The notes: generated by a model from the letters alone, not told the origin. A stretch of 64,000 nt of DNA from Sinomonas gamaensis (GCF_005876955.1 NZ_SSCL01000010.1:3587-67586), one strand, 5' to 3'; positions 1 through 64,000 are shown, counted from the stretch's first letter. Numbers and translations are program-made.

Positions 1-87
1 CCTCGGCCGCGCCCGACCCTCCCCTGTCCCCCCCCCGGTGGGGGGGGCCCCCGCCCCGGGGGGCCCACCCCTCAATGGTGCACTGAA
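1..87. other. G/C homopolymer stretch at window edge
   Basis: The stretch is almost pure G/C, with long C and G runs facing each other across a short GGTG loop, so it can fold into a very stable hairpin just beyond the 3' end of the binding-protein gene. It could act as a terminator, but no T run follows. Runs like this also sit at assembly ends or error-prone reads. No coding sequence is supported. Confidence 0.4.
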
Positions 88-1767
88 TCAGCTCCCTGCG
101 GTCTTCAGGATGCTGTAGTCAACGGTGCTGTCGTACCGGTACGAGAGGTTCGCCAGATCCTTGCTGTATGCCTGGTTGGGCTGCTTGTAGAGGATCGGAA
201 GCTGGCTCGCGTCCTGGTTGATGTAGTCGTTCACCTTCTGCCAGTACGGAGCCGCCTGCTCGCTCGTGCCGGGTCCGGCTGCGATGGCCGACGCCATGAG
301 CGACTTCCACTGATCATTCGGGACGAACGCACCGCTGTTGCTCGGATCGCCCGGAAGGAAGAAGTTGTTCACGAACGAGGGCACCTGCACCTGCACACGG
401 TTGGCCACCAGCAGCGACTGGAACGTCTGCTTGAGGCGACCGGTCGCGAAATCCGCGGGGTTGAGCTGCTGGACGGTGACGTTGAATCCTGCCGCCTTCG
501 CGTAGGAACCGATCATGATGGCCGTGTCGACGATGTCGGGGACCGCGTTGGAAACCGAGAGCGTGACATCCACGTTGGTCTTCCCGGCCTTCGCGAGCAG
601 GTCCTTGGCCTTGTTCACGTCATAGGTGTAGGCAGGCTGCGTCGAGAGGCCGGGAACGCCCATGGTGGGGGTGAACCAGCCGGGGCTGGTCACCGCAAAG
701 CCTTCGTACACCTGGCTGATGATCTTGTCGTACGGGATCGCGTAGTTGAATGCCTGACGGACCAGCTTGTCGTCGAACGGCGCCTTGTTCTGGACGAGCG
801 AGATGTCGTCGAACTCGATGGGGTGCTCGACCGAGGGCTCCTGGACCTTGGGTGAGTCCTTGATCGACTTCAGGTCGCTCGGCGTCAATGCTTCGGCGAC
901 GTCCACGTTCCCAGAGGAGACGAGCTGGGCGCGGGTCCCGGAGTCAGGAACCACCTTCATGGTGATGCTGGTGAACTGCGGCTTCCCGACGGGGTAGTTC
1001 GGGTTCGCCTTCAGGACAAGCTGCTGGCCCTGGGTGACTGAGTCGACCATGTACGGCCCGTAGCCCCACCCGGTGTTCTGCGTCGCCCACTTCACGGCCC
1101 AGGGATCGTCCTTCGTGGCGTGCTTGAGCAGCTCGGTCTTGTCGTAGATGCGCCCGGTCTGGCCCGTGAAGATGGGAAGGAAGACGTTGTCGTTCCCGGC
1201 ATTGTGGAGATGGAACGCGATCGTGGAGTCGTCGATGACTTGGACCTGGTCCATGGAGTTGAAGTAATTCTTGATCTGGGTGAGCCCCACCCCATGGTCG
1301 CTGAGCTTGCGCTCCACCGACCAGCGGACGTCTTCGGCGGTGAAGGGATTGCCGGCCTGCGAGAGCACCCCCTTGCGAAGATGGAAGGTGTAAGTCTGAC
1401 CGTTGTCGCTGACCGTGTAGGGGTTGTCCTTCTCGGCGAGCGCCCCCTCGAAATGAGTGAAGTCAGTGATGACAACGCCATTCTTGGTTGTCGTCTTGTA
1501 GTTCAGCAGACCGATCTGAGTCTGCGACCACATGGTGTAGTTCTCATTCGACGCGGCGAAGGATCCGTCCAAGTCATAGCTCGTCGGCGTTGCCGCCACG
1601 GCCACGGTGATCGAGTTCTTGGCGGGGGCATTGCCGCCGGCCGTGGAGCCGTGGCTATTGCAGGCGCTCAAGACGATGGCCGCCGCCGCTCCCACGGCAA
1701 GAATCCCCAGCTTTTTCTTGTGACGCGCCGCCTTATTGTCAGGCACCCATTTCTTATCAGGCACCAT
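88..1767 (-). CDS. ABC transporter substrate-binding lipoprotein, family 5 (oligopeptide/dipeptide type)
   Basis: This is the extracytoplasmic solute receptor of the ABC transporter encoded just upstream. The N-terminus is basic, followed by a hydrophobic stretch ending in the lipobox LSAC (Cys about residue 36), so it should be lipid-anchored to the outer face of the membrane. The remaining 520 residues have the SBP_bac_5 layout, including FTAEDVRWSVER and a VRQAFNYAIPYDKI segment. I chose the ATG at 1767 because TAGGAGAG precedes it at good spacing; an in-frame GTG at 1785 would overlap the permease. It is the last gene of the operon, 10 bases after the permease. The ligand cannot be read from sequence: family 5 proteins bind peptides, opines, nickel or sugars. 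Confidence 0.93.
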   Translation of the reverse strand: MVPDKKWVPDNKAARHKKKLGILAVGAAAAIVLSACNSHGSTAGGNAPAKNSITVAVAATPTSYDLDGSFAASNENYTMWSQTQIGLLNYKTTTKNGVVITDFTHFEGALAEKDNPYTVSDNGQTYTFHLRKGVLSQAGNPFTAEDVRWSVERKLSDHGVGLTQIKNYFNSMDQVQVIDDSTIAFHLHNAGNDNVFLPIFTGQTGRIYDKTELLKHATKDDPWAVKWATQNTGWGYGPYMVDSVTQGQQLVLKANPNYPVGKPQFTSITMKVVPDSGTRAQLVSSGNVDVAEALTPSDLKSIKDSPKVQEPSVEHPIEFDDISLVQNKAPFDDKLVRQAFNYAIPYDKIISQVYEGFAVTSPGWFTPTMGVPGLSTQPAYTYDVNKAKDLLAKAGKTNVDVTLSVSNAVPDIVDTAIMIGSYAKAAGFNVTVQQLNPADFATGRLKQTFQSLLVANRVQVQVPSFVNNFFLPGDPSNSGAFVPNDQWKSLMASAIAAGPGTSEQAAPYWQKVNDYINQDASQLPILYKQPNQAYSKDLANLSYRYDSTVDYSILKTAGS

Positions 1768-1777
1768 TTCTCTCCTA

Positions 1778-2704
1778 TCAGGCACGACTATTCCTTTCCG
1801 TGCGGAACCGCTTCTTGACGTTGGCCGCCAAGTACGGCCAAACCTGTGGGATCGCCCGGGATGAATAGGCGATGGCGAGGACTGAAAGCGCCACGAAGAT
1901 GGCGGGGAAGATGGCCGGCCACCAGCGCCCGAGCATGAGCGACGAGAGCGCCGACGAGATCATGTAGCCCCACTCGGGCGTCGGCGCCTTCACGCCGACG
2001 CCGATGAAGCCGAGGCTCGCGAGGATGATCACGCAGTTGCCGAAGACGAGGGGCATGTTGCGCATCGCCGGCCCAATGGAATTCGGCACCACGTGGACGA
2101 GCGCGGACCGCAGCGGGCTCTCGCCGGCGAGCTTCGCCGCCTCGAGATACGCCTCGCGACGCACTCGAAGCACCTCGGCGCGGGTGAGCTTGATCGTCGC
2201 CTGGATCAGGCAGAGCGTAATGGCCACGATGAGCGCGAAATCCGAAGATCCCATGATGCCGACGACGACGATGCCCAGGATGATCGACGGAATCGCGATG
2301 AGGTAATCGCTGATCTGGTTCAGCAGACGCCCGATCCACCCCACAACCCCGCGGCTGCTCTCCGAGAGGCCGATGAAGGTCCCGATCAGGATCCCGCCAA
2401 TCGTGCTGCACAGCGCCACGATCACGCCGAACTGAACGGCGACCCGCGCACCGAAGATGGTGCGCGAGAACACATCCATCCCGACGGCATCCGTGCCGAA
2501 GAGATACGCGGCCGACGGCGGGAGCCGCGAGGCCGCGACGGTGGTCACGGGATCATACGGTGCGATGAGCGGCGCGAAGAGGGCGACGACGAGGATCGCC
2601 ACGAGCGGGAGGAACGCGAGCGTCACGCGCAACCAGCCGAAACGCTTGCGCGCAGGGCGCCTGGGGGGCGCTTGGACGGTCTTGGCGATGAGAGTCTCCG
2701 CCAT
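1778..2704 (-). CDS. ABC transporter permease, DppC/OppC type
   Basis: This is one of the two membrane subunits of a peptide-type importer. After a basic cytoplasmic N-terminus (PPRRPARKRFGW) comes the first membrane helix, then the OppC_N-like segment APYDPVTT. The binding-protein-dependent transport domain with several hydrophobic helices follows, including the EAA loop region EAAKLAGESPLRSALVHVVP that contacts the ATPases. At 308 residues it is normal for DppC. The ATG lies two bases after the stop of the partner permease, indicating translational coupling. Confidence 0.92.
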   Translation of the reverse strand: MAETLIAKTVQAPPRRPARKRFGWLRVTLAFLPLVAILVVALFAPLIAPYDPVTTVAASRLPPSAAYLFGTDAVGMDVFSRTIFGARVAVQFGVIVALCSTIGGILIGTFIGLSESSRGVVGWIGRLLNQISDYLIAIPSIILGIVVVGIMGSSDFALIVAITLCLIQATIKLTRAEVLRVRREAYLEAAKLAGESPLRSALVHVVPNSIGPAMRNMPLVFGNCVIILASLGFIGVGVKAPTPEWGYMISSALSSLMLGRWWPAIFPAIFVALSVLAIAYSSRAIPQVWPYLAANVKKRFRTERNSRA

Positions 2705-2706
2705 GA

Positions 2707-3750
2707 TCAGCTAGCCTCACTTTCGATGCCCGGCCGACGGCGGGGGTCGAGCCACATGTTCACGAGGTCGACGACGAGCATCGCGATCAGGCAGACGGCG
2801 ACGACGACGACGAGGAACCCCTGGAGCGCCGTGAAGTCCACGGATTGGACCGAGCGGACGCCGAGCGCGCCGATCCCGCCGAACCCGAAGAGGCTCTCGA
2901 TCGTGACGGCGCCGCCGATGAGAGAGCCGAAGAACAGCCCGAACACCACTACGACGCTGGACAGCGAGCGCCGGAACACGCTGAAGAAGATCCATTTCCG
3001 AGGCACACCGGCCGCCACTTGGAATCGGGTGGTCGGCTGGACTAGCTCGCGGTCGAGCCCTCCGATGTACTGGGTGAGGAGGTTCGGGGTGTAGGTCAGC
3101 ACCATCGCCGCAACGGGCATGATGTACTGCACGAGCGTCTCGCCGAACAAGTCGACATTCCCGGTCAGCAGCTCGTCGACGAGCGGGAAGCCCGTGATGA
3201 CGGGCAGGGTCCCGGACGAGACCCTTCCCAACGGTGCCGGCAGCCAGTCGAGGATCACATAGAAGATCACGATGAGGAAGATGGCGACGACGAACACCGG
3301 CACCGTGGTGGCGAAGGACGAATAGACCCGGATACTGGCCCGCAGCGCCCGGTTCGCGAACCGAAGGTAGAGGAACCCGAGGACGAGGCAGAGGACGAAC
3401 GCCCCGATCAGGCCCAGGACGATGAGCTCGATCGTGGAGGGAAGCCGGGAGAACACCTCGTCGATGACGGGGGCGCCGGTCACGAGCGAGTGGCCGAGAT
3501 CGCCTTGGAAGAGCCCGCCCCAGAACCTCAGCAGCTGATCCCACACGGTTCCATCGAGGCCCATCTGGGTCCGCACTGCGGCGATCGCCTCGGGAGATAC
3601 GGTCCCGGAGCGGGAGGAGATCGCCACGCTCACGGGGTCGCCCGGAAGCAGCCGGACGAGGAAGAACGCGATCGTGCCGAAGACGAAGATGTCGAGGGGA
3701 AGGCGTGCGAGCCGCAGCACCCACCACCTGTTCGCCCGATACCAGCTCAT
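2707..3750 (-). CDS. ABC transporter permease, DppB/OppB type
   Basis: This is the second membrane subunit of the peptide-type importer. It starts with a basic segment and a first helix ending FFLVRLLPGDPVS, the hallmark of DppB/OppB N-termini. A periplasmic region and five further helices follow, with a coupling loop near RFQVAAGVPRKWIFFSVFRRSL. The length of 347 residues fits the family. The start overlaps the stop of the upstream ATPase gene by four bases (ATGA), and the DppC-type gene follows directly. Confidence 0.92.
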   Translation of the reverse strand: MSWYRANRWWVLRLARLPLDIFVFGTIAFFLVRLLPGDPVSVAISSRSGTVSPEAIAAVRTQMGLDGTVWDQLLRFWGGLFQGDLGHSLVTGAPVIDEVFSRLPSTIELIVLGLIGAFVLCLVLGFLYLRFANRALRASIRVYSSFATTVPVFVVAIFLIVIFYVILDWLPAPLGRVSSGTLPVITGFPLVDELLTGNVDLFGETLVQYIMPVAAMVLTYTPNLLTQYIGGLDRELVQPTTRFQVAAGVPRKWIFFSVFRRSLSSVVVVFGLFFGSLIGGAVTIESLFGFGGIGALGVRSVQSVDFTALQGFLVVVVAVCLIAMLVVDLVNMWLDPRRRPGIESEAS

Positions 3751-4589
3751 AGCGCGGCCTCCCGCTGTTCAGGACCCGACTCGGGGCTCGATTCAGGGCT
3801 TGACGAATCCGCGTACGCCTCGAGCAGCTCCCGCGTATAGGGGTGCTGCGGCTCGTTCACGACGCGGTCCACTGCTCCCCGCTCGACCACTTCGCCGTGC
3901 CGCATCACCAGGAGTTCCGAGCTGATGAATGTCACCGCGGGAAGCCCGTGGGCCACGAACATGAGGCCCATCCGATGCCGTGCCACGTGCCGCTTGATGA
4001 GGTTGAGGACCGCGCCCTGCACCGAGACGTCGAGCGCGGACACCACTTCGTCGCAGATCAGGAGGCGGGGCTCGACGACGAGCGAACGGGCGAGCGCGAA
4101 GCGTTGCCGCTGGCCGCCGGACACCTGATGCGGATACCGGGAGTAGAGCGCCGGGTCGAGCGAGAGGTCCTCGGCGATCGCCTCGAGACGGTCGCGGATC
4201 TCGCTGCGGCTCTGGACGCCCCGCAGGATCCGCAGCGGCACCAAAACCGATTCGAAGAACGTCTGGCGCGGGTCGAACGACGTGGTGTCCTGGGCGACGT
4301 ATTGAACCTGCTGCCGGTAGGCGAGCCGGCTTGCGCGATTCGACAGCCAGTCCTCGACCGATCGGCCCTGATACGAGATCACCCCGCTTGTCGGGTGCTC
4401 GAGGCCCACGATCATGCGCGCAAGGGTCGACTTCCCCGAACCGGACTCCCCGATCACTCCAAGCTCGGAATGAGCGTCGAGCCTCAAGTCGACGGGCTGG
4501 ACGGCGGTGACTTTCCGGTGGCCGCGCCCGAAGTCCTTCCGGACCGCGGAAAGCGTCAGCTCGAAGTCTGTCCCATCCGAGGACGTCAT
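3747..4589 (-). CDS. ABC transporter ATP-binding protein, DppF/OppF type
   Basis: This nucleotide-binding subunit of the importer has Walker A GESGSGKST near residue 47, signature VSGGQRQR and Walker B LLICDEVVSALD. A C-terminal segment, NEPQHPYTRELLEAY, is typical of the oligopeptide ATPase extension. An open frame extends upstream, but it is only read-through of the neighbouring gene. The ATG at 4589 overlaps the stop of the previous ATPase by four bases and gives the usual length (280 residues). It pairs with the DppD-type subunit. Confidence 0.92.
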   Translation of the reverse strand: MTSSDGTDFELTLSAVRKDFGRGHRKVTAVQPVDLRLDAHSELGVIGESGSGKSTLARMIVGLEHPTSGVISYQGRSVEDWLSNRASRLAYRQQVQYVAQDTTSFDPRQTFFESVLVPLRILRGVQSRSEIRDRLEAIAEDLSLDPALYSRYPHQVSGGQRQRFALARSLVVEPRLLICDEVVSALDVSVQGAVLNLIKRHVARHRMGLMFVAHGLPAVTFISSELLVMRHGEVVERGAVDRVVNEPQHPYTRELLEAYADSSSPESSPESGPEQREAAL

Positions 4590-5461
4590 GACGCTGCCCT
4601 CTCGATGCTGCGGGCGAGAGTCGGCAGGAACTCCTTGTCGTAGTCCTGAAGGCGCGGAACGCAGTCGAGCAGAGCCCGTGTATAGGGCGAGCGCTCCGCG
4701 CTCGTCACGCTGTCGGTGCTGCACAGGTCCTGAACCTCGCCGTTGTAGAGCACGAGCATCCGATCCGTGTACTTGCGAGCCAGATCGATGTCGTGGGTGA
4801 TGACGATGACGGCCGTTCCGAGCTCGACGGCCAGCGAGAGCACGAGGTCCATGATCCTTCGGCTGACGACGATGTCGAGCGCCGACGTGGGCTCGTCCGC
4901 GATGAGCACCGCCGGCTTGCTGCACATGGCGAGAGCGATCATGACGCGCTGCCGCATCCCGCCGGAGAGCTCGTACGGATGGAGCTTGAGGACGCGTTCT
5001 GGATTCGGAATGCCGACCTTCTCGATCCATTCGATCGACTCGGCCCGGATCTCCGACCTGCGAACGCCGCGCTTTCCCAGAACCGAGCGGAACTGGTGCG
5101 CGATGGTCGCGACGGGGTCGAGCGACGTCATCGCGTCCTGGAAGATCATCGAGACGCCCTCGTGCCGGACAGGAATGACACTCCTGCTCGCGCTCATGTC
5201 CACTGGCCGGCCTGCCACCCGGGCCACGCCGTAATCGACTTGGGCCGTTTCATGGGGAAGCAGGCCGGCGATGGCCATCGCCAGAGTTGTCTTGCCCGAA
5301 CCCGATTCGCCGACGACGGCCAGACGCTCGGAACGCTTCAAGGCGAAGGAAACGTTGGAGACCGCGGGGACGAGCCCGAACTCGGTTCGGTAGGCGACCG
5401 CGAAGCGCTCAACCGCGATCGCCTCATCGGCGCGCTCCAGCGGTTTCGCAAGACGACTCAC
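4586..5461 (-). CDS. ABC transporter ATP-binding protein, DppD/OppD type
   Basis: This is the first gene of the five-gene importer operon. Walker A is GESGSGKTT near residue 51, the signature LSGGMRQR, and Walker B AVLIADEPTSALD, followed by switch His in VITHDIDLARK. The C-terminus has RSPYTRALLDCVPRL, the OppD-type tail. The start is GTG preceded by GAGAGGAC. Operon order is ATPase, ATPase, DppB, DppC, binding protein. An inverted repeat sits just upstream (5465-5482). Confidence 0.92.
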   Translation of the reverse strand: MSRLAKPLERADEAIAVERFAVAYRTEFGLVPAVSNVSFALKRSERLAVVGESGSGKTTLAMAIAGLLPHETAQVDYGVARVAGRPVDMSASRSVIPVRHEGVSMIFQDAMTSLDPVATIAHQFRSVLGKRGVRRSEIRAESIEWIEKVGIPNPERVLKLHPYELSGGMRQRVMIALAMCSKPAVLIADEPTSALDIVVSRRIMDLVLSLAVELGTAVIVITHDIDLARKYTDRMLVLYNGEVQDLCSTDSVTSAERSPYTRALLDCVPRLQDYDKEFLPTLARSIERAAS

Positions 5462-5464
5462 GGG

Positions 5465-5482
5465 ACTGTCCTCTCTGACAGT
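5465..5482. promoter_or_regulatory. Inverted repeat upstream of the ABC operon
   Basis: ACTGTC, six bases, GACAGT forms a perfect 6-bp inverted repeat three bases upstream of the first ATPase gene, in the 52-base gap after the MHS transporter. It could be an operator or a weak attenuator hairpin over the ribosome binding site. No T run follows, so full termination is unlikely. Confidence 0.3.
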
Positions 5483-5513
5483 GTGCGAAGAAACTCTGAC
5501 TCAGGCAGCCGAC

Positions 5514-6830
5514 TCACTCAGGCAGCGGCTCGAAGGCCGTCTCGCGGATCTTCAGCGCCGTGATGCACGCGACGGCGGAGGTGATGACGAGGTACGCGGC
5601 GGGAACCCAGATGCTTCCCGTGACTCCGATGAGGAACGAGATGAGCGCGGGGGCTGCACCGCCGAAGATTGCCGTGCCGATGTTGTAGCCGAAGCCGTAC
5701 GCGGCGGTCCGGATGCGGGTCGGGAAGAGCTCGGTCATGGCGGTCTGAACGACGCCGAAGGTCCCCGAGAAGATCACGGACATGAGCACGACGCCCAGCA
5801 GCGCGAGCATCATCGAACCCTGAGTGAGCAGGTAGTAGCAGGGGAACCCGCCGATGACCATGAGCGCCGAGGAGCCTGCTAGGAGGGGCCTGCGGCCGAA
5901 GCGGTCCGAGAGGCGGCCGGCCATGAGCGAGGTGACCGAGCCGACGAGGAGCGCCACACCCGTCACCACGAGGCCTTGGACTGCCGAGAACTTGAGCTGC
6001 GACGTCATGAAGCTCGGCATGTAGATGAAGAGGATGAAGTAGCCGGAGCTGTTGAACAGCGGGAGCAGGATCGTCATGAGCATGCCGCGGCGGGCGCTCT
6101 TGCTGGCGAAAGCCTCGCGGAGCGGGTTCCGGACCACGAGGCCGTCAGACTCGACCTTCTCGAACTCGGGCGACTCGCCCGCGCTGAAGCGGACCCAGAG
6201 CGCCGCGAGGCCCATCGGGAAGGCGACGAGGAACGGGAGGCGCCAGCCCCAGTCGGCCATGGCGGCGTTGCCGAGGGCCGAGGTCAGGGCGGCTGCGAAG
6301 AGCGTGCCGAACATCATGGCAATGAACGTCGCGGCGTTCGCGTAGCTGACCACCTGGCCGCGCTTGTTCTGCGGAGCGTTCTCGGAGAGGTACGAGTTGC
6401 CGTTTCCGGTCTCCGCACCCATCGAGAAGCCCTGGACGAAGCGGAGGACCACCAGCAGGATGGGCGATGCCACGCCGATCGCGGCGGCGCTCGGGAGGAC
6501 GCCGATGAGGCCGGTCGCGACGCTCATCGTCGTCACAAGGAAGATGAGGACGGCACGGCGGCCGATCTTGTCGCCCCAGTAGCCGCCCACAGCGGCGCCA
6601 AGCGGGCGGATGAAGAACGGGATGCCGAAGGCGACGAGCGCGAGCAGCATGGCGGTCGACGGGTCGCTGCTGGGGAAGAAGACGACGGCGAGCGTGCCCG
6701 CCAGAAAACCGTAGATGGCGTTGTCGTACAGCTCGACGAAAATCCCGGACAGGCCGGCGATCACCGATTTGGCGCTGATCGAGCGCGTTTCAATGCGCTC
6801 GGAAACCAGCGTTTCCCGTGTTTGGGACAT
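5514..6830 (-). CDS. MFS transporter, metabolite:H+ symporter (MHS) type
   Basis: This is a 12-helix secondary importer of the MHS group, which takes up organic acids, proline/betaine, shikimate or alpha-ketoglutarate by proton symport. The motif RPLGAAVGGYWGDKIGRRAVL between helices 2 and 3 and a second GRLSDRFGRRPL mid-protein are typical. The ATG at 6830 is preceded by GAGGAGTG at normal spacing and gives 438 residues; a longer frame upstream lacks such a site. It lies downstream of the dehydrogenase cluster but behind a strong hairpin, so it probably has its own promoter. Substrate unknown; a sugar acid or carboxylate would suit the neighbours. Confidence 0.88.
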   Translation of the reverse strand: MSQTRETLVSERIETRSISAKSVIAGLSGIFVELYDNAIYGFLAGTLAVVFFPSSDPSTAMLLALVAFGIPFFIRPLGAAVGGYWGDKIGRRAVLIFLVTTMSVATGLIGVLPSAAAIGVASPILLVVLRFVQGFSMGAETGNGNSYLSENAPQNKRGQVVSYANAATFIAMMFGTLFAAALTSALGNAAMADWGWRLPFLVAFPMGLAALWVRFSAGESPEFEKVESDGLVVRNPLREAFASKSARRGMLMTILLPLFNSSGYFILFIYMPSFMTSQLKFSAVQGLVVTGVALLVGSVTSLMAGRLSDRFGRRPLLAGSSALMVIGGFPCYYLLTQGSMMLALLGVVLMSVIFSGTFGVVQTAMTELFPTRIRTAAYGFGYNIGTAIFGGAAPALISFLIGVTGSIWVPAAYLVITSAVACITALKIRETAFEPLPE

Positions 6831-7024
6831 GGAGCACTCCTCAGATGGGGATGGTGGGGCCGTCCGCCCGTTTTGATTCAGGGGGACAGAAATAAGTATT
6901 GTGAGGCACTTCACGCTGGATCAAGACCGGTTCGATAGATAGCCGTTTCACATGGGACCCAATGAAATCCTTATGTCGCTTCTCGTAGACTGGCCGATCC
7001 GCGTGATTTCTGGGCAGAAGCAGC

Positions 7025-7063
7025 GAGGGGCGACCCCGCGCAGGCATCGCGGCGTCGCCCCTC
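7025..7063. terminator. Hairpin between the dehydrogenase cluster and the MHS transporter
   Basis: A perfect 10-bp stem GAGGGGCGAC/GTCGCCCCTC encloses a further CCGCG/CGCGG pairing. It lies 39 bases past the stop of the minus-strand dehydrogenase gene. The T-rich tract lies on the plus-strand side (7069-7082), so classical U-tract termination for the minus-strand gene is not clear. It still marks the operon boundary. Confidence 0.55.
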
Positions 7064-7101
7064 GGCGTTATTCGATTTTTATCTTCGAGCCGGAGGGCGG
7101 A

Positions 7102-8142
7102 CTATTTCTCCGGGTCCTCAGAAATGTTGATCAGCACTTTCGACGAGCGTGATGAATCCGCTGCGCACGCAAATGCCTCCTTCGCCTCGTCGATCCCGAA
7201 CACCTGGGTGATCACTGCCTCCGCGCGGGGGTCAGCGGCCAGCAGGGCCACCGCGGCGTCGAGCTCGACGTCGAAGCGCTGCGATCCGAAGAGGGTGACC
7301 TCCTTGGCGATGAGCCCCGCCATGGGAATGGGAAGGGGTCCCGCCGGGAGCATGCCGAGCTGGAGGACCGAACCTCCCGGTCGCACGGCGTCGAGGGCGG
7401 CCACGAGCGACGGCACCACTCCCGCGGCCTCGACAACAACGTCGAAACTGCCCGGCTCGAGCCGCTCCCCCGCACCCAAGCGGACAACGTCGTCGGCCCC
7501 CACCTCGCGCGCGACCTCGAGGGGAAGCCCCTGGAGGTCCGCGGCCACGACGCGACCCGCGCCGGCAGCCCGGAGTGCGATGATCGCGAGGCAGCCGATG
7601 GGCCCGGCACCGCTCACGAGGACGTTCGCGCCCCGGACCCGCTCACCGAGTCGGCCGATGCCGTGCAGGGCGACGGCGAGCGGCTCGGAGAGGGCGGCGC
7701 GCCGAAGGGGCAGGCTGTCCGGCAACTCGCGGAGCTGCTCAGGGGTGACCTCGAGGAACTCCACAAAGCCGCCCTGGGTGTGGGGATCGGTCGAGGCGCT
7801 GCCCAGGTAGCTGCCACCGGGAGTGAGGTTGAAGCCCGCCCCGTGCACGCCGCCCGGGAGAGGCGTGGGACGGGCGGGATGGATCGCCACCTTCGCTCCA
7901 ACACCGAGGCTCGTTTCCGCCGCGGGGCCGATGTCGTGCACCACGCCAACCACTTCGTGCCCGAGGGTCAGCGGCGTCTTGATGACGTAGGCTCCGTTGC
8001 GCCCCTCCTTCGCATAGTGGAGGTCCGAGCCGCAGATCCCGCCGTAGACCACGCGCACGAGGACGCGGTCCGGCGAGACGACGACGGGTTCGACGGGCTC
8101 GACCCGAAGATCCCCTTCCCCGTGGGCGATAACAGCTTTCAT
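7102..8142 (-). CDS. Zinc-type MDR dehydrogenase, L-idonate 5-dehydrogenase/sorbitol dehydrogenase-like
   Basis: This is an NAD(P)-dependent polyol or sugar-acid dehydrogenase. Catalytic zinc ligands are visible in GGICGSDLHY and LTLGHEVVG, and the Rossmann motif is VSGAGPIGCLA. The family's four-cysteine structural-zinc loop is absent; the corresponding region reads through HPARPTPLPGGVHG without Cys. A close paralogue with the same loop lies at 22782-23834. It is the last gene of the GntR-controlled cluster, 31 bases after an SDR, so sugar-acid oxidation is the likely role. Exact substrate not determinable. Confidence 0.85.
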   Translation of the reverse strand: MKAVIAHGEGDLRVEPVEPVVVSPDRVLVRVVYGGICGSDLHYAKEGRNGAYVIKTPLTLGHEVVGVVHDIGPAAETSLGVGAKVAIHPARPTPLPGGVHGAGFNLTPGGSYLGSASTDPHTQGGFVEFLEVTPEQLRELPDSLPLRRAALSEPLAVALHGIGRLGERVRGANVLVSGAGPIGCLAIIALRAAGAGRVVAADLQGLPLEVAREVGADDVVRLGAGERLEPGSFDVVVEAAGVVPSLVAALDAVRPGGSVLQLGMLPAGPLPIPMAGLIAKEVTLFGSQRFDVELDAAVALLAADPRAEAVITQVFGIDEAKEAFACAADSSRSSKVLINISEDPEK

Positions 8143-8173
8143 GATTCAGCTTCTTTCTCTCGAGGCCAGATTC

Positions 8174-8908
8174 TCAGCGCGACAGGTAGCCGCCGTCGAC
8201 GGGCAGCACCACACCATGGACGTAACGCGCGGCCCCCGAGGCGAGGAACAGCGCCGCCCCGGCGATGTCTTCGGGCCGCCCCCACCGACCGGCGGGGATG
8301 CGCTCACGGATCTGGCGCTCCCGCGTCTCGTTGGCGAGGAGGGCGACGTTCATTTCGGTGTCGATGAAACCCGGGGCAATCGCATTGACGTTGACGCCGC
8401 GGGGGGCCCATTCGTTCGCAATCGACTTGGTGAGCTGGCCCACCGCACCCTTGGATGCTGCGTAGGCCGAGGCCGTGAAGCCCCCGAAGAAGCACAGCAT
8501 CGACGCCATGTTGATCACGGTTCCCTCGCCCCGATCGAGCATGGGCCGGCCGAAGATCTGGATGAGCTCCATGACGGTGCGGAGATTGATCTGCAGCACC
8601 TGATCCCAGTCATTTCCGGGGAATTCCTCGAACTTATGCCGGATATTGATTCCCGCATTGTTCACGAGGATATCCACCTGATCGCTTTCCAGAATTGCCT
8701 GCGCCGCGTCGGCCAATTCGCCGGGGTTGGCCAGATTTGCCGTGACGTCGCGATAGCGCTCGTGGGCGATGCCCGCCGGCCGCCGCTGGATGCCGATCAC
8801 CTCAGCGCCGTTCTGCAGGTAGAGTTCGGCGATGGCGCGGCCGATCCCCGAGCTGGTTCCGGTGACGACGGCGGTCTGCCCCGTGAGATCTGCGTTGAAG
8901 TCAGGCAA
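8174..8908 (-). CDS. SDR oxidoreductase, gluconate 5-dehydrogenase/KduD-like
   Basis: This is a classical short-chain dehydrogenase with cofactor motif TGTSSGIG, NNAG, the catalytic Ser before YAASKG, and a C-terminal DGGY as in KduD and gluconate 5-dehydrogenases. It lacks the acidic residue after beta-2 typical of strict NAD users (IGIQRR there), so NADP use is possible. The start is TTG at 8908, eight bases inside the preceding gene, with GGAGGG seven bases upstream; no ATG gives a full beta-1 strand. It sits between another SDR and the idonate-type dehydrogenase. Confidence 0.82.
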   Translation of the reverse strand: MPDFNADLTGQTAVVTGTSSGIGRAIAELYLQNGAEVIGIQRRPAGIAHERYRDVTANLANPGELADAAQAILESDQVDILVNNAGINIRHKFEEFPGNDWDQVLQINLRTVMELIQIFGRPMLDRGEGTVINMASMLCFFGGFTASAYAASKGAVGQLTKSIANEWAPRGVNVNAIAPGFIDTEMNVALLANETRERQIRERIPAGRWGRPEDIAGAALFLASGAARYVHGVVLPVDGGYLSR

Positions 8909-9689
8909 TGTGGGACCCTCCGTTGACGTCGTAGGTCACGCCGGTCAGATAGCCCGATTCCTCACGCAGGAGGAATTCGATGACGTTCGCGACGTCGTCG
9001 ACCGTGCCGATCCTGCCCACCGGCAATTCCTGGAGCAGGAAGGCCTTGCGCTCGTCGCTCAGCCGACCCCCCATGATGTCCGTATCGATCGAACCCGGCG
9101 CCACCGAATTCGCCGTGATCCCGTATTGCCCGAGTTCGCGGGCGAGCGTGCGCGCCATTCCGAGCAGCGCGGCCTTCGACGACGAATAGGCCGCCCGCCC
9201 GTACACCCCGCCGCCTCGCTCGGCAGACGCGGAAGAGATATTCACGATGCGGCCGATCTTGTGCTCGGCCATGATCTTCACCGCCGCCTGGGTGATGTAG
9301 AACGTGCCATTGAGGTTCACATCGATCACGCGGCGCCATTCCTCGTCCGTCACTTCGAGGAAGGGGGTCGGCGAGCTGATCCCAGCGTTGTTGACGAGGC
9401 CCACGATCTGCGGAAGCGATTGCGCGATCTGCGCGACTGCGGCGTCGACCGAGGCCCGATCGCTGATGTCCGCGCCGACGCCAAGAGCCGCACCGCCGTG
9501 CTGCTCCTGGATCTCGAGGGCCACCTTCTCGCTCGCCTCGCGATCGAGGTCGACGACGGCGACAGCCCAGCCCTGCTGCGCGAGCCGGTGCGCCGTGGCC
9601 CGCCCGATGCCTCGGGGCGAAGCTGCGCCGGTGACAATGGCGGTGCGCTCCGTGGGGAACGGTGCGGCGGGGTATGCGGGCAGAACCAT
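8901..9689 (-). CDS. SDR family oxidoreductase
   Basis: This is a classical SDR with TGAASPRGIGRAT, an Asp at the end of beta-2 (VVDLDRE) that predicts NAD preference, NNAGISS, the catalytic Ser-Tyr-Lys (SSASAER..YSSSK) and a glycine-rich C-terminus ending DVNGGSHIA. It is related to the SDR at 10639-11391, which shares the unusual SPRGIG/SARGIG coenzyme loop. The ATG comes immediately after the TAA of the isomerase gene. Substrate unknown; the cluster suggests a sugar or sugar acid. Confidence 0.85.
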   Translation of the reverse strand: MVLPAYPAAPFPTERTAIVTGAASPRGIGRATAHRLAQQGWAVAVVDLDREASEKVALEIQEQHGGAALGVGADISDRASVDAAVAQIAQSLPQIVGLVNNAGISSPTPFLEVTDEEWRRVIDVNLNGTFYITQAAVKIMAEHKIGRIVNISSASAERGGGVYGRAAYSSSKAALLGMARTLARELGQYGITANSVAPGSIDTDIMGGRLSDERKAFLLQELPVGRIGTVDDVANVIEFLLREESGYLTGVTYDVNGGSHIA

Positions 9690-10646
9690 TTACTTCTCCG
9701 TTTCTGACGTTTCACGAGTTGTGCGTGCAGGCAGAATGCTGCGCAGGTAGTCGGCGTTCGAGGCCCCGACGCTCAGGCCGTCACCCCCATAGTGCTCCAC
9801 GACAAATGCCCCGTTGAATCCCTGGGCAATCGCGGCCTGGGTCATCTCCCGGTAGTTGATGATGCCGAGCTCGAGCGACGTCGGGTGGGTGAGCACCAGG
9901 TCCCGCGAGGGATCCTCGAGCCGCGCATAGTTCTTGATGTGCCAGTAGTTGGCATGCGGGAGCGTGAGCGCGAACGTCTCCTGCCAGCTCTCGATGGGCC
10001 GCTGCTGCCGGACAAGGTTGCCCACGTCCGGGTTGAGGCCGACGGCGGGGTGACCGATGTCCTCGAGAAACCTCACCCCGTCCTTCCCGCTACCGAGGTA
10101 CGTATCCTCGTACAGCTCGAGGGAGAGCTCGATGCCCACTCCCGAGGCATGCTCGGCGAGCTCGCGATAGCGGCGCACGGCAAGCTCATACGTCTCCGGG
10201 TCGGTGGGGCGCTGTGCGCCGGGCACGGTCCAGAACCACGTCACCTGCTTCTGCGCATCGAGCAGCTCGTCGTGCAGGCCGACGCAGACGATCGGGACGC
10301 CCAAGGCCGCGGCGGCATCGACGGTCCGGTGCGCGAGGGCCAGATTGTCCTCGCCTCGCTCGGGGTGGATGACGCTGCGGCGTACGACCGAGATACCGGG
10401 AACCTCGAGCCCCGCATCCTCGAGGACCGCGCGCAGCTCGGCGACGCGCGGATCTGGGAGATCGCCGATGCTGATCCACGACGTCGGGATTTCGACGGCG
10501 GAGAAGCCCGCCTCGACGACGGGCTCGAGCTGCTGCCGCCAAACCGCGGAGGGCAATTCGGCGACGGGGACGCCGTCGTGCGTGCCCGGGAACTGGAGCA
10601 TCGCAGCCGCGATGGACCAGTCGGCGCCGGGGAGCGTTCTAGCCAA
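9690..10646 (-). CDS. Sugar phosphate isomerase/epimerase-like TIM barrel protein
   Basis: This AP-endonuclease-2 superfamily TIM barrel resembles xylose-isomerase-like or hydroxypyruvate-isomerase-like proteins. Likely metal ligands are the Glu in LSLELYEDTYLG, the Asp/His region NPDVGNLV, the His in WHIKNY and a late Glu in FVVEHYGGDG. I prefer a TTG start at 10646, eight bases inside the upstream SDR gene. The first strand (DWSIAAAMLQF) would be cut in half by the ATG at 10601. It sits between two SDRs, as expected for alternating oxidation and isomerisation of a sugar. Function beyond the fold is not known. Confidence 0.8.
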   Translation of the reverse strand: MARTLPGADWSIAAAMLQFPGTHDGVPVAELPSAVWRQQLEPVVEAGFSAVEIPTSWISIGDLPDPRVAELRAVLEDAGLEVPGISVVRRSVIHPERGEDNLALAHRTVDAAAALGVPIVCVGLHDELLDAQKQVTWFWTVPGAQRPTDPETYELAVRRYRELAEHASGVGIELSLELYEDTYLGSGKDGVRFLEDIGHPAVGLNPDVGNLVRQQRPIESWQETFALTLPHANYWHIKNYARLEDPSRDLVLTHPTSLELGIINYREMTQAAIAQGFNGAFVVEHYGGDGLSVGASNADYLRSILPARTTRETSETEK

Positions 10647-11391
10647 TGCGGAGGCCCCCGTTGATGTTGTAGGTCGCGCCGGTGATGTAGCCGGCCTCCT
10701 CGCCGATGAGGAATTCGATGAGCGCCGCGACTTCTCCCGGCGTGCCGATTCGGCCAACGGGGAGCTGGGCCAGGAACTTCGGCTTGCGGTCCTCAGTGAT
10801 GGGTCCGCCCATGATGTCGGTGTCGATCGTGGCCGGCGCGATGACGTTGACCGTCACGCCCTGCGGGGCGATCTCGAGCGCGAGCGCGCGCGAGAAGGCT
10901 TCGATGGCGCCCTTCGAGGCCGCATAGGCCGACTTGCTGAACGTCCCTCCGCCGTTCTGCATGGCCGTCGATCCGAGGCTCACGACTCGGCCGTAGCCGC
11001 GCTCCATCATGTCGGGCACCACGCGCCGCGTGATGACGAACGTTCCCGTGGCGTTGATGCGCATGACCCGCTCCCAGGTGGCGAGGTCGAGGTCGAGGAA
11101 CGCGACCGGCGAGCTCACGCCCGCACTGTTCACGAGGGCCTGGATCGGCGGGAGCTCCTGCTCGAACCGGCTGATCGCCTCATCGACTGCGGTCTCGTCC
11201 GAGATGTCAGCCCCTACACCGAGTGCGCGCACCCCGAAGGCCGCCTCGATCTCGCCCGCGAGGGCCTTGACCGCGCTCTCGTCGATGTCGAGGAGCCCGA
11301 GGTTCCACCCCGACTTCGCGAGCCGACGGGCGACTTCCGCCCCAATTCCGCGCGCCGAACCGGCGCCCGTGATCACTGCTGTGCCTGCCAT
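10639..11391 (-). CDS. SDR family oxidoreductase
   Basis: This is the first catabolic gene after the GntR gene. The coenzyme loop is TGAGSARGIG, with Asp at the end of beta-2 (LLDIDES) favouring NAD, then NSAGVSSP, catalytic YAASKGA and C-terminal NINGGLRIG. Its nearest relative in the window is the SDR two genes downstream. The ATG has a textbook AAGGAGAA site. A palindrome-like sequence at 11412-11423 lies just upstream, so it probably heads a transcript controlled by the GntR protein. Confidence 0.85.
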   Translation of the reverse strand: MAGTAVITGAGSARGIGAEVARRLAKSGWNLGLLDIDESAVKALAGEIEAAFGVRALGVGADISDETAVDEAISRFEQELPPIQALVNSAGVSSPVAFLDLDLATWERVMRINATGTFVITRRVVPDMMERGYGRVVSLGSTAMQNGGGTFSKSAYAASKGAIEAFSRALALEIAPQGVTVNVIAPATIDTDIMGGPITEDRKPKFLAQLPVGRIGTPGEVAALIEFLIGEEAGYITGATYNINGGLRIG

Positions 11392-11411
11392 GATTCTCCT
11401 TGCCGTTTGAT

Positions 11412-11423
11412 AATCTATATAAT
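11412..11423. promoter_or_regulatory. Candidate GntR operator upstream of the SDR operon
   Basis: On the minus strand the sequence ATTATATAGATT matches 10 of 12 bases of the perfect palindrome ATTCTATAGAAT at 13253-13264. It lies in a short AT-rich patch in otherwise very GC-rich DNA, 20 bases from the SDR start. Autoregulated FadR-type operators of this AT-palindrome kind are common, so control by the neighbouring GntR protein is a fair inference. Confidence 0.5.
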
Positions 11424-11461
11424 TCTTGATCTTGGGAAGCCTTCGGACTGGGAAGGTCGGC

Positions 11462-12181
11462 TCAATCTGCCTGCGTCAGCGAAAGGCTGAGGACCCGTGA
11501 GAGGTGATCGCGCATAGCCCGTTCCGCGGCGTCCGGATCACCGGTGGCAATGGCTTCGGCGATCGCGGAATGTTCGGCCAGGACGTCCTCGGCGTCCGGG
11601 ATGCCATTGAGGAATGACTGCCGCATGCGCTGGGCCTGGGCGTCCAGCGTGGCGGCCAGCCGGAACAGGAAGTGGTTTCCGCAGCCGTGCAGGATGCCGT
11701 CGTGGAACGAGTGGTCGAGCTTGAGGAATTCGCGGAGCGCGTCCTTCTGCTGCTCGCCATCCTTCCCCTCGAGCCGGGACGCCGCCTCGCGCTGGCCCTC
11801 AAGGACGTCGCGGAGGTGGCTCGGGACGGAGGGGTCGCCGAGTTCCGCGGCGCGCCGCACGGCAGCGACCTCGAGGACGAGCCGGGCGTCCATCATGGCC
11901 ACCTTCTCGTCGGCGGAAAGGTGCGGCGCTGCCGTATAGCCCTTGTTCGCCACGTACTTCACGAGACCTGTGGACTCGAGCTGCACGAGCGCCTCGCGGA
12001 CCGGAGTGGGCGAGACCTCCAGAAGCTGGGCGAGGGCCTCGACCCGAAGCGGAGCGCCCTCCTCGACCTGCCCCTCGACGAGCATCTCGAGGATCGACTC
12101 GTAGACGCTTTCGCGCAGTCCGGCTCTGCGGATGGCGCGCGCGCTGCTCTGGACGGTCCGTTGGTTCATGAGATCTATCAT
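11462..12181 (-). CDS. GntR family regulator, FadR/FCD subfamily
   Basis: The N-terminal winged helix spans roughly residues 20-85 (RESVYESILEMLVEGQV, then EVSPTPVREALVQLESTGLV). An all-helical FCD ligand domain follows with ARLVLEVAAV, the metal/ligand-site pattern DHSFHDGILHGCGN and EHSAIAEAI. FCD regulators usually sense sugar acids or other carboxylates and repress nearby catabolic genes. The start overlaps the 2-hydroxyacid dehydrogenase stop by four bases (ATGA); an ATG four codons later (12169) is also possible. Confidence 0.88.
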   Translation of the reverse strand: MIDLMNQRTVQSSARAIRRAGLRESVYESILEMLVEGQVEEGAPLRVEALAQLLEVSPTPVREALVQLESTGLVKYVANKGYTAAPHLSADEKVAMMDARLVLEVAAVRRAAELGDPSVPSHLRDVLEGQREAASRLEGKDGEQQKDALREFLKLDHSFHDGILHGCGNHFLFRLAATLDAQAQRMRQSFLNGIPDAEDVLAEHSAIAEAIATGDPDAAERAMRDHLSRVLSLSLTQAD

Positions 12182-13209
12182 CCGACATGCGCCGTGCCGG
12201 CACCCTGTGGCTCTCGGTGCCCGGCCCAGGCTTCAGGGTTCACGGCGTTCCGCGGCACGACGCCCTGGCTTGCGTCGATGATCGACTCCATCACGCTGCC
12301 CGAAACGGCGTCCGTGAAGCTATCCGTCCAGCACAGCGAATGGGGCGCGAGGATCACGTTGTCCATGGCGACGAGCGGGCTCTTCACGTCAAGCGGCTCC
12401 CGCTCGAACACGTCGAGCCCAGCGCCGGCAAGGCGTCCGTCCGACAGGCGGCGAATGAGCGCCTCCTCGTCCACGACGCTGCCGCGGGCGAGGTTGATGA
12501 GTCGGGACGTGGGCTTCATGAGCGAGAGCTCGCGTTCGCCGATGAGGCGGCGGGTCCCGGCATTCGCCGCGACCGTGATGATGAGGTAATCGCTCTGCGC
12601 GAGGACGGAGTCGAGCGCCAGGACCTCGACGCCGAGGGCGTCGGCCTCGCGACGGCGGTCGGAGCGGTTGTAGGCGACGGTCCGGATCCCCAGCGCGCGG
12701 ACGAGTCGAGCCGTTTCAAGGCCGATGCCGCCGAGTCCCACGATCCCGACGGTGGCGCCGTCGAGCCCCGACCCGCGCCAGGCGGCGCGTTCGTCCCATC
12801 GCCCCTCGCGGACCAGACGATCCTTGATGACGAGGTTGTGGGCGAGCGCGAACAGCAGCGCGATCGCGGAATCGGCGACCGGGCGACGGACCGCGTCGGG
12901 GCAATTGGTCAACAGGACGCCGCGCCGTGTGCACGCCTCGACGTCCACCGCGTCGAAGCCTGCTCCGAACCGAGCGATGTGCCGGAGCCGGCCGCCGGCG
13001 GGCAGCGATTCCTCGGTGACGCGTTCCGCGCCCAGGACGAGCGCGGCGTCGAAGCCCTCGAGCTGGTCGGCAGCGAGGTGGCCCATCTTCTGGGGCAGGA
13101 CCTTCCATTCAAGTCCGGCCTGCGTCAGCCGAGAGAGGCCGATATCCCCGAAGATGGTGCTGCCGTCCTCCTCCGCGTAGCCCTTGGTGACTGCGACTCG
13201 ATAGGTCAT
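12178..13209 (-). CDS. D-2-hydroxyacid dehydrogenase
   Basis: This is an NAD(P)-dependent dehydrogenase of the D-isomer 2-hydroxyacid family (phosphoglycerate/glyoxylate/C-terminal-binding-protein type). Visible landmarks are Rossmann GLGGIGLETA, catalytic Arg in NLARGSVVDEEAL, Glu in the segment after GAGLDVFE, and His in LAPHSLCWTD. The ATG at 13209 is chosen because GGACGGAG precedes it; an earlier in-frame ATG lacks a site. It is the promoter-proximal gene, followed by gntR, and the palindrome at 13253-13264 lies 44 bases upstream. Confidence 0.86.
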   Translation of the reverse strand: MTYRVAVTKGYAEEDGSTIFGDIGLSRLTQAGLEWKVLPQKMGHLAADQLEGFDAALVLGAERVTEESLPAGGRLRHIARFGAGFDAVDVEACTRRGVLLTNCPDAVRRPVADSAIALLFALAHNLVIKDRLVREGRWDERAAWRGSGLDGATVGIVGLGGIGLETARLVRALGIRTVAYNRSDRRREADALGVEVLALDSVLAQSDYLIITVAANAGTRRLIGERELSLMKPTSRLINLARGSVVDEEALIRRLSDGRLAGAGLDVFEREPLDVKSPLVAMDNVILAPHSLCWTDSFTDAVSGSVMESIIDASQGVVPRNAVNPEAWAGHREPQGAGTAHVG

Positions 13210-13252
13210 GGGGTCTCCGTCCTTCAGCTGCCCCTTCATCGGGGAAATCTAT

Positions 13253-13264
13253 ATTCTATAGAAT
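13253..13264. promoter_or_regulatory. Candidate GntR operator (perfect palindrome)
   Basis: ATTCTATAGAAT is a perfect 12-bp palindrome inside an AT-rich island (13248-13266), just upstream of the hydroxyacid dehydrogenase-gntR transcript. A near copy lies at 11412-11423 before the SDR operon. Two matching palindromes flanking one regulator gene support autoregulation plus control of the catabolic genes. Confidence 0.55.
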
Positions 13265-13294
13265 TTGAGGGACCGAGGACTTGTCAACCCCCGG

Positions 13295-14227
13295 TCATTC
13301 GCCCTCGTCGGTCCCCGTCCAAGGCCCGTCTGGGCCCAGCAGCATCTCCCGCAGGGTCTGCACCACCGCATCGGCTGCCGCTGACATCGGCTCGTGATCC
13401 GGCGTCGCGAGGGCGAATCCTGCCGTGAGCTCGGGATCGGTGATCCTGCGCAGGCTGAACTCGTTGCCGTGGAACCGGGCCTCTGCCGCCGGCCGAGGGA
13501 GGACGGTCACGCCGAGCCCCAGCGCGACCGCGTCACGGAGAGGCCGACTGTGCTCCATCTCGATCAAGACCTTGAGCTCGAGACCCGCCCGGCTCAGCGT
13601 CTGCTCCATCAGGTTCCTCAGCGTATGGGTGCGCGTGGGAAGAATGAATTCGAAATCCGCGAGCGCGGAAATTGGGACTTCCTCCTCGCCCGCTCCCGGC
13701 ACTTCGAGATCGGCCGGAGTGACAAGGACGAGGGGGTCAGTAGAAATGCGATCGAATTTCACGCCCCGAATCGGCCCGGGATCATACACGAGCGCAGCAT
13801 CAATCTGCCCCATGCGAATCGCCTGGCTGTGAATCACCGTGAGCGTCTCGACGATTCGCAGGACGATGCGCGGATAACGCGAGCGGATGGTCTGGAGAAT
13901 CGGGATCGTGAGCGACGAGGCCAGGCTGTAGGGCGCCAGGCCGATCGTGACCGTCCCCGAGGGGCTCGAGAGTTCGGAGTTGATCTCGTGGTGTGCCTCG
14001 GTCTCGAGCCGGAGAATGCTCTGGGCATAGCGATACAGGGAACGGCCTGCGGCAGTCGGAACAATTCCCCGCCGACTGCGCACGAGCAGCTGCTGCTTGA
14101 ATTCCGATTCCAAAGCCGAGACATGCTGGCTCAGTGCAGGCTGGGCGAGATGCAGCAATTCAGCGGCCCTCGTTATCGTCCCGCTGTCGACGATGGTCAC
14201 AAAGTACCGCAGACGCCGCGTTTCCAT
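13295..14227 (-). CDS. LysR family regulator divergent from pxpABC copy 1
   Basis: A LysR helix-turn-helix occupies residues 1-60 (RLRYFVTIVDSGTITRAAE, AQPALSQHVSALE), followed by the two-lobed co-inducer domain. It is of the Nac/Cbl-like type, ending in a variable acidic tail (GTDEGE). The ATG at 14227 is chosen because CGGAGAT precedes it and METRRL is the normal beginning for this group; an ATG ten codons upstream lacks a good site. It is divergent from the 5-oxoprolinase genes and paralogous to the regulator at 27410-28339, which has the same arrangement. It most likely activates pxpABC. Confidence 0.88.
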   Translation of the reverse strand: METRRLRYFVTIVDSGTITRAAELLHLAQPALSQHVSALESEFKQQLLVRSRRGIVPTAAGRSLYRYAQSILRLETEAHHEINSELSSPSGTVTIGLAPYSLASSLTIPILQTIRSRYPRIVLRIVETLTVIHSQAIRMGQIDAALVYDPGPIRGVKFDRISTDPLVLVTPADLEVPGAGEEEVPISALADFEFILPTRTHTLRNLMEQTLSRAGLELKVLIEMEHSRPLRDAVALGLGVTVLPRPAAEARFHGNEFSLRRITDPELTAGFALATPDHEPMSAAADAVVQTLREMLLGPDGPWTGTDEGE

Positions 14228-14254
14228 CAAGATCTCCGATGTTTCGGTCTGTGC

Positions 14255-14290
14255 CATAAGGCAGCCATATATGTCTATGCGAAACGCATA
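14255..14290. promoter_or_regulatory. Candidate LysR operator region between lysR and pxpA (copy 1)
   Basis: The divergent spacer holds a perfect inverted repeat TATGCG-AAA-CGCATA (14276-14290), which also fits the T-N11-A LysR pattern. Just before it, CATAAGG (14255-14261) followed by a TATATG stretch resembles the reverse complement of the repeated element found at the second LysR-pxpA pair. The 36 bases are AT-rich compared with their surroundings. Confidence 0.45.
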
Positions 14291-14368
14291 TTAGCGCACG
14301 GCAACCGCCGCCCGTACGGTTTTTCCATCAGCACCCCCGCTACCAACCCACCAGGCACAGGAGGCTCG

Positions 14369-15151
14369 ATGACGACCACAGTGGACCTGATCGCCGATCT
14401 CGGCGAGAGCTTCGGCGCCTACACGATGGGCGACGACGACGCCCTCCTCGACATTGTCAGCTCGGCGAACGTCGCGTGCGGCTTCCACGCCGGCGACCCC
14501 CGCGTCATGGACCGCACCGTGGCCGAATGCGTCCGGCGCGGAGTCAGCATCGGCGCGCACCCGAGCTTCCCCGACCTCGTGGGCTTCGGCCGCAGGGCGA
14601 TGGATCTCACCGCGGACGAGGTGCGCACCGACGTGATGTACCAGCTCGGCGCCCTCTCGGCCTTCGCCGCCGCACACGGCACGTCCGTCACGCACCTCTG
14701 CCCCCACGGCAGGCTTGGAAATCTCGTGATCACCCGCGAGGACTACGCCGAGGCCATGGTCCAAGCCGTCGCCCTGGTGGACCCCTCGATCATCGTCCTC
14801 ACCCAGGCGGGGGCCGTCGTCGACGCCGCCTCCCGCCGCAGCATCAGGATCGGGCTCGTCGGGGTGATCGACCGCAACTACGAGGACGACGGAACGCTCA
14901 CCCCACGACGGGAGCCCAACGCCGTCATCCATGACACCGATGAGATCGCGGAGCGCACCGTCCGGATGGTCCGCGACGGGGTCGTCATCAGCCGCAACGG
15001 CAAGGAACTGGCCGTGACCACGGACTCCGTGCTGCTGCACGGAGACGGTCCGGACGCCGTCGCCGTCGCGCGCCGCGTCAAGCAGGCCCTGGTCGACGCC
15101 CGCGTCACCATCGCCCCCCTCGCCGGGGCGAACGCTCTCACAGCCCATTGA
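14369..15151 (+). CDS. pxpA: 5-oxoprolinase subunit PxpA (LamB/YcsF family), copy 1
   Basis: PxpA is the LamB/YcsF-family subunit of the three-part, ATP-dependent bacterial 5-oxoprolinase, which opens the lactam of 5-oxoproline to glutamate. The protein shows the conserved opening VDLIADLGESFGAY, then SANVACGFHAGDP, GAHPSFPD.VGFGRR and HLCPHGRLGN. The 260-residue length is normal. The ATG is preceded by AGGAGG. It opens an operon that continues with pxpB, pxpC and an aldolase gene. The second copy at 28777-29583 is clearly homologous but divergent, so the two sets may act on different lactams. Confidence 0.92.
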   Translation: MTTTVDLIADLGESFGAYTMGDDDALLDIVSSANVACGFHAGDPRVMDRTVAECVRRGVSIGAHPSFPDLVGFGRRAMDLTADEVRTDVMYQLGALSAFAAAHGTSVTHLCPHGRLGNLVITREDYAEAMVQAVALVDPSIIVLTQAGAVVDAASRRSIRIGLVGVIDRNYEDDGTLTPRREPNAVIHDTDEIAERTVRMVRDGVVISRNGKELAVTTDSVLLHGDGPDAVAVARRVKQALVDARVTIAPLAGANALTAH

Positions 15152-15188
15152 TCACCGGCACTTGCCGCAACTTCTGCAAGAGACCAGC

Positions 15189-15911
15189 ATGAGAACCCGA
15201 TTAGCACCGTGCGGCGAGGCTGCCTTCCGCGTCCTCATCGAAGACGCCGGTCCGCAAGATCAGTGGGAGGCGGTGCATCGGATCGCGGAATGGATCGGCG
15301 CACGCCCGGTCCCCGGCGTCTATGGCGTGGTGCCGACGTACGACTCCCTCCTCGTGGAGTTCGATCCATCCCGCCAGACGTTCCAGATGCTCTCGGCCGT
15401 ATTCGATGTCGTCCTCGACGACATCCTCCACGACGCCCTCAACCATCCGAACGCGCCGGAGCGCACAGCGCGTCGCTTCACGCTTCCCGTGGTCTACGGC
15501 GGCGAGCACGGGCCCGACCTCGGTTGGGTCGCCGACTACCTCGACATCACCGAGGCCGAGGTGATCGCCCTGCACACGGCCGAGGAATACGTAGTGCGCT
15601 GTCTCGGCGGCCCAGCCGCCTCCTGCATGATCGACGGCCCAGCCTTCCCGAAGCCGATCCCGAGGCTGCCCGATCCGCGCCTCCGGGTGCCGCCGAACGC
15701 GATCTCGGTGGCCGGATCCCAGGGCGTCGTCGGCCCCGTCGCGGCCCCGAGCGGCTGGCGCCTCATCGGCCTCTCCCCCGTGGACGTGATGGACCGCGAG
15801 AGCGCCACCCTCGTCCCGTACCGCCCCGGCGACACGATCCGCTTCAGGTCGATCGCGCCCGGCGAGTGGGACGGCCTCGTCGGGGTCAAGCTCAGTGAGC
15901 TGGTGGCATGA
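15189..15911 (+). CDS. pxpB: 5-oxoprolinase subunit PxpB (KipI family), copy 1
   Basis: PxpB is the KipI-like partner of PxpC. Visible family features are VPTYDSLLVEFDP, LPVVYGGEHGPDL, the helix-rich ITEAEVIALHTAEEYVVRCLG and the C-terminal cyclophilin-like part with PRLRVPPNAISVAG and PYRPGDTIRF. I favour the ATG at 15189; an ATG nine codons earlier is possible but adds residues unlike the family. The stop overlaps the pxpC start. In Bacillus the homologue KipI inhibits a sporulation kinase, but with PxpA and PxpC next door the metabolic role is the better reading. Confidence 0.9.
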   Translation: MRTRLAPCGEAAFRVLIEDAGPQDQWEAVHRIAEWIGARPVPGVYGVVPTYDSLLVEFDPSRQTFQMLSAVFDVVLDDILHDALNHPNAPERTARRFTLPVVYGGEHGPDLGWVADYLDITEAEVIALHTAEEYVVRCLGGPAASCMIDGPAFPKPIPRLPDPRLRVPPNAISVAGSQGVVGPVAAPSGWRLIGLSPVDVMDRESATLVPYRPGDTIRFRSIAPGEWDGLVGVKLSELVA

Positions 15912-16957
15912 TGCTGATCCTCACAGCGGGTCTGACCGTCGTCACCGACCTCGGCCGATTCCAGGGCCCGCCGCTCGGGTTCTCGGTGAACGGCGCGCTC
16001 GACCAGTACTCAGCCCGCGTGGCCAACATCCTCGTGGGCAATCACGACGGCGCCCCGCTCCTCGAGATCACCGCGAGCCGGTTCTCCTTCGCCGCCGAGA
16101 ACGACCTGCTCATCGCGGTCACCGGCTCCGTCGGAACCATTCGGATCGACGGGTACACGGTCGCGGACCACGCGCCCGTCTCCGTCGAGACCGGGCAGAT
16201 CGTCACGATCAGCCCCGGCGCCGTCGGGCTGAGGAGCTACCTCGCCGTCCACGGTTCCTTCACCGTCCCGATGCTGCTGGGCAGCTGCGCCCCGGACAGC
16301 ATGATCGGCTTCGGCCTGCGCCTCGAGAAGGGCCAGCGCCTCGCGTGCAATCTCAGCCAGGCTCCGCTGCGGAACCCCTCGCTGGACCTCCCCCTCCTCC
16401 GGCTCGGGCCGATCGCCGCCCCGATCGAGGAGGAGCCGCACATCGAGGTGACCGACGGCCCCGACATCGCGGAGTTCGGCCAGACCGCGTCGCGGCTCTT
16501 CGAGAGCCCGTACCTTGTGAGCCCTCGCAGCAACCACGTGGGGCTTCGCCTCGCCGGGCACCTCCCCGAGCGCGTCTCGAAGGGCGAGGTCCTCTCGCGC
16601 GGCGTCCCCGTCGGCGCGATCGAGGTCCCCTCGACCCAGGAGCTGCTCGTCCTCCACCGGGGTCGCGGCGTCACCGCCGGCTACCCCGTGCTCGCGGTCC
16701 TCACCCTCCCCGCGTTGGACGCCATGGCCCAGGCACGGCCCGGTCAGCGCGTTCGCTTCCGCCCCACGACCCTCGAGCAGGCTTCGCTCCGTCAGCTCGA
16801 CCAGCACCTGCATCTCACGCGGCTCCGCGAACGGTGCTGGGAGGCTCTCGCCGCGCACGGGGTGGGGGAATTCGACGTCGGACACCCCGTTCAACCGCCC
16901 CAAGAACCCGAGCTTCCCACTTCACAACCACAACCAGCAGAAAGCAGGCTCCCGTGA
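15908..16957 (+). CDS. pxpC: 5-oxoprolinase subunit PxpC (KipA/biotin-dependent carboxyltransferase-like), copy 1
   Basis: PxpC is homologous to urea amidolyase and KipA carboxyltransferase-like domains. Typical stretches are TVVTDLGRFQG, FSVNGALDQYSA, LLGSCAPDSMIGFG, SPRSNHVGLRLAG and HRGRGVTAGYPVLAV. It starts inside the pxpB stop (ATGA). The stop in turn overlaps the GTG of the aldolase gene, so pxpB, pxpC and the aldolase should be translated together. At 349 residues it is slightly longer than copy 2 (337) because of a proline/glutamine-rich tail. Confidence 0.9.
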   Translation: MMLILTAGLTVVTDLGRFQGPPLGFSVNGALDQYSARVANILVGNHDGAPLLEITASRFSFAAENDLLIAVTGSVGTIRIDGYTVADHAPVSVETGQIVTISPGAVGLRSYLAVHGSFTVPMLLGSCAPDSMIGFGLRLEKGQRLACNLSQAPLRNPSLDLPLLRLGPIAAPIEEEPHIEVTDGPDIAEFGQTASRLFESPYLVSPRSNHVGLRLAGHLPERVSKGEVLSRGVPVGAIEVPSTQELLVLHRGRGVTAGYPVLAVLTLPALDAMAQARPGQRVRFRPTTLEQASLRQLDQHLHLTRLRERCWEALAAHGVGEFDVGHPVQPPQEPELPTSQPQPAESRLP

Positions 16958-17631
16958 TCCACGTCCGCACCCGCTTCGACCGTCCGTCGGCCGACGTCGT
17001 CGAACGCCTCGGCGCGTTCTCCTCCGCCACCATCCACGAGGCCCAGGGACGCAAGGGCGCACTGTCCCACCGCATCAAGCCTCTCCACCCCAGCATGTCC
17101 TTCTGCGGCCCCGCCTTCACCGTCAAGGCTCAGCCGGGCGACAACATCATGGTCCAGGTGGCCATCTCCTACGCGCAGCCAGGCGATGTGGTGATCGTCG
17201 AGGCCGGAGAGCTCGAGCAGTCCGGTTCGTTCGGCGAGGTCCTCGCCACCGCGTGCCAGTCGAAGGGCCTCGCCGCCTTCGTCACGGACTCCGGGGTCCG
17301 CGACAGCGCCGAGATCATCAAGCTCGGCTTCCCCGTCTTCTCGGGCTCGGTCTGCATTGAGGGCACGGTCAAGGAGACGCTCGGCCCGGTGAACTACCCG
17401 ATCGCCGTCGGCGGCCAGACCGTGAACCCCGGTGACATCCTCAAGGGCGACGCCGACGGGATCGTCGTCGTGCGTCCCGAGGAAGCAGAGGACATCATCC
17501 GCATCTGCAAGGAGCGCGAGGACCACGAGGCCGAGATCATGGCCCAGCACCGCGCGGGGGGAAAGACCGTCATCGAACTCCACGGCCTGACCGAGAAGCT
17601 CAAGGCCAAGGGACTCCTGGTCGAGGCCTGA
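16954..17631 (+). CDS. HMG/CHA aldolase-like protein (RraA superfamily), copy 1
   Basis: This belongs to the 4-hydroxy-4-methyl-2-oxoglutarate/4-carboxy-4-hydroxy-2-oxoadipate aldolase group, metal-dependent lyases that release pyruvate from 4-hydroxy-2-oxo acids; RraA is a non-enzymatic relative. The landmarks are SSATIHEAQGRKGALS, the metal/substrate motif DSGVRDS and GDILKGDADGIVVV. Counting 21 residues back from the Arg of VRD gives Glu where I recall the aldolases carry Asp (D-X20-R-D); copy 2 has Asp. The GTG start overlaps the pxpC stop by four bases and gives 225 residues. It could alternatively decarboxylate oxaloacetate. Confidence 0.82.
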   Translation: MIHVRTRFDRPSADVVERLGAFSSATIHEAQGRKGALSHRIKPLHPSMSFCGPAFTVKAQPGDNIMVQVAISYAQPGDVVIVEAGELEQSGSFGEVLATACQSKGLAAFVTDSGVRDSAEIIKLGFPVFSGSVCIEGTVKETLGPVNYPIAVGGQTVNPGDILKGDADGIVVVRPEEAEDIIRICKEREDHEAEIMAQHRAGGKTVIELHGLTEKLKAKGLLVEA

Positions 17632-17660
17632 TTCGAGCACTGGAAAAGGAAGAATTCCCG

Positions 17661-18785
17661 ATGGCAACGACCATGACCCTCAACCCAGTCCAGCGTCGCG
17701 TCCAGCGCGTCGCCGAGCAGATGGACGCGGCCGGCGCCGACGTGCTCCTGGCCACGAGCCCGAGCGCCATCGCCTACCTCGCCGACCTCAACATCCGCTC
17801 GTTCACAGCCCCCGGAACGGTTCTCGTCCTCGGGCCGGGCGGGAACACTACGCTCCTCGCCTCCGAGGCCGACCAGCCCAAGATCGCGGCAAGCGGCTAC
17901 CGGGGGCTCACCGATTTCTGGTCCCTCGGCCAGGACGCCGAGGAGCGCCGCGAATCGGTGCTCCGCATGCATCTCTCCGGCCTCCCCTCCTCGGCTCGTG
18001 TCGCCGCAGAACGCGGCGCGCTGCGGGAAGGCGCGATCGCTGCCGAGCCGATCCTTGACGCGGCCATGCGCATCAAGGACGACGACGAAATCCGTCGCCT
18101 CCGTGCCGCGGCCGACTTGGCCGACATCGGGTACACCGCGGTCGTCGACAGGATGACCCCCGAACTGCGGGTCTACGAGATCGTCCGCAACGTTGACCGT
18201 TCGCTCCGGCGGGCGGGCGGCGGCGAGTTCTGGTCCCCCCTCGAGGATGCTGCCGGAGTCACCCGGGCCGGCTATTACCCGGCGGGGAGCATCGCGACCC
18301 TCCTTGGGAGGCACGAGGAGACCGGCGTCCTGGATCCGAGCCAGCCGCTCCCGTTCGCGCTGTACCCGCTGAGCGAGAACTACACGGGCGCCGCCGGCAC
18401 GACGATCGTCTTCGAGACGCCCGGCCCGCTCCTCCGGAGCCTCGCCGACGCCCTGTCCGATGCGACGGAGACCGCCCTCGCCGCAATCCGTCCGGGGATC
18501 CGCGCCGACGAGGTGTTCGCCATCCACCGGCAGGCCCTTCAGGGAACTGTCTCGCCGGACCGCCTCGATCCGATCATCGGCTACTCGCTGGGGACCGGCT
18601 TGGGCCGCCCGCTGCTCTCCGCGACCTCCGAAGAGGTCCTCGAACCGGGGATGGCCCTCTCGGTCCGCACCGCGATCACCCGCGAGCAGGGTCCGGGCAT
18701 CGCGTTCCAGACGACCGTCCTCGTCACGGAGACAGGGAACGAGCGGCTGAACATCGTTCCGCTCCGCCTGATCGAACTGCACTAA
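17661..18785 (+). CDS. M24/creatinase-fold protein lacking the metal-binding residues
   Basis: This is a two-domain protein with the architecture of Xaa-Pro aminopeptidases and creatinase. The N-terminal creatinase-like domain covers residues 1-130 (ATSPSAIAYLADLNIRSFT), then a linker helix RIKDDDEIRRLRAAADLADIG and the pita-bread domain. None of the five metallopeptidase ligands can be found. The DxG..D segment reads ALYPLSENYTGAAGTT, the His segment reads GYSLGTGLG, and the two Glu segments read MALSVRTAITRE and IAFQTTVLVTE. It is therefore probably not a peptidase. Creatinase is a known metal-free hydrolase with this fold, so amide or C-N bond cleavage of a small molecule in this pathway is plausible. 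Substrate unknown. Confidence 0.75.
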   Translation: MATTMTLNPVQRRVQRVAEQMDAAGADVLLATSPSAIAYLADLNIRSFTAPGTVLVLGPGGNTTLLASEADQPKIAASGYRGLTDFWSLGQDAEERRESVLRMHLSGLPSSARVAAERGALREGAIAAEPILDAAMRIKDDDEIRRLRAAADLADIGYTAVVDRMTPELRVYEIVRNVDRSLRRAGGGEFWSPLEDAAGVTRAGYYPAGSIATLLGRHEETGVLDPSQPLPFALYPLSENYTGAAGTTIVFETPGPLLRSLADALSDATETALAAIRPGIRADEVFAIHRQALQGTVSPDRLDPIIGYSLGTGLGRPLLSATSEEVLEPGMALSVRTAITREQGPGIAFQTTVLVTETGNERLNIVPLRLIELH

Positions 18786-18828
18786 ATCGCGCTGCACGAA
18801 ATGGCGCAGCACTAGTTAGGGAATGCAC

Positions 18829-19626
18829 ATGACTCCAGCACTTTCCACTGCGACCCCCACGGTCACCCTGACCGCAGGGGCGAAGATGCCCCTCATCGGT
18901 TTCGGGACCCACCCGCTCCGCGGGCAGGAGGCCACCGACGCAATCCTCCAGGCCCTCGACCTCGGCTACCGCAGCGTGGACACGGCCACCCGGTACCAGA
19001 ACCAGGACGCCGTCGGCGCGGCCCTTCGCCAGACGAGCATCCCCCGCGAGGAACTGTTCATCACCACCAAGCTCCCGCCGGACGCCGTCGGCTTCGAGCG
19101 GAAGACCCTCGAGCAGAGCCTCGAAGCCCTCGGGACCGACTACGTGGACCTGTGGCTCATGCACTGGCCTCCGGGCGGCAGCCCGGGCGCAGGCTCCTGG
19201 AAGGAATTCATCCGTGCCCGCGAGGAAGGGCTCGTGCGCGCGATCGGCGTGAGCAACTACCAGCTCCGGCTCCTGGACGCCCTCAAGCGCGAGACCGGGG
19301 AGTACCCCGAGGTGGCGCAGCTCCAGTGGAGCCCCGTCTACTACAGCGAGCGCTACCTCACGGCGTGCCGCGAGCGCGGGATCGTGGTGGGCGCCCACAG
19401 CCCGCTGCGCAGCGCCCGGCTGGAGGATCCGGTGCTGACCGAGATCGCGCGGGCCCACGACGCGACGCCCACCCAGGTCATCATCCGGTGGGACGTGCAG
19501 CACGGCGTTGCGGTCGTCCCCAAGTCGGCGCACCGCGAGCGCATGCTGAGCAACCTCGACGTCATGCGGTTCACCCTCACCGAGGACGAGATGAAGGCCA
19601 TCGATGGGCTCAGCGAACTCGAGTGA
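18829..19626 (+). CDS. Aldo/keto reductase
   Basis: This is an NADPH-dependent carbonyl reductase of the 2,5-diketo-gluconate reductase type. The tetrad is visible as Asp and Tyr in YRSVDTATRYQN, Lys in FITTKLPP and His in LWLMHWPPGG. Cofactor-binding VVPKSAHRERMLSNLDV is near the C-terminus. The second ATG (18829) is preferred, because TTAGGGA sits seven bases before it and would be too close to the first ATG at 18823. The next gene begins 23 bases before its stop. It could reduce the aldehyde or ketone product of the aldolase. Confidence 0.86.
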   Translation: MTPALSTATPTVTLTAGAKMPLIGFGTHPLRGQEATDAILQALDLGYRSVDTATRYQNQDAVGAALRQTSIPREELFITTKLPPDAVGFERKTLEQSLEALGTDYVDLWLMHWPPGGSPGAGSWKEFIRAREEGLVRAIGVSNYQLRLLDALKRETGEYPEVAQLQWSPVYYSERYLTACRERGIVVGAHSPLRSARLEDPVLTEIARAHDATPTQVIIRWDVQHGVAVVPKSAHRERMLSNLDVMRFTLTEDEMKAIDGLSELE

Positions 19627-20503
19627 CCCGGCCGGCGGACAGACCGTAGCCCTCATCGGCCTCGGCCCGATGGGCGCCCCGATCGCCCGGCACATCGCAG
19701 AGCACGGGTATGCACTCCAGGTGTGGAACAGGACCGCCGAGAAGGCCGAGGCCTTCCGAGGCCTCGCGAAAGTCGCGGCGAACCCCGCCGACCTCGCCGC
19801 CGCCGTCGTGATCTCAGCGCTCCCGGACGTGGACCAGCTCAGCGAGCTGACGCCGTCGTCCGTTCTCGAGCAGTGGGCCCGCAGCGGCACGCGCTACCTC
19901 CTCGTGCTGAGCACCACCTCGCCGGACAAGGTGCACTCGCTCGCGGCGCGCGCCCTGCGGCACGGCATCCGCGTAGTCGACGCTCCCATGAGCGGCGGCG
20001 ACGCGGGGGCCCAGGCCGGCACGTTGAGCCTCATGGTCGGCGCCGAGCCAGAGGATTTCGCGGAACTCCGACCGCTCCTGGAGACCTTCGCGACGACAGT
20101 CCAGAACATGGGGACCACCGGCGCGGGCGCGGCGGCGAAGCTCTGCAACCAGATTGTCGTCGCGGGCACGCTCGTGGCGTTGGCCGAGTCACTCGACCTC
20201 GCCCGGCGGGCCGGCCTCTCGCAGGAGCAGCTCGTGGGCGTCCTCAAGGGAGGACTCGCCGCGAGCGCCGTCCTCGACCTCAAGGCCGAGAAGCTCCTGA
20301 ACCGGGAGTACGGCCTCGGCGGAAGCGCGGTCAACCAGCTCAAGGACCTGCGGTACGCCGTCGGCCTGGGAAACCGGCTCGGAGCGGAGCTGCCGGTCAC
20401 CCGCGAGACGACTTCGCTGTTCGAAACCGCCGTGCGCATGGGCCTCGGCGAGAAAGACCATTCCGTGGTGCAGGAACTTCTGCGTGCTGCGCCGCGGGCC
20501 TGA
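19604..20503 (+). CDS. 3-hydroxyisobutyrate dehydrogenase/tartronate-semialdehyde reductase-like protein
   Basis: This is a beta-hydroxyacid dehydrogenase. The Rossmann motif is LIGLGPMGAPIARH, the substrate motif DAPMSGGDAGAQAGTLSLMVGA, and the catalytic Lys lies in AAAKLCNQIV. WNRT after beta-2 suggests NADP preference (Arg rather than Asp). The ATG used overlaps the preceding gene by 23 bases; no in-frame alternative near the stop was found. Members reduce tartronate semialdehyde, succinate semialdehyde, glyoxylate or 3-hydroxyisobutyrate. A small aldehyde-acid from the aldolase step would fit, but this is inference. Confidence 0.85.
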   Translation: MGSANSSDPAGGQTVALIGLGPMGAPIARHIAEHGYALQVWNRTAEKAEAFRGLAKVAANPADLAAAVVISALPDVDQLSELTPSSVLEQWARSGTRYLLVLSTTSPDKVHSLAARALRHGIRVVDAPMSGGDAGAQAGTLSLMVGAEPEDFAELRPLLETFATTVQNMGTTGAGAAAKLCNQIVVAGTLVALAESLDLARRAGLSQEQLVGVLKGGLAASAVLDLKAEKLLNREYGLGGSAVNQLKDLRYAVGLGNRLGAELPVTRETTSLFETAVRMGLGEKDHSVVQELLRAAPRA

Positions 20504-20516
20504 CAGGAGACTCTGA

Positions 20517-21674
20517 ATGACCACCGACCTCAACCTCGCCTTCCGCCCCTCCGAGCCGGTCCTGCGCATCGAGAGCACGTCAAGGCGGGTCCAGCAGCCG
20601 CAGTCGACGGCGGACCTCGTCTCACTCGCGATGGGCGAGCCGAATTTCGACACCCCAGCCCCGATCCGCGAGGCCGCCGAGCGCGCCATGGCCGAGGGGC
20701 GGACGCATTATTCGCCGCTCGTCGGCGAGCCCGCCCTCCGGGAGGCCCTCGCCGAGAAGCTCTCGGCGCAAGCAGGCGAGGAGCTGCTGGCCGCGGACGT
20801 CCTCGTCACGCAGGGCGGCACGGCCGGACTCGCGGCGGTGATCCTCGCCGTCGTCAATCCCGGCGACAGGGTAATCATCCCCGACCCCACCTACTCGCTG
20901 TATTCAGATCTCATCAGCATGGCCGGCGGCGAGTGCGTTCCGGTCCCGCTGCGCGAGGACCTCCACTGGGACCTCGCCACGCTCGAGGAGGCGCTCACGG
21001 GCGCGAAGCTGTTCGTGTTCTGCAACCCGTCGAACCCGACCGGCATCGTGCACACGCGCGCCGAATTGGAGGCCCTCGGCGAGATGCTCGCCGGAACCGA
21101 CACGCTCGTGCTCTCCGACGAGGCGTACAGCGACCTCGTCTACACGCCCGAGCCGTTCACGTCGGCCCTTTCGGTCCCGACCCTTCGCGGTCGCACCGTC
21201 TACTGCCAGACATTCTCGAAGAGCTACGCGATGACGGGCTGGCGAGTGGGCTACGTGTGGGGCCCGCACGACGTGGTCGCCGCCGCGACTCGCCTCCATG
21301 CGACGTTCAACGGTTCGGTGAGCGGCGTCAACCAGTACGCTGCGCTGGCCGCGCTCAAGGAGGGCGACGCCGAGGTGCGGCGAATGCTCGAGGCGTACCG
21401 CCGTCGTCGTGCGCTCATGCGGGAGGGCCTCGCCTCCATTAGAGGCCTCACCGCAAGTTCGCCCGACGGCGCGTTCTACCTGTTCCCCCGCTACGACTTC
21501 GACATTGAGGCAGTCGAGCTCGTGGGCCGCCTGCGCGAGGGCGGGGTCGCCGTCCGGCCCGGCAGTGAGTTCGGCGCGCACGGCGAGCACCACCTGCGGC
21601 TCTCCTACGCCGCGAGCGAGCAGGAGATCGCCGAGGGCATCAAGCGCCTGGCCGCGGGTCTCGCGCATCTCTAG
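20517..21674 (+). CDS. Class I/II aminotransferase
   Basis: This is a PLP-dependent fold-type I aminotransferase. The motifs are LAMGEPNFDTPAPI, THYSPLVGEPALREAL, NPSNPTGIV, SDEAYSDLVY, the Schiff-base Lys in TFSKSYAMTGWRVGY, and a C-terminal Arg in HHLRLSYA. The length of 385 residues is normal. It lies in the pxpABC copy 1 operon, 13 bases after the dehydrogenase gene. In that context it could convert the amino acid released from a lactam into its 2-oxo acid before aldol cleavage. Confidence 0.88.
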   Translation: MTTDLNLAFRPSEPVLRIESTSRRVQQPQSTADLVSLAMGEPNFDTPAPIREAAERAMAEGRTHYSPLVGEPALREALAEKLSAQAGEELLAADVLVTQGGTAGLAAVILAVVNPGDRVIIPDPTYSLYSDLISMAGGECVPVPLREDLHWDLATLEEALTGAKLFVFCNPSNPTGIVHTRAELEALGEMLAGTDTLVLSDEAYSDLVYTPEPFTSALSVPTLRGRTVYCQTFSKSYAMTGWRVGYVWGPHDVVAAATRLHATFNGSVSGVNQYAALAALKEGDAEVRRMLEAYRRRRALMREGLASIRGLTASSPDGAFYLFPRYDFDIEAVELVGRLREGGVAVRPGSEFGAHGEHHLRLSYAASEQEIAEGIKRLAAGLAHL

Positions 21675-21740
21675 ACCAGCGCCCCTCGGCCCCGCCCGCC
21701 GCCCCCTTCCGCGCAACCCAAGAACCTCAAGGAGAAGTCC

Positions 21741-22781
21741 ATGCCCACAGCGCACGCCTACGCCCTGCCCTCCGCAGCCGGTCAGCTCGTTCCCACGACG
21801 ATCCAACGTCGGGAACCCGGCCCACACGAGGTGTTCATCGCCATCAAGTTCGCCGGGATCTGCCATTCGGACATCCACATCGCCCGCGGCGAGTGGGGCA
21901 ACAGCCCCGCGTACCCGATCGTCGTCGGCCACGAGATCGCGGGTGTCGTCGAGGCGGTGGGCTCGGAGGTGACGAAGCACGCCGTCGGCGACCGGGTCGG
22001 CGTCGGCTGCTTCGTCGATTCCTGCCGCGAGTGCGAGGCCTGCCGCGACGGCGAGGAGCAGTTCTGCAAGGGGAACATCCCCACCTACAACTCGACCGGC
22101 CGCGACGGGAAGCCCACAGCCGGCGGCTACAGCACCCACATCACGGTCGATGAGAACTACGTGGTGCGGATCCCCGGCGCGCTCGAGCTCGACGTCGCCG
22201 CGCCGCTCCTCTGCGCGGGCATCACGCTGTACTCGCCGCTCGCGATGTGGGGCGCCGGGCCGGGCAAGCAGGTGGCGATCATCGGCATGGGCGGCCTCGG
22301 GCACATGGGGGTCAAGATTGCCCACGCTCTCGGCGCCGAGGTCTCGGTGATCAGCCAGTCGCTCAAAAAGCAGGACGACGCGTTCCGACTCGGCGCGGAC
22401 CACTATTACGCTAGCTCCGACGCCAGCGCCTTCGAGGACCTCAAGGGCCGCTTCGACCTCATCATCAACACAGTCTCCGCTGACCTGGATCTCGACGCCT
22501 ATCTGGGGCTGCTCGCGCTCGACGGCACCTTCGTGATCGCCGGGCTGCCCGAGAAGCCGATGACGTTCCACCCGCTGTCCCTCCACAGGGTGCGACGGCG
22601 TCTCGTGGGGACGAAGAACGGCGGGATCCGGCAGACCCAAGAGATGCTCGACTTCTGCGCGGAGCACGGGCTCGGCGCAGAAGTCGAGGTCATCCCGGGG
22701 GAGAAGATCAACGAGGCGTGGGAGCGCGTCGTCGCGAGCGACGTGCGCTACCGGTTCGTGATCGACGCGTCCACTCTGTGA
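21741..22781 (+). CDS. Zinc-dependent alcohol dehydrogenase, cinnamyl-alcohol-dehydrogenase type
   Basis: This is an MDR of the CAD/YahK group, usually NADPH-dependent reductases of aldehydes. Catalytic zinc ligands are in GICHSDIH and GHEIAG and the Cys of LLCAGIT. The structural-zinc cysteines are in [17 protein letters not shown]. The Rossmann motif is [21 protein letters not shown] precedes the ATG. Its stop abuts the stop of the convergent gene (TGA followed directly by CTA), leaving no spacer. It is likely the last gene of the operon and would clear an aldehyde product. Confidence 0.88.
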
Positions 22782-23834
22782 CTAGCGCTGGCCACCGAAG
22801 CGCAGCAGCACCTTCCCCGACGTCGCCGAATCCTTGGCGATGCCGAACGCCTCGAGGGCCTGGTCCACGTCGAACACGTGGGTGACCACGGCGGACGGGT
22901 CGATCTCGCCCGCACTCAAAGCGGCGATGACGTCGTCGATCTCGCTGTTGAAGCGGAACGAGCCGACGAGTTCGAGCTCCCGCGCGATCGCCGTGGAGAC
23001 CAGCACCGGCTGGTCTCCCGGCGGCAGGAGCCCGAGCATCACCACGCGGCCGCCGCGCGTCGCCGCCTTGATCGCCGTGCGCAGGCCGGGAACGCTCCCG
23101 GAGGATTCGATGACGACGTCGGCATCCAGGCTCTCGAGTTCGCTCGCCTCCGGGGCGAGCACCGTGCGCTTCGCCCCGAGCTCCTTGGCCCGCTCGAGCG
23201 GCGCGTCGAAGAGATCCGTCACGACGATCTCGCCCGCGCCGTGGTGGGCGAGGACGGCGACGACGAGCGCGCCGATCGGACCGGCGCCGACGACGAGGAC
23301 GCGCTTTCCGGCCACGTCACCCGCCTGCTTGATCGCGTGCCACGCGACGCTCAGCGGCTCGATGAGCGCGGCGGCACGGGCATCCAGGCTGTCGGGGATG
23401 GGGCGCAGCATGCGCGAGGGAAGCGCCACGACGTCAGCGAAGGCTCCGTTGCGATGCGGATGGGTCGCCGCACTGCCGAGATAGGTTCCGCCGGGCGAGA
23501 GGTTGGGTCGGTCCTCGGGGAATCTCGGGCCGTTGCCCGGGCCCGGGGTGGCAGGATGAACCGCCACGCGCACCCCCTCTGCGGGCCCACTGCCGTCCCC
23601 GGCGGACTGGACGACCCTTCCGATGACCTCGTGGCCCAGCACGAGCGGGTCCTTGAGGATCGACTCCCCCGCCGCGCCGTGCAGCCAATAATGGAGATCC
23701 GAGCCGCAGATCCCTCCGAATTCGATCGCGACGAGGGCTTCGTCGCTTTCCGGGATGGGTTCCGCGAGGACGTCCACTCGGAGATCATCGCGTCCATGGG
23801 CGACGACGGCGCGAACGCCGGCTTCTGTCTGCAT
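22782..23834 (-). CDS. Zinc-type MDR dehydrogenase, L-idonate 5-dehydrogenase-like, second copy
   Basis: This is a paralogue of the protein at 7102-8142. It shares FGGICGSDLHYW, LVLGHEVIGRV, VVGAGPIGALVVAV and the unusual LSPGGTYLGSAATHPHRNGAFAD stretch that stands where other family members have the structural-zinc cysteines. It is transcribed with the IclR gene 41 bases upstream and meets the plus-strand operon tail to tail with no gap. Substrate unknown; polyol or sugar-acid oxidation is the family norm. Confidence 0.84.
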   Translation of the reverse strand: MQTEAGVRAVVAHGRDDLRVDVLAEPIPESDEALVAIEFGGICGSDLHYWLHGAAGESILKDPLVLGHEVIGRVVQSAGDGSGPAEGVRVAVHPATPGPGNGPRFPEDRPNLSPGGTYLGSAATHPHRNGAFADVVALPSRMLRPIPDSLDARAAALIEPLSVAWHAIKQAGDVAGKRVLVVGAGPIGALVVAVLAHHGAGEIVVTDLFDAPLERAKELGAKRTVLAPEASELESLDADVVIESSGSVPGLRTAIKAATRGGRVVMLGLLPPGDQPVLVSTAIARELELVGSFRFNSEIDDVIAALSAGEIDPSAVVTHVFDVDQALEAFGIAKDSATSGKVLLRFGGQR

Positions 23835-23875
23835 TCTCTTGTTTTCCTTTATCGAGTTCGTCTGGAGAAAAATTC

Positions 23876-24661
23876 TCAGGCAATTCGACGGGCGGGCGGG
23901 GCGATCTGCGCCGCGACCGTCTGAATGGCCTTGCCGTACCGCGCGAGGTCCTCGTCGCCGGCACGGGTGGCGATAAGGGAAACGCCCACCGCGAACCTGG
24001 GCGATCCACCCGCCTCGGGCACGGAGGCTGCGATCCCGGTGACCGCCGGATGCACGCCGCCGAAGTCGATGGCGTACCCGCGCTCGCGCACCGTGGCGAG
24101 CTGCTCGATGAGTTCCTCGACATTCCGCACGCTCCGAGGCGTCCGCGCCTCGAAGCCCGTGGTGCCGGAGAAACGCTGGCGGATTTCCCCTTCGCTCAAT
24201 GGCGCCAGCAGGGCATTGCCGACGGCGGTGAGCGCCGCCGGGAACCGGTCGCCGATGCGCGCGGACAGCTGGAGCGGGGCCCGTCCTTCGTGGCGGGCCA
24301 CATAGAGGACGTCCGCGCCGTCCAGAATGGCGACCTGCACCAATTCGCGAGCCAGGAGCGGGGACTCGGCGCAGGCTCGGTAGAACTCACGGATCTGGTC
24401 GAACGACGCTAGGTAGGCTCCTCCGAACTCAACGAGCCGCCGGCCCAGCTGATAGCCGCCGTCCCTTCGCTGGATCAGCCCGCCCGCCTCGAGCGCACCG
24501 CACACATTGCGTGTGGACGAGCGCGCGGCTCCGATGCCCTTCGCAAGATCCGTGAGGGACACGGGGCCAGCGGGATTCGCGGCGAGGAACTCGAGCAGTT
24601 CGATCGCACGGGTCACCGCCGGGGCAGGGCTGCGATCAATCAGGTCAGCGTGTTCCTGCAT
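23876..24661 (-). CDS. IclR family transcriptional regulator
   Basis: The N-terminal winged helix spans residues about 12-75 (AVTRAIELLEFLA, SLTDLAKGIGAARSSTRNVCGAL). The C-terminal effector domain contains GDRFPAALTAVGNALLA, RERGYAIDFGGVHPAVTGIAASVP and AVGVSLIATR. The ATG at 24661 is preceded by AAAGGAG and GAGGAG; a longer frame upstream begins in the AT-rich control region and is not family-like. Upstream, divergent from it, lies the aminotransferase-aldolase operon (24861-26776), so it probably controls that operon, its own transcript with the dehydrogenase, or both. Confidence 0.88.
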   Translation of the reverse strand: MQEHADLIDRSPAPAVTRAIELLEFLAANPAGPVSLTDLAKGIGAARSSTRNVCGALEAGGLIQRRDGGYQLGRRLVEFGGAYLASFDQIREFYRACAESPLLARELVQVAILDGADVLYVARHEGRAPLQLSARIGDRFPAALTAVGNALLAPLSEGEIRQRFSGTTGFEARTPRSVRNVEELIEQLATVRERGYAIDFGGVHPAVTGIAASVPEAGGSPRFAVGVSLIATRAGDEDLARYGKAIQTVAAQIAPPARRIA

Positions 24662-24752
24662 CTCCTCAACTCCTTTGTCGCAGAATGCAATTATCCGATG
24701 GACAATTCTGGGGTTGGCAACAATGATAAGCCTGAACTGCTGATTCACCGTC

Positions 24753-24767
24753 ATAAGTGGTGCTTAT
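24753..24767. promoter_or_regulatory. Inverted repeat between iclR and the aminotransferase gene
   Basis: ATAAG-TGGTG-CTTAT is a perfect 5-bp inverted repeat in the 199-base AT-rich divergent spacer. GATAAG at 24725-24730 and CTTATC at 24787-24792 repeat the half-site. A TATATAAG sequence at 24808-24815 could be the -10 element for the aminotransferase operon. Together these make a plausible IclR control region, though no binding site is proven. Confidence 0.4.
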
Positions 24768-24860
24768 CCGCCCACGCAATCTACGTCTTATCCAAATGCG
24801 CTTCGCCTATATAAGGTCGAAAGAAGTCCACGACTTCCCCGCAACTCACTTGGAGGAGAC

Positions 24861-26069
24861 ATGTCCGAGTATCAGCCGGCTTCGCGGGTCACCCGCATCC
24901 GGGAGTCCGCAAGCGTCCTCGCGGCGGCTCGGGTCCGCGAGCTCAAGGCAGAGGGACGGTCGATCATCGACCTCACGGTCGGCGAGCCGGACTTCGACAC
25001 CCCAGACCACGTCAAGCGGGCCGCCATTGCCGCCATCGAGGCCAGCGAGACCAAGTACACCGCCGTGACGGGCACCCCTCAGCTTCGTGCGGCGATCCTC
25101 GGCCACGTCGAGCGCCGGACCGGGCTGACCTACTCCGCCTCCGAGATCACGATCGCCGGTGGCGCGAAGCAGGTCATCTTCACCGCCCTCATGGCCTCGC
25201 TCAACGAAGGCGACGAGGTCATCGTCCCGGCCCCGTATTGGGTCTCCTATCCGGACATGGTGCTGGCCAACGACGGCACGCCCGTGATCGTCCCCTGCGG
25301 TGACGAGGTGGGCTTCAAGCTCACGCCGGAGGCTCTGGCAGCCGCGATCACACCCGCCACGAAGTGGCTCATCCTCAACGCGCCCTCGAACCCGACCGGC
25401 GTCGTGTACTCGCGCGCCGAACTCGAGGCCCTCGCGGCGGTCCTCGAAGAGAATCCGCAGGTCCTCGTCCTGACCGACGAGATCTACGACGAGATCTACT
25501 TCGGTGAGGGACAGATTACGAGCCTCGTCGCCGCCGCGCCGCAGCTCCGCGACCGTATTCTCGTGGTCAACGGTGTCTCGAAGGCGTACGCGATGACCGG
25601 CTGGCGGCTGGGCTACGCCGTCGGGCCCGCCCCGCTCATCGCCTCGATCAACAAGCTCCAGTCGCAGATCTCCTCCTGCCCGTCCTCGATCAGCCAGGCC
25701 GCTGCCGCTGCCGCCCTCACGGGGGACCAGTCCTTCGTTGCCGAATGCGTGGAGGCGTACCGCGAGCGGCGCGATGCCGCCGTCGTAGGCCTCAACGCCG
25801 TCGAAGGCCTCTCCTGCGAGACGCCGCAGGGCGCGTTCTACGCCTACGTGAAGTGCGAGGGCGCAATCGGGAAGACCACGCCGGCGGGCGCAAGGATCGA
25901 GAACGACCAGGATTTCGTTCTCTACCTCCTCGACGCCGCATCGGTCGCGGTGATTCCGGGCTCCGCCTACGGCCTCGGACCATATTTCCGCATTTCCTTC
26001 GCGACGTCCCTCGAAACCATCAAGGCCGGGGTGGAGGCCATCGACAAGGCCGTCCGCGCCCTGGGCTAA
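24861..26069 (+). CDS. Aspartate aminotransferase-like class I aminotransferase
   Basis: This PLP enzyme resembles bacterial subgroup I-gamma aspartate aminotransferases. The landmarks are LTVGEPDFDTPDHV, YTAVTGTPQLRAAI, PAPYWVSYPDMV, NAPSNPTGVVYSRAEL, TDEIYDEIYFGEG, the Schiff-base Lys in VNGVSKAYAMTGWRLGYA, and a C-terminal Arg in YFRISFATSL that holds the substrate alpha-carboxylate. GGAGGAG precedes the ATG. It is followed after 23 bases by the second aldolase gene; such a pair would turn a 4-hydroxyglutamate-type amino acid into its 2-oxo acid and then cleave it. Confidence 0.88.
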   Translation: MSEYQPASRVTRIRESASVLAAARVRELKAEGRSIIDLTVGEPDFDTPDHVKRAAIAAIEASETKYTAVTGTPQLRAAILGHVERRTGLTYSASEITIAGGAKQVIFTALMASLNEGDEVIVPAPYWVSYPDMVLANDGTPVIVPCGDEVGFKLTPEALAAAITPATKWLILNAPSNPTGVVYSRAELEALAAVLEENPQVLVLTDEIYDEIYFGEGQITSLVAAAPQLRDRILVVNGVSKAYAMTGWRLGYAVGPAPLIASINKLQSQISSCPSSISQAAAAAALTGDQSFVAECVEAYRERRDAAVVGLNAVEGLSCETPQGAFYAYVKCEGAIGKTTPAGARIENDQDFVLYLLDAASVAVIPGSAYGLGPYFRISFATSLETIKAGVEAIDKAVRALG

Positions 26070-26092
26070 TTCGATTCACAAAAGAGAGAACC

Positions 26093-26776
26093 ATGGAACA
26101 GATGATTCACGTCAAGACCAAATTCGAGCGCCCGGACGCGGACGTCGTCAAGCGCCTCTCCGCGTTCTCGTCGGCGACGATCCACGAGGCTCAGGGCCGC
26201 AAGGGCGCCCTCAGCTCGCGCATCAAGCCGATTGACCGCTCGATGTCCTTCTGCGGCCCGGCCGTCACCGTCCGCTGCGCCCCGCGCGACAACCTCATGC
26301 TCCAGGTGGCCATCCACTACGCGCAGGAGGGCGACGTGGTCCTCGTGGGCGCCGGCGAATTCACCGAGGCCGGCACGTTCGGCGACGTCCTCGGCAACGC
26401 CATGAAGGCCAAGGGCATCGCTGCCATGGTCACCGACTCGGGCGTCCGCGACACAGCGGACCTCATCGAGCTCGGCCTCCCGGTCTTCTCCGGCAGCATC
26501 TCGATCAAGGGCACCGTCAAGGAGACCCTCGGGCCGATCAACCACCCGATCGTGATCGGCGACGAGGTCATCTACCCCGGTGACATCCTCAAGGGCGATG
26601 CCGACGGCGTCGTGGTGGTGCGGCGCGACGAGGCCGAGGAGGTCATCGCGCTCTCACAGGCGCGAGTCGACAAGGAGAACGAGCTCATCAAGCAGTACCA
26701 CGCGGGTGGCACGACGATCGAGCTGTGCAACCTGACGGACGTGCTCAAGGCGAAGGGCCTCCTGGTCGAGGACTGA
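26093..26776 (+). CDS. HMG/CHA aldolase-like protein (RraA superfamily), copy 2
   Basis: This is a 227-residue paralogue of the protein at 16954-17631, sharing HVKTKFERPDADVVKRL, SSATIHEAQGRKGAL, DSGVRDT and GDILKGDADGVVVVR. Here the residue 21 positions before the Arg of VRD is Asp, matching the D-X20-R-D pattern I associate with catalytically active members. Activity as a pyruvate-releasing aldolase is therefore more secure than for copy 1. The ATG follows AGAGAGAA. It is co-transcribed with the aspartate-aminotransferase-like gene and followed by an intrinsic terminator. Confidence 0.85.
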   Translation: MEQMIHVKTKFERPDADVVKRLSAFSSATIHEAQGRKGALSSRIKPIDRSMSFCGPAVTVRCAPRDNLMLQVAIHYAQEGDVVLVGAGEFTEAGTFGDVLGNAMKAKGIAAMVTDSGVRDTADLIELGLPVFSGSISIKGTVKETLGPINHPIVIGDEVIYPGDILKGDADGVVVVRRDEAEEVIALSQARVDKENELIKQYHAGGTTIELCNLTDVLKAKGLLVED

Positions 26777-26797
26777 GCCCGCAGCTACGCTAAAGCG

Positions 26798-26826
26798 CCC
26801 CTGGTCTTCGGGCCGGGGGTGTTTTT
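26798..26826 (+). terminator. Intrinsic terminator after the aldolase gene
   Basis: A 7-bp stem CCCCTGG/CCGGGGG (one wobble pair) with an 8-base loop is followed by TGTTTTT, 22 bases past the aldolase stop codon. This is the clearest rho-independent signal in the window on the plus strand. Confidence 0.75.
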
Positions 26827-26851
26827 GCGCGGTCGGGCCCATTCGCAGTCA

Positions 26852-26940
26852 CCTTCTCGCGCAGAAGTCCCCGCAACGGTGACTTCTCTGCGAGAAGGGG
26901 ACTTCTCCTCCGCGAGAACGTGACTTCTGCGCGAGAAGGG
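26852..26940. repeat. Four short palindromic repeat units, intergenic
   Basis: Four units of about 20 bases share CTTCT-N-GCGAGAAG. They lie at 26852-26867 (inverted), 26881-26900, 26901-26920 (degenerate) and 26921-26940, often flanked by GTGA and GGGGA. Each unit is itself nearly palindromic (for example CTTCTCTGCGAGAAG). There is no fixed spacer, so this is not a CRISPR array. It looks like a REP-type intergenic element. Confidence 0.6.
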
Positions 26941-26976
26941 AACTTCGACTCCGGCACACGGGTGCATAACGCACAA

Positions 26977-27010
26977 ATGAGGAGGGCCCCGATTCAGGGG
27001 CCCTCCTCAT
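26977..27010. terminator. Perfect 14-bp hairpin, terminator of the small minus-strand gene
   Basis: ATGAGGAGGGCCCC, loop GATTCA, then the exact complement forms a 14-bp stem 17 bases beyond the stop of the small gene at 27027-27251. A short T-rich tract follows on the minus strand. It separates the convergent aldolase and small-gene transcripts. Confidence 0.65.
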
Positions 27011-27026
27011 GGCTTCGGTGAAATTC

Positions 27027-27251
27027 TTACCAGATCGCGCCTTCTGCAACGCGGCGCTTGGCGTCGACGAGAAGCCATTCCGCAGTTCCACCGTCGTGGG
27101 TCGGCATGATGCTTCCCTCGAAGACGAAAAGTGGTTCCGCTGAAGAATCAACGGGCTGCCAGAGGCCATTGATGGGGCAGTGGGCGCCTGTCCGAACGAT
27201 CATGCTATGGGACTTCCTCAGGTTCCAACTGGTGTGGCTGATCTTTTTCAT
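27027..27251 (-). CDS. Small conserved-looking hypothetical protein (74 residues)
   Basis: This small soluble protein contains VRTGAHCPINGLWQP near residue 20 and SIMPTHDGGTAEWLLVD towards the C-terminus. The pattern RTG..CP..G.W followed by G..MP..GG..WELV recalls small bacterial proteins of the YjzC kind (RTGQ.AP.NG), whose function is unknown. The ATG at 27251 has GGAAG upstream and gives a compact protein; a longer frame from 27329 adds unconvincing residues. It is isolated between a hairpin and the second LysR gene. Confidence 0.6.
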   Translation of the reverse strand: MKKISHTSWNLRKSHSMIVRTGAHCPINGLWQPVDSSAEPLFVFEGSIMPTHDGGTAEWLLVDAKRRVAEGAIW

Positions 27252-27409
27252 TTCAGGGCTTCCTCGCGCTGCGTCAGCTGGCTTCCGCTGACTTAAGAAT
27301 TGATCTGATAGATCAATGGTAGGCAGCACAATACGGCGCTGAATAAGATCAAAGTCGAGTGCCTAGATAAGGCTCCGCTATGGATAAGCTGCAGACGAGC
27401 AGCGGACCC

Positions 27410-28339
27410 TCAGGCCGCATCCGTCCCGTAGCGGGCCAGGAGCTGGTTCTTGATCATCTCGCGCAGCAGGATCAGCACGGCCGAGGCCGCCTCGGACATC
27501 GGCTCGTGGTCGGCGGTGCACAGCCCGAACTTCACGTGCAGATCTGGATCGACGAGGCGCCTCATCCGGAAATCGGCGTCCGGGAAGAGAGCATCTGCCG
27601 CAGACCTGGGGAGGACCGTCGCCCCGAGATTCGCGCGGAGGAGCCGGAACAGCGCCGGCACGGATTCCACTTCTCCGGCAACCCGGAGGGTCAGGCCCTG
27701 CTCGGCAAACGCCTTGTCGAGGAGCCGCCGGACCGTGTGGTTGTCCTCGGGCAGGAAGAGTGGGAGCTCAGAGGTTTCGCGAAGAGTGATCGGCTCGTCC
27801 TTGTCGAAGTCAGGACCCACCTCGGGACTCGCCACCACGTAGAGTTCGTCCAGGATCATGCTCGTGAACCGGAGACCCTTGGTTTCCCGCGGCTCGTAGA
27901 TCAGGGCCATGTCCAGCCTGCCGTTCTTGATGGCGTCGCTGAGCACGCCGCCGAAGATCTCCGTCAGGTGCAGGGTGATGTCGGGATACCGGCGGCCCAC
28001 TTCGCGGACAATGGCAGGAGCAAGACTCGAGGCCATGCAATACGGTGCCATCGCAATGGCCACCCGGCCGGAGGGCGCCGCTCCAGACCTCTCCACATCC
28101 AGCCTGGCCTGCTCCACCAAGCGAAGGATCGACTGCGCGTGCCGGTAGAGGGCATTGCCGGCAGCCGTCGGCTCGACGCCCTGCTTGCTCCGGATGAGAA
28201 GCCTCTGCTTGAGTTCCTTCTCGAGGGCGGACACCTGCTGGCTGAGCGCCGGCTGGGCTACATGCAGGGCCGCCGCAGCCTTCGTGATGCTGCCCGAGTC
28301 GACGATCCTCACGAAGTACTCGAGCTTCCGGGTGTCCAC
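27410..28339 (-). CDS. LysR family regulator associated with pxpABC copy 2
   Basis: The LysR helix-turn-helix is in residues 1-60 (KLEYFVRIVDSGSITKAAAAL, AQPALSQQVSALEKEL), followed by a co-inducer domain. It resembles the regulator at 13295-14227 along its whole length, including AMAPYCMASSL versus GLAPYSLASSL and TADHEPMS versus TPDHEPMS, so the two are paralogues. The start is GTG with AGGAAACG upstream. It is divergent from pxpA copy 2 across a 437-base spacer that contains a repeated element. Confidence 0.88.
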   Translation of the reverse strand: MDTRKLEYFVRIVDSGSITKAAAALHVAQPALSQQVSALEKELKQRLLIRSKQGVEPTAAGNALYRHAQSILRLVEQARLDVERSGAAPSGRVAIAMAPYCMASSLAPAIVREVGRRYPDITLHLTEIFGGVLSDAIKNGRLDMALIYEPRETKGLRFTSMILDELYVVASPEVGPDFDKDEPITLRETSELPLFLPEDNHTVRRLLDKAFAEQGLTLRVAGEVESVPALFRLLRANLGATVLPRSAADALFPDADFRMRRLVDPDLHVKFGLCTADHEPMSEAASAVLILLREMIKNQLLARYGTDAA

Positions 28340-28366
28340 CGTTTCCTACCTTTCTCAGAGGCCGCT

Positions 28367-28385
28367 GTCATAGCGGATCCTTATG
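28367..28385. promoter_or_regulatory. Candidate LysR operator, LysR-proximal copy
   Basis: GTCATAGCGGATCCTTAT matches 15 of 18 bases of the element at 28663-28680. It has dyad character (CATA...TTATG around GGATCC) and the T-N11-A pattern of LysR sites. It lies 28 bases upstream of the lysR start, as expected for autorepression. Confidence 0.45.
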
Positions 28386-28662
28386 TCGGGACACAGAACC
28401 GGTCTGGCTTGAGGGCTGAGACCATTCCGAAATCCGATTGCCTCAGCAAGAGATTCAGGACCCTCCAGAAAAAACGCCCGAAAGAATTCAATGTGATCCA
28501 TGAGAACCGTGCGTGCGATTTTACACGAAGCAGCCCGCGGCGGCCACGGCGCTCACGGGGGGGCGCCGCCGCCACCAAGCCGCCGACCGTCGTCGTCCTC
28601 TGCAGGCGCGGCGACAGGCTGCTGCTGGGCCGGGCGCCGCGGGCCGGCAGCCTGTGCCGCGG

Positions 28663-28680
28663 GTCATAACGGACCCCTAT
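28663..28680. promoter_or_regulatory. Candidate LysR operator, pxpA-proximal copy
   Basis: GTCATAACGGACCCCTAT is the second copy of the element at 28367, about 100 bases upstream of pxpA, a position suitable for activation by a LysR protein. It is followed by further AT-richer sequence (GTGACATCCAATAGG) in which the pxpA promoter may lie. Confidence 0.45.
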
Positions 28681-28776
28681 CCCGTGACATCCAATAGGTC
28701 TTTGTGCCCGCGGTTCCGGCGGTGAGACGATCCATGAGGAGCAAATGTCCGCCGCTGAGCACGAAAAGAGAAACAC

Positions 28777-29583
28777 GTGAACCCGATGATCGATCTCGTG
28801 GCAGATCTCGGAGAAGGATTCGGCGCTTACCGGATGGGAAATGATCCGGAACTGCTCGAAATCGTCTCGAGCGCCAATATCGCATGTGGGTTCCACGCCG
28901 GTGACCCGGACATCATGAATTCCACGGTTGCCGAATGCGTGCGCCGCGGCGTGGGCATCGGAGCCCACCCGAGCTTCCCGGACCTCCGCGGATTCGGCCG
29001 CCGGGCGATGGACCTCAGCGAGGACGAGGTGCGCAACGACGTCGTCTACCAGCTCGGCGCGCTCTCGGGGTTTGCCGCCCTTCACGGGACCAAGGTCTCC
29101 CACATCGCGCCGCACGGCCGCCTCGGCAATCTGGTGGCCGTCCGCCCCGACTACGCCGCCGCCGTCGCCGATGCCGCCGCGGGCTTCGACAAGAACCTCA
29201 TCGTGGTTGCCCAGGAGGGCGAACTCGCCACGGCCGCGCGGGAGCGCGGACTCCGCGTGGGGCTCGTGGGCATCGTGGACCGCGCCTATCAGGCCGACGG
29301 CACCCTCGTGCCGCGAGGCCTCCCGGGTGCCGTGCTCCATGACCCGAAGGAGATCGTCGAGCGAACGGTGCGTATGGTCGTGGAAGGCAAGATCGCCACG
29401 GTCGCCGGCACCGATCTCGACATCGCGGCAGACACGGTGCTTCTGCACGGGGACAACCCCGGCGCCGTCGATCTCGCGCGCCTCATCCGCAGCGAACTCA
29501 CCGCCGCGGGAGTCCAGATCGCTCCCCTCGCCGACGTCATCGCCGCCAAGCACGCCGAACAGACCAAGTCTCCGGCGGCCTGA
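28777..29583 (+). CDS. pxpA: 5-oxoprolinase subunit PxpA (LamB/YcsF family), copy 2
   Basis: This is the second PxpA of the window. It has IDLVADLGEGFGAYRMGN, SANIACGFHAGDP, GAHPSFPDLRGFGRR and HIAPHGRLGN, with a longer alanine/lysine-rich tail than copy 1. The start is GTG preceded by AAAGAGAAA; an ATG three codons later is possible. It is followed one base after its stop by pxpB copy 2. This operon has no aldolase gene of its own, but the copy-2 aldolase and aminotransferase operon lies 2 kb upstream on the same strand. Confidence 0.92.
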   Translation: MNPMIDLVADLGEGFGAYRMGNDPELLEIVSSANIACGFHAGDPDIMNSTVAECVRRGVGIGAHPSFPDLRGFGRRAMDLSEDEVRNDVVYQLGALSGFAALHGTKVSHIAPHGRLGNLVAVRPDYAAAVADAAAGFDKNLIVVAQEGELATAARERGLRVGLVGIVDRAYQADGTLVPRGLPGAVLHDPKEIVERTVRMVVEGKIATVAGTDLDIAADTVLLHGDNPGAVDLARLIRSELTAAGVQIAPLADVIAAKHAEQTKSPAA

Positions 29584-29584
29584 G

Positions 29585-30313
29585 ATGTCCGTCTCCCCCT
29601 TCTCCCCTGCGCCGGTGCAGGTCTTCGAATCCGGCGATGCGGCCCTGCGCGTCGTCGCCACCTCCGGCGACGCCGAGCGGGACTGGTCAACCGTCCACCA
29701 CCTCGCGGAGTGGCTCGAGGCCTGCGGTGCGGAAGGCCTGCATGGCGCGGTTCCCACCTATGATTCGGTCCTCGTGGAATTCGATGTCCTCGCTGTGTCC
29801 GCACAGCAGGTCCGTGCCTTCGTCGGCCTCGGCCTGCGGCAGCTGGCCCTGGCGGCCGACGACGGCGCCGCACCACGCGAGTTCGACGTCCCCGTGGTGT
29901 ACGGGGGAGCGTATGGTCCCGACCTCGAGGCGGTCGCCCAGCATGAGGGGCTCTCGGTCGAGGACATCATCCGACTGCACTCGTCCAAGACCTACGTGGT
30001 CCGCTGCCTCGGCGCCCCGGCCGGCTCGCCCATGATGGACGGCCCCGCCTTCCCGCTGCCGGTCCCGCGGCTCAAGGATCCCCGCCTGAGCGTCCCCGCA
30101 GGTGCCGTCTCCGTGGCCGGCCGGCAGGCCGTCATCGCCCCCGCGGTTGCACCAGGCGGATGGCAGGTCATCGGCCAGACCCCGCTCACGCTCCTGGACA
30201 TCCATCGCGATCCGCTCGTGCCCTACAAGCCCGGGGACATCCTCCGGTTCCGGCAGATTCCGGAGGGCGAGTTCGCCGACTTCGCGGGGCACCTGATGGA
30301 GGCGGGACGATGA
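29585..30313 (+). CDS. pxpB: 5-oxoprolinase subunit PxpB (KipI family), copy 2
   Basis: A KipI-like subunit with GAVPTYDSVLVEFDV, VPVVYGGAYGPDLEAVA, SVEDIIRLHSSKTYVVRCLG, PRLKDPRLSVPAGAVSVAGRQ and PYKPGDILRF. The ATG follows the pxpA stop by one base, and its own stop overlaps the pxpC ATG. Compared with copy 1 it has a longer, proline-rich N-terminus. Confidence 0.9.
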   Translation: MSVSPFSPAPVQVFESGDAALRVVATSGDAERDWSTVHHLAEWLEACGAEGLHGAVPTYDSVLVEFDVLAVSAQQVRAFVGLGLRQLALAADDGAAPREFDVPVVYGGAYGPDLEAVAQHEGLSVEDIIRLHSSKTYVVRCLGAPAGSPMMDGPAFPLPVPRLKDPRLSVPAGAVSVAGRQAVIAPAVAPGGWQVIGQTPLTLLDIHRDPLVPYKPGDILRFRQIPEGEFADFAGHLMEAGR

Positions 30314-31323
30314 GCGGCACGATCCTCATCCAGCAGGCCGGCAACTCGGTGGTCACCGACCTCGGGCGCTTCCGCGGCCCGCACTACGGCCTCCCCGTCA
30401 ATGGCGCGCTGGACCAGTACTCCGCGAAGGCCGCGAACATCCTCGCAGGCAACCCCGAGAACGCGCCGCTGTTCGAGCTCACCGGGCTCGATTTCAGGAT
30501 GACGACGACGGCGGACCTCCTGATCGCCGTGACCGGCGCCCCGCTGACCCTCACCGTTGGCGGCCGGGAATGCACGCAGTGGGAGCCGGTCTCGGTCCGC
30601 GCTGGCGAGACGGTCGCCGTCCGTGGCATCCACGGCGGCCTCCGGGCCTACGTGGCCGTGCACGGCTCGGTCGAGGTGCCGTTCCTGCTCGGCAGCTGCG
30701 CGCCGGACACGGTCGTCGGCTTCGGCCACAAGCTCCGGGACGGCGACTGCCTCGAGACCCTCCGCAGCGTCCCGCCGATCCGCCATCCGTACATGGACAT
30801 GCCGCTCTTCCGCCTGGGCGTCGCGCGGCCGCGGACTGCGCACGACCACGTTGTGGAAGTGACCGACGGCCCGGACTACGACGAGTTCGGCGAGTCGGCG
30901 AACCTGCTCTTCAGCTCCGAATACACCGTGAGCCCGCGGAGCAATCACATTGGCCTGCGGCTGGGCGGCGACCTGCCGGAACGGACGACGACGGGCGAAG
31001 TCCTCTCCCGCGGGGTGCCCGTCGGCGCCGTCGAAGTCCCCTCGCGGGAGGAGCTTCTGGTGATTCACCGCGGCCGCGGGGTGACCGCCGGATATCCGGT
31101 GCTCGCCGTCGCCACGAGCCTCGGACTCGATGTTCTGGCCCAGGCCCGCCCGGGCGACAAGGTGCGGTTCAGGAGGACGACGGTAGCTGAGGCCACGGCC
31201 GCGTACCGGCGCTCGATGCAACAGCTCGAAACCCTCCGGGAGTCCGTCTCCTCCGTCTTCAACCTCTTGGGCATCGGAGGACCCGCCCACTGGCACGAAG
31301 TGCCGGCAGCCGCGTGCGGCTGA
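30310..31323 (+). CDS. pxpC: 5-oxoprolinase subunit PxpC (KipA family), copy 2
   Basis: This is the carboxyltransferase-like subunit. Conserved stretches are SVVTDLGRFRGP, LPVNGALDQYSAKAANIL, LLGSCAPDTVVGFG, SPRSNHIGLRLGGDLPE and HRGRGVTAGYPVLAV. The ATG at 30310 overlaps the pxpB stop; a longer upstream frame is only read-through. With PxpA and PxpB it should form a complete ATP-dependent lactam hydrolase. The SDR gene follows after 43 bases. Confidence 0.9.
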   Translation: MSGTILIQQAGNSVVTDLGRFRGPHYGLPVNGALDQYSAKAANILAGNPENAPLFELTGLDFRMTTTADLLIAVTGAPLTLTVGGRECTQWEPVSVRAGETVAVRGIHGGLRAYVAVHGSVEVPFLLGSCAPDTVVGFGHKLRDGDCLETLRSVPPIRHPYMDMPLFRLGVARPRTAHDHVVEVTDGPDYDEFGESANLLFSSEYTVSPRSNHIGLRLGGDLPERTTTGEVLSRGVPVGAVEVPSREELLVIHRGRGVTAGYPVLAVATSLGLDVLAQARPGDKVRFRRTTVAEATAAYRRSMQQLETLRESVSSVFNLLGIGGPAHWHEVPAAACG

Positions 31324-31366
31324 CCTCATCCGACTGTTTTCAACGCTCTAACCCCTGGAGATTCAC

Positions 31367-32116
31367 ATGCCCTTCACTGATTACAAGACCGCCCTCGTCA
31401 CCGGCGCCTCGACCGGCATGGGTGCAGCCATCGCCGAGCTGCTCACCAAGCGCGGCCTGACCGTCCACGCCGTCGCGCGCAACGAGGAGCGCCTCAAGGA
31501 GCTCGCGGACCGCACCGGAGCTGTGGCGCACGCCCTGGACCTCACGGACACCGCGGCTGTCGCCGCCGAGCTGGGCGGCCTCGAGATCGATGTCCTCATC
31601 AACTGCGCCGGGGTGTCCCGCCCGGGCAACATCCTGGACTCCTCGGAGGCGGACCTCGACGAGATCATCGACGTCAACCTCCGCGGGCTGCTTCAGTTGA
31701 CCCGGATCCTGCTGCCGGGCATGGTCGAGCGGGACCTCGGCCACATTGTGAACATCAGCTCGATCGCCGGCGTGTACAACTTCTACGGCCACACGGCCTA
31801 CCACGCCACGAAGGCGGCCGTGCACCAGATCTCGCGCCAGCTGCGCAATGACACGGTGGGCAAGCGCATCCGCGTGACCGAGGTCTGCCCGGGCCGCGTG
31901 GAGACTGAGATCTTCGGCCGCAACATGGGCGGTACCCCGGAGGCCATGGAAGAGGCCTGGAAGACGTTCTATGAGGGCTACGAGTCGCTGACGACCGCCG
32001 ACATCGTCGACGCCATCGACTACGCGATCGAGACCCCGCGGCACGTCAACGTGGGCATGATCGAGATCATGCCGACCTTCCAGGTTCCGGGCGGCCTGAC
32101 CTTCGACCGCCGCTGA
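31367..32116 (+). CDS. SDR family oxidoreductase, YdfG-like
   Basis: This is a classical SDR with TGASTGMGAAIAELL, Arg after beta-2 (HAVARNEERL, suggesting NADPH), NCAGVSRPG, SSIAGVYNFYGHTAYHATKAAV as the catalytic Ser/Tyr/Lys segment and CPGRVETEIF. It resembles the 3-hydroxy-acid dehydrogenase group represented by YdfG, which acts on serine, 3-hydroxyisobutyrate and similar compounds. The C-terminus IEIMPTFQVPGG is typical of that group. It closes the pxpABC copy 2 operon before a strong terminator. A role in reducing a semialdehyde product of the pathway is inference. Confidence 0.85.
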   Translation: MPFTDYKTALVTGASTGMGAAIAELLTKRGLTVHAVARNEERLKELADRTGAVAHALDLTDTAAVAAELGGLEIDVLINCAGVSRPGNILDSSEADLDEIIDVNLRGLLQLTRILLPGMVERDLGHIVNISSIAGVYNFYGHTAYHATKAAVHQISRQLRNDTVGKRIRVTEVCPGRVETEIFGRNMGGTPEAMEEAWKTFYEGYESLTTADIVDAIDYAIETPRHVNVGMIEIMPTFQVPGGLTFDRR

Positions 32117-32143
32117 GTTCTCGGCGGCAACACCATGCCAACG

Positions 32144-32178
32144 CTGCCGGCCACGGGACTCCGTGGCCGGCAGCACTT
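32144..32178 (+). terminator. Intrinsic terminator closing the pxpABC copy 2 operon
   Basis: A perfect 13-bp stem CTGCCGGCCACGG/CCGTGGCCGGCAG with a GACT tetraloop is followed by CACTTT. It lies 28 bases after the SDR stop and before the ribosome binding site of the next gene. Confidence 0.72.
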
Positions 32179-32199
32179 TCCTGCGAAGGAGTCAGACCC

Positions 32200-32808
32200 G
32201 TGCGCGAGACCCGCCGCTACCAGCACAGAGCCACTGAAGACCGCGCCGGTGGGGGCCACGCTTCGCGGGAGAAAGTCCTCCAGGCCCTCGCAGCCCACCG
32301 CCAGCTGCTGAGCCAACACCGCGCCCGCATCCGCACGCTCACCGCTTCACGCAACGAGCTGGTGGCGCGGGCCGTCGCCGACGGCGTCCGCATCTCGACC
32401 GTCGCCGCCGCTGTGGGTGAGACCGTGCCGAGGGTGCGCGGGATCGCGCTGGCATTCAGCGACCTGGCATTCAGCGACGCGGCGTCCGACGGCACGATGT
32501 TCGACGGCAGGGTGTTCGACGGCAGGGTGTTCGACGGCGCAGTGTTCGACGGCGGACCCCTCGCCGCATGCTCCCCGGACGAGCATCTGCGCGCCCTCCG
32601 GAAGACCGCCGTCGATCTCGAGTCCGCCGTCGCAAGCCGTGCCTCCCTCGAGAATCAGCTGGGCGCGCTCGTGACCGGCGCTTTCCGCCTGGGCTTCACC
32701 AACGAGACTCAGCTCGCCTCCCTCGCGGGAATCTCCCCTGAAAGTGTGCATGAGCACTTACGTGGCCTGCGCCGGGCGAAGTCAGGGGCCGTCAGGAGGT
32801 TGGACTAG
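32200..32808 (+). CDS. Hypothetical protein with internal tandem pentapeptide repeats and two HTH-like segments
   Basis: This 202-residue protein is not recognised. The start is GTG with GAAGGAG nine bases upstream. The N-terminal part is basic and helical with an HTH-like RISTVAAAVGETVPRVRGIA. A central repeat of five-residue units follows (LAFSD twice, then MFDGR, RVFDG-type units four times). A coiled helix DLESAVASRASLENQLGALV and a second HTH-like segment LASLAGISPESVHEHLRGL end the protein. Similar Micrococcaceae proteins are likely DNA-associated or small regulatory proteins, but that is a guess. It ends sharing a CTAG with the convergent transporter gene. Confidence 0.65.
   Translation: MRETRRYQHRATEDRAGGGHASREKVLQALAAHRQLLSQHRARIRTLTASRNELVARAVADGVRISTVAAAVGETVPRVRGIALAFSDLAFSDAASDGTMFDGRVFDGRVFDGAVFDGGPLAACSPDEHLRALRKTAVDLESAVASRASLENQLGALVTGAFRLGFTNETQLASLAGISPESVHEHLRGLRRAKSGAVRRLD
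32449..32556 (+). repeat. In-frame 15-bp tandem repeats inside the hypothetical gene
   Basis: Two exact copies of CTGGCATTCAGCGAC lie at 32449-32478. After a degenerate unit come four copies of RTGTTCGACGGCRGG-like 15-mers at 32497-32556. The 15-base period keeps the frame and encodes pentapeptides ending in FSD or FDG. Such arrays expand and contract by slippage. Confidence 0.85.
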
Positions 32809-34040
32809 GCCGCGGCAAGACGCGTTCGACGGGACACCACGGTCGCCACCACAAGAAGAACGAGCACGGCGGCGCCGAACAACGCCGCGGAGGCCCCGAG
32901 CGGCAGAACCTGGAGGACCAGGCCCAGGAGCATGACCGGCACGGACATCCCGAAGTAGCCGCCGAGGAAGAGTCCGGCAAGGGTCTCGCCCTTCGACTCC
33001 TCCGGCGCGATCCGCAGGACCGAACCGATGGCGAACTTGAACGTCACGCCGACCCCAGCTCCGGCTAGGATTCCCCCAGCCACGAGCATCGGTAGGACTG
33101 TCGCGACGATGGCGACGACGACAAGCACCAGACCCGCCCCCAGCAGGACCGTGCCGAGAACCTCCTGAACCTTGGCCGCGAGACGCGCAGAGAACATCTG
33201 GGCGACAGCGGAAGCCGCGAAAACGGCGAAGGCAAGCGCTCCCGAGACCACGAACGAGTGGATGCCCAGCTGGCCCGAGACGAACTGCGGCGCCAGCGAC
33301 GTGAAGAAGCCGAACATCGCGAACCCCACGAATCCGAGCATCAGCGCGGCACCGAAGCGGCCTCGCTCGGACCTCGGGACAGCGATCCGCTGCGGCCTGT
33401 ATGTCCATTCCCGGCTCAAAGGCCGCACCGTCTCGGGCACCCTCGCAAGCAGCAGCGTCCCGATGACCAGCACGATCGCGAACGCGGCATACGGCGTGAG
33501 GAGCGGCTGCGGCGCATACTCGGCGAGCAGGCCGCTCGCGAGAGGTCCAAGGCCCAGCCCGCCGATGTTCGCCGCCGTCGAGACGACCTCCGCACGCCGC
33601 TGCCCGGCCCCTGGCCGCGCGGCGCGGTGCAGCTCGGTGAGGTGCGCGGTCGCCGTCGCCGTCAGCATGCCGATGCCCAGCCCGCTCAGGAGGCGGCCCA
33701 CCAGGAGGCCCGGCAGCGCGGGCCACACGATGAAGACCAGTGCTGAGAGCACATTGAGGACGACGGCGGCCGCCGCCATCCGCCGTCGTCCCACTCTGTC
33801 CGAAAGGTGCCCTGCGAGCAGCAGGCTCACCACAACGCCGAGCGCATAGGCCGCGAAGATCACGGTGATCATGAACGCGCTGAATCCCTGCTGCCGCTGA
33901 TAGATGACGTAGAGCGGGGTGGGCACCGTCGCGTAGGCCATCGTGGCGGCGAAGACCGCGGTGACGATCCAGAACCCGCGGTGATGTGTGGCAGAAGGGG
34001 TTGGCAGGGGTCGTGGGCGGCTGACGCTCGAGGTGGTCAT
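32805..34040 (-). CDS. MFS transporter (drug/metabolite efflux type)
   Basis: This is a 12-helix major facilitator protein of 411 residues. The motif GHLSDRVGRRRM lies between helices 2 and 3, with an early YATVPTPLYVIYQRQQGFSAFMITVIFAAYALG that resembles actinobacterial DHA1-type exporters, and a mid-protein loop rich in Arg. The start carries a short disordered tail before helix 1. It is divergent from a LysR gene 94 bases away, the usual arrangement in which the LysR protein controls the exporter. Substrate unknown. Confidence 0.86.
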   Translation of the reverse strand: MTTSSVSRPRPLPTPSATHHRGFWIVTAVFAATMAYATVPTPLYVIYQRQQGFSAFMITVIFAAYALGVVVSLLLAGHLSDRVGRRRMAAAAVVLNVLSALVFIVWPALPGLLVGRLLSGLGIGMLTATATAHLTELHRAARPGAGQRRAEVVSTAANIGGLGLGPLASGLLAEYAPQPLLTPYAAFAIVLVIGTLLLARVPETVRPLSREWTYRPQRIAVPRSERGRFGAALMLGFVGFAMFGFFTSLAPQFVSGQLGIHSFVVSGALAFAVFAASAVAQMFSARLAAKVQEVLGTVLLGAGLVLVVVAIVATVLPMLVAGGILAGAGVGVTFKFAIGSVLRIAPEESKGETLAGLFLGGYFGMSVPVMLLGLVLQVLPLGASAALFGAAVLVLLVVATVVSRRTRLAAA

Positions 34041-34134
34041 GGTGCCAGTTTCGATGGTGCCATCCCATCACGTCCAACAGTGTTTTTTGCTCGCATCCAT
34101 CGCCATTCGCGATAGTTCTGCCACACTGAGTTCC

Positions 34135-35052
34135 GTGCAGCTGCATCAGCTCGAGTACTTTGTGGCGGTCGCGGACGCGCTGAGCTTCACCGCCGGCGCA
34201 CGGAACCTCCACGTAGTGCAATCCGCCGTCTCTGCCGCCGTGCGACAGCTGGAGAAGGAACTCGGGGCCGAGCTCTTTGTGCGGTACGGCAGGCGGATCC
34301 GGCTCACGCCCGAGGGCGAGGCGCTCCTTCCGCACGCGCGCTCCATCCTGGCCCAGACGGAAGCTGCCCGGGACGCCGTCGATGCCGTTCACGACGTAGT
34401 GCGTGGGACTGTGGTCCTCGGAACACTCACGCACGTGGGTCCCATCGACACAGTGTCGGTGCTGAGTCGACTCAGCGAGCAGCACCCCGGCGTGGTCGTG
34501 AAACTGCGGCAGACCACAGCCGGCACCCGTTCAAGCCTCGAGAACGTCCGGTCGGGCGTCCTGGACCTGGCGATCGTCGCCTCGCCCGCCGAGAGCGTGC
34601 CCGGGATCGCGCTCACGCCCCTGCACACAGAACCGATCGTCTTCATCTGCCCCAAGGAGCATCGGCTCGCGGGCGCCACCCAGATCCGGCTCGAGGACCT
34701 CGCGGACGAGAGGTTCATCGACTTCCCCGAAGGCTGGGGAAACCGGATGGTGGTCGAGGCTGCCTTCGCGGCCGCGGGCGCGGAGCGGACGGTGCAGACC
34801 GAGGTCGTCGGCTTCGAAATGGCCGTCGAGCTCGTTAGCCGGGGCTTTGGCGTCGCGTTCGTGGCTGCGTCCGCACTCACGTCGGCCGATGACAGCGTAT
34901 GGTCGATTCCCACGCGGCTCGAGTGGCGCATGCAGCTTGCCCGCTCGTCGGCGCGCCCACCCACTCAGGCGGAGTCCGTCGTCGTCCGCGCTTTCGAAGA
35001 AGCGGCATCACAGGGCGCAGGCGTAGGGTTGAAACGCCATGAAAAGCGCTGA
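34135..35052 (+). CDS. LysR family regulator divergent from MFS transporter
   Basis: The LysR helix-turn-helix is at the very N-terminus (LHQLEYFVAVADALSFTAGARNLHV, QSAVSAAVRQLEKELGAELFVR), followed by the co-inducer domain with FICPKEHRLAG and FGVAFVAASAL. The GTG at 34135 gives the canonical family start; the frame extends upstream into the divergent spacer without family similarity. It is divergent from the MFS gene and overlaps the next MFS gene by 14 bases, so it may control either or both. Confidence 0.87.
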   Translation: MQLHQLEYFVAVADALSFTAGARNLHVVQSAVSAAVRQLEKELGAELFVRYGRRIRLTPEGEALLPHARSILAQTEAARDAVDAVHDVVRGTVVLGTLTHVGPIDTVSVLSRLSEQHPGVVVKLRQTTAGTRSSLENVRSGVLDLAIVASPAESVPGIALTPLHTEPIVFICPKEHRLAGATQIRLEDLADERFIDFPEGWGNRMVVEAAFAAAGAERTVQTEVVGFEMAVELVSRGFGVAFVAASALTSADDSVWSIPTRLEWRMQLARSSARPPTQAESVVVRAFEEAASQGAGVGLKRHEKR

Positions 35053-36304
35053 ACCCCCGTTTCGTCTCCGGTCCGTCGCCCTGCCCGTGTTCCTACCGGC
35101 GCTGCTGTTCTCGACCGGCGAGGGCGCGATTCTGCCCGTCATTCCGCTCGCCGCGCACAATCTGGGAGCGACGCTCGCCGTCGCGGGACTCGTCGCATCC
35201 ATGGTCATGGTCGGAACACTCGTGGGCGACATCCCCAGCGGGGCGGTCGTCTCCCGCCTCGGCGAGCGCAGGTCGATGATCATCGCCGCGGCCGTCGCGC
35301 TCGTGGGGCTCGTGGTGTGCATGCTGGCCCCGAACCCGTGGGTGCTGCTCGTGGGCGTGCTGTTCATCGGCATCGCGACGGCCGTGTTCGGCCTCGCACG
35401 CCACGCCTTCATGACCACGCACGTTCCGCTGCGCTACCGGGCCCGCGCCCTCTCGAGCCTGGGCGGCGTGTTCCGCGGCGGGTGGTTCATCGGCCCGCTC
35501 ATCGCGTCCGCCGTCATCAGCGCCACCGGGACGCCGCAGTCCGCGTTCTGGATCTTCGCCGCGGCCTGCGCCACCGCCATCGTGGCGCTGCTCCTCCTTC
35601 CCGATCCCGAGCGGATCGCGGAGTCCTCTGGCCCTGCCGGGTCATCCTCCCCTCGCCCCACAGCCCCGCATCACGGGCTCTTCAAGGCCATCTGGTCGCA
35701 TCGATCCGTTCTGGTCCGCATGGGCACGGGAGCTGGGCTCGTCGGGGCGGCCCGCGCGGCGCGCACCACGCTGCTTCCCCTGTGGGCCCTCAGCATCGGG
35801 CTCGACGAGGCCTCGACGGCGCTCATCATCGGTGTTGCAGGTGGCGTCGAATTTGCCCTCTTCTACACGAGCGGTCACATTATGGACCGGTGGGGACGGC
35901 TGTGGAGCGTGCTGCCCTGCATGCTCGGGCTCGGGAGCGGCTTCCTCGCCCTCGCCTTTGTCCACGACGTCTCGGCCCGTGTCTCCTGGTTCGTGGGGAT
36001 CGTGCTGGTGCTGTCCGTGGCGAACGGCCTCGGCAGCGGCATCGTCATGACGCTCGGCGCCGACCTCGCGCCGTCGCCTCACCCCGCGCCGTTCCTCAGC
36101 GCGTGGCGCTTCGCGAGCGACGGCGGACAGGCCTCCGCGCCGCTTCTCGTGTCCCTGCTGACCGCAGTCGCGTCGCTCCCCATCGCGAGCGCCGCCATCG
36201 GGGTCCTGGCGCTGTTCGGCGCCGGGCTTCTGGCGCGCTTCACGCCTCGGTACGTGCCGCACGCCGGGCGTAGTTCGCGGCGGTCTGAGCTTTCCGCGCA
36301 GTAG
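35039..36304 (+). CDS. MFS transporter
   Basis: This is a 12-helix major facilitator of 421 residues with PVFLPALLFSTGEGAILPVIPL in helix 1, IPSGAVVSRLGERRSM as the loop 2-3 motif, and a central cytoplasmic loop (SSGPAGSSSPRPTAPHH). The second half begins RMGTGAGLVGAARAARTTLLPLWAL. It is related to multidrug or sugar efflux DHA1 proteins. The ATG lies inside the end of the lysR gene, so the two are co-transcribed. Ligand unknown. Confidence 0.86.
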   Translation: MKSAEPPFRLRSVALPVFLPALLFSTGEGAILPVIPLAAHNLGATLAVAGLVASMVMVGTLVGDIPSGAVVSRLGERRSMIIAAAVALVGLVVCMLAPNPWVLLVGVLFIGIATAVFGLARHAFMTTHVPLRYRARALSSLGGVFRGGWFIGPLIASAVISATGTPQSAFWIFAAACATAIVALLLLPDPERIAESSGPAGSSSPRPTAPHHGLFKAIWSHRSVLVRMGTGAGLVGAARAARTTLLPLWALSIGLDEASTALIIGVAGGVEFALFYTSGHIMDRWGRLWSVLPCMLGLGSGFLALAFVHDVSARVSWFVGIVLVLSVANGLGSGIVMTLGADLAPSPHPAPFLSAWRFASDGGQASAPLLVSLLTAVASLPIASAAIGVLALFGAGLLARFTPRYVPHAGRSSRRSELSAQ

Positions 36305-36312
36305 CTGGCGGC

Positions 36313-36370
36313 CCCGACGTCGGCGGCACAGGACCCGACCTCGGCGGCACAGGGCCCGACGTCGGCGGGG
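36313..36370. repeat. 21-bp tandem repeat, 2.8 copies, between convergent genes
   Basis: The units CCCGACSTCGGCGGCACAGGR run at 36313-36333, 36334-36354 and 36355-36370 (partial). Two units contain the palindrome CGACGTCG. The stretch lies between the stop codons of the convergent MFS and MarR genes, where a terminator would be expected. No clear T-run hairpin is present. Confidence 0.85.
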
Positions 36371-36376
36371 GGGTGC

Positions 36377-36892
36377 TCAGTCCGCCTCGAGCCCGTCGCG
36401 GGCCTCGGTGATGGCGCCGGTCAGCTTCGAGATCAGCTCGGTGACGAGGGCGAGCTGCTCGGGCGTGTAGTCGGCGAGGATGGGCAGCATGTGCTGGACC
36501 ATGGGGTCGAACATCTCGCGCCCCGTGGCCCGGGCGCTCGGCGTCGACTTGAGCAGCACTTGGCGCCGGTCCTCCGAGCTGTGCTCACGTTCCAGATGGC
36601 CGGATGCCTCCAACCGGTCGAGCACCGCCGTCATCGCCGCGGAGCTGAGCACGAGCCGCTCGCGCAGCTCGCCGGGCGTGGTGGCGACTCCGGCGCGGTC
36701 GGCCTCGACCACAGCGTTGATGGCGTGGATGTCATTCCTTGCAAGCCCGTGCTTGCGCCGCACTGTCTCGGAGTACCTCTCGGCCTCAGTGGTGAACTTC
36801 TGGAGGAGGAAGAGGAGCGCGAACCCCGGGGAGGAGCGCAGCGCATCACGGCTTGCGTCGGCGTTCTGGGGCTCGTCTGGCACGCCGAACAT
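36377..36892 (-). CDS. MarR family regulator, possible CrtR-like regulator of the carotenoid operon
   Basis: This winged-helix regulator of 171 residues has RNDIHAINAVVEADRAGVATTPGELRERLVLSSAAMTAVLDRLEASGHL as the HTH and the wing HSSEDRRQVLLKST. Dimerisation helices flank it. The ATG at 36892 lies one base after the photolyase stop, making this the last gene of the crtE-to-phr operon. In Corynebacterium a MarR protein (CrtR) represses the crt genes; the same role here is inference supported by the palindrome at 43629-43643. The extreme C-terminus is a helix with acidic end. Confidence 0.85.
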   Translation of the reverse strand: MFGVPDEPQNADASRDALRSSPGFALLFLLQKFTTEAERYSETVRRKHGLARNDIHAINAVVEADRAGVATTPGELRERLVLSSAAMTAVLDRLEASGHLEREHSSEDRRQVLLKSTPSARATGREMFDPMVQHMLPILADYTPEQLALVTELISKLTGAITEARDGLEAD

Positions 36893-36893
36893 T

Positions 36894-38324
36894 CTAGGAC
36901 TGCTTCCGTGGCAGTGACCGATACCCCTCGAGCGCGGCCTGCCGCGTTTCCGCCAGGTCGACGCACGGAACGGGGTACTCCGCGGTGCCGAACTCCGGCA
37001 CCCACCGCCGCACGTAGTCTTCGTCCGGGTCATGGGTCTTGGCCTGTGTGACAGGGTTGAAGATCCGGAAGAACGGCGACGCATCGGCGCCTGAGCCCGC
37101 AACCCATTGCCAGTTGAACGGGTTCGAGGCGGGATCTGCGTCCACGAGGGTGTCCCAGAACCACTGCTCGCCGATCCGCCAATCGACGCCCAGATTCTTC
37201 ACGAGCAGGCTTGCGGAGACCATGCGCACTCGGTTGTGCATCCAGCCCGTTGCCCACAGCTCCCTCTGGCCCGCGTCCACGAGCGGAAATCCGGTCAGCC
37301 CCCTCTGCCACCGCTCGAGGAGCAACCCGCTGCTCAGGCGGGCATCTGCACTCTCGCCAGCCTCGCCGTCGTCATTCGCGCTGCCGTTCATCGCCGACGG
37401 CGACCACCAGGGGTAGGCGTCGAACTCGGGCCGCAGATTGACGGTGGCGAGGTCGGGGTGGTGGTACAGCTGATGCCACGCGAACTCCCGCCAGCCCAGC
37501 TCCGCGGCGAAGGAGGCACTGCCCCCTGGGGCTTCGCGCCGGCGTCGTCCGATGGCGTGCCACACCTCGAAGGGGCTGACGTGCCCCCAACGGAGGTACG
37601 GCGAGAGGCGGCTCGTCGCCGGAGCGGCGGGCCGATCCCGCTGGTCTGCGTAGTCGGCGAGTGCGTCGTGGGCGAAGGCGTCGAGCAGTTCGTGCCCGGC
37701 GGGTGCACCGGGCGTCCACGCCTCGGCAAGAGGCTTCGACCAGTCAGGTTCCCCGGGGAGAAGGGCCCACTGCTCGAGCCGATCACCCGGGGGGATCGTG
37801 GGAGGCGCCTGCGGCTGGGCGCCCGGAACCGGCAGCGGGTGCCGGAAGTCGTGGGAGCTGAGCTCCTTCCAGAACGGTGTGAAGACCTTGTACGCCCCGC
37901 CCTGCCGATTGGTGAGCTCCCACGGTTCGTGCAGGAGCGACCCCTGGAAGCTCTCCGCCTGCAGCCCAGAGGCGCGCAGGAGTGCCTTCACCGCGGTATC
38001 CGCGCGCCGTTCCCCGCCGCCGTATCGCCGGTTCCAGTACACAGACCCGGCCTCGGCTTCCTTGGCGACAGCAGGGACGACGGCGGCCGCGGCACCTCGG
38101 CGGAGCACGAGCGGGACGTTGAGGTGATCGAGTTCGTCCTGCAGCGCTTCGAGCGCGCGGTGCAGCCACCACCGGGCAGCACCGCCCAAGGCACGGATAC
38201 CGGGGGATTCCTCGTCGAGGACGTAGAGGGCCACCACCGCCCCGCTGTCCATCGCCGCATGCAGCGCCGGATGGTCGGCGACCCGAAGGTCATCGCGGAA
38301 CCAGACGATCGAAGTCCCGGTCAT
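36894..38324 (-). CDS. phr: Deoxyribodipyrimidine photolyase (cryptochrome/photolyase family)
   Basis: This FAD enzyme repairs UV pyrimidine dimers using blue light. The N-terminal antenna domain starts SIVWFRDDLRVADHPAL. The FAD domain has TSRLSPYLRWGHVSP, ELGWREFAWHQLYHHPDL, WQRGLTGFPLVDAGQRELWATGWMHNRVRM and FNWQWVAGSGADASPFFRIFNP, all signatures of class I CPD photolyases. A short hydrophilic insert (about residues 315-332) carries NGSANDDGEAGESAD. The ATG at 38324 overlaps the crtEb stop by four bases, placing DNA photorepair in the pigment operon. The long frame upstream of this start is not used. Confidence 0.94.
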   Translation of the reverse strand: MTGTSIVWFRDDLRVADHPALHAAMDSGAVVALYVLDEESPGIRALGGAARWWLHRALEALQDELDHLNVPLVLRRGAAAAVVPAVAKEAEAGSVYWNRRYGGGERRADTAVKALLRASGLQAESFQGSLLHEPWELTNRQGGAYKVFTPFWKELSSHDFRHPLPVPGAQPQAPPTIPPGDRLEQWALLPGEPDWSKPLAEAWTPGAPAGHELLDAFAHDALADYADQRDRPAAPATSRLSPYLRWGHVSPFEVWHAIGRRRREAPGGSASFAAELGWREFAWHQLYHHPDLATVNLRPEFDAYPWWSPSAMNGSANDDGEAGESADARLSSGLLLERWQRGLTGFPLVDAGQRELWATGWMHNRVRMVSASLLVKNLGVDWRIGEQWFWDTLVDADPASNPFNWQWVAGSGADASPFFRIFNPVTQAKTHDPDEDYVRRWVPEFGTAEYPVPCVDLAETRQAALEGYRSLPRKQS

Positions 38325-39250
38325 CCGGCCATCCCCTTCGAACGGAGCACGGGAGGAAGGAGCGCTGCGGCGAGAAGCGACACGGTGAGTATGAATCCCG
38401 TCAGGTAGTTGAGCCAGAGGAAGCGGCGCCACCCCACACGCGTCCGGGCGGAGTCCGCGTCCGTGATCCCCCCGAACGGCGCGGCGTTGAGCGCGTAGGG
38501 CAGGGCCAGGAGCCCAGCCCAGCGCGCGGGCCCGTCCGCACCCAGTATGAGCAGCGCGGCGGCAGCGATATAGCCGACGACGGCGATCAGCACCGTGCGT
38601 CTCGCGCCGAACAGCGTGGCGATCGAGGCGATGCCCGCCTCGCGGTCGGGCAGGATGTCCTGTACCGCGCCGAACGCGTGGCTCGCGGCCCCCCACACGA
38701 AGAACGCGCCGAGCGCCGCGAGCGCATGGGGCGCCCCCAACGCAGCGGGGCCACCCGCGAGCGCGAGCCCATACACCGCGGGCGAGACGAAGTGTGTGCT
38801 CGAGGTGAGCGAGTCGAGCACCGGCCGCTCCTTGAACCGCAGTATGGGAACGCTGTACGCGGCGACGGCGAACAGCGAGACGGCGAGGACGGCCCAGCTC
38901 GCGGGCGAGCCGCCGGCCACCAGGGGCACAGCGAACGGCACGCACGATCCCCAGACAAGCCACAGTACGGGCCGATGGCGGCTCGGCTCCAGCACCGCCC
39001 CCTCGACGCCGCCTTTGCGGGGATTGCGGAGGTCCGACTCGTAGTCGAAGACGTCGTTCGTGCCGTACATCGCCGCGTTGTAGGGGACGAGGAAGAAGAG
39101 GGTGCCCACGACGAGACGCCAGTCGACCTTGCCTCCCGCGAGCAGATAGGCCGCGGCGAACGGGTAGGCGGTGTTGACCCAGGAGAGGGGCCGCGAGGAC
39201 ATGAGGAGCACGGCGGGGAGGCTGCGGGCGGTGGGCACGGCGAGGCTCAC
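38321..39250 (-). CDS. crtEb: UbiA-type prenyltransferase, lycopene elongase
   Basis: This integral membrane prenyltransferase is of the kind that adds C5 units to lycopene to make C50 carotenoids (flavuxanthin). The prenyl-diphosphate/Mg site NDVFDYESDLRNPRKGG is near residue 65, and several membrane helices follow, with a second acidic motif GAVQDILPDREAGIAS. The stop overlaps the photolyase start, and its start overlaps the crtYf stop (both ATGA). Together with the two short cyclase genes this diagnoses C50 carotenoid synthesis. Confidence 0.9.
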   Translation of the reverse strand: MSLAVPTARSLPAVLLMSSRPLSWVNTAYPFAAAYLLAGGKVDWRLVVGTLFFLVPYNAAMYGTNDVFDYESDLRNPRKGGVEGAVLEPSRHRPVLWLVWGSCVPFAVPLVAGGSPASWAVLAVSLFAVAAYSVPILRFKERPVLDSLTSSTHFVSPAVYGLALAGGPAALGAPHALAALGAFFVWGAASHAFGAVQDILPDREAGIASIATLFGARRTVLIAVVGYIAAAALLILGADGPARWAGLLALPYALNAAPFGGITDADSARTRVGWRRFLWLNYLTGFILTVSLLAAALLPPVLRSKGMAG

Positions 39251-39570
39251 TGCTTGGCCTCCTCAGGGGCAGCTTGCGACGACCCGCGCACTCCGCGCCA
39301 GAGCGCCGGGAGGAGGATGGCGGCCGCCAGCGGGTACGCGAAGTCCTCGAGCGGTGCGCGGCCCACCGAGAGTCCGGACACGGCGTCGGCCCGGTAGGTG
39401 AAGAGGCCGACGGCGATCATGACGTTGTCGAAGACGGCCGTCAGGACGACGAGGCCTCCGCCGGCGAGAGCAGCCGGCTGCCAGAACCCAGACGAGTGCC
39501 CGCGCAGCAGAACGGCCGCGGCTCCGACGCAGATCAGGAGGAAGACGGCATCGATAAGCAGGTAGGTCAT
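39247..39570 (-). CDS. crtYf: Lycopene/C50 carotenoid cyclase subunit, CrtYf-like
   Basis: This short membrane protein of 107 residues has three predicted helices and belongs to the heterodimeric lycopene cyclase family. LTAVFDNVMIAVGLFTYRADAVSGLSVGRAPLEDFAYPLAAAI carries the conserved F(D)N and PLEDF motifs. It starts inside the stop of its partner gene. CrtYe/Yf pairs make epsilon rings (decaprenoxanthin) and CrtYg/Yh pairs make gamma rings (sarcinaxanthin). Sequence reading alone cannot tell which ring type is formed. Confidence 0.87.
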   Translation of the reverse strand: MTYLLIDAVFLLICVGAAAVLLRGHSSGFWQPAALAGGGLVVLTAVFDNVMIAVGLFTYRADAVSGLSVGRAPLEDFAYPLAAAILLPALWRGVRGSSQAAPEEAKQ

Positions 39571-39899
39571 CGCCGGGCCTCCATCCTCGCGCAGATCCTG
39601 GAAGCGATGAGTTCCGCCGCCGCGAACAGCAGCAGTGCGCTGTAGGAGAAGAAGGCCAGGAACACCGGCTCCTCGAGCGGCAGCTCCGGGGCCAGCAGCA
39701 CTCCAGTCATGAGCGGTGAGGCCCCATGCAGGAAGACTCCCGCGGCTATCGCGACGGCGTCCCACGCGAGGAACAGCCCGACGCCCGCCACGACTACTGC
39801 CGAGGCGGGCCCGGGAGAGCGCCAGAAGCACAGCCGGAATTTCCAGTCGACGACGGCGAGGCACGCCTCCGCCGCGAACAGGAGGATCAGGTACGTCAT
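39567..39899 (-). CDS. crtYe: Lycopene/C50 carotenoid cyclase subunit, CrtYe-like
   Basis: The partner cyclase subunit has 110 residues and three membrane helices. Conserved features are VDWKFRLCFWRSP, FLAWDAVAIAAGVFLHG and LPLEEPVFLAFFSYSALLLF, where the PLEEP.F motif is the hallmark of this family. Start and stop overlap the neighbouring genes by four bases each. The two subunits should act as a membrane heterodimer on flavuxanthin or lycopene. Confidence 0.88.
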   Translation of the reverse strand: MTYLILLFAAEACLAVVDWKFRLCFWRSPGPASAVVVAGVGLFLAWDAVAIAAGVFLHGASPLMTGVLLAPELPLEEPVFLAFFSYSALLLFAAAELIASRICARMEARR

Positions 39900-41545
39900 A
39901 CGGCCTCCACAGGTTCGGCGGACGCATCAGGGACCCAGACCGGGCCGGGACGACGGTCGCCGCGCACGAGCTTGAGCACGAGTTCGGCGCTGATGAGGCA
40001 CATGGGCACCCCGATCCCGGGACGCACGGAGGCCCCCGCGTAGTAGAGGCCGGACACCCTCCTGCTCGTATTCCCCGGACGGAATACTGCGCTCTGGCCG
40101 AGGGTGTGGGCGAGTCCGAGGGCTCCGCCCCGCCAGGCGTTGAAGTCCGCCACGAAATCGGCCGGAGCGAAGGTACGGCGGACCGCTATGCGGCTGGGAA
40201 GGTCGGGGATCCGTGCCCAGGAGGCGATCTGTCGGATGGCCGCGTCGATCAGGGCCTCGACTGCGGGAGCTCCGGAACCGTCGATTCCGCCGCGGCCCCA
40301 GTCGGGCCGAGCCGGCGCAGGCACCAGCACGAACAGCGACTCGTCCCCCGCTGGTGCCACGCCCGGATCGGAGGCGCTGGCCCGCGACACATAGATCGAC
40401 GTCGGGTCCGGGAGCCTTCGACCGCTGTGGATTCTGGCGAAGTTGTCCCGCCAGTCGCCCGCGAAGAACAGGTTGTGATGGAGCAATTCCGGCATCTGGC
40501 CCCGGACGCCGAGGCACGCGAGCACTGCGCCGGGGCCGGGGTCGCGTTGCGCCCACGCCGACTCCGGGTGGGTCCTCAGCGGCGGTGGAAGCAGTTCGGT
40601 CTCGAGATGGTGGAGATCAGCCGCACCGACGACGACGTCGGCACCCATTCGATGTTCTGTGCCCATTCGATGTTCTCTTCCCCCCTCCACCCACACCACG
40701 CCCTCGACCCGTGCCCCACCCGGAGCCTCGCCCGTCACAATCCCGGTGACGCGCGCCCCGAGCCGGACCTGCACCCCCGCGTCCCGCGCGAGCCGCACCA
40801 TGGCATCCACGAGGGCCGCGAAGCCGCCCCGCGGATAGAGGACACCCTGTTCGAGGTCCAAGTGGCTCATGAGCTGGTAGAGCGAGGGGGCGCGGAAGGG
40901 CGACGTCCCGAGGAAGACCGCGGGGTAGCCGAGAAGCTGACGTTGACGGGGATCGCGGAAGCGGTTCGCCACGTGCCGGTCGAGGTTCTGGCTCAGCATC
41001 CTCGCCAGCCGCGGCGTGCGGCGCAGGACGTCGAAGCTCGCAAGTCCACGCAGGGAGGAGAAGTCGTCGTACAGGAAGCGGTCCAGCGCCATGCGGTACG
41101 CCTCTGACGCCTCGTCGAGGTAGCGCTCGAGGGCCGGGCCGGAACCCGGGTCGAGCGACTCGAACAGGGAAATGGCTCCGTCGCGGTCGGAGGGCACGTC
41201 CACCGGCGCGCCTGCGCCCTCGAAGAAGGTCCGGTATCCAGGGTCCAGGCAGACCAGGTCGAGTTCCGCAGCAGCACTGGTCCCCATGAGCCGGAACCAG
41301 TGGTCGATGACCTCGGGCATCAGATACCACGACGGCCCGGTGTCGAACTGGAAACCCTTAGACTCCCAGCGCCCGGCGCGGCCGCCCAGGGACTCCCCCT
41401 GCTCCAGGAGCTGGACGGCGTGCCCCTCCTTGGCGAGCAGCGCCGCCGTCGCGATTCCGGCGATTCCTCCCCCGATGACGACGACGCTCCTCGGCTTCCG
41501 CGCTCGCCCTCCGCGCGCCCCGGGTGCCACAGGCCTGCCCCTCAT
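39896..41545 (-). CDS. crtI: Phytoene desaturase
   Basis: This FAD-dependent desaturase converts phytoene to lycopene. The dinucleotide motif VVVIGGGIAGIATAALLAKEGH is near residue 20, followed by ESLGGRAGRWESKGFQFDTGPSWYLMPEV. The C-terminal CrtI signature reads GLYYAGASVRPGIGVPMCLISAELV. The ATG at 41545 overlaps the crtB stop (ATGA) and gives 549 residues. An 18-base in-frame duplication at 40644-40679 repeats EHRMG in a surface segment. The membrane-associated protein acts after CrtB. Confidence 0.93.
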   Translation of the reverse strand: MRGRPVAPGARGGRARKPRSVVVIGGGIAGIATAALLAKEGHAVQLLEQGESLGGRAGRWESKGFQFDTGPSWYLMPEVIDHWFRLMGTSAAAELDLVCLDPGYRTFFEGAGAPVDVPSDRDGAISLFESLDPGSGPALERYLDEASEAYRMALDRFLYDDFSSLRGLASFDVLRRTPRLARMLSQNLDRHVANRFRDPRQRQLLGYPAVFLGTSPFRAPSLYQLMSHLDLEQGVLYPRGGFAALVDAMVRLARDAGVQVRLGARVTGIVTGEAPGGARVEGVVWVEGGREHRMGTEHRMGADVVVGAADLHHLETELLPPPLRTHPESAWAQRDPGPGAVLACLGVRGQMPELLHHNLFFAGDWRDNFARIHSGRRLPDPTSIYVSRASASDPGVAPAGDESLFVLVPAPARPDWGRGGIDGSGAPAVEALIDAAIRQIASWARIPDLPSRIAVRRTFAPADFVADFNAWRGGALGLAHTLGQSAVFRPGNTSRRVSGLYYAGASVRPGIGVPMCLISAELVLKLVRGDRRPGPVWVPDASAEPVEAV

Positions 41546-42489
41546 GCCGCCCTCCGAGGATGACCGAGCGGGCCGAGTCCGAGGACCACGGCAGCGGCGA
41601 GGCGAGCCTTCGTGGCCGTGGGCACGCTGATCCGCGTGGTGGACAGGACGTCCGCGGGGCACGCATTGATCCGATCGGTCAGCTCGGAGAAGATCGCATG
41701 CGCGAGCGCAACGGCCCGTCGCGAGGAATCCGGCAGGAGCCGGAGCCCCGGCACGGCCGCATCGAGGTCCGCGCGCAATTCCGCGACGAGGGCCGTCTTC
41801 TGCCGTTCGTGCAGATGGCGCGGATTGACGCCGGGGAAGTACTCGCGCCCGAGCTCGGCGGAATCCTGGCCGAGGTCGCGCAGGAAGTTCACCTTCTGGA
41901 ACGCGGCACCCAGCCGACGCGCTGATTCCGCCATGACGGTCCGCTCGGCCGGAGACGGGTGGGCGTCCAAGAGGAACACCTTCAGGCACATGAGCCCGAC
42001 GACTTCCGCCGAGCCATAGATGTACTCCCCGAGGGAGGCGCCCGAGTGAGCGCGAGGGTCGCAGTCGCGGCGCATCGAGCCGTAGAAGGGGGCGATCAGG
42101 TCTCTCCCTATGCCCGCCCTGCGGGCCGTCTGCGCGAAGGCATGCACCACCAGATTGGTGCTGTACCCGAGTTCGAGGGCCGCATACGTCTCGCCTTCGA
42201 GGATGTCGAGCTGGTTCACCACGGCGTTGACGGGCAGCCCCGCGCCGGAGGCAGCCCCGTCCACGACCTCGTCGGCGAGGCGGACCAGCGCATAGACGCT
42301 CTCGATCTCCGGTCGGATGCCGGGGCCGAGGAGGCGGCAGGCGAGCCCGAACGACGTCGAGTAACGACGGATGACGACGGCGGAGCTCGCCGCCGCGGCG
42401 GCCGTGTAGCGGGCCAGGGGGGACGTTGCCGCTAGACGGCCTGCTTGCGTGGAACCCGGATTGCCGCGGGCCTCGGCGGCATAGGACAT
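41542..42489 (-). CDS. crtB: Phytoene synthase
   Basis: This squalene/phytoene synthase-family enzyme condenses two GGPP to phytoene. The first aspartate-rich motif is in YALVRLADEVVDGA and the second in QKVNFLRDLGQDSAELGREYFPG. RYSTSFGLA is the family start motif. Its ATG shares the TGATG junction with the crtE stop. The length of 315 residues is normal. Confidence 0.93.
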   Translation of the reverse strand: MSYAAEARGNPGSTQAGRLAATSPLARYTAAAAASSAVVIRRYSTSFGLACRLLGPGIRPEIESVYALVRLADEVVDGAASGAGLPVNAVVNQLDILEGETYAALELGYSTNLVVHAFAQTARRAGIGRDLIAPFYGSMRRDCDPRAHSGASLGEYIYGSAEVVGLMCLKVFLLDAHPSPAERTVMAESARRLGAAFQKVNFLRDLGQDSAELGREYFPGVNPRHLHERQKTALVAELRADLDAAVPGLRLLPDSSRRAVALAHAIFSELTDRINACPADVLSTTRISVPTATKARLAAAVVLGLGPLGHPRRAA

Positions 42490-43595
42490 CAGCTCTCCCG
42501 GTGGAGGACGTGGTTGCAGATGCGGGTGAGTTCCGAGCGGAGCGCGGGCGGAAGGTCGGCGCGCCGGGCTTCGTCGAGTGCCTCCGTGACGAGGGAGTGG
42601 GCGAGGGTGAGGGCGTACGAGTCGGCCCCGGCTTCGTGGAGCGCGTCACGTACCCGGTCCAGGTCTGGACCTCCGCTTCCCGAGCTCGCGCCGTCGGGAT
42701 GGGCGAAGGCCGTGAGCACCGTGAGCTTGCCCTCCCGGAGGTCCGAGGTCACCGGCTTGCCCGTCTGCCGCTCGTCGCCGAACGTGCCGAGGACGTCGTC
42801 GATCACCTGATACGCCGTGCCCACCAGCGACCCCACACGGCCGACGGCCTCAATCGCCCCCGCCTCGGCCCCCGCCAGAACGGCGCCCGCCCGGAGTGGT
42901 GCTTCGAACGAGTAGGTGGCCGTCTTGAGGCGCTCCATGTCGAGGACGTCGTCGATGCGGCCATCGGGTTGGCCGGCAGAGGGGTCTCCCGCGCAGACGG
43001 GTCGTGCCAGAAGCACGTCGGCGAGTTCGCCCGCCGCCGCGTCGGCGACGGCGCCGTGGAGGATGTCAGTGAGCTGGGAGCGGATGGCGGGCTCCGCCGT
43101 CGTCCGCTCCACAATGCGCAAGGAGGCGGTGAGCAGGAGGTCGCCCGCAATGACCGCGATCGAGCTGCCGAGGTGATTCGCTTCCCCCACGGTGAGCCCC
43201 CAGGCAAGTCCCGCATCTCGATAGATGCCCGCGACATTGGGGCGGCCGCGGCGCACGAAGTCCCGGTCGATGACGTCATCGTGGACCACAAGAGCGCCGT
43301 GGAGCAGCTCGAACGATGCTCCGACCGCGGCACATTCCCTCGCGTCCTGTCCGCCGAAGGCGGCGTACGCCAGACAGACCAGCTGCGGACGCAGGCGTTT
43401 GCCGCCGTCGAGCCCGCGCCCGATGTGGTCCCACAGCTCGCGCGCCCACACCGACGCTGCGTTGGCCTGGGCTGATTCCACATAGTCGCGGAGCAGGAGC
43501 TCGACGGCGGGGCCCACCTCGTCCCAATCGAGCCGAGAGTCATCGGGGCCTCTGACGGCCCGGCGCGTGACTCCTGCTGTGGCCGTTGCGTTCAT
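42489..43595 (-). CDS. crtE: Geranylgeranyl diphosphate synthase (polyprenyl synthetase)
   Basis: This trans-prenyltransferase supplies GGPP for the carotenoid pathway. The first Asp-rich motif is LVVHDDVIDRDFVRRGRPN, and the second region is QVIDDVLGTFGDERQTGKPVTSDLREGK. The GKRLRPQLV segment binds IPP. It is the first gene of the minus-strand operon, with GAGGAG before the ATG. A 93-base divergent spacer with operator-like palindromes separates it from the TspO-like gene. In the second motif Gly replaces the last Asp (DDVLG), a change seen in many actinobacterial members. Confidence 0.93.
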   Translation of the reverse strand: MNATATAGVTRRAVRGPDDSRLDWDEVGPAVELLLRDYVESAQANAASVWARELWDHIGRGLDGGKRLRPQLVCLAYAAFGGQDARECAAVGASFELLHGALVVHDDVIDRDFVRRGRPNVAGIYRDAGLAWGLTVGEANHLGSSIAVIAGDLLLTASLRIVERTTAEPAIRSQLTDILHGAVADAAAGELADVLLARPVCAGDPSAGQPDGRIDDVLDMERLKTATYSFEAPLRAGAVLAGAEAGAIEAVGRVGSLVGTAYQVIDDVLGTFGDERQTGKPVTSDLREGKLTVLTAFAHPDGASSGSGGPDLDRVRDALHEAGADSYALTLAHSLVTEALDEARRADLPPALRSELTRICNHVLHRES

Positions 43596-43616
43596 GTCGG
43601 CTCCTCAAAAACTCTC

Positions 43617-43651
43617 GATCAGTTGATCTCTCGATAGTCGAGAAATATGAT
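43617..43651. promoter_or_regulatory. Divergent crt promoter with operator-like palindromes
   Basis: On the plus strand a TTGATC box (43623-43628), a 17-base spacer and TATGAT (43646-43651) make a good sigma-70-type promoter for the TspO-like operon. The perfect palindrome TCTCGA-TAG-TCGAGA (43629-43643) fills the spacer. A second dyad, GATCA-GT-TGATC (43617-43628), abuts it. A dimeric MarR protein bound here would block both divergent transcripts. The MarR gene at the far end of the crt operon is the natural candidate. Confidence 0.6.
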
Positions 43652-43688
43652 GGTCGAGATTCTGCGCCCTGTCTAGTAGGGAGTTGTC

Positions 43689-44465
43689 GTGAACACTGAA
43701 AAGGCCAAGCCCATCCTCACCGCGCTCTCCGCAGCAGCGGCCCTCGTGCTCGCGGCTGTGGGGAGTGGCGCTTTCGGCGGGACACCGGTGGCCTCCGCCG
43801 CCGGCGGTTACCTTTCGAGCACGGGGACCCCCGTCGCGCCCGCGGTCCCCGCCTTTTCCATCTGGAGCGTGATCTACGCGGGCCTGTTGGCCTACGCCGT
43901 CTGGCAGCTCTTGCCCGCGAACAGGGTCAGCGAACGGCAGCGGGCGATCCGTCCGTGGGCCGCGGCGTCCATGCTGCTGAACGCGGGCTGGCTGTGGGCC
44001 GTCCAGCTCGGGTCCCTCCCGGCCAGCCTCGCGATCATGCTCGCGCTCCTCGTGGTGCTGTGCCGGCTCCTCATGCTCGCGCTTGCCACGCCGGCGCGGT
44101 CGCGGGTCGAGGCCATCCTGAGCGACGGGACATTCGGGCTGTACCTGGGGTGGATTTGTGTCGCAACCGTGGCCAACGTCGCCGCCGTCCTCGCCTGGGC
44201 GGGAGTTGCGCTCCCCGCCGAGCCCACGTCCGGCTTCGTCCTCGGACTCGCGGCCGCCGTCGGCCTCGCCCTCGCATCGCAACGTGCGTGGGTGCCGCTG
44301 CTCTCCATCGCGTGGGGGCTCGCGTGGATCGCTGTGGCGCGCTCCGTGGGGCCGCTCGTCCTCCCCGGCACGGCGCTGGCGGCGGCCATCTCCGTCGTGG
44401 TGGTCCTTGGCGGAATCCCGCTGTTCGCCTGGCGGGGTGCTCCCAACCGAAGGAGGCACGCGTGA
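43689..44465 (+). CDS. TspO/MBR-like (tryptophan-rich sensory protein-like) membrane protein
   Basis: This 258-residue protein has about eight hydrophobic segments and resembles actinobacterial proteins annotated as tryptophan-rich sensory proteins. It shows AFSIWSVIYAGLLAYAVWQL and MLLNAGWLWAVQ, echoing the WxxWxxxY and NxxW elements of TspO, and LYLGWICVATVANVAA. It is longer than canonical five-helix TspO (about 160 residues). The start is GTG. Its stop overlaps the GTG of the next gene. Being divergent from crtE, it may link porphyrin or light/oxygen stress to pigment, but that is inference. Confidence 0.7.
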   Translation: MNTEKAKPILTALSAAAALVLAAVGSGAFGGTPVASAAGGYLSSTGTPVAPAVPAFSIWSVIYAGLLAYAVWQLLPANRVSERQRAIRPWAAASMLLNAGWLWAVQLGSLPASLAIMLALLVVLCRLLMLALATPARSRVEAILSDGTFGLYLGWICVATVANVAAVLAWAGVALPAEPTSGFVLGLAAAVGLALASQRAWVPLLSIAWGLAWIAVARSVGPLVLPGTALAAAISVVVVLGGIPLFAWRGAPNRRRHA

Positions 44466-45931
44466 CCCGGCTTGTCGCAGTCACAGGGGCCACGGGCTAC
44501 ATCGGCGGGCGCCTGATTCCGCGTCTCCTCGCCTCCGGCCACCGGGTCCGGGTGCTCGCTCGCACTCCCGAGAAGCTGCGCGACGTCCCGTGGGGCCACG
44601 AGGTCGAAGTCGTCCGCGGGAGTCTCGAGGACCAGGCCGCCGTCGACGCGCTGTGCGCGGGGGCCGACGTCGTGTACTACCTCGTGCACTCCATGGGCTC
44701 TCGTTCCCAGGGCGATTTCGCTGGCAAGGAGCGGGAAGGGGCCAAGGCCCTCGCCCTCGCCGCCACCTCGGCAGGCGTGTCCCGGCTCGTGTACCTGAGC
44801 GGGCTCAACCCCGGCGGCCAGGGGCTGAGCCGGCATCTGGGCTCGCGGGCCGCCGTCGGCCGCATCCTCCTCGAGTCCGGGGTGCCGACGGCCGTGCTGC
44901 AGGCGGGGCTCGTGATCGGCTCGGGGTCGGCGAGCTTCGAGATGGTGCGGCACCTCACCGATGTGCTGCCCGTGATGCCCGCGCCGCGATGGGTACTCAA
45001 CCGCGTCCAGCCGATCGCAGTCCGCGATGCCCTCTACTATCTCGAGGCGGCCGCGGACCTGCGCCTGGATGTGAACCGGACCTTCGACATCGGCGGTCCG
45101 GATGTGCTGAGCTACGCCGACATGATGCGCGGCTACGCGCGGGTTGCCGGCCTGCGGAAGCCCCTCATCCTCGCGCTGCCCGTGCTGACGCCGTGGCTCG
45201 CCGCGCAGTGGGTCAACCTGGTGACGCCCATTCCGAAGGCCCTGGCCGTCCCACTCGTGGAGTCTCTGCAGCACGATTGTGTTGTGCGAGATCACAGCAT
45301 CGCGGAGTACATCGCGCCGCCTCCGGAGGGGCTCACCAGCTACGGACGCTCGGTCGAGCTTGCCCTGGCGAAGATCGGGCGCGGCGAGGTGGAGACCACC
45401 TGGGCGGGCTCTACCGCCATCGAGACCCCCTCCGATCCCCTGCCCAGCGACCCCGGCTGGGCCGGCACCACCGTGTACAAGGACACACGGACCCAGTACA
45501 CGTCCGCTCCCCCGTCCCGGCTGTGGGAAGTCATCGAGGGCATCGGCGGCTCGAACGGTTGGTACTCGTTCCCGCTCGCGTGGGCCATTCGCGGGTGGAT
45601 GGACAAGCTCGCTGGCGGTGTGGGGCTGCGACGGGGGCGCCGGGATCCGCAGCGCCTCCAGCTCGGAGAGGCGCTCGACTGGTGGCGGGTCGAAGCGCTC
45701 GACCGCGGGCACCTGCTCCGGCTGCGCGCGGAGATGCGCGTGCCCGGGAGGGCGTGGCTGGAAATGGCAGTCTCGCCGCGCGGCTCAGGGAGCCTCTACT
45801 TCCAGCGGGCAGTCTTCGTGCCGAAGGGCCTCGCCGGACGGCTCTATTGGGCCGCGATCGTCCCGTTCCACGACGTGATCTTCAAGGGCATGGCGCAGCG
45901 GATCACGGCCGCGGCTGAAGGAGGTGGCTGA
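44462..45931 (+). CDS. NAD-dependent epimerase/NmrA-like protein with C-terminal DUF2867 domain
   Basis: This two-domain protein has an extended-SDR Rossmann half (VAVTGATGYIGGRLIPRLLASGHRVRVLAR, DVVYYLVHSMG, LVYLSGLNPG) at residues 1-300. A DUF2867 domain covers about 330-489 (SPPSRLWEVIEGIGGSNGWYSFPLAWAIRGWMDKLAGG, LLRLRAEMRVPGRAWLEM). The combination is common in actinobacteria but of unknown function. The start is GTG overlapping the previous stop. It sits between the TspO-like gene and idi, so a role in membrane or isoprenoid redox chemistry is possible. Confidence 0.82.
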   Translation: MTRLVAVTGATGYIGGRLIPRLLASGHRVRVLARTPEKLRDVPWGHEVEVVRGSLEDQAAVDALCAGADVVYYLVHSMGSRSQGDFAGKEREGAKALALAATSAGVSRLVYLSGLNPGGQGLSRHLGSRAAVGRILLESGVPTAVLQAGLVIGSGSASFEMVRHLTDVLPVMPAPRWVLNRVQPIAVRDALYYLEAAADLRLDVNRTFDIGGPDVLSYADMMRGYARVAGLRKPLILALPVLTPWLAAQWVNLVTPIPKALAVPLVESLQHDCVVRDHSIAEYIAPPPEGLTSYGRSVELALAKIGRGEVETTWAGSTAIETPSDPLPSDPGWAGTTVYKDTRTQYTSAPPSRLWEVIEGIGGSNGWYSFPLAWAIRGWMDKLAGGVGLRRGRRDPQRLQLGEALDWWRVEALDRGHLLRLRAEMRVPGRAWLEMAVSPRGSGSLYFQRAVFVPKGLAGRLYWAAIVPFHDVIFKGMAQRITAAAEGGG

Positions 45932-45932
45932 G

Positions 45933-46469
45933 GTGCATTCGGCGTTGGACGAGACGCTCGTCCAACTGGTGGACGACGACGGCACTCCCCGTGGCACTGC
46001 TCCCAAGGCGAGCGTCCACGGCCCGGACACGCCGCTGCATCTCGCCTTCTCGTGTCACATCGAGGACCGCGACGGACGCCTGCTGGTCACACGGCGCGCC
46101 CTCACGAAGGCGACCTGGCCGGGCGTCTGGTCCAACTCGTTCTGTGGCCATCCGGCCCCCGGTGAGCCACTCGAGGACGCCGTCCGGCGCCGCGCGCGCC
46201 AGGAGCTCGGCCTCGAAGTCACGGAGGTTTCCCCCATCCTTCCGGGCTTCCGCTACCGGGCCACCGATGCGTCGGGTGTTGTCGAGAACGAGATCTGCCC
46301 CGTCTTCCGAGCGATCGCCGACCGTGATCCGCGCCCCTCGCCGGATGAGGTGGTCGAGTGGCAATGGACGACGGCGGACCGCCTCCGCAGCGCCGTCGTC
46401 GCCGCCCCCTATGCGTTCAGTCCCTGGCTGCGGCTGCAGCTCCAACAACTCGATCTGGGGGCCCTGTGA
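45933..46469 (+). CDS. idi: Isopentenyl-diphosphate delta-isomerase, type I
   Basis: This NUDIX-fold enzyme interconverts IPP and DMAPP, supplying precursors to CrtE. The active-site Cys is in WSNSFCGHP, His in LHLAFSCHI, the NUDIX-like helix EPLEDAVRRRARQELGLEV, and Glu in VVENEICPVF. I prefer the GTG at 45933, eight bases after AAGGAGG; a GTG at 45924 would lie inside that ribosome site. It is the last gene of the operon divergent from crtE, and convergent with rnz. Confidence 0.92.
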   Translation: MHSALDETLVQLVDDDGTPRGTAPKASVHGPDTPLHLAFSCHIEDRDGRLLVTRRALTKATWPGVWSNSFCGHPAPGEPLEDAVRRRARQELGLEVTEVSPILPGFRYRATDASGVVENEICPVFRAIADRDPRPSPDEVVEWQWTTADRLRSAVVAAPYAFSPWLRLQLQQLDLGAL

Positions 46470-46514
46470 ACGCGCTCGAGGGAGAGGGATCGGGCTGGAG
46501 GGAGCGGGCCGGCG

Positions 46515-47411
46515 TCAGTCGAGCGCCGTCGCCCGCCGCTTCGGGAAGCTGAACCGGTCAAGGTCCTGGGCCGCAATGACGACCGCGTCCCCCGCCGCCC
46601 GCTGCGCCTGCTGCCTCAGTGGCTCGACGTCCGTGTAGCGCGACGAGAAGTGCGTCAAAACGAGTGTGCTCGCGCCCCCGGCCGCGGCGATCGCGCCCGC
46701 CTGCCCTGCTGTGAGGTGACGGTACTGCTCAGCGAGGGCGGCGTCGTAGTCGTCGAACGTGCACTCGGTGACCAGCAGGTCGGCGCCCGCCGCAAGCTCC
46801 TCGGCGCCCGCGCAGGGGGCGGTGTCCATGATGAAGGCGAACCGCTGGCCCGGGCGAGGCACGCTCACGTCGTCGAGCCGGACGCCCCGGAGCTCGCCCT
46901 CGCGCTGCAGGCGCCCGACGTCCGGTCCCGCGATCCCGGCGTCGGCCAGGCGCTCGGGCACCAGCGACCTCCCATCCGGCTCCGCGAGCCGGTAGCCGTA
47001 GGCCTCGATGCGGTGGCTCAGGGCGCGGACCTCGAGGCCGGGCGCCACCGGACCATCGCTTCCGTGGGGAACGAGCCGGAGGTCGACGCCGGGGGAGGAA
47101 ATCGCCACGAGGGCACGGACCATCGGTTCCCCGGATGCCGGGTAGTGCAGGTGCACTGGGTGGTCGACGCCGTCGAGCACCATGCGGGAAAGGACCCCGG
47201 GGAGCCCGTAGCAGTGGTCGCCGTGGACGTGCGTGAGGCAGATGCGGTGGATGGCCGGTGCCGCGACGCCCGCGTAGATCATCTGCCGCTGGGTGCCTTC
47301 GCCGGGGTCGAACAGGATGCCCTCGCCATCCCAGCGGAGGAAGTACCCGTTGTGGTTGCGCGTGCGGGTCGGGACTTGGGAGGCCGTGCCGAGGACCACA
47401 AGTTCGCGCAT
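46515..47411 (-). CDS. rnz: Ribonuclease Z (tRNA 3' endonuclease)
   Basis: This metallo-beta-lactamase-fold endonuclease matures tRNA 3' ends. Metal ligands are visible in CLTHVHGDHCYGLPG, the Asp in AFIMDTAPCAG and the late His in VLTHFSSRY. FLRWDGEGILFDPGEGTQRQM matches the family opening. The ATG at 47411 gives the standard 298 residues. Only 33 bases separate it from the divergent phosphatase gene, so promoters must overlap. Confidence 0.92.
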   Translation of the reverse strand: MRELVVLGTASQVPTRTRNHNGYFLRWDGEGILFDPGEGTQRQMIYAGVAAPAIHRICLTHVHGDHCYGLPGVLSRMVLDGVDHPVHLHYPASGEPMVRALVAISSPGVDLRLVPHGSDGPVAPGLEVRALSHRIEAYGYRLAEPDGRSLVPERLADAGIAGPDVGRLQREGELRGVRLDDVSVPRPGQRFAFIMDTAPCAGAEELAAGADLLVTECTFDDYDAALAEQYRHLTAGQAGAIAAAGGASTLVLTHFSSRYTDVEPLRQQAQRAAGDAVVIAAQDLDRFSFPKRRATALD

Positions 47412-47444
47412 GCTGACCAGTATTGCCCGCCTAGACTTGCCACC

Positions 47445-48131
47445 GTGCGCTTGCTCCTGATCCGCCACGGCCAGACTCCCTCCAATGTGCGCGGTGCGCT
47501 CGACACCGGCTTCCCCGGCCCCGGCCTCACCCCGCTCGGGCACGCTCAGGCGGAGGCCGTCCCGACGGCGCTGGCTCACGAGTCGCCGGCCGCGATCTAC
47601 GCTTCACCACTCGTCCGCACACAGCTCACGGCAACTCCCCTGGCCGAGGCGCTGGGACTCAGTCTTCGAGTTCAGCCGGGGCTCGAGGAGATCGCTGCCG
47701 GCGCGCTTGAGATGCGCAGCGATGATGATGCCGTCCAGGCCTACGGCCGGTGCCTCGAAGCCTGGATGCGCGGCGACTTGGACCAGACGATGCCCGAGGC
47801 ACCCGACGGGCACGCGTTCGCCGAGCGCTTCGACGCCGCGCTCGGCGAGATCGCAGGTCGGCACGGTTCCGAGGACACCGTCGCCGTGTTCAGCCACGGC
47901 GCGGCCATCCGCGTCTACACCGCCCTGCGCTCCGACATCGACGCCGAGGCGGCCGTCGAACTGGCCCTCATGAACACCGGGATGTCGGTACTGAACGGCG
48001 ACCCTCGCACCGGCTGGGCCCTCGAAGCCTGGCGCGCCGAGCCGCTCGGCGGCGTCGAACTCCTTGACCTCGCCGCCCACGACGTGACCGGCGAGAGCGC
48101 AGACGATGAGGCGCACGAGGGGGAGGGCTAG
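47445..48131 (+). CDS. Histidine phosphatase family protein (phosphoglycerate mutase-like)
   Basis: The catalytic RHGQT motif is at residues 7-11 of LLLIRHGQTPSN. The second His lies in VAVFSHGAAIRVYTAL, and the Glu region in ESPAAIYASPLVRTQLTATPLAE. The C-terminal tail is acidic. A TAGACT box (47432-47437) ends seven bases before the GTG, so the mRNA may be leaderless. Substrate unknown; candidates are phosphosugars, nucleotides or prenyl phosphates. Confidence 0.85.
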   Translation: MRLLLIRHGQTPSNVRGALDTGFPGPGLTPLGHAQAEAVPTALAHESPAAIYASPLVRTQLTATPLAEALGLSLRVQPGLEEIAAGALEMRSDDDAVQAYGRCLEAWMRGDLDQTMPEAPDGHAFAERFDAALGEIAGRHGSEDTVAVFSHGAAIRVYTALRSDIDAEAAVELALMNTGMSVLNGDPRTGWALEAWRAEPLGGVELLDLAAHDVTGESADDEAHEGEG

Positions 48132-48136
48132 ACCCT

Positions 48137-49057
48137 TTAGCCGCGGTTGGCTTCAGCGAGCACCTTCGCGGCGCGGACGACGGCGGCCGTCACCTCGTCG
48201 AGGCCCGGCGAGTCGAGCGTCCACACCTGCCAGTAGAGCCGGAGCGGCTCGTCCCAGTCGGGATCGAGCTCCACGAGCGTGCCCTCGGGGTCCTGCTGGT
48301 CCGGCACCATTCCCCATCCGAGACCGTCCCGGACTGCCTCGACGTACTGCACCGAGTCGGGGATGAAGTGCTGCGGGGGCGTCGCATCGGGAGCGACGCG
48401 GGCCAGCAGGGCGAGCTGGTGGCTGTCCTTGCGGTCGTACTGCATGACTGGGGCGACGGCGAGCGCAGCCGGGGTGGGCCCGGCGGGAAACCAACGCTTC
48501 ACATAGTCTCTGGAGGCCTTCGCGCGATACACCATCGTGCCGAGCGGTCGGACGGTGCAGCCTTGGACGGGGCGCGGATCGGCGGTGACGGCCGCCACGG
48601 CATCTCCTGAACGGAGAAGGTCCGCGGTCGCGTGTTCGTCGTCGCGCAGGAGTTCGAGGGCGATCCGGCCGCCGAGGGCGATCTCGCGCAGCGCCGGCGG
48701 GAGCCAGGTTGCGATCGAGTCGGCGTTGGCGACAATCGGGACGCGCAGCCTTTCGGCACCCGCGCCGCGGCCGCCGTCGTCGTTCTTTTCGGCGGAACCC
48801 TCGCCAGAACTGCGCAGGGTGAGCACCGCCTCGTCGGCGAGGAGAAGCAATTGGCGAGCCGACCGCAGGAGCCGCTCCCCCGCTGGCGTGGGCCGCACGG
48901 GCTTGAGCCGACGCACCAGAACGCTGCCCACCGAGCGCTCGAGCGCCTTGATGCGCTGGCTCACGGCCGACGGCGTAAGCCGCAGTTCGCCCGCCGCCGC
49001 TTCGAAGGTCTCATGGTCGACGACGGCGGCCAGCGCCCGGAGTTGGTCCAGTTCCAT
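48137..49057 (-). CDS. LysR family regulator ArgP/LysG
   Basis: This is an ArgP (IciA)/LysG-type regulator that senses basic amino acids and activates the exporter gene beside it. The HTH is ALAAVVDHETFEAAAGELRLTPSAVSQRIKALERSVG. An acidic, glycine-rich insert lies near residues 85-97 (GEGSAEKNDDGGRG), and the ligand domain has PIVANADSIATWLPPAL and HFIPDSVQYVEAVRDGLGWGMVPDQ. It is divergent from lysE across a 69-base AT-rich spacer, the same arrangement as lysG-lysE in Corynebacterium. Confidence 0.9.
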   Translation of the reverse strand: MELDQLRALAAVVDHETFEAAAGELRLTPSAVSQRIKALERSVGSVLVRRLKPVRPTPAGERLLRSARQLLLLADEAVLTLRSSGEGSAEKNDDGGRGAGAERLRVPIVANADSIATWLPPALREIALGGRIALELLRDDEHATADLLRSGDAVAAVTADPRPVQGCTVRPLGTMVYRAKASRDYVKRWFPAGPTPAALAVAPVMQYDRKDSHQLALLARVAPDATPPQHFIPDSVQYVEAVRDGLGWGMVPDQQDPEGTLVELDPDWDEPLRLYWQVWTLDSPGLDEVTAAVVRAAKVLAEANRG

Positions 49058-49091
49058 AAAGATATTCTAATGGAGATGCAAAAATGTTAAA

Positions 49092-49120
49092 TTGATCTTT
49101 ATTGGAACCCGGCCTACCGT
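49092..49120 (+). promoter_or_regulatory. lysE promoter, probably leaderless
   Basis: TTGATC (49092-49097), a 17-base spacer and TACCGT (49115-49120) are followed by the GTG start six bases later, so transcription should begin at or very near the start codon. No ribosome-binding site is needed for such mRNAs. The AT-rich stretch upstream (49060-49091) would hold the ArgP/LysG site. Confidence 0.5.
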
Positions 49121-49126
49121 CGAAGG

Positions 49127-49732
49127 GTGACCCCCTTCCTGACCGGCTTCGGTGCAAGCCTCGGCCTCATCGTCGCCATCGGCGCTCAGAACGCGTTCGT
49201 CCTCCGACAGGGCATCAAGAGGGAATGGGTGCTGCCGGTCGTGCTGGTCTGCCTGACGAGCGACGCGGTGCTCATCTTTGCCGGCGTGGGAGGAATCGGG
49301 GCGCTGGTTCAGGAGGCGCCGGCGGCTGTCGCGGTGATCCGGTGGGTGGGCGCGGCGTTCCTCCTCGCCTACGCCCTGTTCGCGGCACGACGGGCGCTGC
49401 GGCCGGGCACGCTCGAAGCGGCCGGGACGCGGGGGAACGGGACGATGCTGTCCGTGCTCGTGACCGCCGTGGCGCTCACCTGGCTCAACCCACACGTCTA
49501 TCTGGACACCCTCGTGCTGCTCGGCTCCCTCGCGAATGCGCAGGGGGAGTCAGGGCGCTGGTGGTTTGGCATCGGCGCGGCAGCAGCGAGCGCGCTCTGG
49601 TTTCCGGTCATCGGCTTCGGCGCGCGCGGCCTCAGCGGGTTCTTCGCCCGGCCGGCCTCGTGGCGGGTCCTCGATGGGTGCGTTGCGGCACTCATGCTGA
49701 CGCTCGCCGTCGTCCTCGCGACGGGCAGCTGA
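49127..49732 (+). CDS. lysE: LysE-type amino acid exporter
   Basis: This membrane exporter of 201 residues has six hydrophobic segments. The family signature is GASLGLIVAIGAQNAFVLRQGIKREW at the N-terminus and LTWLNPHVYLDTLVLLGSLA in the middle, and it ends with a hydrophobic helix AALMLTLAVVLATGS. It exports lysine and/or arginine with proton exchange, protecting against excess during peptide use. It is divergent from and presumably activated by the ArgP/LysG gene. Confidence 0.92.
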   Translation: MTPFLTGFGASLGLIVAIGAQNAFVLRQGIKREWVLPVVLVCLTSDAVLIFAGVGGIGALVQEAPAAVAVIRWVGAAFLLAYALFAARRALRPGTLEAAGTRGNGTMLSVLVTAVALTWLNPHVYLDTLVLLGSLANAQGESGRWWFGIGAAAASALWFPVIGFGARGLSGFFARPASWRVLDGCVAALMLTLAVVLATGS

Positions 49733-49742
49733 GTGAAAAGGA

Positions 49743-50228
49743 CTAGACCGCCGTCTCCAGCAGCGGCGCCATGAGCGGGCGCGTCGGAGTCCAGAAGCGA
49801 CGGGCCGCGAAGTCCTCCACGAGCTCGGCGATGGAGGCGCTGAGGCTTCGCGCAGGATCGGGCGCGAACAGGAACGGTGTGATTCCGGCGTCGGCGAGGG
49901 CGTCCTCGGCGGCCTCGCGGTACGTCACCCCCAGGCGCGGGTCGAACGTCGGCAGCTCGCCGTCCAGCCACACGACCCGGTCCAGGCCGCGGCAGGCCAT
50001 GAAGTCGAGCACCGCGTCGATCTTCCACCATCCGGTTTCAGCGGTGGTCGCGGGCAGGAACGAAGCCTGCGGCAGCAGCCCGATGACGCGCGCCTGCTCT
50101 CTGCTGCTGGGGCGCGCGAACAGGGCGCGGTCACTGGCGACGGCGCTCATGCGCCACAGCGCATTGGCCCCAGCTCCCCTGGACGCTCCCAGGCGACGCG
50201 CATCGACGACCAGCGCCAAACCACTCAT
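49743..50228 (-). CDS. Uncharacterised protein, HAD-like fold suspected
   Basis: This 161-residue protein is not firmly recognised. The layout recalls the HAD domain found in Swiss-Army-Knife RNA repair-type proteins. ALVVDARR forms the first strand with an acidic residue, and WWKIDAVLDFMACRGLDRVVWLDGELPTFDPRLG comes after the middle. A late helix pair contains DALADAGITPFLFAPDP. The normal HAD nucleophile pattern DxDG is not present, so it may be inactive or belong elsewhere. It has its own upstream promoter candidate at 50320-50348. Confidence 0.5.
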   Translation of the reverse strand: MSGLALVVDARRLGASRGAGANALWRMSAVASDRALFARPSSREQARVIGLLPQASFLPATTAETGWWKIDAVLDFMACRGLDRVVWLDGELPTFDPRLGVTYREAAEDALADAGITPFLFAPDPARSLSASIAELVEDFAARRFWTPTRPLMAPLLETAV

Positions 50229-50319
50229 GGTTCAGGGTCCTCTCCTTCCAGCACAGGACGGTCCGCGCAACCGCCCGTGCCGAGACCCGGCATGGCCTGT
50301 CCTTCGCGCGTGGCTTCTA

Positions 50320-50348
50320 TCTTTAGACATGTCCATTTCGCCTGTAAA
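50320..50348 (-). promoter_or_regulatory. Candidate promoter for the HAD-like gene
   Basis: On the minus strand TTTACA (50348-50343) and TAAAGA (50325-50320) are separated by 17 bases, in an AT-richer patch 92 bases upstream of the gene. The -35 matches the consensus at five of six positions; the -10 is weak. The rest of the 251-base gap holds one hairpin and nothing else clear. Confidence 0.3.
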
Positions 50349-50420
50349 GAGCGAATATATGTGCGAAGGACTCGCAGCCCCCGCATCGAATCAGACTCTG
50401 CCGCACGGAAGCGGTGGGCC

Positions 50421-50442
50421 CGTAGGGTCTTAAGGCCCTACG
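50421..50442. terminator. Hairpin downstream of the lactonase-fold gene
   Basis: CGTAGGG-TCTTAAGG-CCCTACG is a perfect 7-bp stem, 38 bases past the stop of the minus-strand lactonase-fold gene. The loop TCTTAAGG is nearly self-complementary (CTTAAG). A T run is absent, so termination efficiency is uncertain. Confidence 0.4.
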
Positions 50443-50479
50443 TTCCCAGGGTTTCGTCAGCCTTCGGGCCGTGTGGGGG

Positions 50480-51544
50480 CTAGGGGCGCCAGCACTCCAC
50501 TGCGACAGGACCCTGGCTCGTCTCGACCCGCGAGGTGGCCGTGAGCGATCCGTCATCCCCGATCCGATAGGCGGTCACGTGGCTGGACCCCTCGCCGCAG
50601 ACCAGGAGGAACTGGCCGGACGGATCGATGACGCTCCCGCATGGCTGCGTCTCGGTGGGGGTCCAGCCGAGGAACTCGAGGCTGCCCTCGGGATCGAGGG
50701 CGAAGGCCGCGACAGTGCTCGTGGAGCGTTCCGTGGTGAAGAGGAAGCGCTCGTCGGGCGTGAGGCGAAGGTCCGCAGCCCAGACGACCTCGTTCCCGGG
50801 ATCCGGTGTATCAGCGCCTCGAACCACTCCCGGTTTGAGGCCAAGGCCTTCGACGGCGGAGATCCGCTGCCGCAGCTCGAGTCCGCCCGTCTGGGCGTCC
50901 CGCGCGTAGACTGCCACCTCACCCGACAGCTCATGCACCACGTAGGCCTGGTCTCCCGTGGCGTTGAGCCGGAGGTAGCGCGGACCCGACCCCGACTCGG
51001 CGGCGACCTGGCCCGCGGGGGTGATGGCGCCGTCGTCCGACGCGTGCGAGCCGGCGAACGAATCAGCCGAGAACCAGCTCACACGGTCGTCGCCGAGTGA
51101 CGTCGCGTAGAGGAACCGCCCGTCCGGGCTCAGGGCGGCGCAATGCGAGTTGCGGCCCGAGTCGAAGGTGAGGATCCGTTCGCCGTGGGGACCGCCGGGC
51201 ACGGTCACGCGGTCCAGTCGATTGTCACCGTAGGAGGCACTGAAGACGTGGGGGTGGCCAGGCTCAAGGGAGAGGAAGCAGGTGGTGGCGGGCAAGTCTA
51301 CGGACGTTCCCTGCGCAACGGCCCCATCGCGGCTGAGCGAAAGCTCCACGAGGCGGGGACCCTGGGGCGAGTTGCACCCGGCGTACGCGGTGCCGTGAGC
51401 GTCGATCGCGAGGGCCGAGACCCCTTCGAGTCCCTCGGTCCGCGAGGCGGGAGCCAGCTGGCCGGTTTCAGGATCGAGGACGACGACGTCAACGGCGCCA
51501 GCGCCGGGACAGGCCAGGACGACGAGGGTTGGCTCAGGGGTCAC
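50480..51544 (-). CDS. Lactonase family beta-propeller protein (6-phosphogluconolactonase-like)
   Basis: This seven-bladed propeller of the YbhE/Pgl family spans 354 residues. Blade repeats show the pattern LSPDGRFLYATSLGDDRVSWF, LNATGDQAYVVHELSGEVAVY, LTPDERFLFTTERSTSTVAAF and IDPSGQFLLVCGEGSSHVTAYRI. Members hydrolyse sugar-acid lactones, mainly 6-phosphogluconolactone. The start is GTG. The gene is alone and divergent from the aldehyde dehydrogenase across a 176-base spacer, which has a CCTCT/AGAGG inverted repeat at 51625-51638. Confidence 0.83.
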   Translation of the reverse strand: MTPEPTLVVLACPGAGAVDVVVLDPETGQLAPASRTEGLEGVSALAIDAHGTAYAGCNSPQGPRLVELSLSRDGAVAQGTSVDLPATTCFLSLEPGHPHVFSASYGDNRLDRVTVPGGPHGERILTFDSGRNSHCAALSPDGRFLYATSLGDDRVSWFSADSFAGSHASDDGAITPAGQVAAESGSGPRYLRLNATGDQAYVVHELSGEVAVYARDAQTGGLELRQRISAVEGLGLKPGVVRGADTPDPGNEVVWAADLRLTPDERFLFTTERSTSTVAAFALDPEGSLEFLGWTPTETQPCGSVIDPSGQFLLVCGEGSSHVTAYRIGDDGSLTATSRVETSQGPVAVECWRP

Positions 51545-51624
51545 AAGTCCGCCTTCGGGTCGATGAGGTGTGCCACAGGGTCGATACCCCGGGCCGACTC
51601 GACCACACTCCCTGAATCATGCGT

Positions 51625-51638
51625 CCTCTGACAAGAGG
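51625..51638. promoter_or_regulatory. Inverted repeat upstream of the aldehyde dehydrogenase gene
   Basis: CCTCT-GACA-AGAGG is a perfect 5-bp dyad in the divergent spacer between the lactonase-fold and aldehyde dehydrogenase genes, 83 bases before the latter. It could be an operator; no regulator gene lies next to it. Confidence 0.25.
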
Positions 51639-51720
51639 GCTTCACGGGCGGACAAGTCGACGGCCTCCGCCCGCGCCCAGACTTGAGGCAACGCAACGCC
51701 AGACTCAGCGCGGAGGACTC

Positions 51721-53145
51721 ATGGACACCACCCTGCAGCAGACAGATTCCCTGCTCAACGCAATCGCCCCGGCCCCCGGCGAGCCACGCCGCGAGATCCT
51801 GGACCCGGCCACGGGAGAGCTGGTCGGATTCGCCCCGGTGCATGGGCTCGCCGAGCTCGAGGCCGCGGTCGCCGCGGCGAAGGCCGCACAGCCCGCCTGG
51901 GCCGCTGCCGGGCACGAGGCCCGGTCGGCCGCCTTGAACGCCGCCGCCGAGGCGGTGGAGGCCAACGCCGAGGAGCTCGCCCGGATCCTCTCCCGCGAGC
52001 AGGGCAAGCCGCTCAACGGCCCGAACGCGCGCTTCGAGGTCGGAGCGTGCGCCGCGTGGCTGCGGGCGGCCGCCGCCACGCCCCTGGAGCCTGAGACGCT
52101 GGTCGACGACGGCCAGACCCGGGCGGTCCTGCACTACCGCCCCATCGGCCTCGTCGGGGCGATCGGCCCGTGGAACTGGCCCATGATGATCACCGTCTGG
52201 CAGATCGCCCCGGCCCTGCGCATGGGCAACGCCGTCGTGGTCAAGCCCAGCGAGTACACCCCGCTCTCGGTCCTGGCCCTGGTGCGGGTCATCAACGGTG
52301 CGCTGCCGGAGGGCTTGGTCTCCGTGGTCTCGGGCGATCGCGAGGTCGGCGCCGCGATCACCACCCACCCCGCGATCGGCAAGGTCATGTTCACCGGCTC
52401 CACAGCGACCGGCAAGGCCATCATCCGCTCCTCCGCCGACACGGTGAAGCGCCTGACCCTCGAGCTCGGCGGCAACGACGCCGGCATCGTCCTGCCCGAC
52501 GCCGACCCGGCCGCGATCGCCGAGGGCCTGTTCTGGGGCGCCTTCATCAACACCGGCCAGACCTGCGCCGCCCTCAAGCGCCTCTACGTCCACGCCGACA
52601 TCTACGAGGACGTCTGCCGGGCCCTGACTGACTACGCCGCCCAGGTGCCCATGGGAGTGGGCCTGGAGGAGCAGAACGTGCTCGGCCCGCTGCAGAACAA
52701 GGCGCAGTACGAGATCGTCGCCGGTTTGGTCGAGGCCGCCAAGGCCTCCGGCGCGCGCGTCCTCCTAGGCGGCAACCCCGACGAGACCCAGCCCGGGTTC
52801 TTCTACCCCACCACCCTCGTCGCCGACATCGACAACGAGAACCCCCTCGTCGCCCAGGAGCAGTTCGGCCCCGCCCTGCCGATCATCAAGTACTCCACGG
52901 TGGACGAGGCCGTTCAAATGGCCAACGCCCTCGAGGTCGGCCTCGGCGCCTCGGTATGGTCCGCCGATCCCGAGAAGGCCCGCGAAGTCGCCGCCCGCAT
53001 CGAGGCCGGCACCGTGTGGATCAACGCCCACGGCGCCGTCGACCCCCGCATCCCCTTCGGCGGCGCCAAGCAGTCCGGCTACGGCCTCGAATTCGGCGCC
53101 GAAGGACTGAAACACCTCGGCCAACCCCAGATCATCAACGGCTGA
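51721..53145 (+). CDS. NAD-dependent aldehyde dehydrogenase
   Basis: This ALDH superfamily enzyme has 474 residues. GPWNWPMMITVWQIAPALRMGNAVVVKPSEYTP is the cofactor-binding start, VMFTGSTATGK the Rossmann loop, catalytic Glu in TLELGGNDAGIV, nucleophile Cys in NTGQTCAALKRLYV, and EQFGPALPIIKYS and IPFGGAKQSGYGLEFG close the site. It resembles short broad-range members acting on semialdehydes or aliphatic aldehydes. GCGGAGGA precedes the ATG; a frame further upstream is not used. Substrate unknown. Confidence 0.9.
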   Translation: MDTTLQQTDSLLNAIAPAPGEPRREILDPATGELVGFAPVHGLAELEAAVAAAKAAQPAWAAAGHEARSAALNAAAEAVEANAEELARILSREQGKPLNGPNARFEVGACAAWLRAAAATPLEPETLVDDGQTRAVLHYRPIGLVGAIGPWNWPMMITVWQIAPALRMGNAVVVKPSEYTPLSVLALVRVINGALPEGLVSVVSGDREVGAAITTHPAIGKVMFTGSTATGKAIIRSSADTVKRLTLELGGNDAGIVLPDADPAAIAEGLFWGAFINTGQTCAALKRLYVHADIYEDVCRALTDYAAQVPMGVGLEEQNVLGPLQNKAQYEIVAGLVEAAKASGARVLLGGNPDETQPGFFYPTTLVADIDNENPLVAQEQFGPALPIIKYSTVDEAVQMANALEVGLGASVWSADPEKAREVAARIEAGTVWINAHGAVDPRIPFGGAKQSGYGLEFGAEGLKHLGQPQIING

Positions 53146-53153
53146 CCGCCCCG

Positions 53154-53353
53154 CTAGACCGCAATAACGGCCTTCCCGCTCACCTGACCGCTCGCGAGGT
53201 CTCGATCGCCTCGCCAGCGCGGGCGAGCGGGAAGGCCTTCGTCACGTGTGCACCGGCGGCCACGGCGAGCTGGACGGCGTAAGATCCGACGCCGCCGGAA
53301 GCCCGGACCACCAGCACACGGCTGGGCGCCGCACCAGAGGTAGCCGCGTCCAT
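53154..53353 (-). pseudogene. Decayed zinc-type quinone oxidoreductase (MDR) remnant
   Basis: On the minus strand one frame reads ASGGVGSYAVQLAVAAGA, the classical cofactor strand of MDR quinone oxidoreductases. It runs straight into FPLARAGEAIETSR, which belongs about 120 residues later, so the middle of the gene is deleted. A one-base loss in that segment then shifts the frame to SGQVSGKAVIAV, the normal C-terminal end. No N-terminal half is present. This is a broken gene, and the remaining gap up to 53472 holds nothing else clear. Confidence 0.8.
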
Positions 53354-53472
53354 GCTCGAAGGCCAAACCGGCGCACCTAATCCGCACTCAAATGGCGCTT
53401 GCCTGCGCCCTCAGTGCCGGCAACGGAGCTAGGGTGGAGGAGGTAAAAAAGTCCGGGGCGGAAGGGCGAAGC

Positions 53473-54651
53473 GTGGCCGAGAGCGATACCGGGCTCACCG
53501 CCTCCCTCGTGGGCGGGCGCTATCGGCTGCTCGAGGTTGCGGGCCGCGGAGCGATGGCGACGGTCCACCGTGCGCGCGACGAGGTCCTCGGCCGGATCGT
53601 CGCCGTCAAGACGTTCCGCGAGCAGGCCCCCGATCCCCAGCATCAGCTCCGGCGCCATGGCGAGATGGAAGTCCTCGCGCACCTCAATCACCCGAGCCTG
53701 GTCCAGCTGTACGACGTCGGCACCGAAGCGAGCGCCGACGGGACCTCGTCCGTCACCTACCTCGTGATGGAATTCGTCGAGGGCATCGACCTGCGCCAGA
53801 CGCTTCGCTCGGGACCCCTGGCGGACGAAGACGTCCGGCGCCTGGGCGCAGACCTCGCCGGCGCGCTGGCCTACATTCACTCCCTCGGCATCGTCCACCG
53901 TGACATCAAGCCGGCCAACGTGCTCGTCCCAGACCCCTCGCCGAGGACCGGGCGGCGCCTGCCAGTGAAGCTCACCGACTTCGGGATCGCCCGGTTCGTC
54001 GATGCCGCACGCCTCACCCAGACCAACACCACGATCGGCACCGCGAACTACCTGAGCCCTGAGCAGGCCCGCGGCGAGCCAGTTGGCGCGCCGTCGGACG
54101 TTTACTCGCTCGGGCTTGTGCTGCTGGAGTGCCTCACCGGCCGCATCGAGTTCCCGGGCCAGGCCGTTGCGGCCGCAGCTGCCCGCCTGTTCCGCGACCC
54201 CCGCGTCCCGCAGGAGCTCGGCGAGCCCTGGGTCTCCCTCATCCCCCGCATGACAGCCCTTAGCCCGGCGCAGCGCCCCACGGCGGCAGAGGTGGCCACG
54301 ATCCTGACCGAGGCCGCGACCGAGGTCCTGACTCCTTCCGCGCAAGCGCCCACTATGTTGGCCCCTACCGTGCCAGACCCTGCGGACGACGGCAGCACTC
54401 GCCTCCTACCCGCTCCCCCGCCCCGGCCCCCCAAGGCTCCCCCACCGCGTCGCCGAAGTTTCGCGCCGAGGACGGTTGCCGCCGTCGTCGTTCTCGCCCT
54501 GATCGTGCTTGTCGTCGTGCTGCTCGCCGTCCTGCGCCCGTCCTCAGGCGGCTCCTCGCAGCAGCCCTCCCCGAGCATCCCCGCCTCGCCGTCCATCCCG
54601 GGGCCGCTCGGAACCCATATTGCCCAGCTCGAACGGAGTGTCAGACCGTGA
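53473..54651 (+). CDS. Hanks-type serine/threonine protein kinase, single-pass membrane
   Basis: The kinase domain covers residues 15-275. The glycine loop is GRGAMATV, ATP-anchoring Lys in VAVKTF, catalytic loop IVHRDIKPANV, DFGIARF, and activation segment TIGTANYLSPEQARG. A proline-rich linker precedes one membrane helix (VAAVVVLALIVLVVVLLAVL, about residue 345) and a short external tail; there are no PASTA repeats. I chose GTG at 53473; the frame is open to 53392 and GTG/ATG starts there are possible. The lipoprotein gene overlaps its stop. Confidence 0.85.
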   Translation: MAESDTGLTASLVGGRYRLLEVAGRGAMATVHRARDEVLGRIVAVKTFREQAPDPQHQLRRHGEMEVLAHLNHPSLVQLYDVGTEASADGTSSVTYLVMEFVEGIDLRQTLRSGPLADEDVRRLGADLAGALAYIHSLGIVHRDIKPANVLVPDPSPRTGRRLPVKLTDFGIARFVDAARLTQTNTTIGTANYLSPEQARGEPVGAPSDVYSLGLVLLECLTGRIEFPGQAVAAAAARLFRDPRVPQELGEPWVSLIPRMTALSPAQRPTAAEVATILTEAATEVLTPSAQAPTMLAPTVPDPADDGSTRLLPAPPPRPPKAPPPRRRSFAPRTVAAVVVLALIVLVVVLLAVLRPSSGGSSQQPSPSIPASPSIPGPLGTHIAQLERSVRP

Positions 54652-55076
54652 TCGTCCGCCGCCGCCTCGTCACCGCCCTCGCCTCGGTGTGCCTCTCCGC
54701 CGCCGCCCTCGCGGGGTGCGCCCAGCCGCCGTCGGACCTCGACTCGGAGGTGGCCTCCGCCCTCCAGACGGCCGCAGAGCAGGTGCGGGAGGACGCCGCG
54801 GCCGGACGCTACGCCGATGCCCTCGACAAGCTCGAGAAGATCGAGACCCAGGCGAACGAGGCCGCGGCCCAGGGGAAGCTCAGTGCATCCCGCAAGCAGG
54901 ACGTGCTGACCGCCGTCGCCCTCGTGCGCACGGATCTGCAGACGCTCGCCGGCCCGCCGGCCACGCCCAGCGCGACCCCGAGTACCGCCTCGCCGACGCA
55001 ATCCGCGACCCAGGTTCCCCAGCCCAAGAAGAAGGACCAGAAAGACGAGCCCGGCAAGGACGGCAAGAAGGACTAG
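54648..55076 (+). CDS. Small surface lipoprotein co-transcribed with the kinase
   Basis: A 142-residue protein with a basic start, hydrophobic core and lipobox LAGC (Cys about residue 24). It is followed by a helical region (SEVASALQTAAEQVREDAAAG.YADALDKLEKIETQANE) and a Thr/Ser/Pro-rich then Lys/Asp-rich tail ending KKD. The start is GTG overlapping the kinase stop (GTGA). Function unknown; as an exported helical protein next to a membrane kinase it could interact with the kinase's external tail. Confidence 0.75.
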   Translation: MIVRRRLVTALASVCLSAAALAGCAQPPSDLDSEVASALQTAAEQVREDAAAGRYADALDKLEKIETQANEAAAQGKLSASRKQDVLTAVALVRTDLQTLAGPPATPSATPSTASPTQSATQVPQPKKKDQKDEPGKDGKKD

Positions 55077-55081
55077 CCTGA

Positions 55082-55597
55082 TCAGCCCCGGCCGGGAATC
55101 GGTGCGCCGAACGGCAGGCCCTCCCGGATGTACCCGTCGTAGAGCGGCTGCCACGCGAGAGCCCCGGAGCTGTGTGGGCCGCCCGGCTCGCCCCCGCCGA
55201 GCTTCAGGGCGAGCTCGGCCAGGCACACGTGCCAGCCTGCCGCGTTGCGAGCCGCGGCGTTCACGTCGCCGAGCCAGTTGCGCAGCGTGAGCTCGGCGTC
55301 GGTCTCCGATCCCTCGACCCGGAATTCAAGCGTGTCCTGGCCCCAGTCGAAGGCCCAGTGGTTCGGCGGCTGCCACGCCGTGATCCGCTCGACCGACGGC
55401 GGCTGGTTGGGGTCGCCAGTGAGCGTGACAGTGCCCGCCGCATGATCAATGGCGACGGCGGAGGGGAACCAGCCGTCGAACCCTTCGGGCGTGCTCACGG
55501 CCTCCCACACCTCGGAAGCCGAGACCGGGTAGGAGCGGACGAACGTCACCGAGGCACGGCCCTCTTCCTCGCTGTACTGGCCGTCGAGCTCTTCCAT
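55082..55597 (-). CDS. SRPBCC/AHSA1 domain protein
   Basis: A START-like (AHSA1/Aha1 C-terminal) small-ligand fold of 171 residues. The markers are TFVRSYPVSASEVWEAVSTPEGFDGWFPS at the start and WQPPNHWAFDWGQDTLEFRVEG in the middle. GWHVCLAELALKL forms the long C-terminal helix of the fold. The function is probably ligand binding or sensing. It is convergent with the kinase-lipoprotein operon and 29 bases downstream of the SDR gene, same strand. Confidence 0.8.
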   Translation of the reverse strand: MEELDGQYSEEEGRASVTFVRSYPVSASEVWEAVSTPEGFDGWFPSAVAIDHAAGTVTLTGDPNQPPSVERITAWQPPNHWAFDWGQDTLEFRVEGSETDAELTLRNWLGDVNAAARNAAGWHVCLAELALKLGGGEPGGPHSSGALAWQPLYDGYIREGLPFGAPIPGRG

Positions 55598-55626
55598 GTC
55601 GTCCTCCTCGCGGTGCGCCGTCTTTC

Positions 55627-56448
55627 TCAGTGGCTGTACATCGTGCGGACGATCGCGTCGAAGGCGCGATCCGGCAGGAATTTCCGTGCCGTCAGGATGG
55701 GCCAGGCTCCGCCGCCGGCGGGATAGCGGGCCGCTGGATTCCTGGCCTGCACGGCCTTCAGGATGGTCCGGGCGACGACCTCCGGCGTCCCGGCCCTACC
55801 GGGTCGATCGAAGTTCGCCATCACTTTCGCGACCTTCCTGGCGTTGTCCTCGTACGCGGTGCCTCGAGAGTTCTCCAGGAGCGACTCCCGCGCAATCATG
55901 CTCCATTCGGAAAGGACCGGCCCGGGCTCAATCAGCACCACCCGCACACCGAAGGGCTTCAGCTCGATCCGCAGCGAGTCCGAGAGTCCCTCGACGGCGA
56001 ACTTGGCAGCGTGGTACCAGGAGCCGAGCGGCTCGTAGAACTTGCCGCCGATCGAGGAGATGTTGACGATCGTGCCCGCGCGACGCTCCCGCATTCGGGG
56101 AAGCACGAGCTGGGTCAGACGCGCGAGGCCGAACACGTTGACTTCGAACTGGCGCCGCGCCTCGTCGAGCGGCACCGTCTCGAGCGCGCCATAGGAGCCG
56201 TAGCCCGCGTTGTTCACGAGGACGTCGATCTGGCCGGCGTCCGCAAGGATCCGGCGGATGCCATCCGTCATGGACTCATCAGACGTCACGTCCATGGTGA
56301 CGACGCGCGCGCCCTCGTCCTTGAGGTCCTGCATCCTCTCGACACGTCGGGCGGCGGCATAGACCGTGAAGCCCGCGCCCAGGAGCGCCCGCACTGTGGC
56401 CGCGCCGATTCCGCTCGAAGCGCCCGTCACAAGCGCAACCTGCTGCAT
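55627..56448 (-). CDS. SDR family oxidoreductase
   Basis: A classical SDR of 273 residues: VTGASSGIGAATVRAL, Arg after beta-2 (YAAARRVERM, NADPH preference), NNAGYGSYGALE, SSIGGKFYEPLGSWYHAAKFAVEG as catalytic Ser/Tyr/Lys, and LIEPGPVLSEW. It resembles actinobacterial oxidoreductases of the retinol-dehydrogenase-like group (DltE/YdfG neighbours) with a longer C-terminus. The ATG at 56448 has GAGGGG upstream. It is divergent from the aminotransferase gene, 61 bases apart. Confidence 0.83.
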   Translation of the reverse strand: MQQVALVTGASSGIGAATVRALLGAGFTVYAAARRVERMQDLKDEGARVVTMDVTSDESMTDGIRRILADAGQIDVLVNNAGYGSYGALETVPLDEARRQFEVNVFGLARLTQLVLPRMRERRAGTIVNISSIGGKFYEPLGSWYHAAKFAVEGLSDSLRIELKPFGVRVVLIEPGPVLSEWSMIARESLLENSRGTAYEDNARKVAKVMANFDRPGRAGTPEVVARTILKAVQARNPAARYPAGGGAWPILTARKFLPDRAFDAIVRTMYSH

Positions 56449-56509
56449 GCCCCTCACGCTACCCGACGCTCCCGATGCCCCGGCAAGGGCGTGTGACAAG
56501 CTGGAGCGC

Positions 56510-57736
56510 ATGAGCTCGCTTCGCCAACTCGCTGCCTCCTCCCGCTCTCAGGTCCCGCCGTTCGCGGTCATGGACATCCTCGCCCGGGTGGACCAGCTGC
56601 GAGCTGAGGGCCGGGACGTGGTCTCGCTCTGTGCGGGGGAGCCATCGGGCGGGTCGCCCTCCGGTGTCTCGGCGGCAGCGGCGAGGATCCACGCGTCGGG
56701 GCGCGCGCTCACCTACACGCCGGCGCTCGGGACGGCCGAGCTGCGCGCGGCGATCGCCGAGCACTACGGCCGGTGGTACGGGCTCGACGTCGATCCCGCG
56801 CGCGTCGCCGTGACGACTGGCTCCTCGGGCGCCTTCGTCCTCGGCTTCCTCGCAGCCTTCGACGTGGGTGACCGCGTGGCACTGGCCCGTCCCGGCTACC
56901 CCGCGTACCGGAACATCCTCGCCGCGCTCGGCTGCGAGGTCGTCGAGGTGGACTGCGGGCCCGAGACCCGCTATCAGCCAACCCCCGAGCTGCTCGACGC
57001 TGCCGCCCGCGAGCACGGTCCGTTGGCGGGGCTCGTGCTGGCGTCCCCGGCGAACCCCACCGGCACCATGGTGAGCCGCATCGAGCTCCAGGCGATCGCC
57101 GAGTGGTGCCACGGCAACGGGGTGCGGCTCGTGAGCGACGAGATCTACCACGGCATCACCTACCCGGATGCGGTGCTGGACGAGCACAGCCCACGAGGCG
57201 TCTGCGCCTGGGAGCTCGGGGGCGAGGCGGCGAAGGAGGCCATCGTCATCTCGAGCTTCTCGAAGTACTGGGGCATGACCGGCTGGCGGCTCGGCTGGAT
57301 GCTCCTCCCCGAGGAGCTCGTGAGCGCGGTCGACGCCCTCGCAGGGAATGTCGCACTGTGCCCGCCAGCGCCGTCGCAGCTCGCCGCGGTCGAGGCCTTC
57401 TCCCCGGCCTCGTATGCCGAAGCGGAGGCGTGGGTCGCGCAATATGCGGAGACGCGCCGGGCGCTGCTCGAGGGACTCGGTCCCCTCGGATGGGGTCCCG
57501 CTGCCCCGGCGGACGGGGCCTTCTACCTCTACGCCGAACTCGGTTCGCAGCTCGAGCGCTTCGGTGACTCCCGCGAGTATTGCCGGGCGCTGCTGGAGGC
57601 GGAGGGCGTCGCCTTGGTCCCGGGGACTGATTTCGACGCCAGGTCCGGGGGCCGCTCGGTGCGTCTCAGCTTCGCTGCGGGGTCGACTGCAGTGACGACA
57701 GCCGTCGAGCGCATCCTGCGGTTCCAGCGGGCTTAG
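56510..57736 (+). CDS. Class I/II aminotransferase
   Basis: A PLP aminotransferase of 408 residues with LCAGEPSGGSPSGVS, PGYPAYRNILAALGCEVVEV, SPANPTGTMVSRIELQ, SDEIYHGITYPD, Schiff-base Lys in ISSFSKYWGMTGWRLGW, and a C-terminal Arg in SVRLSFAAG. It resembles the bacterial valine-pyruvate/aspartate-type branch. The ATG at 56510 is preceded by CTGGAG. It stands alone between two convergent/divergent gene pairs, away from the lactam cluster, so it is likely a general amino-acid enzyme. Confidence 0.88.
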   Translation: MSSLRQLAASSRSQVPPFAVMDILARVDQLRAEGRDVVSLCAGEPSGGSPSGVSAAAARIHASGRALTYTPALGTAELRAAIAEHYGRWYGLDVDPARVAVTTGSSGAFVLGFLAAFDVGDRVALARPGYPAYRNILAALGCEVVEVDCGPETRYQPTPELLDAAAREHGPLAGLVLASPANPTGTMVSRIELQAIAEWCHGNGVRLVSDEIYHGITYPDAVLDEHSPRGVCAWELGGEAAKEAIVISSFSKYWGMTGWRLGWMLLPEELVSAVDALAGNVALCPPAPSQLAAVEAFSPASYAEAEAWVAQYAETRRALLEGLGPLGWGPAAPADGAFYLYAELGSQLERFGDSREYCRALLEAEGVALVPGTDFDARSGGRSVRLSFAAGSTAVTTAVERILRFQRA

Positions 57737-57808
57737 CGGAGTCTGGCTCCCGGAGCCCGTGGCGTCCAAAATCGAAGCTACGAGCTCTCACCCGAGGAGG
57801 CGACCAAC

Positions 57809-58075
57809 ATGGCAGAAAAGGGATGGTCGGTGAACATCGCCATCGACGAGCACGAAGGCCGGACGCGGGCCAAGGCGCAGCTGTTCGCCGAAGGCCGTTC
57901 GGATCTGGTCGGCGTCGGTCTGGCGCGGCTCAAGCCGACCGACACGGATGTCCCTGTGATTGGCGACGAATTGGCCGTGGCCCGCGCACTCGCCGACCTG
58001 TCGCATCAGCTCATCGAGGCCACCGCGGCCGACATCGAGAACGTCACGAAAGTGCCGCCGCACCTGGAGGTCTAA
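57809..58075 (+). CDS. DUF1876 domain protein
   Basis: A small acidic-basic protein of 88 residues with KGWSVNIAIDEHEGRTRAKAQLF and LADLSHQLIEATAADIENVT, typical of the actinobacterial DUF1876 family that often accompanies dsRNA-binding or HspR-associated genes. GAGGAGG precedes the ATG at 13-base distance. Function unknown. Confidence 0.85.
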   Translation: MAEKGWSVNIAIDEHEGRTRAKAQLFAEGRSDLVGVGLARLKPTDTDVPVIGDELAVARALADLSHQLIEATAADIENVTKVPPHLEV

Positions 58076-58121
58076 CGTCCCTGCGCTTCCGCCGCCTCCA
58101 GGGACGGGAACGCAGGGCCCT

Positions 58122-58529
58122 TCAGACCTCCCGGTGGCCGCGCAGCTTCTCCATCTCGCGCCGGTCTTTCTTGGTGGGACGCCCAGCCCCGCGGTCACGC
58201 TGGGGAAGTCCAAGGAACGGCGCGGGCGGGCGCTCAGGGGTGTGGTCGGTGTAGCACCGTGAGGCGGCCTCGGCCCCGACGCGCTTGACGATCAGCACAT
58301 GCACCTCGAGGATCCGCTCGAACCCGGGCTGCCGAATGCGGATGGTGTCTCCCGGCACCACCGTCTGGGAGGCCTTCACCGGGTTCCCGTTGAGCCGCAC
58401 GTGCCCGGCGCGGCACGCCGCGGTGGCCGCAGAGCGGGTCTTGTAGGCCCGGACAGCCCAGAGCCAGGAGTCGATCCGCACGGCCGAGGACGACGAAACG
58501 GGCGCGTGGGACGAAGCGGAAGAAGCCAT
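58122..58529 (-). CDS. hslR: S4 RNA-binding protein, HslR (heat shock protein 15)-like
   Basis: An S4-domain protein of 135 residues: RIDSWLWAVRAYKTRSAATAACRAGHVRLNGNPVKASQTVVPGDTI is the RNA-binding core. A Lys/Arg-rich tail follows (GRPTKKDRREMEKLRGHREV). HslR recycles stalled 50S subunits that carry nascent chain-tRNA. The N-terminal 18 residues are a Ser/Ala-rich extension. It faces the DUF1876 gene tail to tail. Confidence 0.88.
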   Translation of the reverse strand: MASSASSHAPVSSSSAVRIDSWLWAVRAYKTRSAATAACRAGHVRLNGNPVKASQTVVPGDTIRIRQPGFERILEVHVLIVKRVGAEAASRCYTDHTPERPPAPFLGLPQRDRGAGRPTKKDRREMEKLRGHREV

Positions 58530-58590
58530 GGTGCCCAGCAGTCTAGCGGCGTATCGTCAGGGCATGGGGGACGAACCTTGAGGAGCTGAC

Positions 58591-58737
58591 ATGCCGGACA
58601 AGCAGCCACACCAGAGCGAGCACAAGAAGCCGTCCAAGTCCATCAAGGAGCAGCGCGCAGCCAAGAAGGCCAAACGCGAGACCGCCATGGACGCGGATCC
58701 TGTATCTCACCTTCGCAAGCCACGGTCCACGCACTGA
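58591..58737 (+). CDS. Small basic protein, 48 residues, conserved-hypothetical type
   Basis: A short gene with a very good ribosome site (GAGGAG, six bases before ATG). It encodes a Lys/Arg-rich, His-containing peptide including KPSKSIKEQRAAKKAKRE and HLRKPRST. No membrane segment or signal peptide is present. Similar small basic proteins with an S(K/M)SIKEKRA(A/D)K-like core occur in Micrococcaceae genomes as I remember, with unknown function; nucleic-acid contact is a guess. It would be missed by long-frame searches. Confidence 0.7.
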   Translation: MPDKQPHQSEHKKPSKSIKEQRAAKKAKRETAMDADPVSHLRKPRSTH

Positions 58738-58800
58738 TGTAGACCGCAACTCAAGCCCCCGCCCCCGTCTCGCCTCAGCCGACACGGGGGCGCGGTGTTG

Positions 58801-60231
58801 CTACCGGCGCAGCTGGAGCCCCGCGCGCGCCATCGCGTCCGCGTACGCCTTGCCCATCTCGATGAGCCACTCGGTCTGGCGCTCCTTCGACCCGGCGAAC
58901 GCCCGGCCGTGCAGGGAGCGCGCCTTGTAGACCTTGAGCCCCCGACGCCAGATGAGCGGGTTGTCGGTCTTGAGCAGCATCTGCGCGAGGCGGTTCGCTT
59001 CCGGGCCATGGGCAACGATCGCCGACGCGCGGGGCAGCACCTTGAGCAGCGCGATCAGCGGCTTGAGGCCGGCCTGGACCTGCTCGGGCAGGAGCTTGCC
59101 GTTCGCCTCGCCGGGCGTGAACCACGGGTAGGTGTTCCAGGGCAGGATCCACTCGGGACGCAGACCGAGCTGGAACTGGAGGCCAAGAAGTCGCGTCGCC
59201 GCCGCATCGTCGCCGGCCCACACGAAGCCCTTGGGATTCGCCTCGCCCGTGTTGGAGAACAGGCTCACGATCCGGCATTCCTCGACCGAGTGCATCGGAT
59301 CCACGTACGGCACCTCGAGCCCGGGGCGCAGCTTCCGGAGGAAGTTCACGTGCTCGTTCACCGGCGCGATGGCCGGCGCGAACAGGGGGTCCGTCACCAT
59401 AGTGGGTTCAGGGACGACGACGGCGGCCGCGGGTTCGCTCTCGAGCGTCGCCTCTTCGTGGGGGGCCTCTGCGACAGAAGCCTCAGCGGGAACAGCCTTT
59501 TCCTCAGCCTCTCGCTGTGCTTCCGCCAGGCAATCCGCCGCGGCTCGCGCAGCTTCCTCCGCCTCTGTCGAGCGGGCGAGCGCTGCCTGCGCTGCCTCTT
59601 CGGCGGCAGATGCCTCGGCGGCTGCAGCCTTCGCGGCCGCTGCCTTCGCCACGGCATCAGCCACAGCGCGCTTCGCCGCATTCGCTGCCGCCTCGGCAGC
59701 AACTCGGGCCCGAGAAGCAGACTCGGCGAGGGCCGCAAGGGCGGGGTCGACCTGAGCCGCGGGCGCCGCCTCGGCGTGGACGGTCTGGGCGGGCACGGCC
59801 TTCCCGGGAGCCTCTGTGCGCTCATGGGCAACGGGGGCCATCTGGGCCGCGCGCAGTTCCTCGGGCTCCGCCTTCGTGACGATGAGCCTGGTCGGAGAAG
59901 CGAGCGTCATCTTGACGCCGGAAGCGGAGACCCTCGTGGTCACGACAGACGTCGCGGTTGGCTCCTTCTTCTTGCTGATCGCCGGCTTCGCGGAGGCAGG
60001 CTTGCGCCCGGCCGCCACGCTTTGCGGCGCCTTGCCCGCGGAGGGGGAGACGTCGTCGTCCTCTGCATCGGCGTCGACGTCGTCGAAAAGGCCGGCGAAG
60101 ATGTCGTCGTCCTCGTCGTCGTAGCCGAGATCAGGGCCCTGGCCGAAGCCCTCTTCGTACTTGGCGTCGAGATCGGACCTGTAGTCCTCGTCGTAGTCGT
60201 CGTAGGCAGAGCGCGAGGCCATGACTGTCAC
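58801..60231 (-). CDS. Uracil-DNA glycosylase-like protein with acidic/alanine-rich N-terminal extension
   Basis: The C-terminal 190 residues (about 290-476) resemble the uracil-DNA glycosylase superfamily. FSNTGEANPKGFVWAGDDAAATRLLG matches the family's first motif region, ILPWNTYPWFTPG the WN.YPW motif, and GLKPLIALLKVLPRASAIVAHG the following helix-strand. The HPS motif is replaced by RSLHGRAF. The N-terminal 290 residues are disordered: Asp/Tyr-rich at 1-60, Lys/Pro/Thr at 60-100, and an Ala-rich helix with EAAA-type repeats at 165-270. The start used is GTG 60231 with GAGGAG 11 bases upstream; ATG at 60222 is an alternative. Catalytic activity is unproven. Confidence 0.65.
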   Translation of the reverse strand: MTVMASRSAYDDYDEDYRSDLDAKYEEGFGQGPDLGYDDEDDDIFAGLFDDVDADAEDDDVSPSAGKAPQSVAAGRKPASAKPAISKKKEPTATSVVTTRVSASGVKMTLASPTRLIVTKAEPEELRAAQMAPVAHERTEAPGKAVPAQTVHAEAAPAAQVDPALAALAESASRARVAAEAAANAAKRAVADAVAKAAAAKAAAAEASAAEEAAQAALARSTEAEEAARAAADCLAEAQREAEEKAVPAEASVAEAPHEEATLESEPAAAVVVPEPTMVTDPLFAPAIAPVNEHVNFLRKLRPGLEVPYVDPMHSVEECRIVSLFSNTGEANPKGFVWAGDDAAATRLLGLQFQLGLRPEWILPWNTYPWFTPGEANGKLLPEQVQAGLKPLIALLKVLPRASAIVAHGPEANRLAQMLLKTDNPLIWRRGLKVYKARSLHGRAFAGSKERQTEWLIEMGKAYADAMARAGLQLRR

Positions 60232-60537
60232 TGCTGCAGATTCTCCTCGAGGTCGGCGCGGCCATCCGGCGGGCAGCCCACGGGGAGCCCGATTCGGACG
60301 GAAGTTGGGGGATGGACCGGCCGCTGGGGGCGACCGAGCCTTAAGAGCTTAGCAAGCCCGAGTTCCCGTTCGGTTCGCCCCGCATTCACGTCAGGTCCGA
60401 GAAAGGCAGAGAAACTGGCGTGGCGCTGGAATCGTGCGGCAGACTGAGATGTTGCACACGGTACCTGCTGAGACAGGTCCGACCTTCGCGCAAGCACCAG
60501 CACCATCACCTGCATAGAACTCCCATCAGGAGACCCC
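60232..60537. other. 306-base divergent spacer, no gene seen
   Basis: This gap separates the glycosylase-like gene from the DHA2 exporter. It is moderately less GC-rich and holds GAGGAG for the minus-strand gene, GGAGAC before the GTG of the exporter, and a short CCTG-CTGAGA-CAGG dyad (60467-60480). No coding frame with a credible start was seen, and no named operator can be assigned. Confidence 0.5.
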
Positions 60538-61995
60538 GTGACGCCCGCGTCCGAACACCCGATTTCCCGTGAGAACCGCCTTGTCATCACTGCGCTTGTG
60601 ACGGCGACCTTCGTCGTGATCCTGAACGAGACGATCATGAACGTGGCCCTGCCCCGCCTCATGGCCGAGCTCCGAATCGACGCGTCGACGGTCCAGTGGC
60701 TCGCTACGGCGTTCATGCTGACCATGTCCGTGGTCATTCCGACCACCGGCTTCCTGCTCCAGCGGCTCACCCGCAAGACGGTCTACATCCTGGCCATGGG
60801 GCTCTTCAGCACCGGGACGCTTCTGGCAGCCCTCGCACCGGGCTTCGGGATTCTGCTTCTGGCCCGCGTCGTCCAGGCGTGCGGCACGGCGATCATGCTG
60901 CCGCTGCTCATGACGAGCGTGCTGACGCTCATCCCTGTCGCGCGGCGCGGTCAGGTCATGGGTGCTGTGAGCATCGTCATCTCCGTGGCACCGGCCATCG
61001 GGCCGACACTCTCGGGCCTCATCCTGCAGTTCCTCTCGTGGCGCTTCATGTTCCTCACGGTCCTGCCGATCGCTCTCGCGACCCTGTTCTTCGGTGCGCG
61101 CAAGCTTGGCGGTTCCGCCGAGGCGGAGCGTCCGAGTCTCGACCTGCTCTCGGTCATCCTCACCGTCCCCGCGTTCGGCGGACTCGTGTACGGCCTCAGC
61201 CAACTGGGCGGGGAAGGCAGCGGCGGGATCGGCCCGGTGGCCCCGCTCGCCGTCGGCCTCGCGTGCCTGGCCCTGTTCACGTGGCGGCAGCTCGCGCTCC
61301 AGCGCTCGGGCTCCCCGCTGCTCGACCTTCGGGCCTTCAAACACCCCATGTACACCATCGCGACCGCGCTGCTGGTGGTGGGCATGATCGCACTGTTCGG
61401 CGTGGTGATCCTCCTGCCGATCTACCTCCAGCAGGTCCGAGGGCTCGACACGCTGTCCACGGGTCTCCTGCTCCTGCCCGGTGGGCTCGTGATGGGGCTG
61501 CTGGCCCCGACGGTGGGCAAGTGGTTCGACCGCGTCGGCCCCGTGCCGCTCACGCTCACAGGAACCGCGCTCATGACAGCAGTCCTGTTCGTCCTTGCGT
61601 TCCTCACGGCAGAGACGCCGATCTGGCTCGTCCTGGCGCTCCATGTGGCGCTCTCGCTCGGCCTCGCGCTCCTGTTCACGCCGGCCTTCACGAGCGGCCT
61701 CAACCCCCTCCCGCCGCACCTGTACAGCCACGGCTCGGCAATCCTGAGCACGCTCCAGCAGGTCGCGGGCGCGGCGGGCACGGCCCTGCTCGTCGGCATC
61801 ATGGCCGCGCAGGCGCACGCGGCTGCCGTCTCCGGTTCAGCAACCACAGCCGTAGACGCCCAGATGGCAGGCTTCCGCGCAGCGTTCCTCGTCGCGGCCT
61901 GCGTGGCGGTCGCCTCGATCGTGCTGGCCGGCTTCCTCAGGAACCGGCCGGCGCAGGTGTCCGAAGGAGCGGAGCCCGCCGCGGCGATGCACTGA
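60538..61995 (+). CDS. DHA2 family MFS multidrug exporter (EmrB/QacA type)
   Basis: A 14-helix drug:H+ antiporter of 485 residues. NETIMNVALPRLMAELRIDASTVQWLATAFMLTMSVVIPTTGFLLQR is the DHA2 helix 1 signature with Asn/Glu. GPTLSGLILQFLSWRFMF is the antiporter motif C region, and RLDLLSVILTVPAFGGLVYGL-type helices follow. The start is GTG with GGAG upstream. No adjacent regulator gene was found. Substrate unknown; typical members expel dyes, antibiotics or own metabolites. Confidence 0.88.
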   Translation: MTPASEHPISRENRLVITALVTATFVVILNETIMNVALPRLMAELRIDASTVQWLATAFMLTMSVVIPTTGFLLQRLTRKTVYILAMGLFSTGTLLAALAPGFGILLLARVVQACGTAIMLPLLMTSVLTLIPVARRGQVMGAVSIVISVAPAIGPTLSGLILQFLSWRFMFLTVLPIALATLFFGARKLGGSAEAERPSLDLLSVILTVPAFGGLVYGLSQLGGEGSGGIGPVAPLAVGLACLALFTWRQLALQRSGSPLLDLRAFKHPMYTIATALLVVGMIALFGVVILLPIYLQQVRGLDTLSTGLLLLPGGLVMGLLAPTVGKWFDRVGPVPLTLTGTALMTAVLFVLAFLTAETPIWLVLALHVALSLGLALLFTPAFTSGLNPLPPHLYSHGSAILSTLQQVAGAAGTALLVGIMAAQAHAAAVSGSATTAVDAQMAGFRAAFLVAACVAVASIVLAGFLRNRPAQVSEGAEPAAAMH

Positions 61996-62049
61996 CCTCC
62001 CTGCCCCTCCCCCGTTGCGCCGTCACGTCCGCAGGGTGAAGGACGGCCG

Positions 62050-62859
62050 CTAGGCGGAGAAGCCGCCGTCGGCCTTGATCAGCTGCCCGTTGATCCAGCC
62101 ACCCGGCGCACTCAGCAGGAAGGCAACCACCGCCGCGACGTCTTCCGGCGTCCCCAGTCGGCCGCCAGGCTGCCGAGCAGTGAGGGCCGCGCGCGTCGCG
62201 TCGTCCATCCACCCCGTGTCGATCGGCCCGGGATTGACGACGTTCGCCGAGATGCCGAGATGCCCGAGCTCGCGCGCGGCGGCGAGGACGATGCGGTCGA
62301 GCGCGCCCTTGCTCGCGCCGTACGGAAGGTTGTGCACGGTGTGGTCGCTCGTGAGGGCGACGATCCGCCCCAAGCCCTGAAGACTCGGCGGGAACTGCTC
62401 GGCGAAGGCCTTGACCAGGAGCCAGCTTGCCCTCGCATTGACCTGGACGTGCCGGTCGAAGGACTCGACGCCCGTGTCCAAGATCGACGAGTCGACGGAT
62501 TCCGCGTGGCTGAGGACCAGCGCACGGACTGGCGCCCTCCCGCCCGCCTCGGCCAGGAGCCGCGCGGGTGCTTCGGGATCCTGCAGGTCAACCTCGATGA
62601 TTCGCGCCTCGGCGCCGAGCTTCCGAAGCTCCTCCACAGGCGCTCCGGCTTCCTGAGCCTCGACGCCGTGCACCCGGACGTCGTAGGGCGTCCAGTGCGA
62701 AAGCGCGAGATCCCAACCCTGGCGGGCAAGTTCGCGCGCGATGCCCGCTCCGAGGCCTTCGCGGCGTCCCACCCCGGTAATGAGGGCAAGGGGGCGGTCA
62801 GCGGTCGACGGCGTCCCGCTCCTGACTGCTTCCACGCTGGCAGCGTAGCGACTCTCCAC
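62050..62859 (-). CDS. SDR family oxidoreductase, enoyl/ketoacyl reductase-like
   Basis: An SDR of 269 residues with LITGVGRREGLGAGIARELARQG, catalytic region TSDHTVHNLPYGASKGALDR and DGGF at the end. The segment DLALSHWTPYD after beta-2 is unusual for classical SDRs; similar proteins are annotated as 3-ketoacyl-ACP reductases and also appear beside aminoglycoside resistance genes. The start is GTG within a TCCACA-CCA-TGTGGA palindrome; a GTG eight codons later is an alternative. Substrate unknown. Confidence 0.78.
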   Translation of the reverse strand: MESRYAASVEAVRSGTPSTADRPLALITGVGRREGLGAGIARELARQGWDLALSHWTPYDVRVHGVEAQEAGAPVEELRKLGAEARIIEVDLQDPEAPARLLAEAGGRAPVRALVLSHAESVDSSILDTGVESFDRHVQVNARASWLLVKAFAEQFPPSLQGLGRIVALTSDHTVHNLPYGASKGALDRIVLAAARELGHLGISANVVNPGPIDTGWMDDATRAALTARQPGGRLGTPEDVAAVVAFLLSAPGGWINGQLIKADGGFSA

Positions 62860-63040
62860 ACCATGTGGACTCTTTGGGAGGAGTTATCCACACAATGTGG
62901 GGAAAGCGCGTGCAAATCCCCTCTCAGTCCCGCATGTAGTGGGCCAACCCCGGAACCACAGCAGATCTTCCCGAATGACACCGCTGTAAGTTATCCACTC
63001 TGGGGACAAGGCTGTGGATAACGACGGCAGATGTCCACAG
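62855..63040. promoter_or_regulatory. Intergenic cluster of DnaA-box-like sequences and palindromes
   Basis: The stretch holds TTATCCACA (62884-62892, a perfect DnaA box), TTATCCACT (62991-62999) and TGTGGATAA (63013-63021, a perfect box in reverse). The last two face each other as 8-base arms 15 bases apart. Two copies of TCCACA-C-(C/A)-A-TGTGG (62855, 62887) lie 32 bases apart, one over the SDR start codon. No dnaA or dnaN is nearby, so this is not an obvious oriC. Confidence 0.55.
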
Positions 63041-63045
63041 GAAAT

Positions 63046-63360
63046 TCAGACCTGTGGAGCCACAAATCCTTCGGCAACGAGATCCTGATAATCCGGGTGG
63101 CGTCGGACGAACGCCCGGACGTAGGGGCAGTAGGGCCTGATCCTCAGGCCTTTGGCGCGCACATCGTCGAGCGCGAAGGTCACGAGACGGCCAGCCAGGC
63201 CAAGACCGGAATAGCCCTCGTCCACCTCGGTGTGGTCGAACGCGAACACATGACCGTCGTCCTGGACGCGATAGAGCGTCATCCCAATGCGCTTGTCACC
63301 GTCGCGCAGCTCGTAGCGGTGGCGTTCTGGCACGTGGACGATCTCGATCCGATCCGTCAC
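63046..63360 (-). CDS. GNAT family N-acetyltransferase
   Basis: A short GNAT of 104 residues, YjdJ-like: RYELRDGDKRIGMTLYRVQDDGHVFAFDHTEVDEGYSGLGLAGRLVTFALDDVRAKGLRIRPYCPYV with the acetyl-CoA pyrophosphate loop (GLGLAGRL) in the middle. The start is GTG overlapping the pirin stop (GTGA), so the two genes are translated together. Substrate unknown. Confidence 0.85.
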   Translation of the reverse strand: MTDRIEIVHVPERHRYELRDGDKRIGMTLYRVQDDGHVFAFDHTEVDEGYSGLGLAGRLVTFALDDVRAKGLRIRPYCPYVRAFVRRHPDYQDLVAEGFVAPQV

Positions 63361-64000
63361 TGCGGCTTCCTCTCTCGCGCTCCTCCGCGCGGCCGGAGTC
63401 GAACTTGGGGGAGCACGGGTGCGGGCAGGGGATGATCCCCGTCGGTGAGGTCGACGACCGGCCCGAAGCGGCCGCCGTCGTCCACGGCCCCAGCGTCGCG
63501 CACGGCCTCCATGCCGGTCTCGGCGCCGATCTGGCGCTGCCACGCCGCGCGGTACCCCACGATCTCCTCGTGACTCCGGCCCACAAAGTTCCACCACATG
63601 GTGATCTCCTCCTCGAACGGCGTCCCGCCGAGCAGAAGAATCCGCAGGGGATCGGGGGCGGGGTTCTCGAGGTGCAGCTCGTCTCGTCCCGTGCCGACGT
63701 ACGCGAGCGTGCTGTGCGCGGCCTCGCGACCCTCCACGCGTGCAGGCCCGTTCTCGGCGAGGACGCCGTGCTCGAAGGCCGGATCGACGGCGAGCACGAC
63801 GGCGGCGCCCGGCTTGAGCAGGAGCTCGGCACCGAGGAGGGGCGTGTGGGTGACGACGGGGGACTGACTGCCGGCAAGCTGGCCGAGGAATACACGGGCC
63901 TCGCCGACGGCGGCGCCGCCGTCGGTCGCCGTGAGCGTGACGGGTTCAGGGACGTAGCGCTCGAACCCCGGCTCCACGTGTCGGCTCGCATCGGGAAGTG
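63357..64000 (-). CDS. Pirin family protein, 5' end beyond the window
   Basis: A bicupin pirin protein; the reading frame stays open to the window edge, so only the C-terminal two cupin parts are seen. DASRHVEPGFERYVPEPVTL comes near the visible start, LLGAELLLKPGAAVVLAVDPAFEHGVL forms the second cupin, and TPFEEEITMWWNFVGRSHEEI near the end is a pirin hallmark. Members act as quercetin-like dioxygenases or regulators. It is translationally coupled to the GNAT gene. Confidence 0.88.
   Translation of the reverse strand, partial: LPDASRHVEPGFERYVPEPVTLTATDGGAAVGEARVFLGQLAGSQSPVVTHTPLLGAELLLKPGAAVVLAVDPAFEHGVLAENGPARVEGREAAHSTLAYVGTGRDELHLENPAPDPLRILLLGGTPFEEEITMWWNFVGRSHEEIVGYRAAWQRQIGAETGMEAVRDAGAVDDGGRFGPVVDLTDGDHPLPAPVLPQVRLRPRGGARERKPQ

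Follow-up and report, generated by a model that had tools for sequence, protein, structure and literature searches.

Here, we identify two gene sets in Sinomonas gamaensis that look, from their gene content, like parts of an undescribed pathway of lactam opening, deamination and aldolase cleavage. Both lie within the window, i.e., the whole stretch of 64,000 nucleotides that was analyzed. Each set encodes a PxpABC-type enzyme with an altered PxpA motif, this PxpA has conserved neighbors in other genomes, and the associated RraA aldolases keep their catalytic residues. Read by family, each of the two sets would be an accessory and inducible module for the catabolism of substituted lactams of the pyroglutamate type, an assignment that we hold with about even confidence.

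Two gene sets with an altered PxpA motif

The preliminary description had placed two PxpABC sets, each behind a LysR gene, in 13295–32116, together with two HMG/CHA-type aldolases and two aminotransferases. Pfam and NCBIfam searches bear this out, with the aldolases of RraA type and the aminotransferases of class I/II (Table 1). Its two modules are both present but not of equivalent composition: copy 2 (ADH2, IclR, AT2, RraA2, LysR2, PxpA2, PxpB2, PxpC2 and SDR2) holds the widespread core, while copy 1 (LysR1, PxpA1, PxpB1, PxpC1, RraA1, M24 protein, aldo/keto reductase, beta-hydroxyacid dehydrogenase, AT1 and alcohol dehydrogenase; 13295–22781) lacks the conserved SDR2 and has extra reductases. 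Gene overlaps of 4 bases at PxpB1/PxpC1, PxpC1/RraA1 and PxpB2/PxpC2 are operon-like. Judged by their relatives, the genes at 5514–13239 belong with copy 1: relatives of the MFS (59–62%), HADH and TIM barrel genes adjoin copy-1-type PxpA in loci L061 and L130, and in L130, relatives of the IdnD-like ADH and of an SDR are near it too. The preliminary description was silent on this tie, on the M24 protein and on the PxpA motif. Genome-wide, there are four PxpA and six RraA genes; a third PxpABC-RraA-aminotransferase set lies on another contig (locus L014), and a separate lysine-bearing PxpA is encoded with a fused PxpBC.

Table 1. Genes and candidate regulator sites of both copies and the adjoining region (scores in bits)
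Feature	Position	Strand	Basis
MFS metabolite:H+ symporter, candidate copy-1 uptake	5514..6914	-	NCBIfam TIGR00883/ProP-like, under cut-off
Zinc alcohol dehydrogenase (ADH0), L-idonate 5-dehydrogenase-like	7102..8142	-	best NCBIfam NF007375, 233.6 (cut-off 469)
SDR, KduD/gluconate 5-dehydrogenase-like	8174..8908	-	best NCBIfam TIGR01832, under cut-off
SDR	8901..9689	-	
Xylose isomerase-like TIM barrel protein, start uncertain	9690..10757	-	Pfam PF01261
SDR	10639..11391	-	
GntR/FCD regulator	11462..12181	-	Pfam PF00392, PF07729
D-2-hydroxyacid dehydrogenase, glyoxylate/2-ketoaldonate reductase-like	12178..13239	-	best NCBIfam glyoxylate reductase, under cut-off; best PDB matches glyoxylate reductases, also 9m0t "probable 2-ketogluconate reductase"
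LysR1, NAC-like regulator	13295..14257	-	Pfam; best NCBIfam NF008410 NAC, 262 (cut-off 309)
PxpA1, lysine-less motif THLCPHGRLGN	14369..15151	+	NCBIfam NF003814 317.4 (cut-off 226); Pfam PF03746
PxpB1	15162..15911	+	Pfam PF02682
PxpC1	15908..16957	+	Pfam PF02626
RraA1, HMG/CHA-type aldolase	16954..17631	+	NF006731 216.8 (cut-off 179); TIGR02798 188.2 (cut-off 304.5)
M24 protein, prolidase/ectoine hydrolase-like	17661..18785	+	Pfam PF00557
Aldo/keto reductase, 2,5-diketogluconate reductase-like	18823..19626	+	best NCBIfam NF008598, under cut-off
Beta-hydroxyacid dehydrogenase, tartronate semialdehyde reductase-like	19604..20503	+	best NCBIfam TIGR01505, under cut-off
Aminotransferase AT1, class I/II	20517..21674	+	Pfam PF00155; NF004769 244.9 (cut-off 617)
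Zinc alcohol dehydrogenase	21741..22781	+	Pfam; NCBIfam Ahr-like, under cut-off
Zinc dehydrogenase (ADH2), L-idonate 5-dehydrogenase-like	22782..23834	-	best PDB match 6dkh L-idonate 5-dehydrogenase; NF007375 236.9 (cut-off 469)
IclR regulator	23876..24754	-	Pfam
Aminotransferase AT2, aspartate transaminase	24861..26069	+	NF004769 687.9 (cut-off 617)
RraA2, HMG/CHA-type aldolase	26093..26776	+	NF006731 226.2 (cut-off 179); TIGR02798 197.7 (cut-off 304.5); best PDB match 3noj
ATA-N9-TAT LysR-site candidate	27367..27381		
LysR2, NAC-like regulator	27410..28339	-	NF008410 307.7, barely below cut-off 309
ATA-N9-TAT LysR-site candidate	28370..28384		
ATA-N9-TAT LysR-site candidate	28666..28680		
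PxpA2, lysine-less motif SHIAPHGRLGN	28777..29583	+	NF003814 325.5 (cut-off 226); Pfam
PxpB2	29585..30313	+	Pfam PF02682 on enclosing frame
PxpC2	30310..31323	+	Pfam PF02626 on enclosing frame
SDR2, YdfG-like 3-hydroxy acid dehydrogenase, core partner	31367..32116	+	best NCBIfam NF007829, under cut-off; best PDB match 3asu

The usual PxpA motif KPHGALYN is replaced by CPHGRLGN in PxpA1 and APHGRLGN in PxpA2. Using the lysine of this motif as a yardstick chosen in this analysis rather than a published criterion, 76 of 138 PxpA rows are lysine-bearing and 62 lysine-less; Gly stands in place of the usual Tyr in 61/61 lysine-less rows versus 4/76 lysine-bearing rows. The surrounding stretches (DLGE, ACGFHAGDP, PHG and HGD) are largely kept, and in the AlphaFold model, pLDDT is <50 at residues 111–113, within the motif loop. 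Homologues of all three subunits are encoded together in both sets (Pfam PF03746, PF02682 and PF02626; NCBIfam PxpA). Against the curated equivalogs, the window PxpB proteins score 101 and 128 bits (cut-off 145.55) and the PxpC proteins 156 and 146 bits (cut-off 500); the fused PxpBC that accompanies lysine-bearing PxpA in this genome is also under both cut-offs (124 and 157 bits), and the PxpB accompanying a lysine-less PxpA in Microvirga passes with 192 bits. On annotated plasmids, lysine-less PxpA carries the label "5-oxoprolinase subunit PxpA".

Conserved neighbors of lysine-less PxpA

We compared 57 lysine-less loci with 60 lysine-bearing control loci for partner genes within 10 kb of PxpA. 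The RraA aldolase was present at 54 of the 57 lysine-less loci (absent from L061, L132 and L137), an aminotransferase at 56 (absent from L137), SDR2 at 44 and a NAC-like LysR at 43, each versus 0/60 at lysine-bearing loci. Because 38 of the 57 loci come from what appears to be the family of the window, these raw counts overstate independence; after grouping at 80% PxpA identity, the counts were 23/26, 25/26, 20/26 and 20/26, respectively, versus 0/48 each. The partners were found in none of the 12 close-kin controls (from 11 congeneric genomes and one from the window's family), the other controls having a wider taxonomy than the lysine-less loci. Divergence of the proteins runs in parallel (Mantel r 0.81–0.88; 0/999 permutations as high). 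Thus, the conserved pxpABC-aldolase-aminotransferase neighborhood, whose absence the preliminary description had named beforehand as a refutation, was found, and because the linkage recurs so widely, the grouping is more than chance. That the sets are ordinary duplicate 5-oxoprolinases beside unrelated genes is already disfavored and, in our judgment, highly improbable: both PxpA proteins score above the threshold of the model for the general PxpA subfamily and, according to excerpts of PMC13274462, PxpABC of C. glutamicum degrades 5-oxoproline, but neither the RraA/aminotransferase linkage nor the separate lysine-bearing PxpA with fused PxpBC fits such duplicates.

The module ranges over Actinomycetota and Pseudomonadota, on chromosomes and megaplasmids, with annotated plasmid clusters in Bradyrhizobium, Burkholderia, Microvirga, Sinorhizobium and Terrarubrum; carriers include soil and legume-root isolates. 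All-against-all clustering of neighboring ORFs at 27 lysine-less loci, in which panel matches had priority among overlapping ORFs, returned Pxp/biotin subunits, aminotransferase, SDRs, RraA, HADH, IdnD and GntK as recurrent enzymes. No other enzyme family occurred in at least 5 of these 27 loci, the remainder being regulators, transporters and one protein without a Pfam match. Both window LysR proteins score below the cut-off of the NAC model. ATA-N9-TAT, which we take to be the NAC consensus, occurs upstream of LysR at 31 of 46 loci versus 1.5 expected, several matches being copies of one sequence; there are three candidates near copy 2, and a search of the copy-1 intergenic region gave none.

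All 57 cluster RraA proteins, both window copies included, keep Arg-123 (catalytic), Asp-124 and Glu-199 (metal) as well as Gly-101 and Lys-147 (3noj numbering); position 102 (Asp-102 in 3noj) is D in 40, E in 11 and G in 6, with E in RraA1 and D in RraA2. Both window copies exceed the NF006731 cut-off and fall below that of the LigK/PcmE equivalog TIGR02798. AT2 scores above and AT1 below the cut-off of the aspartate transaminase (PRK06107) model NF004769. The kept residues do not decide between aldolase and decarboxylase because both reactions use them. Excerpts of PMC5065237 list oxaloacetate decarboxylation as a further activity of HMG/CHA aldolases, and the Burkholderia cluster includes a gene for PEP carboxylase; RraA might thus be solely an oxaloacetate decarboxylase, with the transaminase feeding or draining oxaloacetate and no aldol cleavage. 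However, this would leave unexplained why a lactam opener needs the RraA-transaminase pair, and we regard it as decidedly improbable.

A putative route and candidate substrates

We suggest that an amino-acid-like lactam enters the cell through a symporter or an ABC transporter and that expression of the genes is activated by the NAC-like LysR. PxpABC, its PxpA lacking the usual Lys and having Gly for the usual Tyr near the PHG histidine, would open the ring in an ATP-driven step to give a 4-hydroxy-4-substituted glutamate, which the aspartate-type aminotransferase would convert to the 2-oxo acid and the RraA/HMG-type aldolase would split by retro-aldol cleavage into pyruvate and R-CO-COOH. The YdfG-like SDR may act on a hydroxy or keto group of R, reducing or oxidizing it either ahead of ring opening or afterwards. 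The conserved linkage with its control, the Mantel correlations and the kept aldolase residues support this chain from PxpABC through aminotransferase to HMG/CHA-type aldolase, as the preliminary description had proposed it; the substrate class is still one that we infer. Its view that no pathway of this composition had been described agrees with PMC literature listings, in which we found none.

In many lineages, R-CO-COOH is perhaps a 2-keto-aldonate of the 2-keto-L-gulonate type. At least two of four idonate-type genes (L-idonate 5-dehydrogenase-, gluconate 5-dehydrogenase-, 2-hydroxyacid dehydrogenase- and gluconokinase-like) accompany 26/57 lysine-less versus 1/60 lysine-bearing loci (11/26 versus 1/48 after grouping at 80% identity); within 10 kb, 25 of the 57 have none and six have one, and window copy 2 has the IdnD-like gene only. 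Family names indicate a type of reaction rather than a substrate, and the window dehydrogenases score below curated cut-offs; the best PDB match of an SDR in the Microvirga cluster is gluconate 5-dehydrogenase. A 2-hydroxyacid dehydrogenase would convert this product to L-idonate, from which L-idonate 5-dehydrogenase would form 5-ketogluconate. A gluconate 5-dehydrogenase-like SDR would then yield gluconate for gluconokinase. The "second carbonyl" that reductases and dehydrogenases had been proposed to process can be narrowed to an idonate/gluconate-type sugar-acid route, but at only part of the loci.

The same chain may instead act on a small R, i.e., 4-hydroxypyroglutamate (R = H, giving glyoxylate), its 4-hydroxy-4-methyl (pyruvate) or 4-hydroxy-4-carboxymethyl (oxaloacetate) counterpart, with sugar-acid genes nearby for other reasons. 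Loci free of idonate-type genes fit this possible, if somewhat unlikely, alternative, as do the glyoxylate reductase match of the window 2-hydroxyacid dehydrogenase, the documentation of methyl and carboxymethyl substrates for HMG/CHA aldolases (excerpts of PMC5065237) and the formation of 4-hydroxy-5-oxoproline from 4-hydroxyglutamate in sample work-up (passages of PMC13117884). The enrichment of the idonate set argues against it, the five annotated clusters name no hydroxyproline gene, and loss of both Lys and Tyr suggests a roomier PxpA pocket. An imino- or amino-sugar lactam such as gluconolactam, opened to an amino-deoxy-aldonate and transaminated to a ketoaldonate, would account directly for the idonate/gluconate genes; it is improbable in that it gives RraA no task, AT2 is by its model an alpha-amino acid enzyme, and four of the five annotated Pseudomonadota clusters have amino-acid ABC importers (Terrarubrum has another ABC type).

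Within the preferred chain, the most daring candidate for the substrate is ascorbalamic acid, a plant ascorbate-alanine adduct with a bond between C2 of L-ascorbate and C3 of alanine, for which Couchman et al. 1973 is reportedly the source. Ring closure of its amine onto ascorbate C1 can give a 4-hydroxy-4-acyl-pyroglutamate; SDR2 would reduce the former C3 ketone, PxpABC would open the lactam, AT2 would form the 2-oxo acid, and RraA would release pyruvate and 2-keto-L-gulonate, which would pass through L-idonate, 5-ketogluconate and gluconate to 6-phosphogluconate. In this scheme, every enzyme family recurrent in at least 5 of the 27 loci has a step. Adding ascorbate to alanine with loss of 2 H gives C9H13NO8, the same formula that a study of potato cyst nematodes (excerpts of PMC9229034) and one of rat urine (PMC3976912) print for ascorbalamic acid; an orange study gives the name at m/z 262.0594 (PMC4935991), all three being putative mass-spectrometry annotations. 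On balance, we consider it unlikely that the module serves this compound, as its first route in bacteria.

Comparison with known systems

These findings turn PxpA annotation into a testable split, with a lysine-less class whose neighbors name a different pathway. If the sugar-acid reading is true, bacteria of two phyla have genes to use a plant-derived lactam amino acid. Bacteria have a catabolic route from L-idonate and 2-keto-L-gulonate to gluconate, with which the drain shares 2-hydroxyacid dehydrogenase, L-idonate 5-dehydrogenase-like, gluconate 5-dehydrogenase-like and gluconokinase genes; bound here to a lactam-opening and aldolase module, it would have a new entry. Fungal and plant versions appear in PMC5306355, PMC4870679 and PMC11066805.

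The RraA proteins resemble the HMG/CHA aldolases (P. putida F1, 3noj; LigK) in fold family and in Arg-123, Asp-124 and Glu-199. Unlike the LigK-type context, the scanned window genes of 7102–32116 include no ring-cleavage gene (Pfam, NCBIfam). Many HMG/CHA-type copies occur outside such pathways in a role called unknown in excerpts of PMC5065237, and the proposed route would assign a role to some of them outside aromatic degradation. Caprolactamase CapAB also opens a lactam in an ATP-driven step of a catabolic pathway, but with two hydantoinase/5-oxoprolinase-kind subunits rather than PxpABC (excerpts of PMC8453981). The PxpABC 5-oxoprolinases of E. coli, B. subtilis and C. glutamicum have the same three subunits with the unaltered PxpA motif; however, while the partners of C. 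glutamicum pxpTABC are a GntR repressor and an APC/NRAMP-type transporter (excerpts of PMC13274462), those found here are LysR, aminotransferase, RraA and SDR.

Gene sets in the window and loci compared

The 4.32-Mb assembly carrying the window (G000) encodes four PxpA and six RraA proteins. Two LysR-PxpABC gene sets, each with an RraA-type aldolase and an aminotransferase (AT), adjoin in the window, and their gene limits and families, as given in the preliminary description, agree with our re-analysis. Copy 1 has the order LysR1 / PxpA1-PxpB1-PxpC1-RraA1-M24-AKR-HIBADH-AT1-ADH1 and copy 2 the order ADH2-IclR / AT2-RraA2 / LysR2 / PxpA2-PxpB2-PxpC2-SDR2. Contig 8 carries a third set (L014), in the order IclR-IdnD-like-RraA-MFS-PxpABC-SDR-AT1-like.

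Features of the window (window coordinates)
Position	Strand	Feature	Remark
88-5461	-	Peptide/nickel-type ABC transporter genes	
88-3750		Three genes	Orthologues (88-91%) in the block joining both modules of the relative genome G010 (L049/L050); ATPase match only 35%
7102-8142		Idonate/gluconate-type counterpart	
8174-8908		Idonate/gluconate-type counterpart	
12178-13239		Idonate/gluconate-type counterpart	
13295-32116		Both gene sets	4-base overlaps in three gene pairs
17661-18785		M24-family protein within the copy-1 row	Relative (36% over 240 aa) in Streptomyces shenzhenensis cluster L061
22782-23834		ADH2, idonate/gluconate-type counterpart	
27367		ATA-N9-TAT candidate	
28370		ATA-N9-TAT candidate	
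28666		ATA-N9-TAT candidate	
32200-32808		Protein without Pfam match at E 1e-5	Relatives adjoin the module in 8/27 loci; with a gluconokinase-like gene in one stretch in L053-L055
38321-46469		UbiA prenyltransferase, squalene/phytoene synthase, polyprenyl synthase and NUDIX (IPP isomerase-like) genes (Pfam)	Looks like a carotenoid cluster; pathway name inferred

For comparison, 138 PxpA rows were sorted by one residue, the Lys of the usual KPHGALYN motif, which 76 have and 62 lack. Lysine-less loci came from a scan of named genomes (80 loci kept of at least 594), 7 regions from a separate PxpA match set, 28 places from a 395-genome family survey and 12 plasmid records chosen from those listed. 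Counting required 6 kb on both sides of PxpA, leaving 57 lysine-less and 60 lysine-bearing loci; 4 lysine-less loci (L049, L050, L063 and L182) and 16 lysine-bearing rows had less on one side. Also left out was L138, an unannotated record of an Arthrobacter sp. StoSoilB13 plasmid, in which the module is present and the PxpA and PxpC frames appear broken, possibly through sequencing error. The lysine-less loci include 38 taken as belonging to the window's family, presumably Micrococcaceae; 35 were assigned through their handle or as part of the window, and 3 carry the name Arthrobacter or Paenarthrobacter. Twelve of the lysine-bearing controls derive from the window's genus (11 genomes) or its family (one genome); the rest represent a wider taxonomy.

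Conserved partners of lysine-less PxpA

Several lines of evidence support linkage of pxpABC to aldolase and aminotransferase genes, which the preliminary description had named as a check on its reading. First, within 10 kb of PxpA, RraA is encoded at 54/57 lysine-less and 0/60 lysine-bearing loci, the aminotransferase at 56/57 and 0/60, SDR2, a YdfG-like SDR, at 44/57 and 0/60, and a NAC-like LysR at 43/57 and 0/60, counted with a detection panel drawn from the window and lysine-less clusters and thus biased toward finding relatives there. The 12 controls from the window's genus and family gave 0/12 for each of eight families. Second, a search that relaxed the RraA threshold and used other RraA genes of the genome as seeds found neither RraA nor this aminotransferase at any covered lysine-bearing locus; it flagged L112 and L132, both lysine-less. 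Third, the linkage persists after grouping at 80% PxpA identity (RraA 23/26 versus 0/48; aminotransferase 25/26 versus 0/48) and at 70% (13/13 each versus 0/39). Fourth, pointing to co-inheritance, pairwise PxpA distances track the corresponding distances of RraA (r = 0.845, 57 loci), the aminotransferase (0.807, 59), SDR2 (0.865, 47) and LysR (0.883, 46); 0/999 permutations were as high, and host-genome relatedness adds to this signal. The exceptions are L061 and L132, which have no RraA within reach, and L137 on plasmid pPaSha1 of Pseudonocardia alni, where a lysine-less PxpA stretch stands alone, every partner is missing and transposase genes lie close by; this module has probably decayed.

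Module-bearing taxa include Streptomyces, Rhodococcus, Amycolatopsis, Microbacterium, Variovorax, Pseudomonas, Bradyrhizobium, Burkholderia, Microvirga, Sinorhizobium, Rhizobium and Terrarubrum. In Paenarthrobacter aurescens TC1, locus L065 combines PxpABC with LysR, RraA, the aminotransferase, SDR2 and an MFS gene. PxpA2-type matches occur in 6/15 genomes of the genus sample, own included. They were found in at least 49/395 genomes of the family sample (E 1e-75, own included) and only in the window's own genome among 396 of the phylum sample (E 1e-70), both figures being lower bounds because no more than six candidates were scored in any genome.

In annotated Pseudomonadota plasmids, genes for aminotransferase, RraA, "NAC", AccB, AccC, PxpB, PxpC, PxpA and SDR form one block of varying order, with a second biotin-carrier-like gene ahead of PxpA in three. 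Clusters of Bradyrhizobium, Burkholderia, Microvirga and Sinorhizobium contain an amino-acid ABC importer, which fits an amino-acid-like substrate. The Terrarubrum cluster has another ABC transporter type; many actinobacterial loci have an MFS symporter, and some an ABC transporter beside PxpA. The sequence ATA-N9-TAT, which we take to be a NAC-type site, occurs no more than 300 bp from the LysR start at 31/46 loci, against 1.5 expected by Markov shuffling. In the 300 bp preceding PxpA it occurs at 24/57 lysine-less versus 3/60 lysine-bearing loci. Several of the matches represent one sequence copied in close relatives. None was found in the copy-1 intergenic region or ahead of AT2.

The PxpA motif

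The lysine-bearing segment reads YVKPHG(A/G)LYN in the 22 rows caught by the motif pattern; in wider alignments its Tyr place is more variable (Tyr 57/76, Gly 4/76). Both window PxpA proteins and their closest relatives have H-x-(C/A)-PHGRLGN. In the 61 intact lysine-less rows, the Lys place is occupied by A (46), S (11), C (2), T (1) or G (1), and the Tyr place by Gly in all 61. The flanking conserved stretches are largely retained. Three forms make up the 57 counted loci: xPHG(R/K)LGN (37), APHGRMGS (9) and, in Pseudomonadota, SFHGALGN-like (11). The motif change may be one of the pocket. Confidence in the AlphaFold model of PxpA2 (mean pLDDT 84) is low in this very loop, so no conclusion was taken from it. 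Curated PxpB and PxpC cut-offs were dropped as a test because they do not separate the two PxpA classes. That the window simply encodes ordinary tandem 5-oxoprolinases is disfavoured by the partner linkage and by a separate lysine-bearing set in the same genome.

Other PxpA proteins keep the Lys with an altered remainder (KPHGQLNN, KPHGMMGN, KPHGSLGN and KPHGALGN; L066, L073, L075, L081, L087 and others). These classes form further PxpA subgroups, possibly distinct from plain 5-oxoprolinases.

Predicted chain and candidate substrates

The preliminary description proposed that PxpABC, an aminotransferase and an HMG-type aldolase act in sequence on 4-hydroxy-4-substituted pyroglutamates. We retain this chain, which the conserved linkage supports, with substrate and activities as predictions. 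Lactam opening would give a glutamate with a freed carboxyl at C5, transamination would convert it to a 2-oxo acid, and the aldolase would take such a 4-hydroxy-2-oxo acid bearing a C4 carboxyl. The closest PDB entry to RraA2 is the P. putida HMG/CHA aldolase (3noj). In the description of this aldolase, Arg-123 is essential, Asp-124 and Glu-199 bind metal, HMG and CHA are split to pyruvate and R-CO-COOH, oxaloacetate decarboxylation is a side activity, the active site is large relative to the substrate, and many homologues have unknown roles (PMC5065237). All 57 cluster RraA proteins retain Arg-123, Asp-124, Glu-199, Gly-101 and Lys-147; the Asp-102 place holds D in 40, E in 11 and G in 6.

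Going beyond the earlier proposal, we suggest that R-CO-COOH is probably a 2-keto-aldonate in many lineages. Burkholderia, Microvirga and Sinorhizobium clusters add varying selections of D-glycerate/2-hydroxyacid dehydrogenase, L-idonate 5-dehydrogenase, SDR, gluconokinase, transhydrogenase and PEP carboxylase. Across lysine-less versus lysine-bearing loci, L-idonate 5-dehydrogenase-like (IdnD-like) genes occur at 26/57 versus 1/60, gluconate 5-dehydrogenase-like SDR genes at 23/57 versus 4/60, gluconokinase at 18/57 versus 1/60 and 2-hydroxyacid dehydrogenase at 11/57 versus 2/60. At least two of the four occur at 26/57 versus 1/60 (grouped, 11/26 versus 1/48), and none at 25/57 lysine-less loci; idonate/gluconate-type genes are thus a recurrent, not a constant, partner of the module. 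The 10 kb on each side of the two window PxpA genes yielded no gluconokinase. The top PDB matches are L-idonate 5-dehydrogenase (6dkh) for ADH2 and gluconate 5-dehydrogenase (5u9p) for the Microvirga SDR; the Microvirga 2-hydroxyacid dehydrogenase is nearest 4lsw and hydroxyphenylpyruvate reductase, with ketoaldonate not singled out. All-against-all clustering of neighbouring ORFs at 27 loci yielded no extra enzyme family in five or more loci.

To our knowledge, ascorbalamic acid is the only plant compound that would yield a 2-keto-aldonate in this way; as the module's substrate it is an unlikely hypothesis. Three papers list it by name with a formula or a mass, as putative mass-spectrometry annotations (PMC9229034, PMC3976912, PMC4935991). 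Peanut 4-methyleneglutamine, suggested by seven peanut Bradyrhizobium plasmids, was set aside because these are near-equal in size with the same score, probably representing one lineage, and rhizobia are common among plasmid records. Agropinic acid and Amadori lactams were set aside on the reasoning that the aminotransferase needs a primary amine.

Altogether, the module is real and conserved; it is assembled from known enzyme families and marked by a diagnostic residue, and its substrate and activities are predictions. No description of it was found in searches of the PMC literature, which omits most subscription papers. The nearest studied relative found is pxpTABC of C. glutamicum, which differs from the module in its regulator and transporter (PMC13274462).
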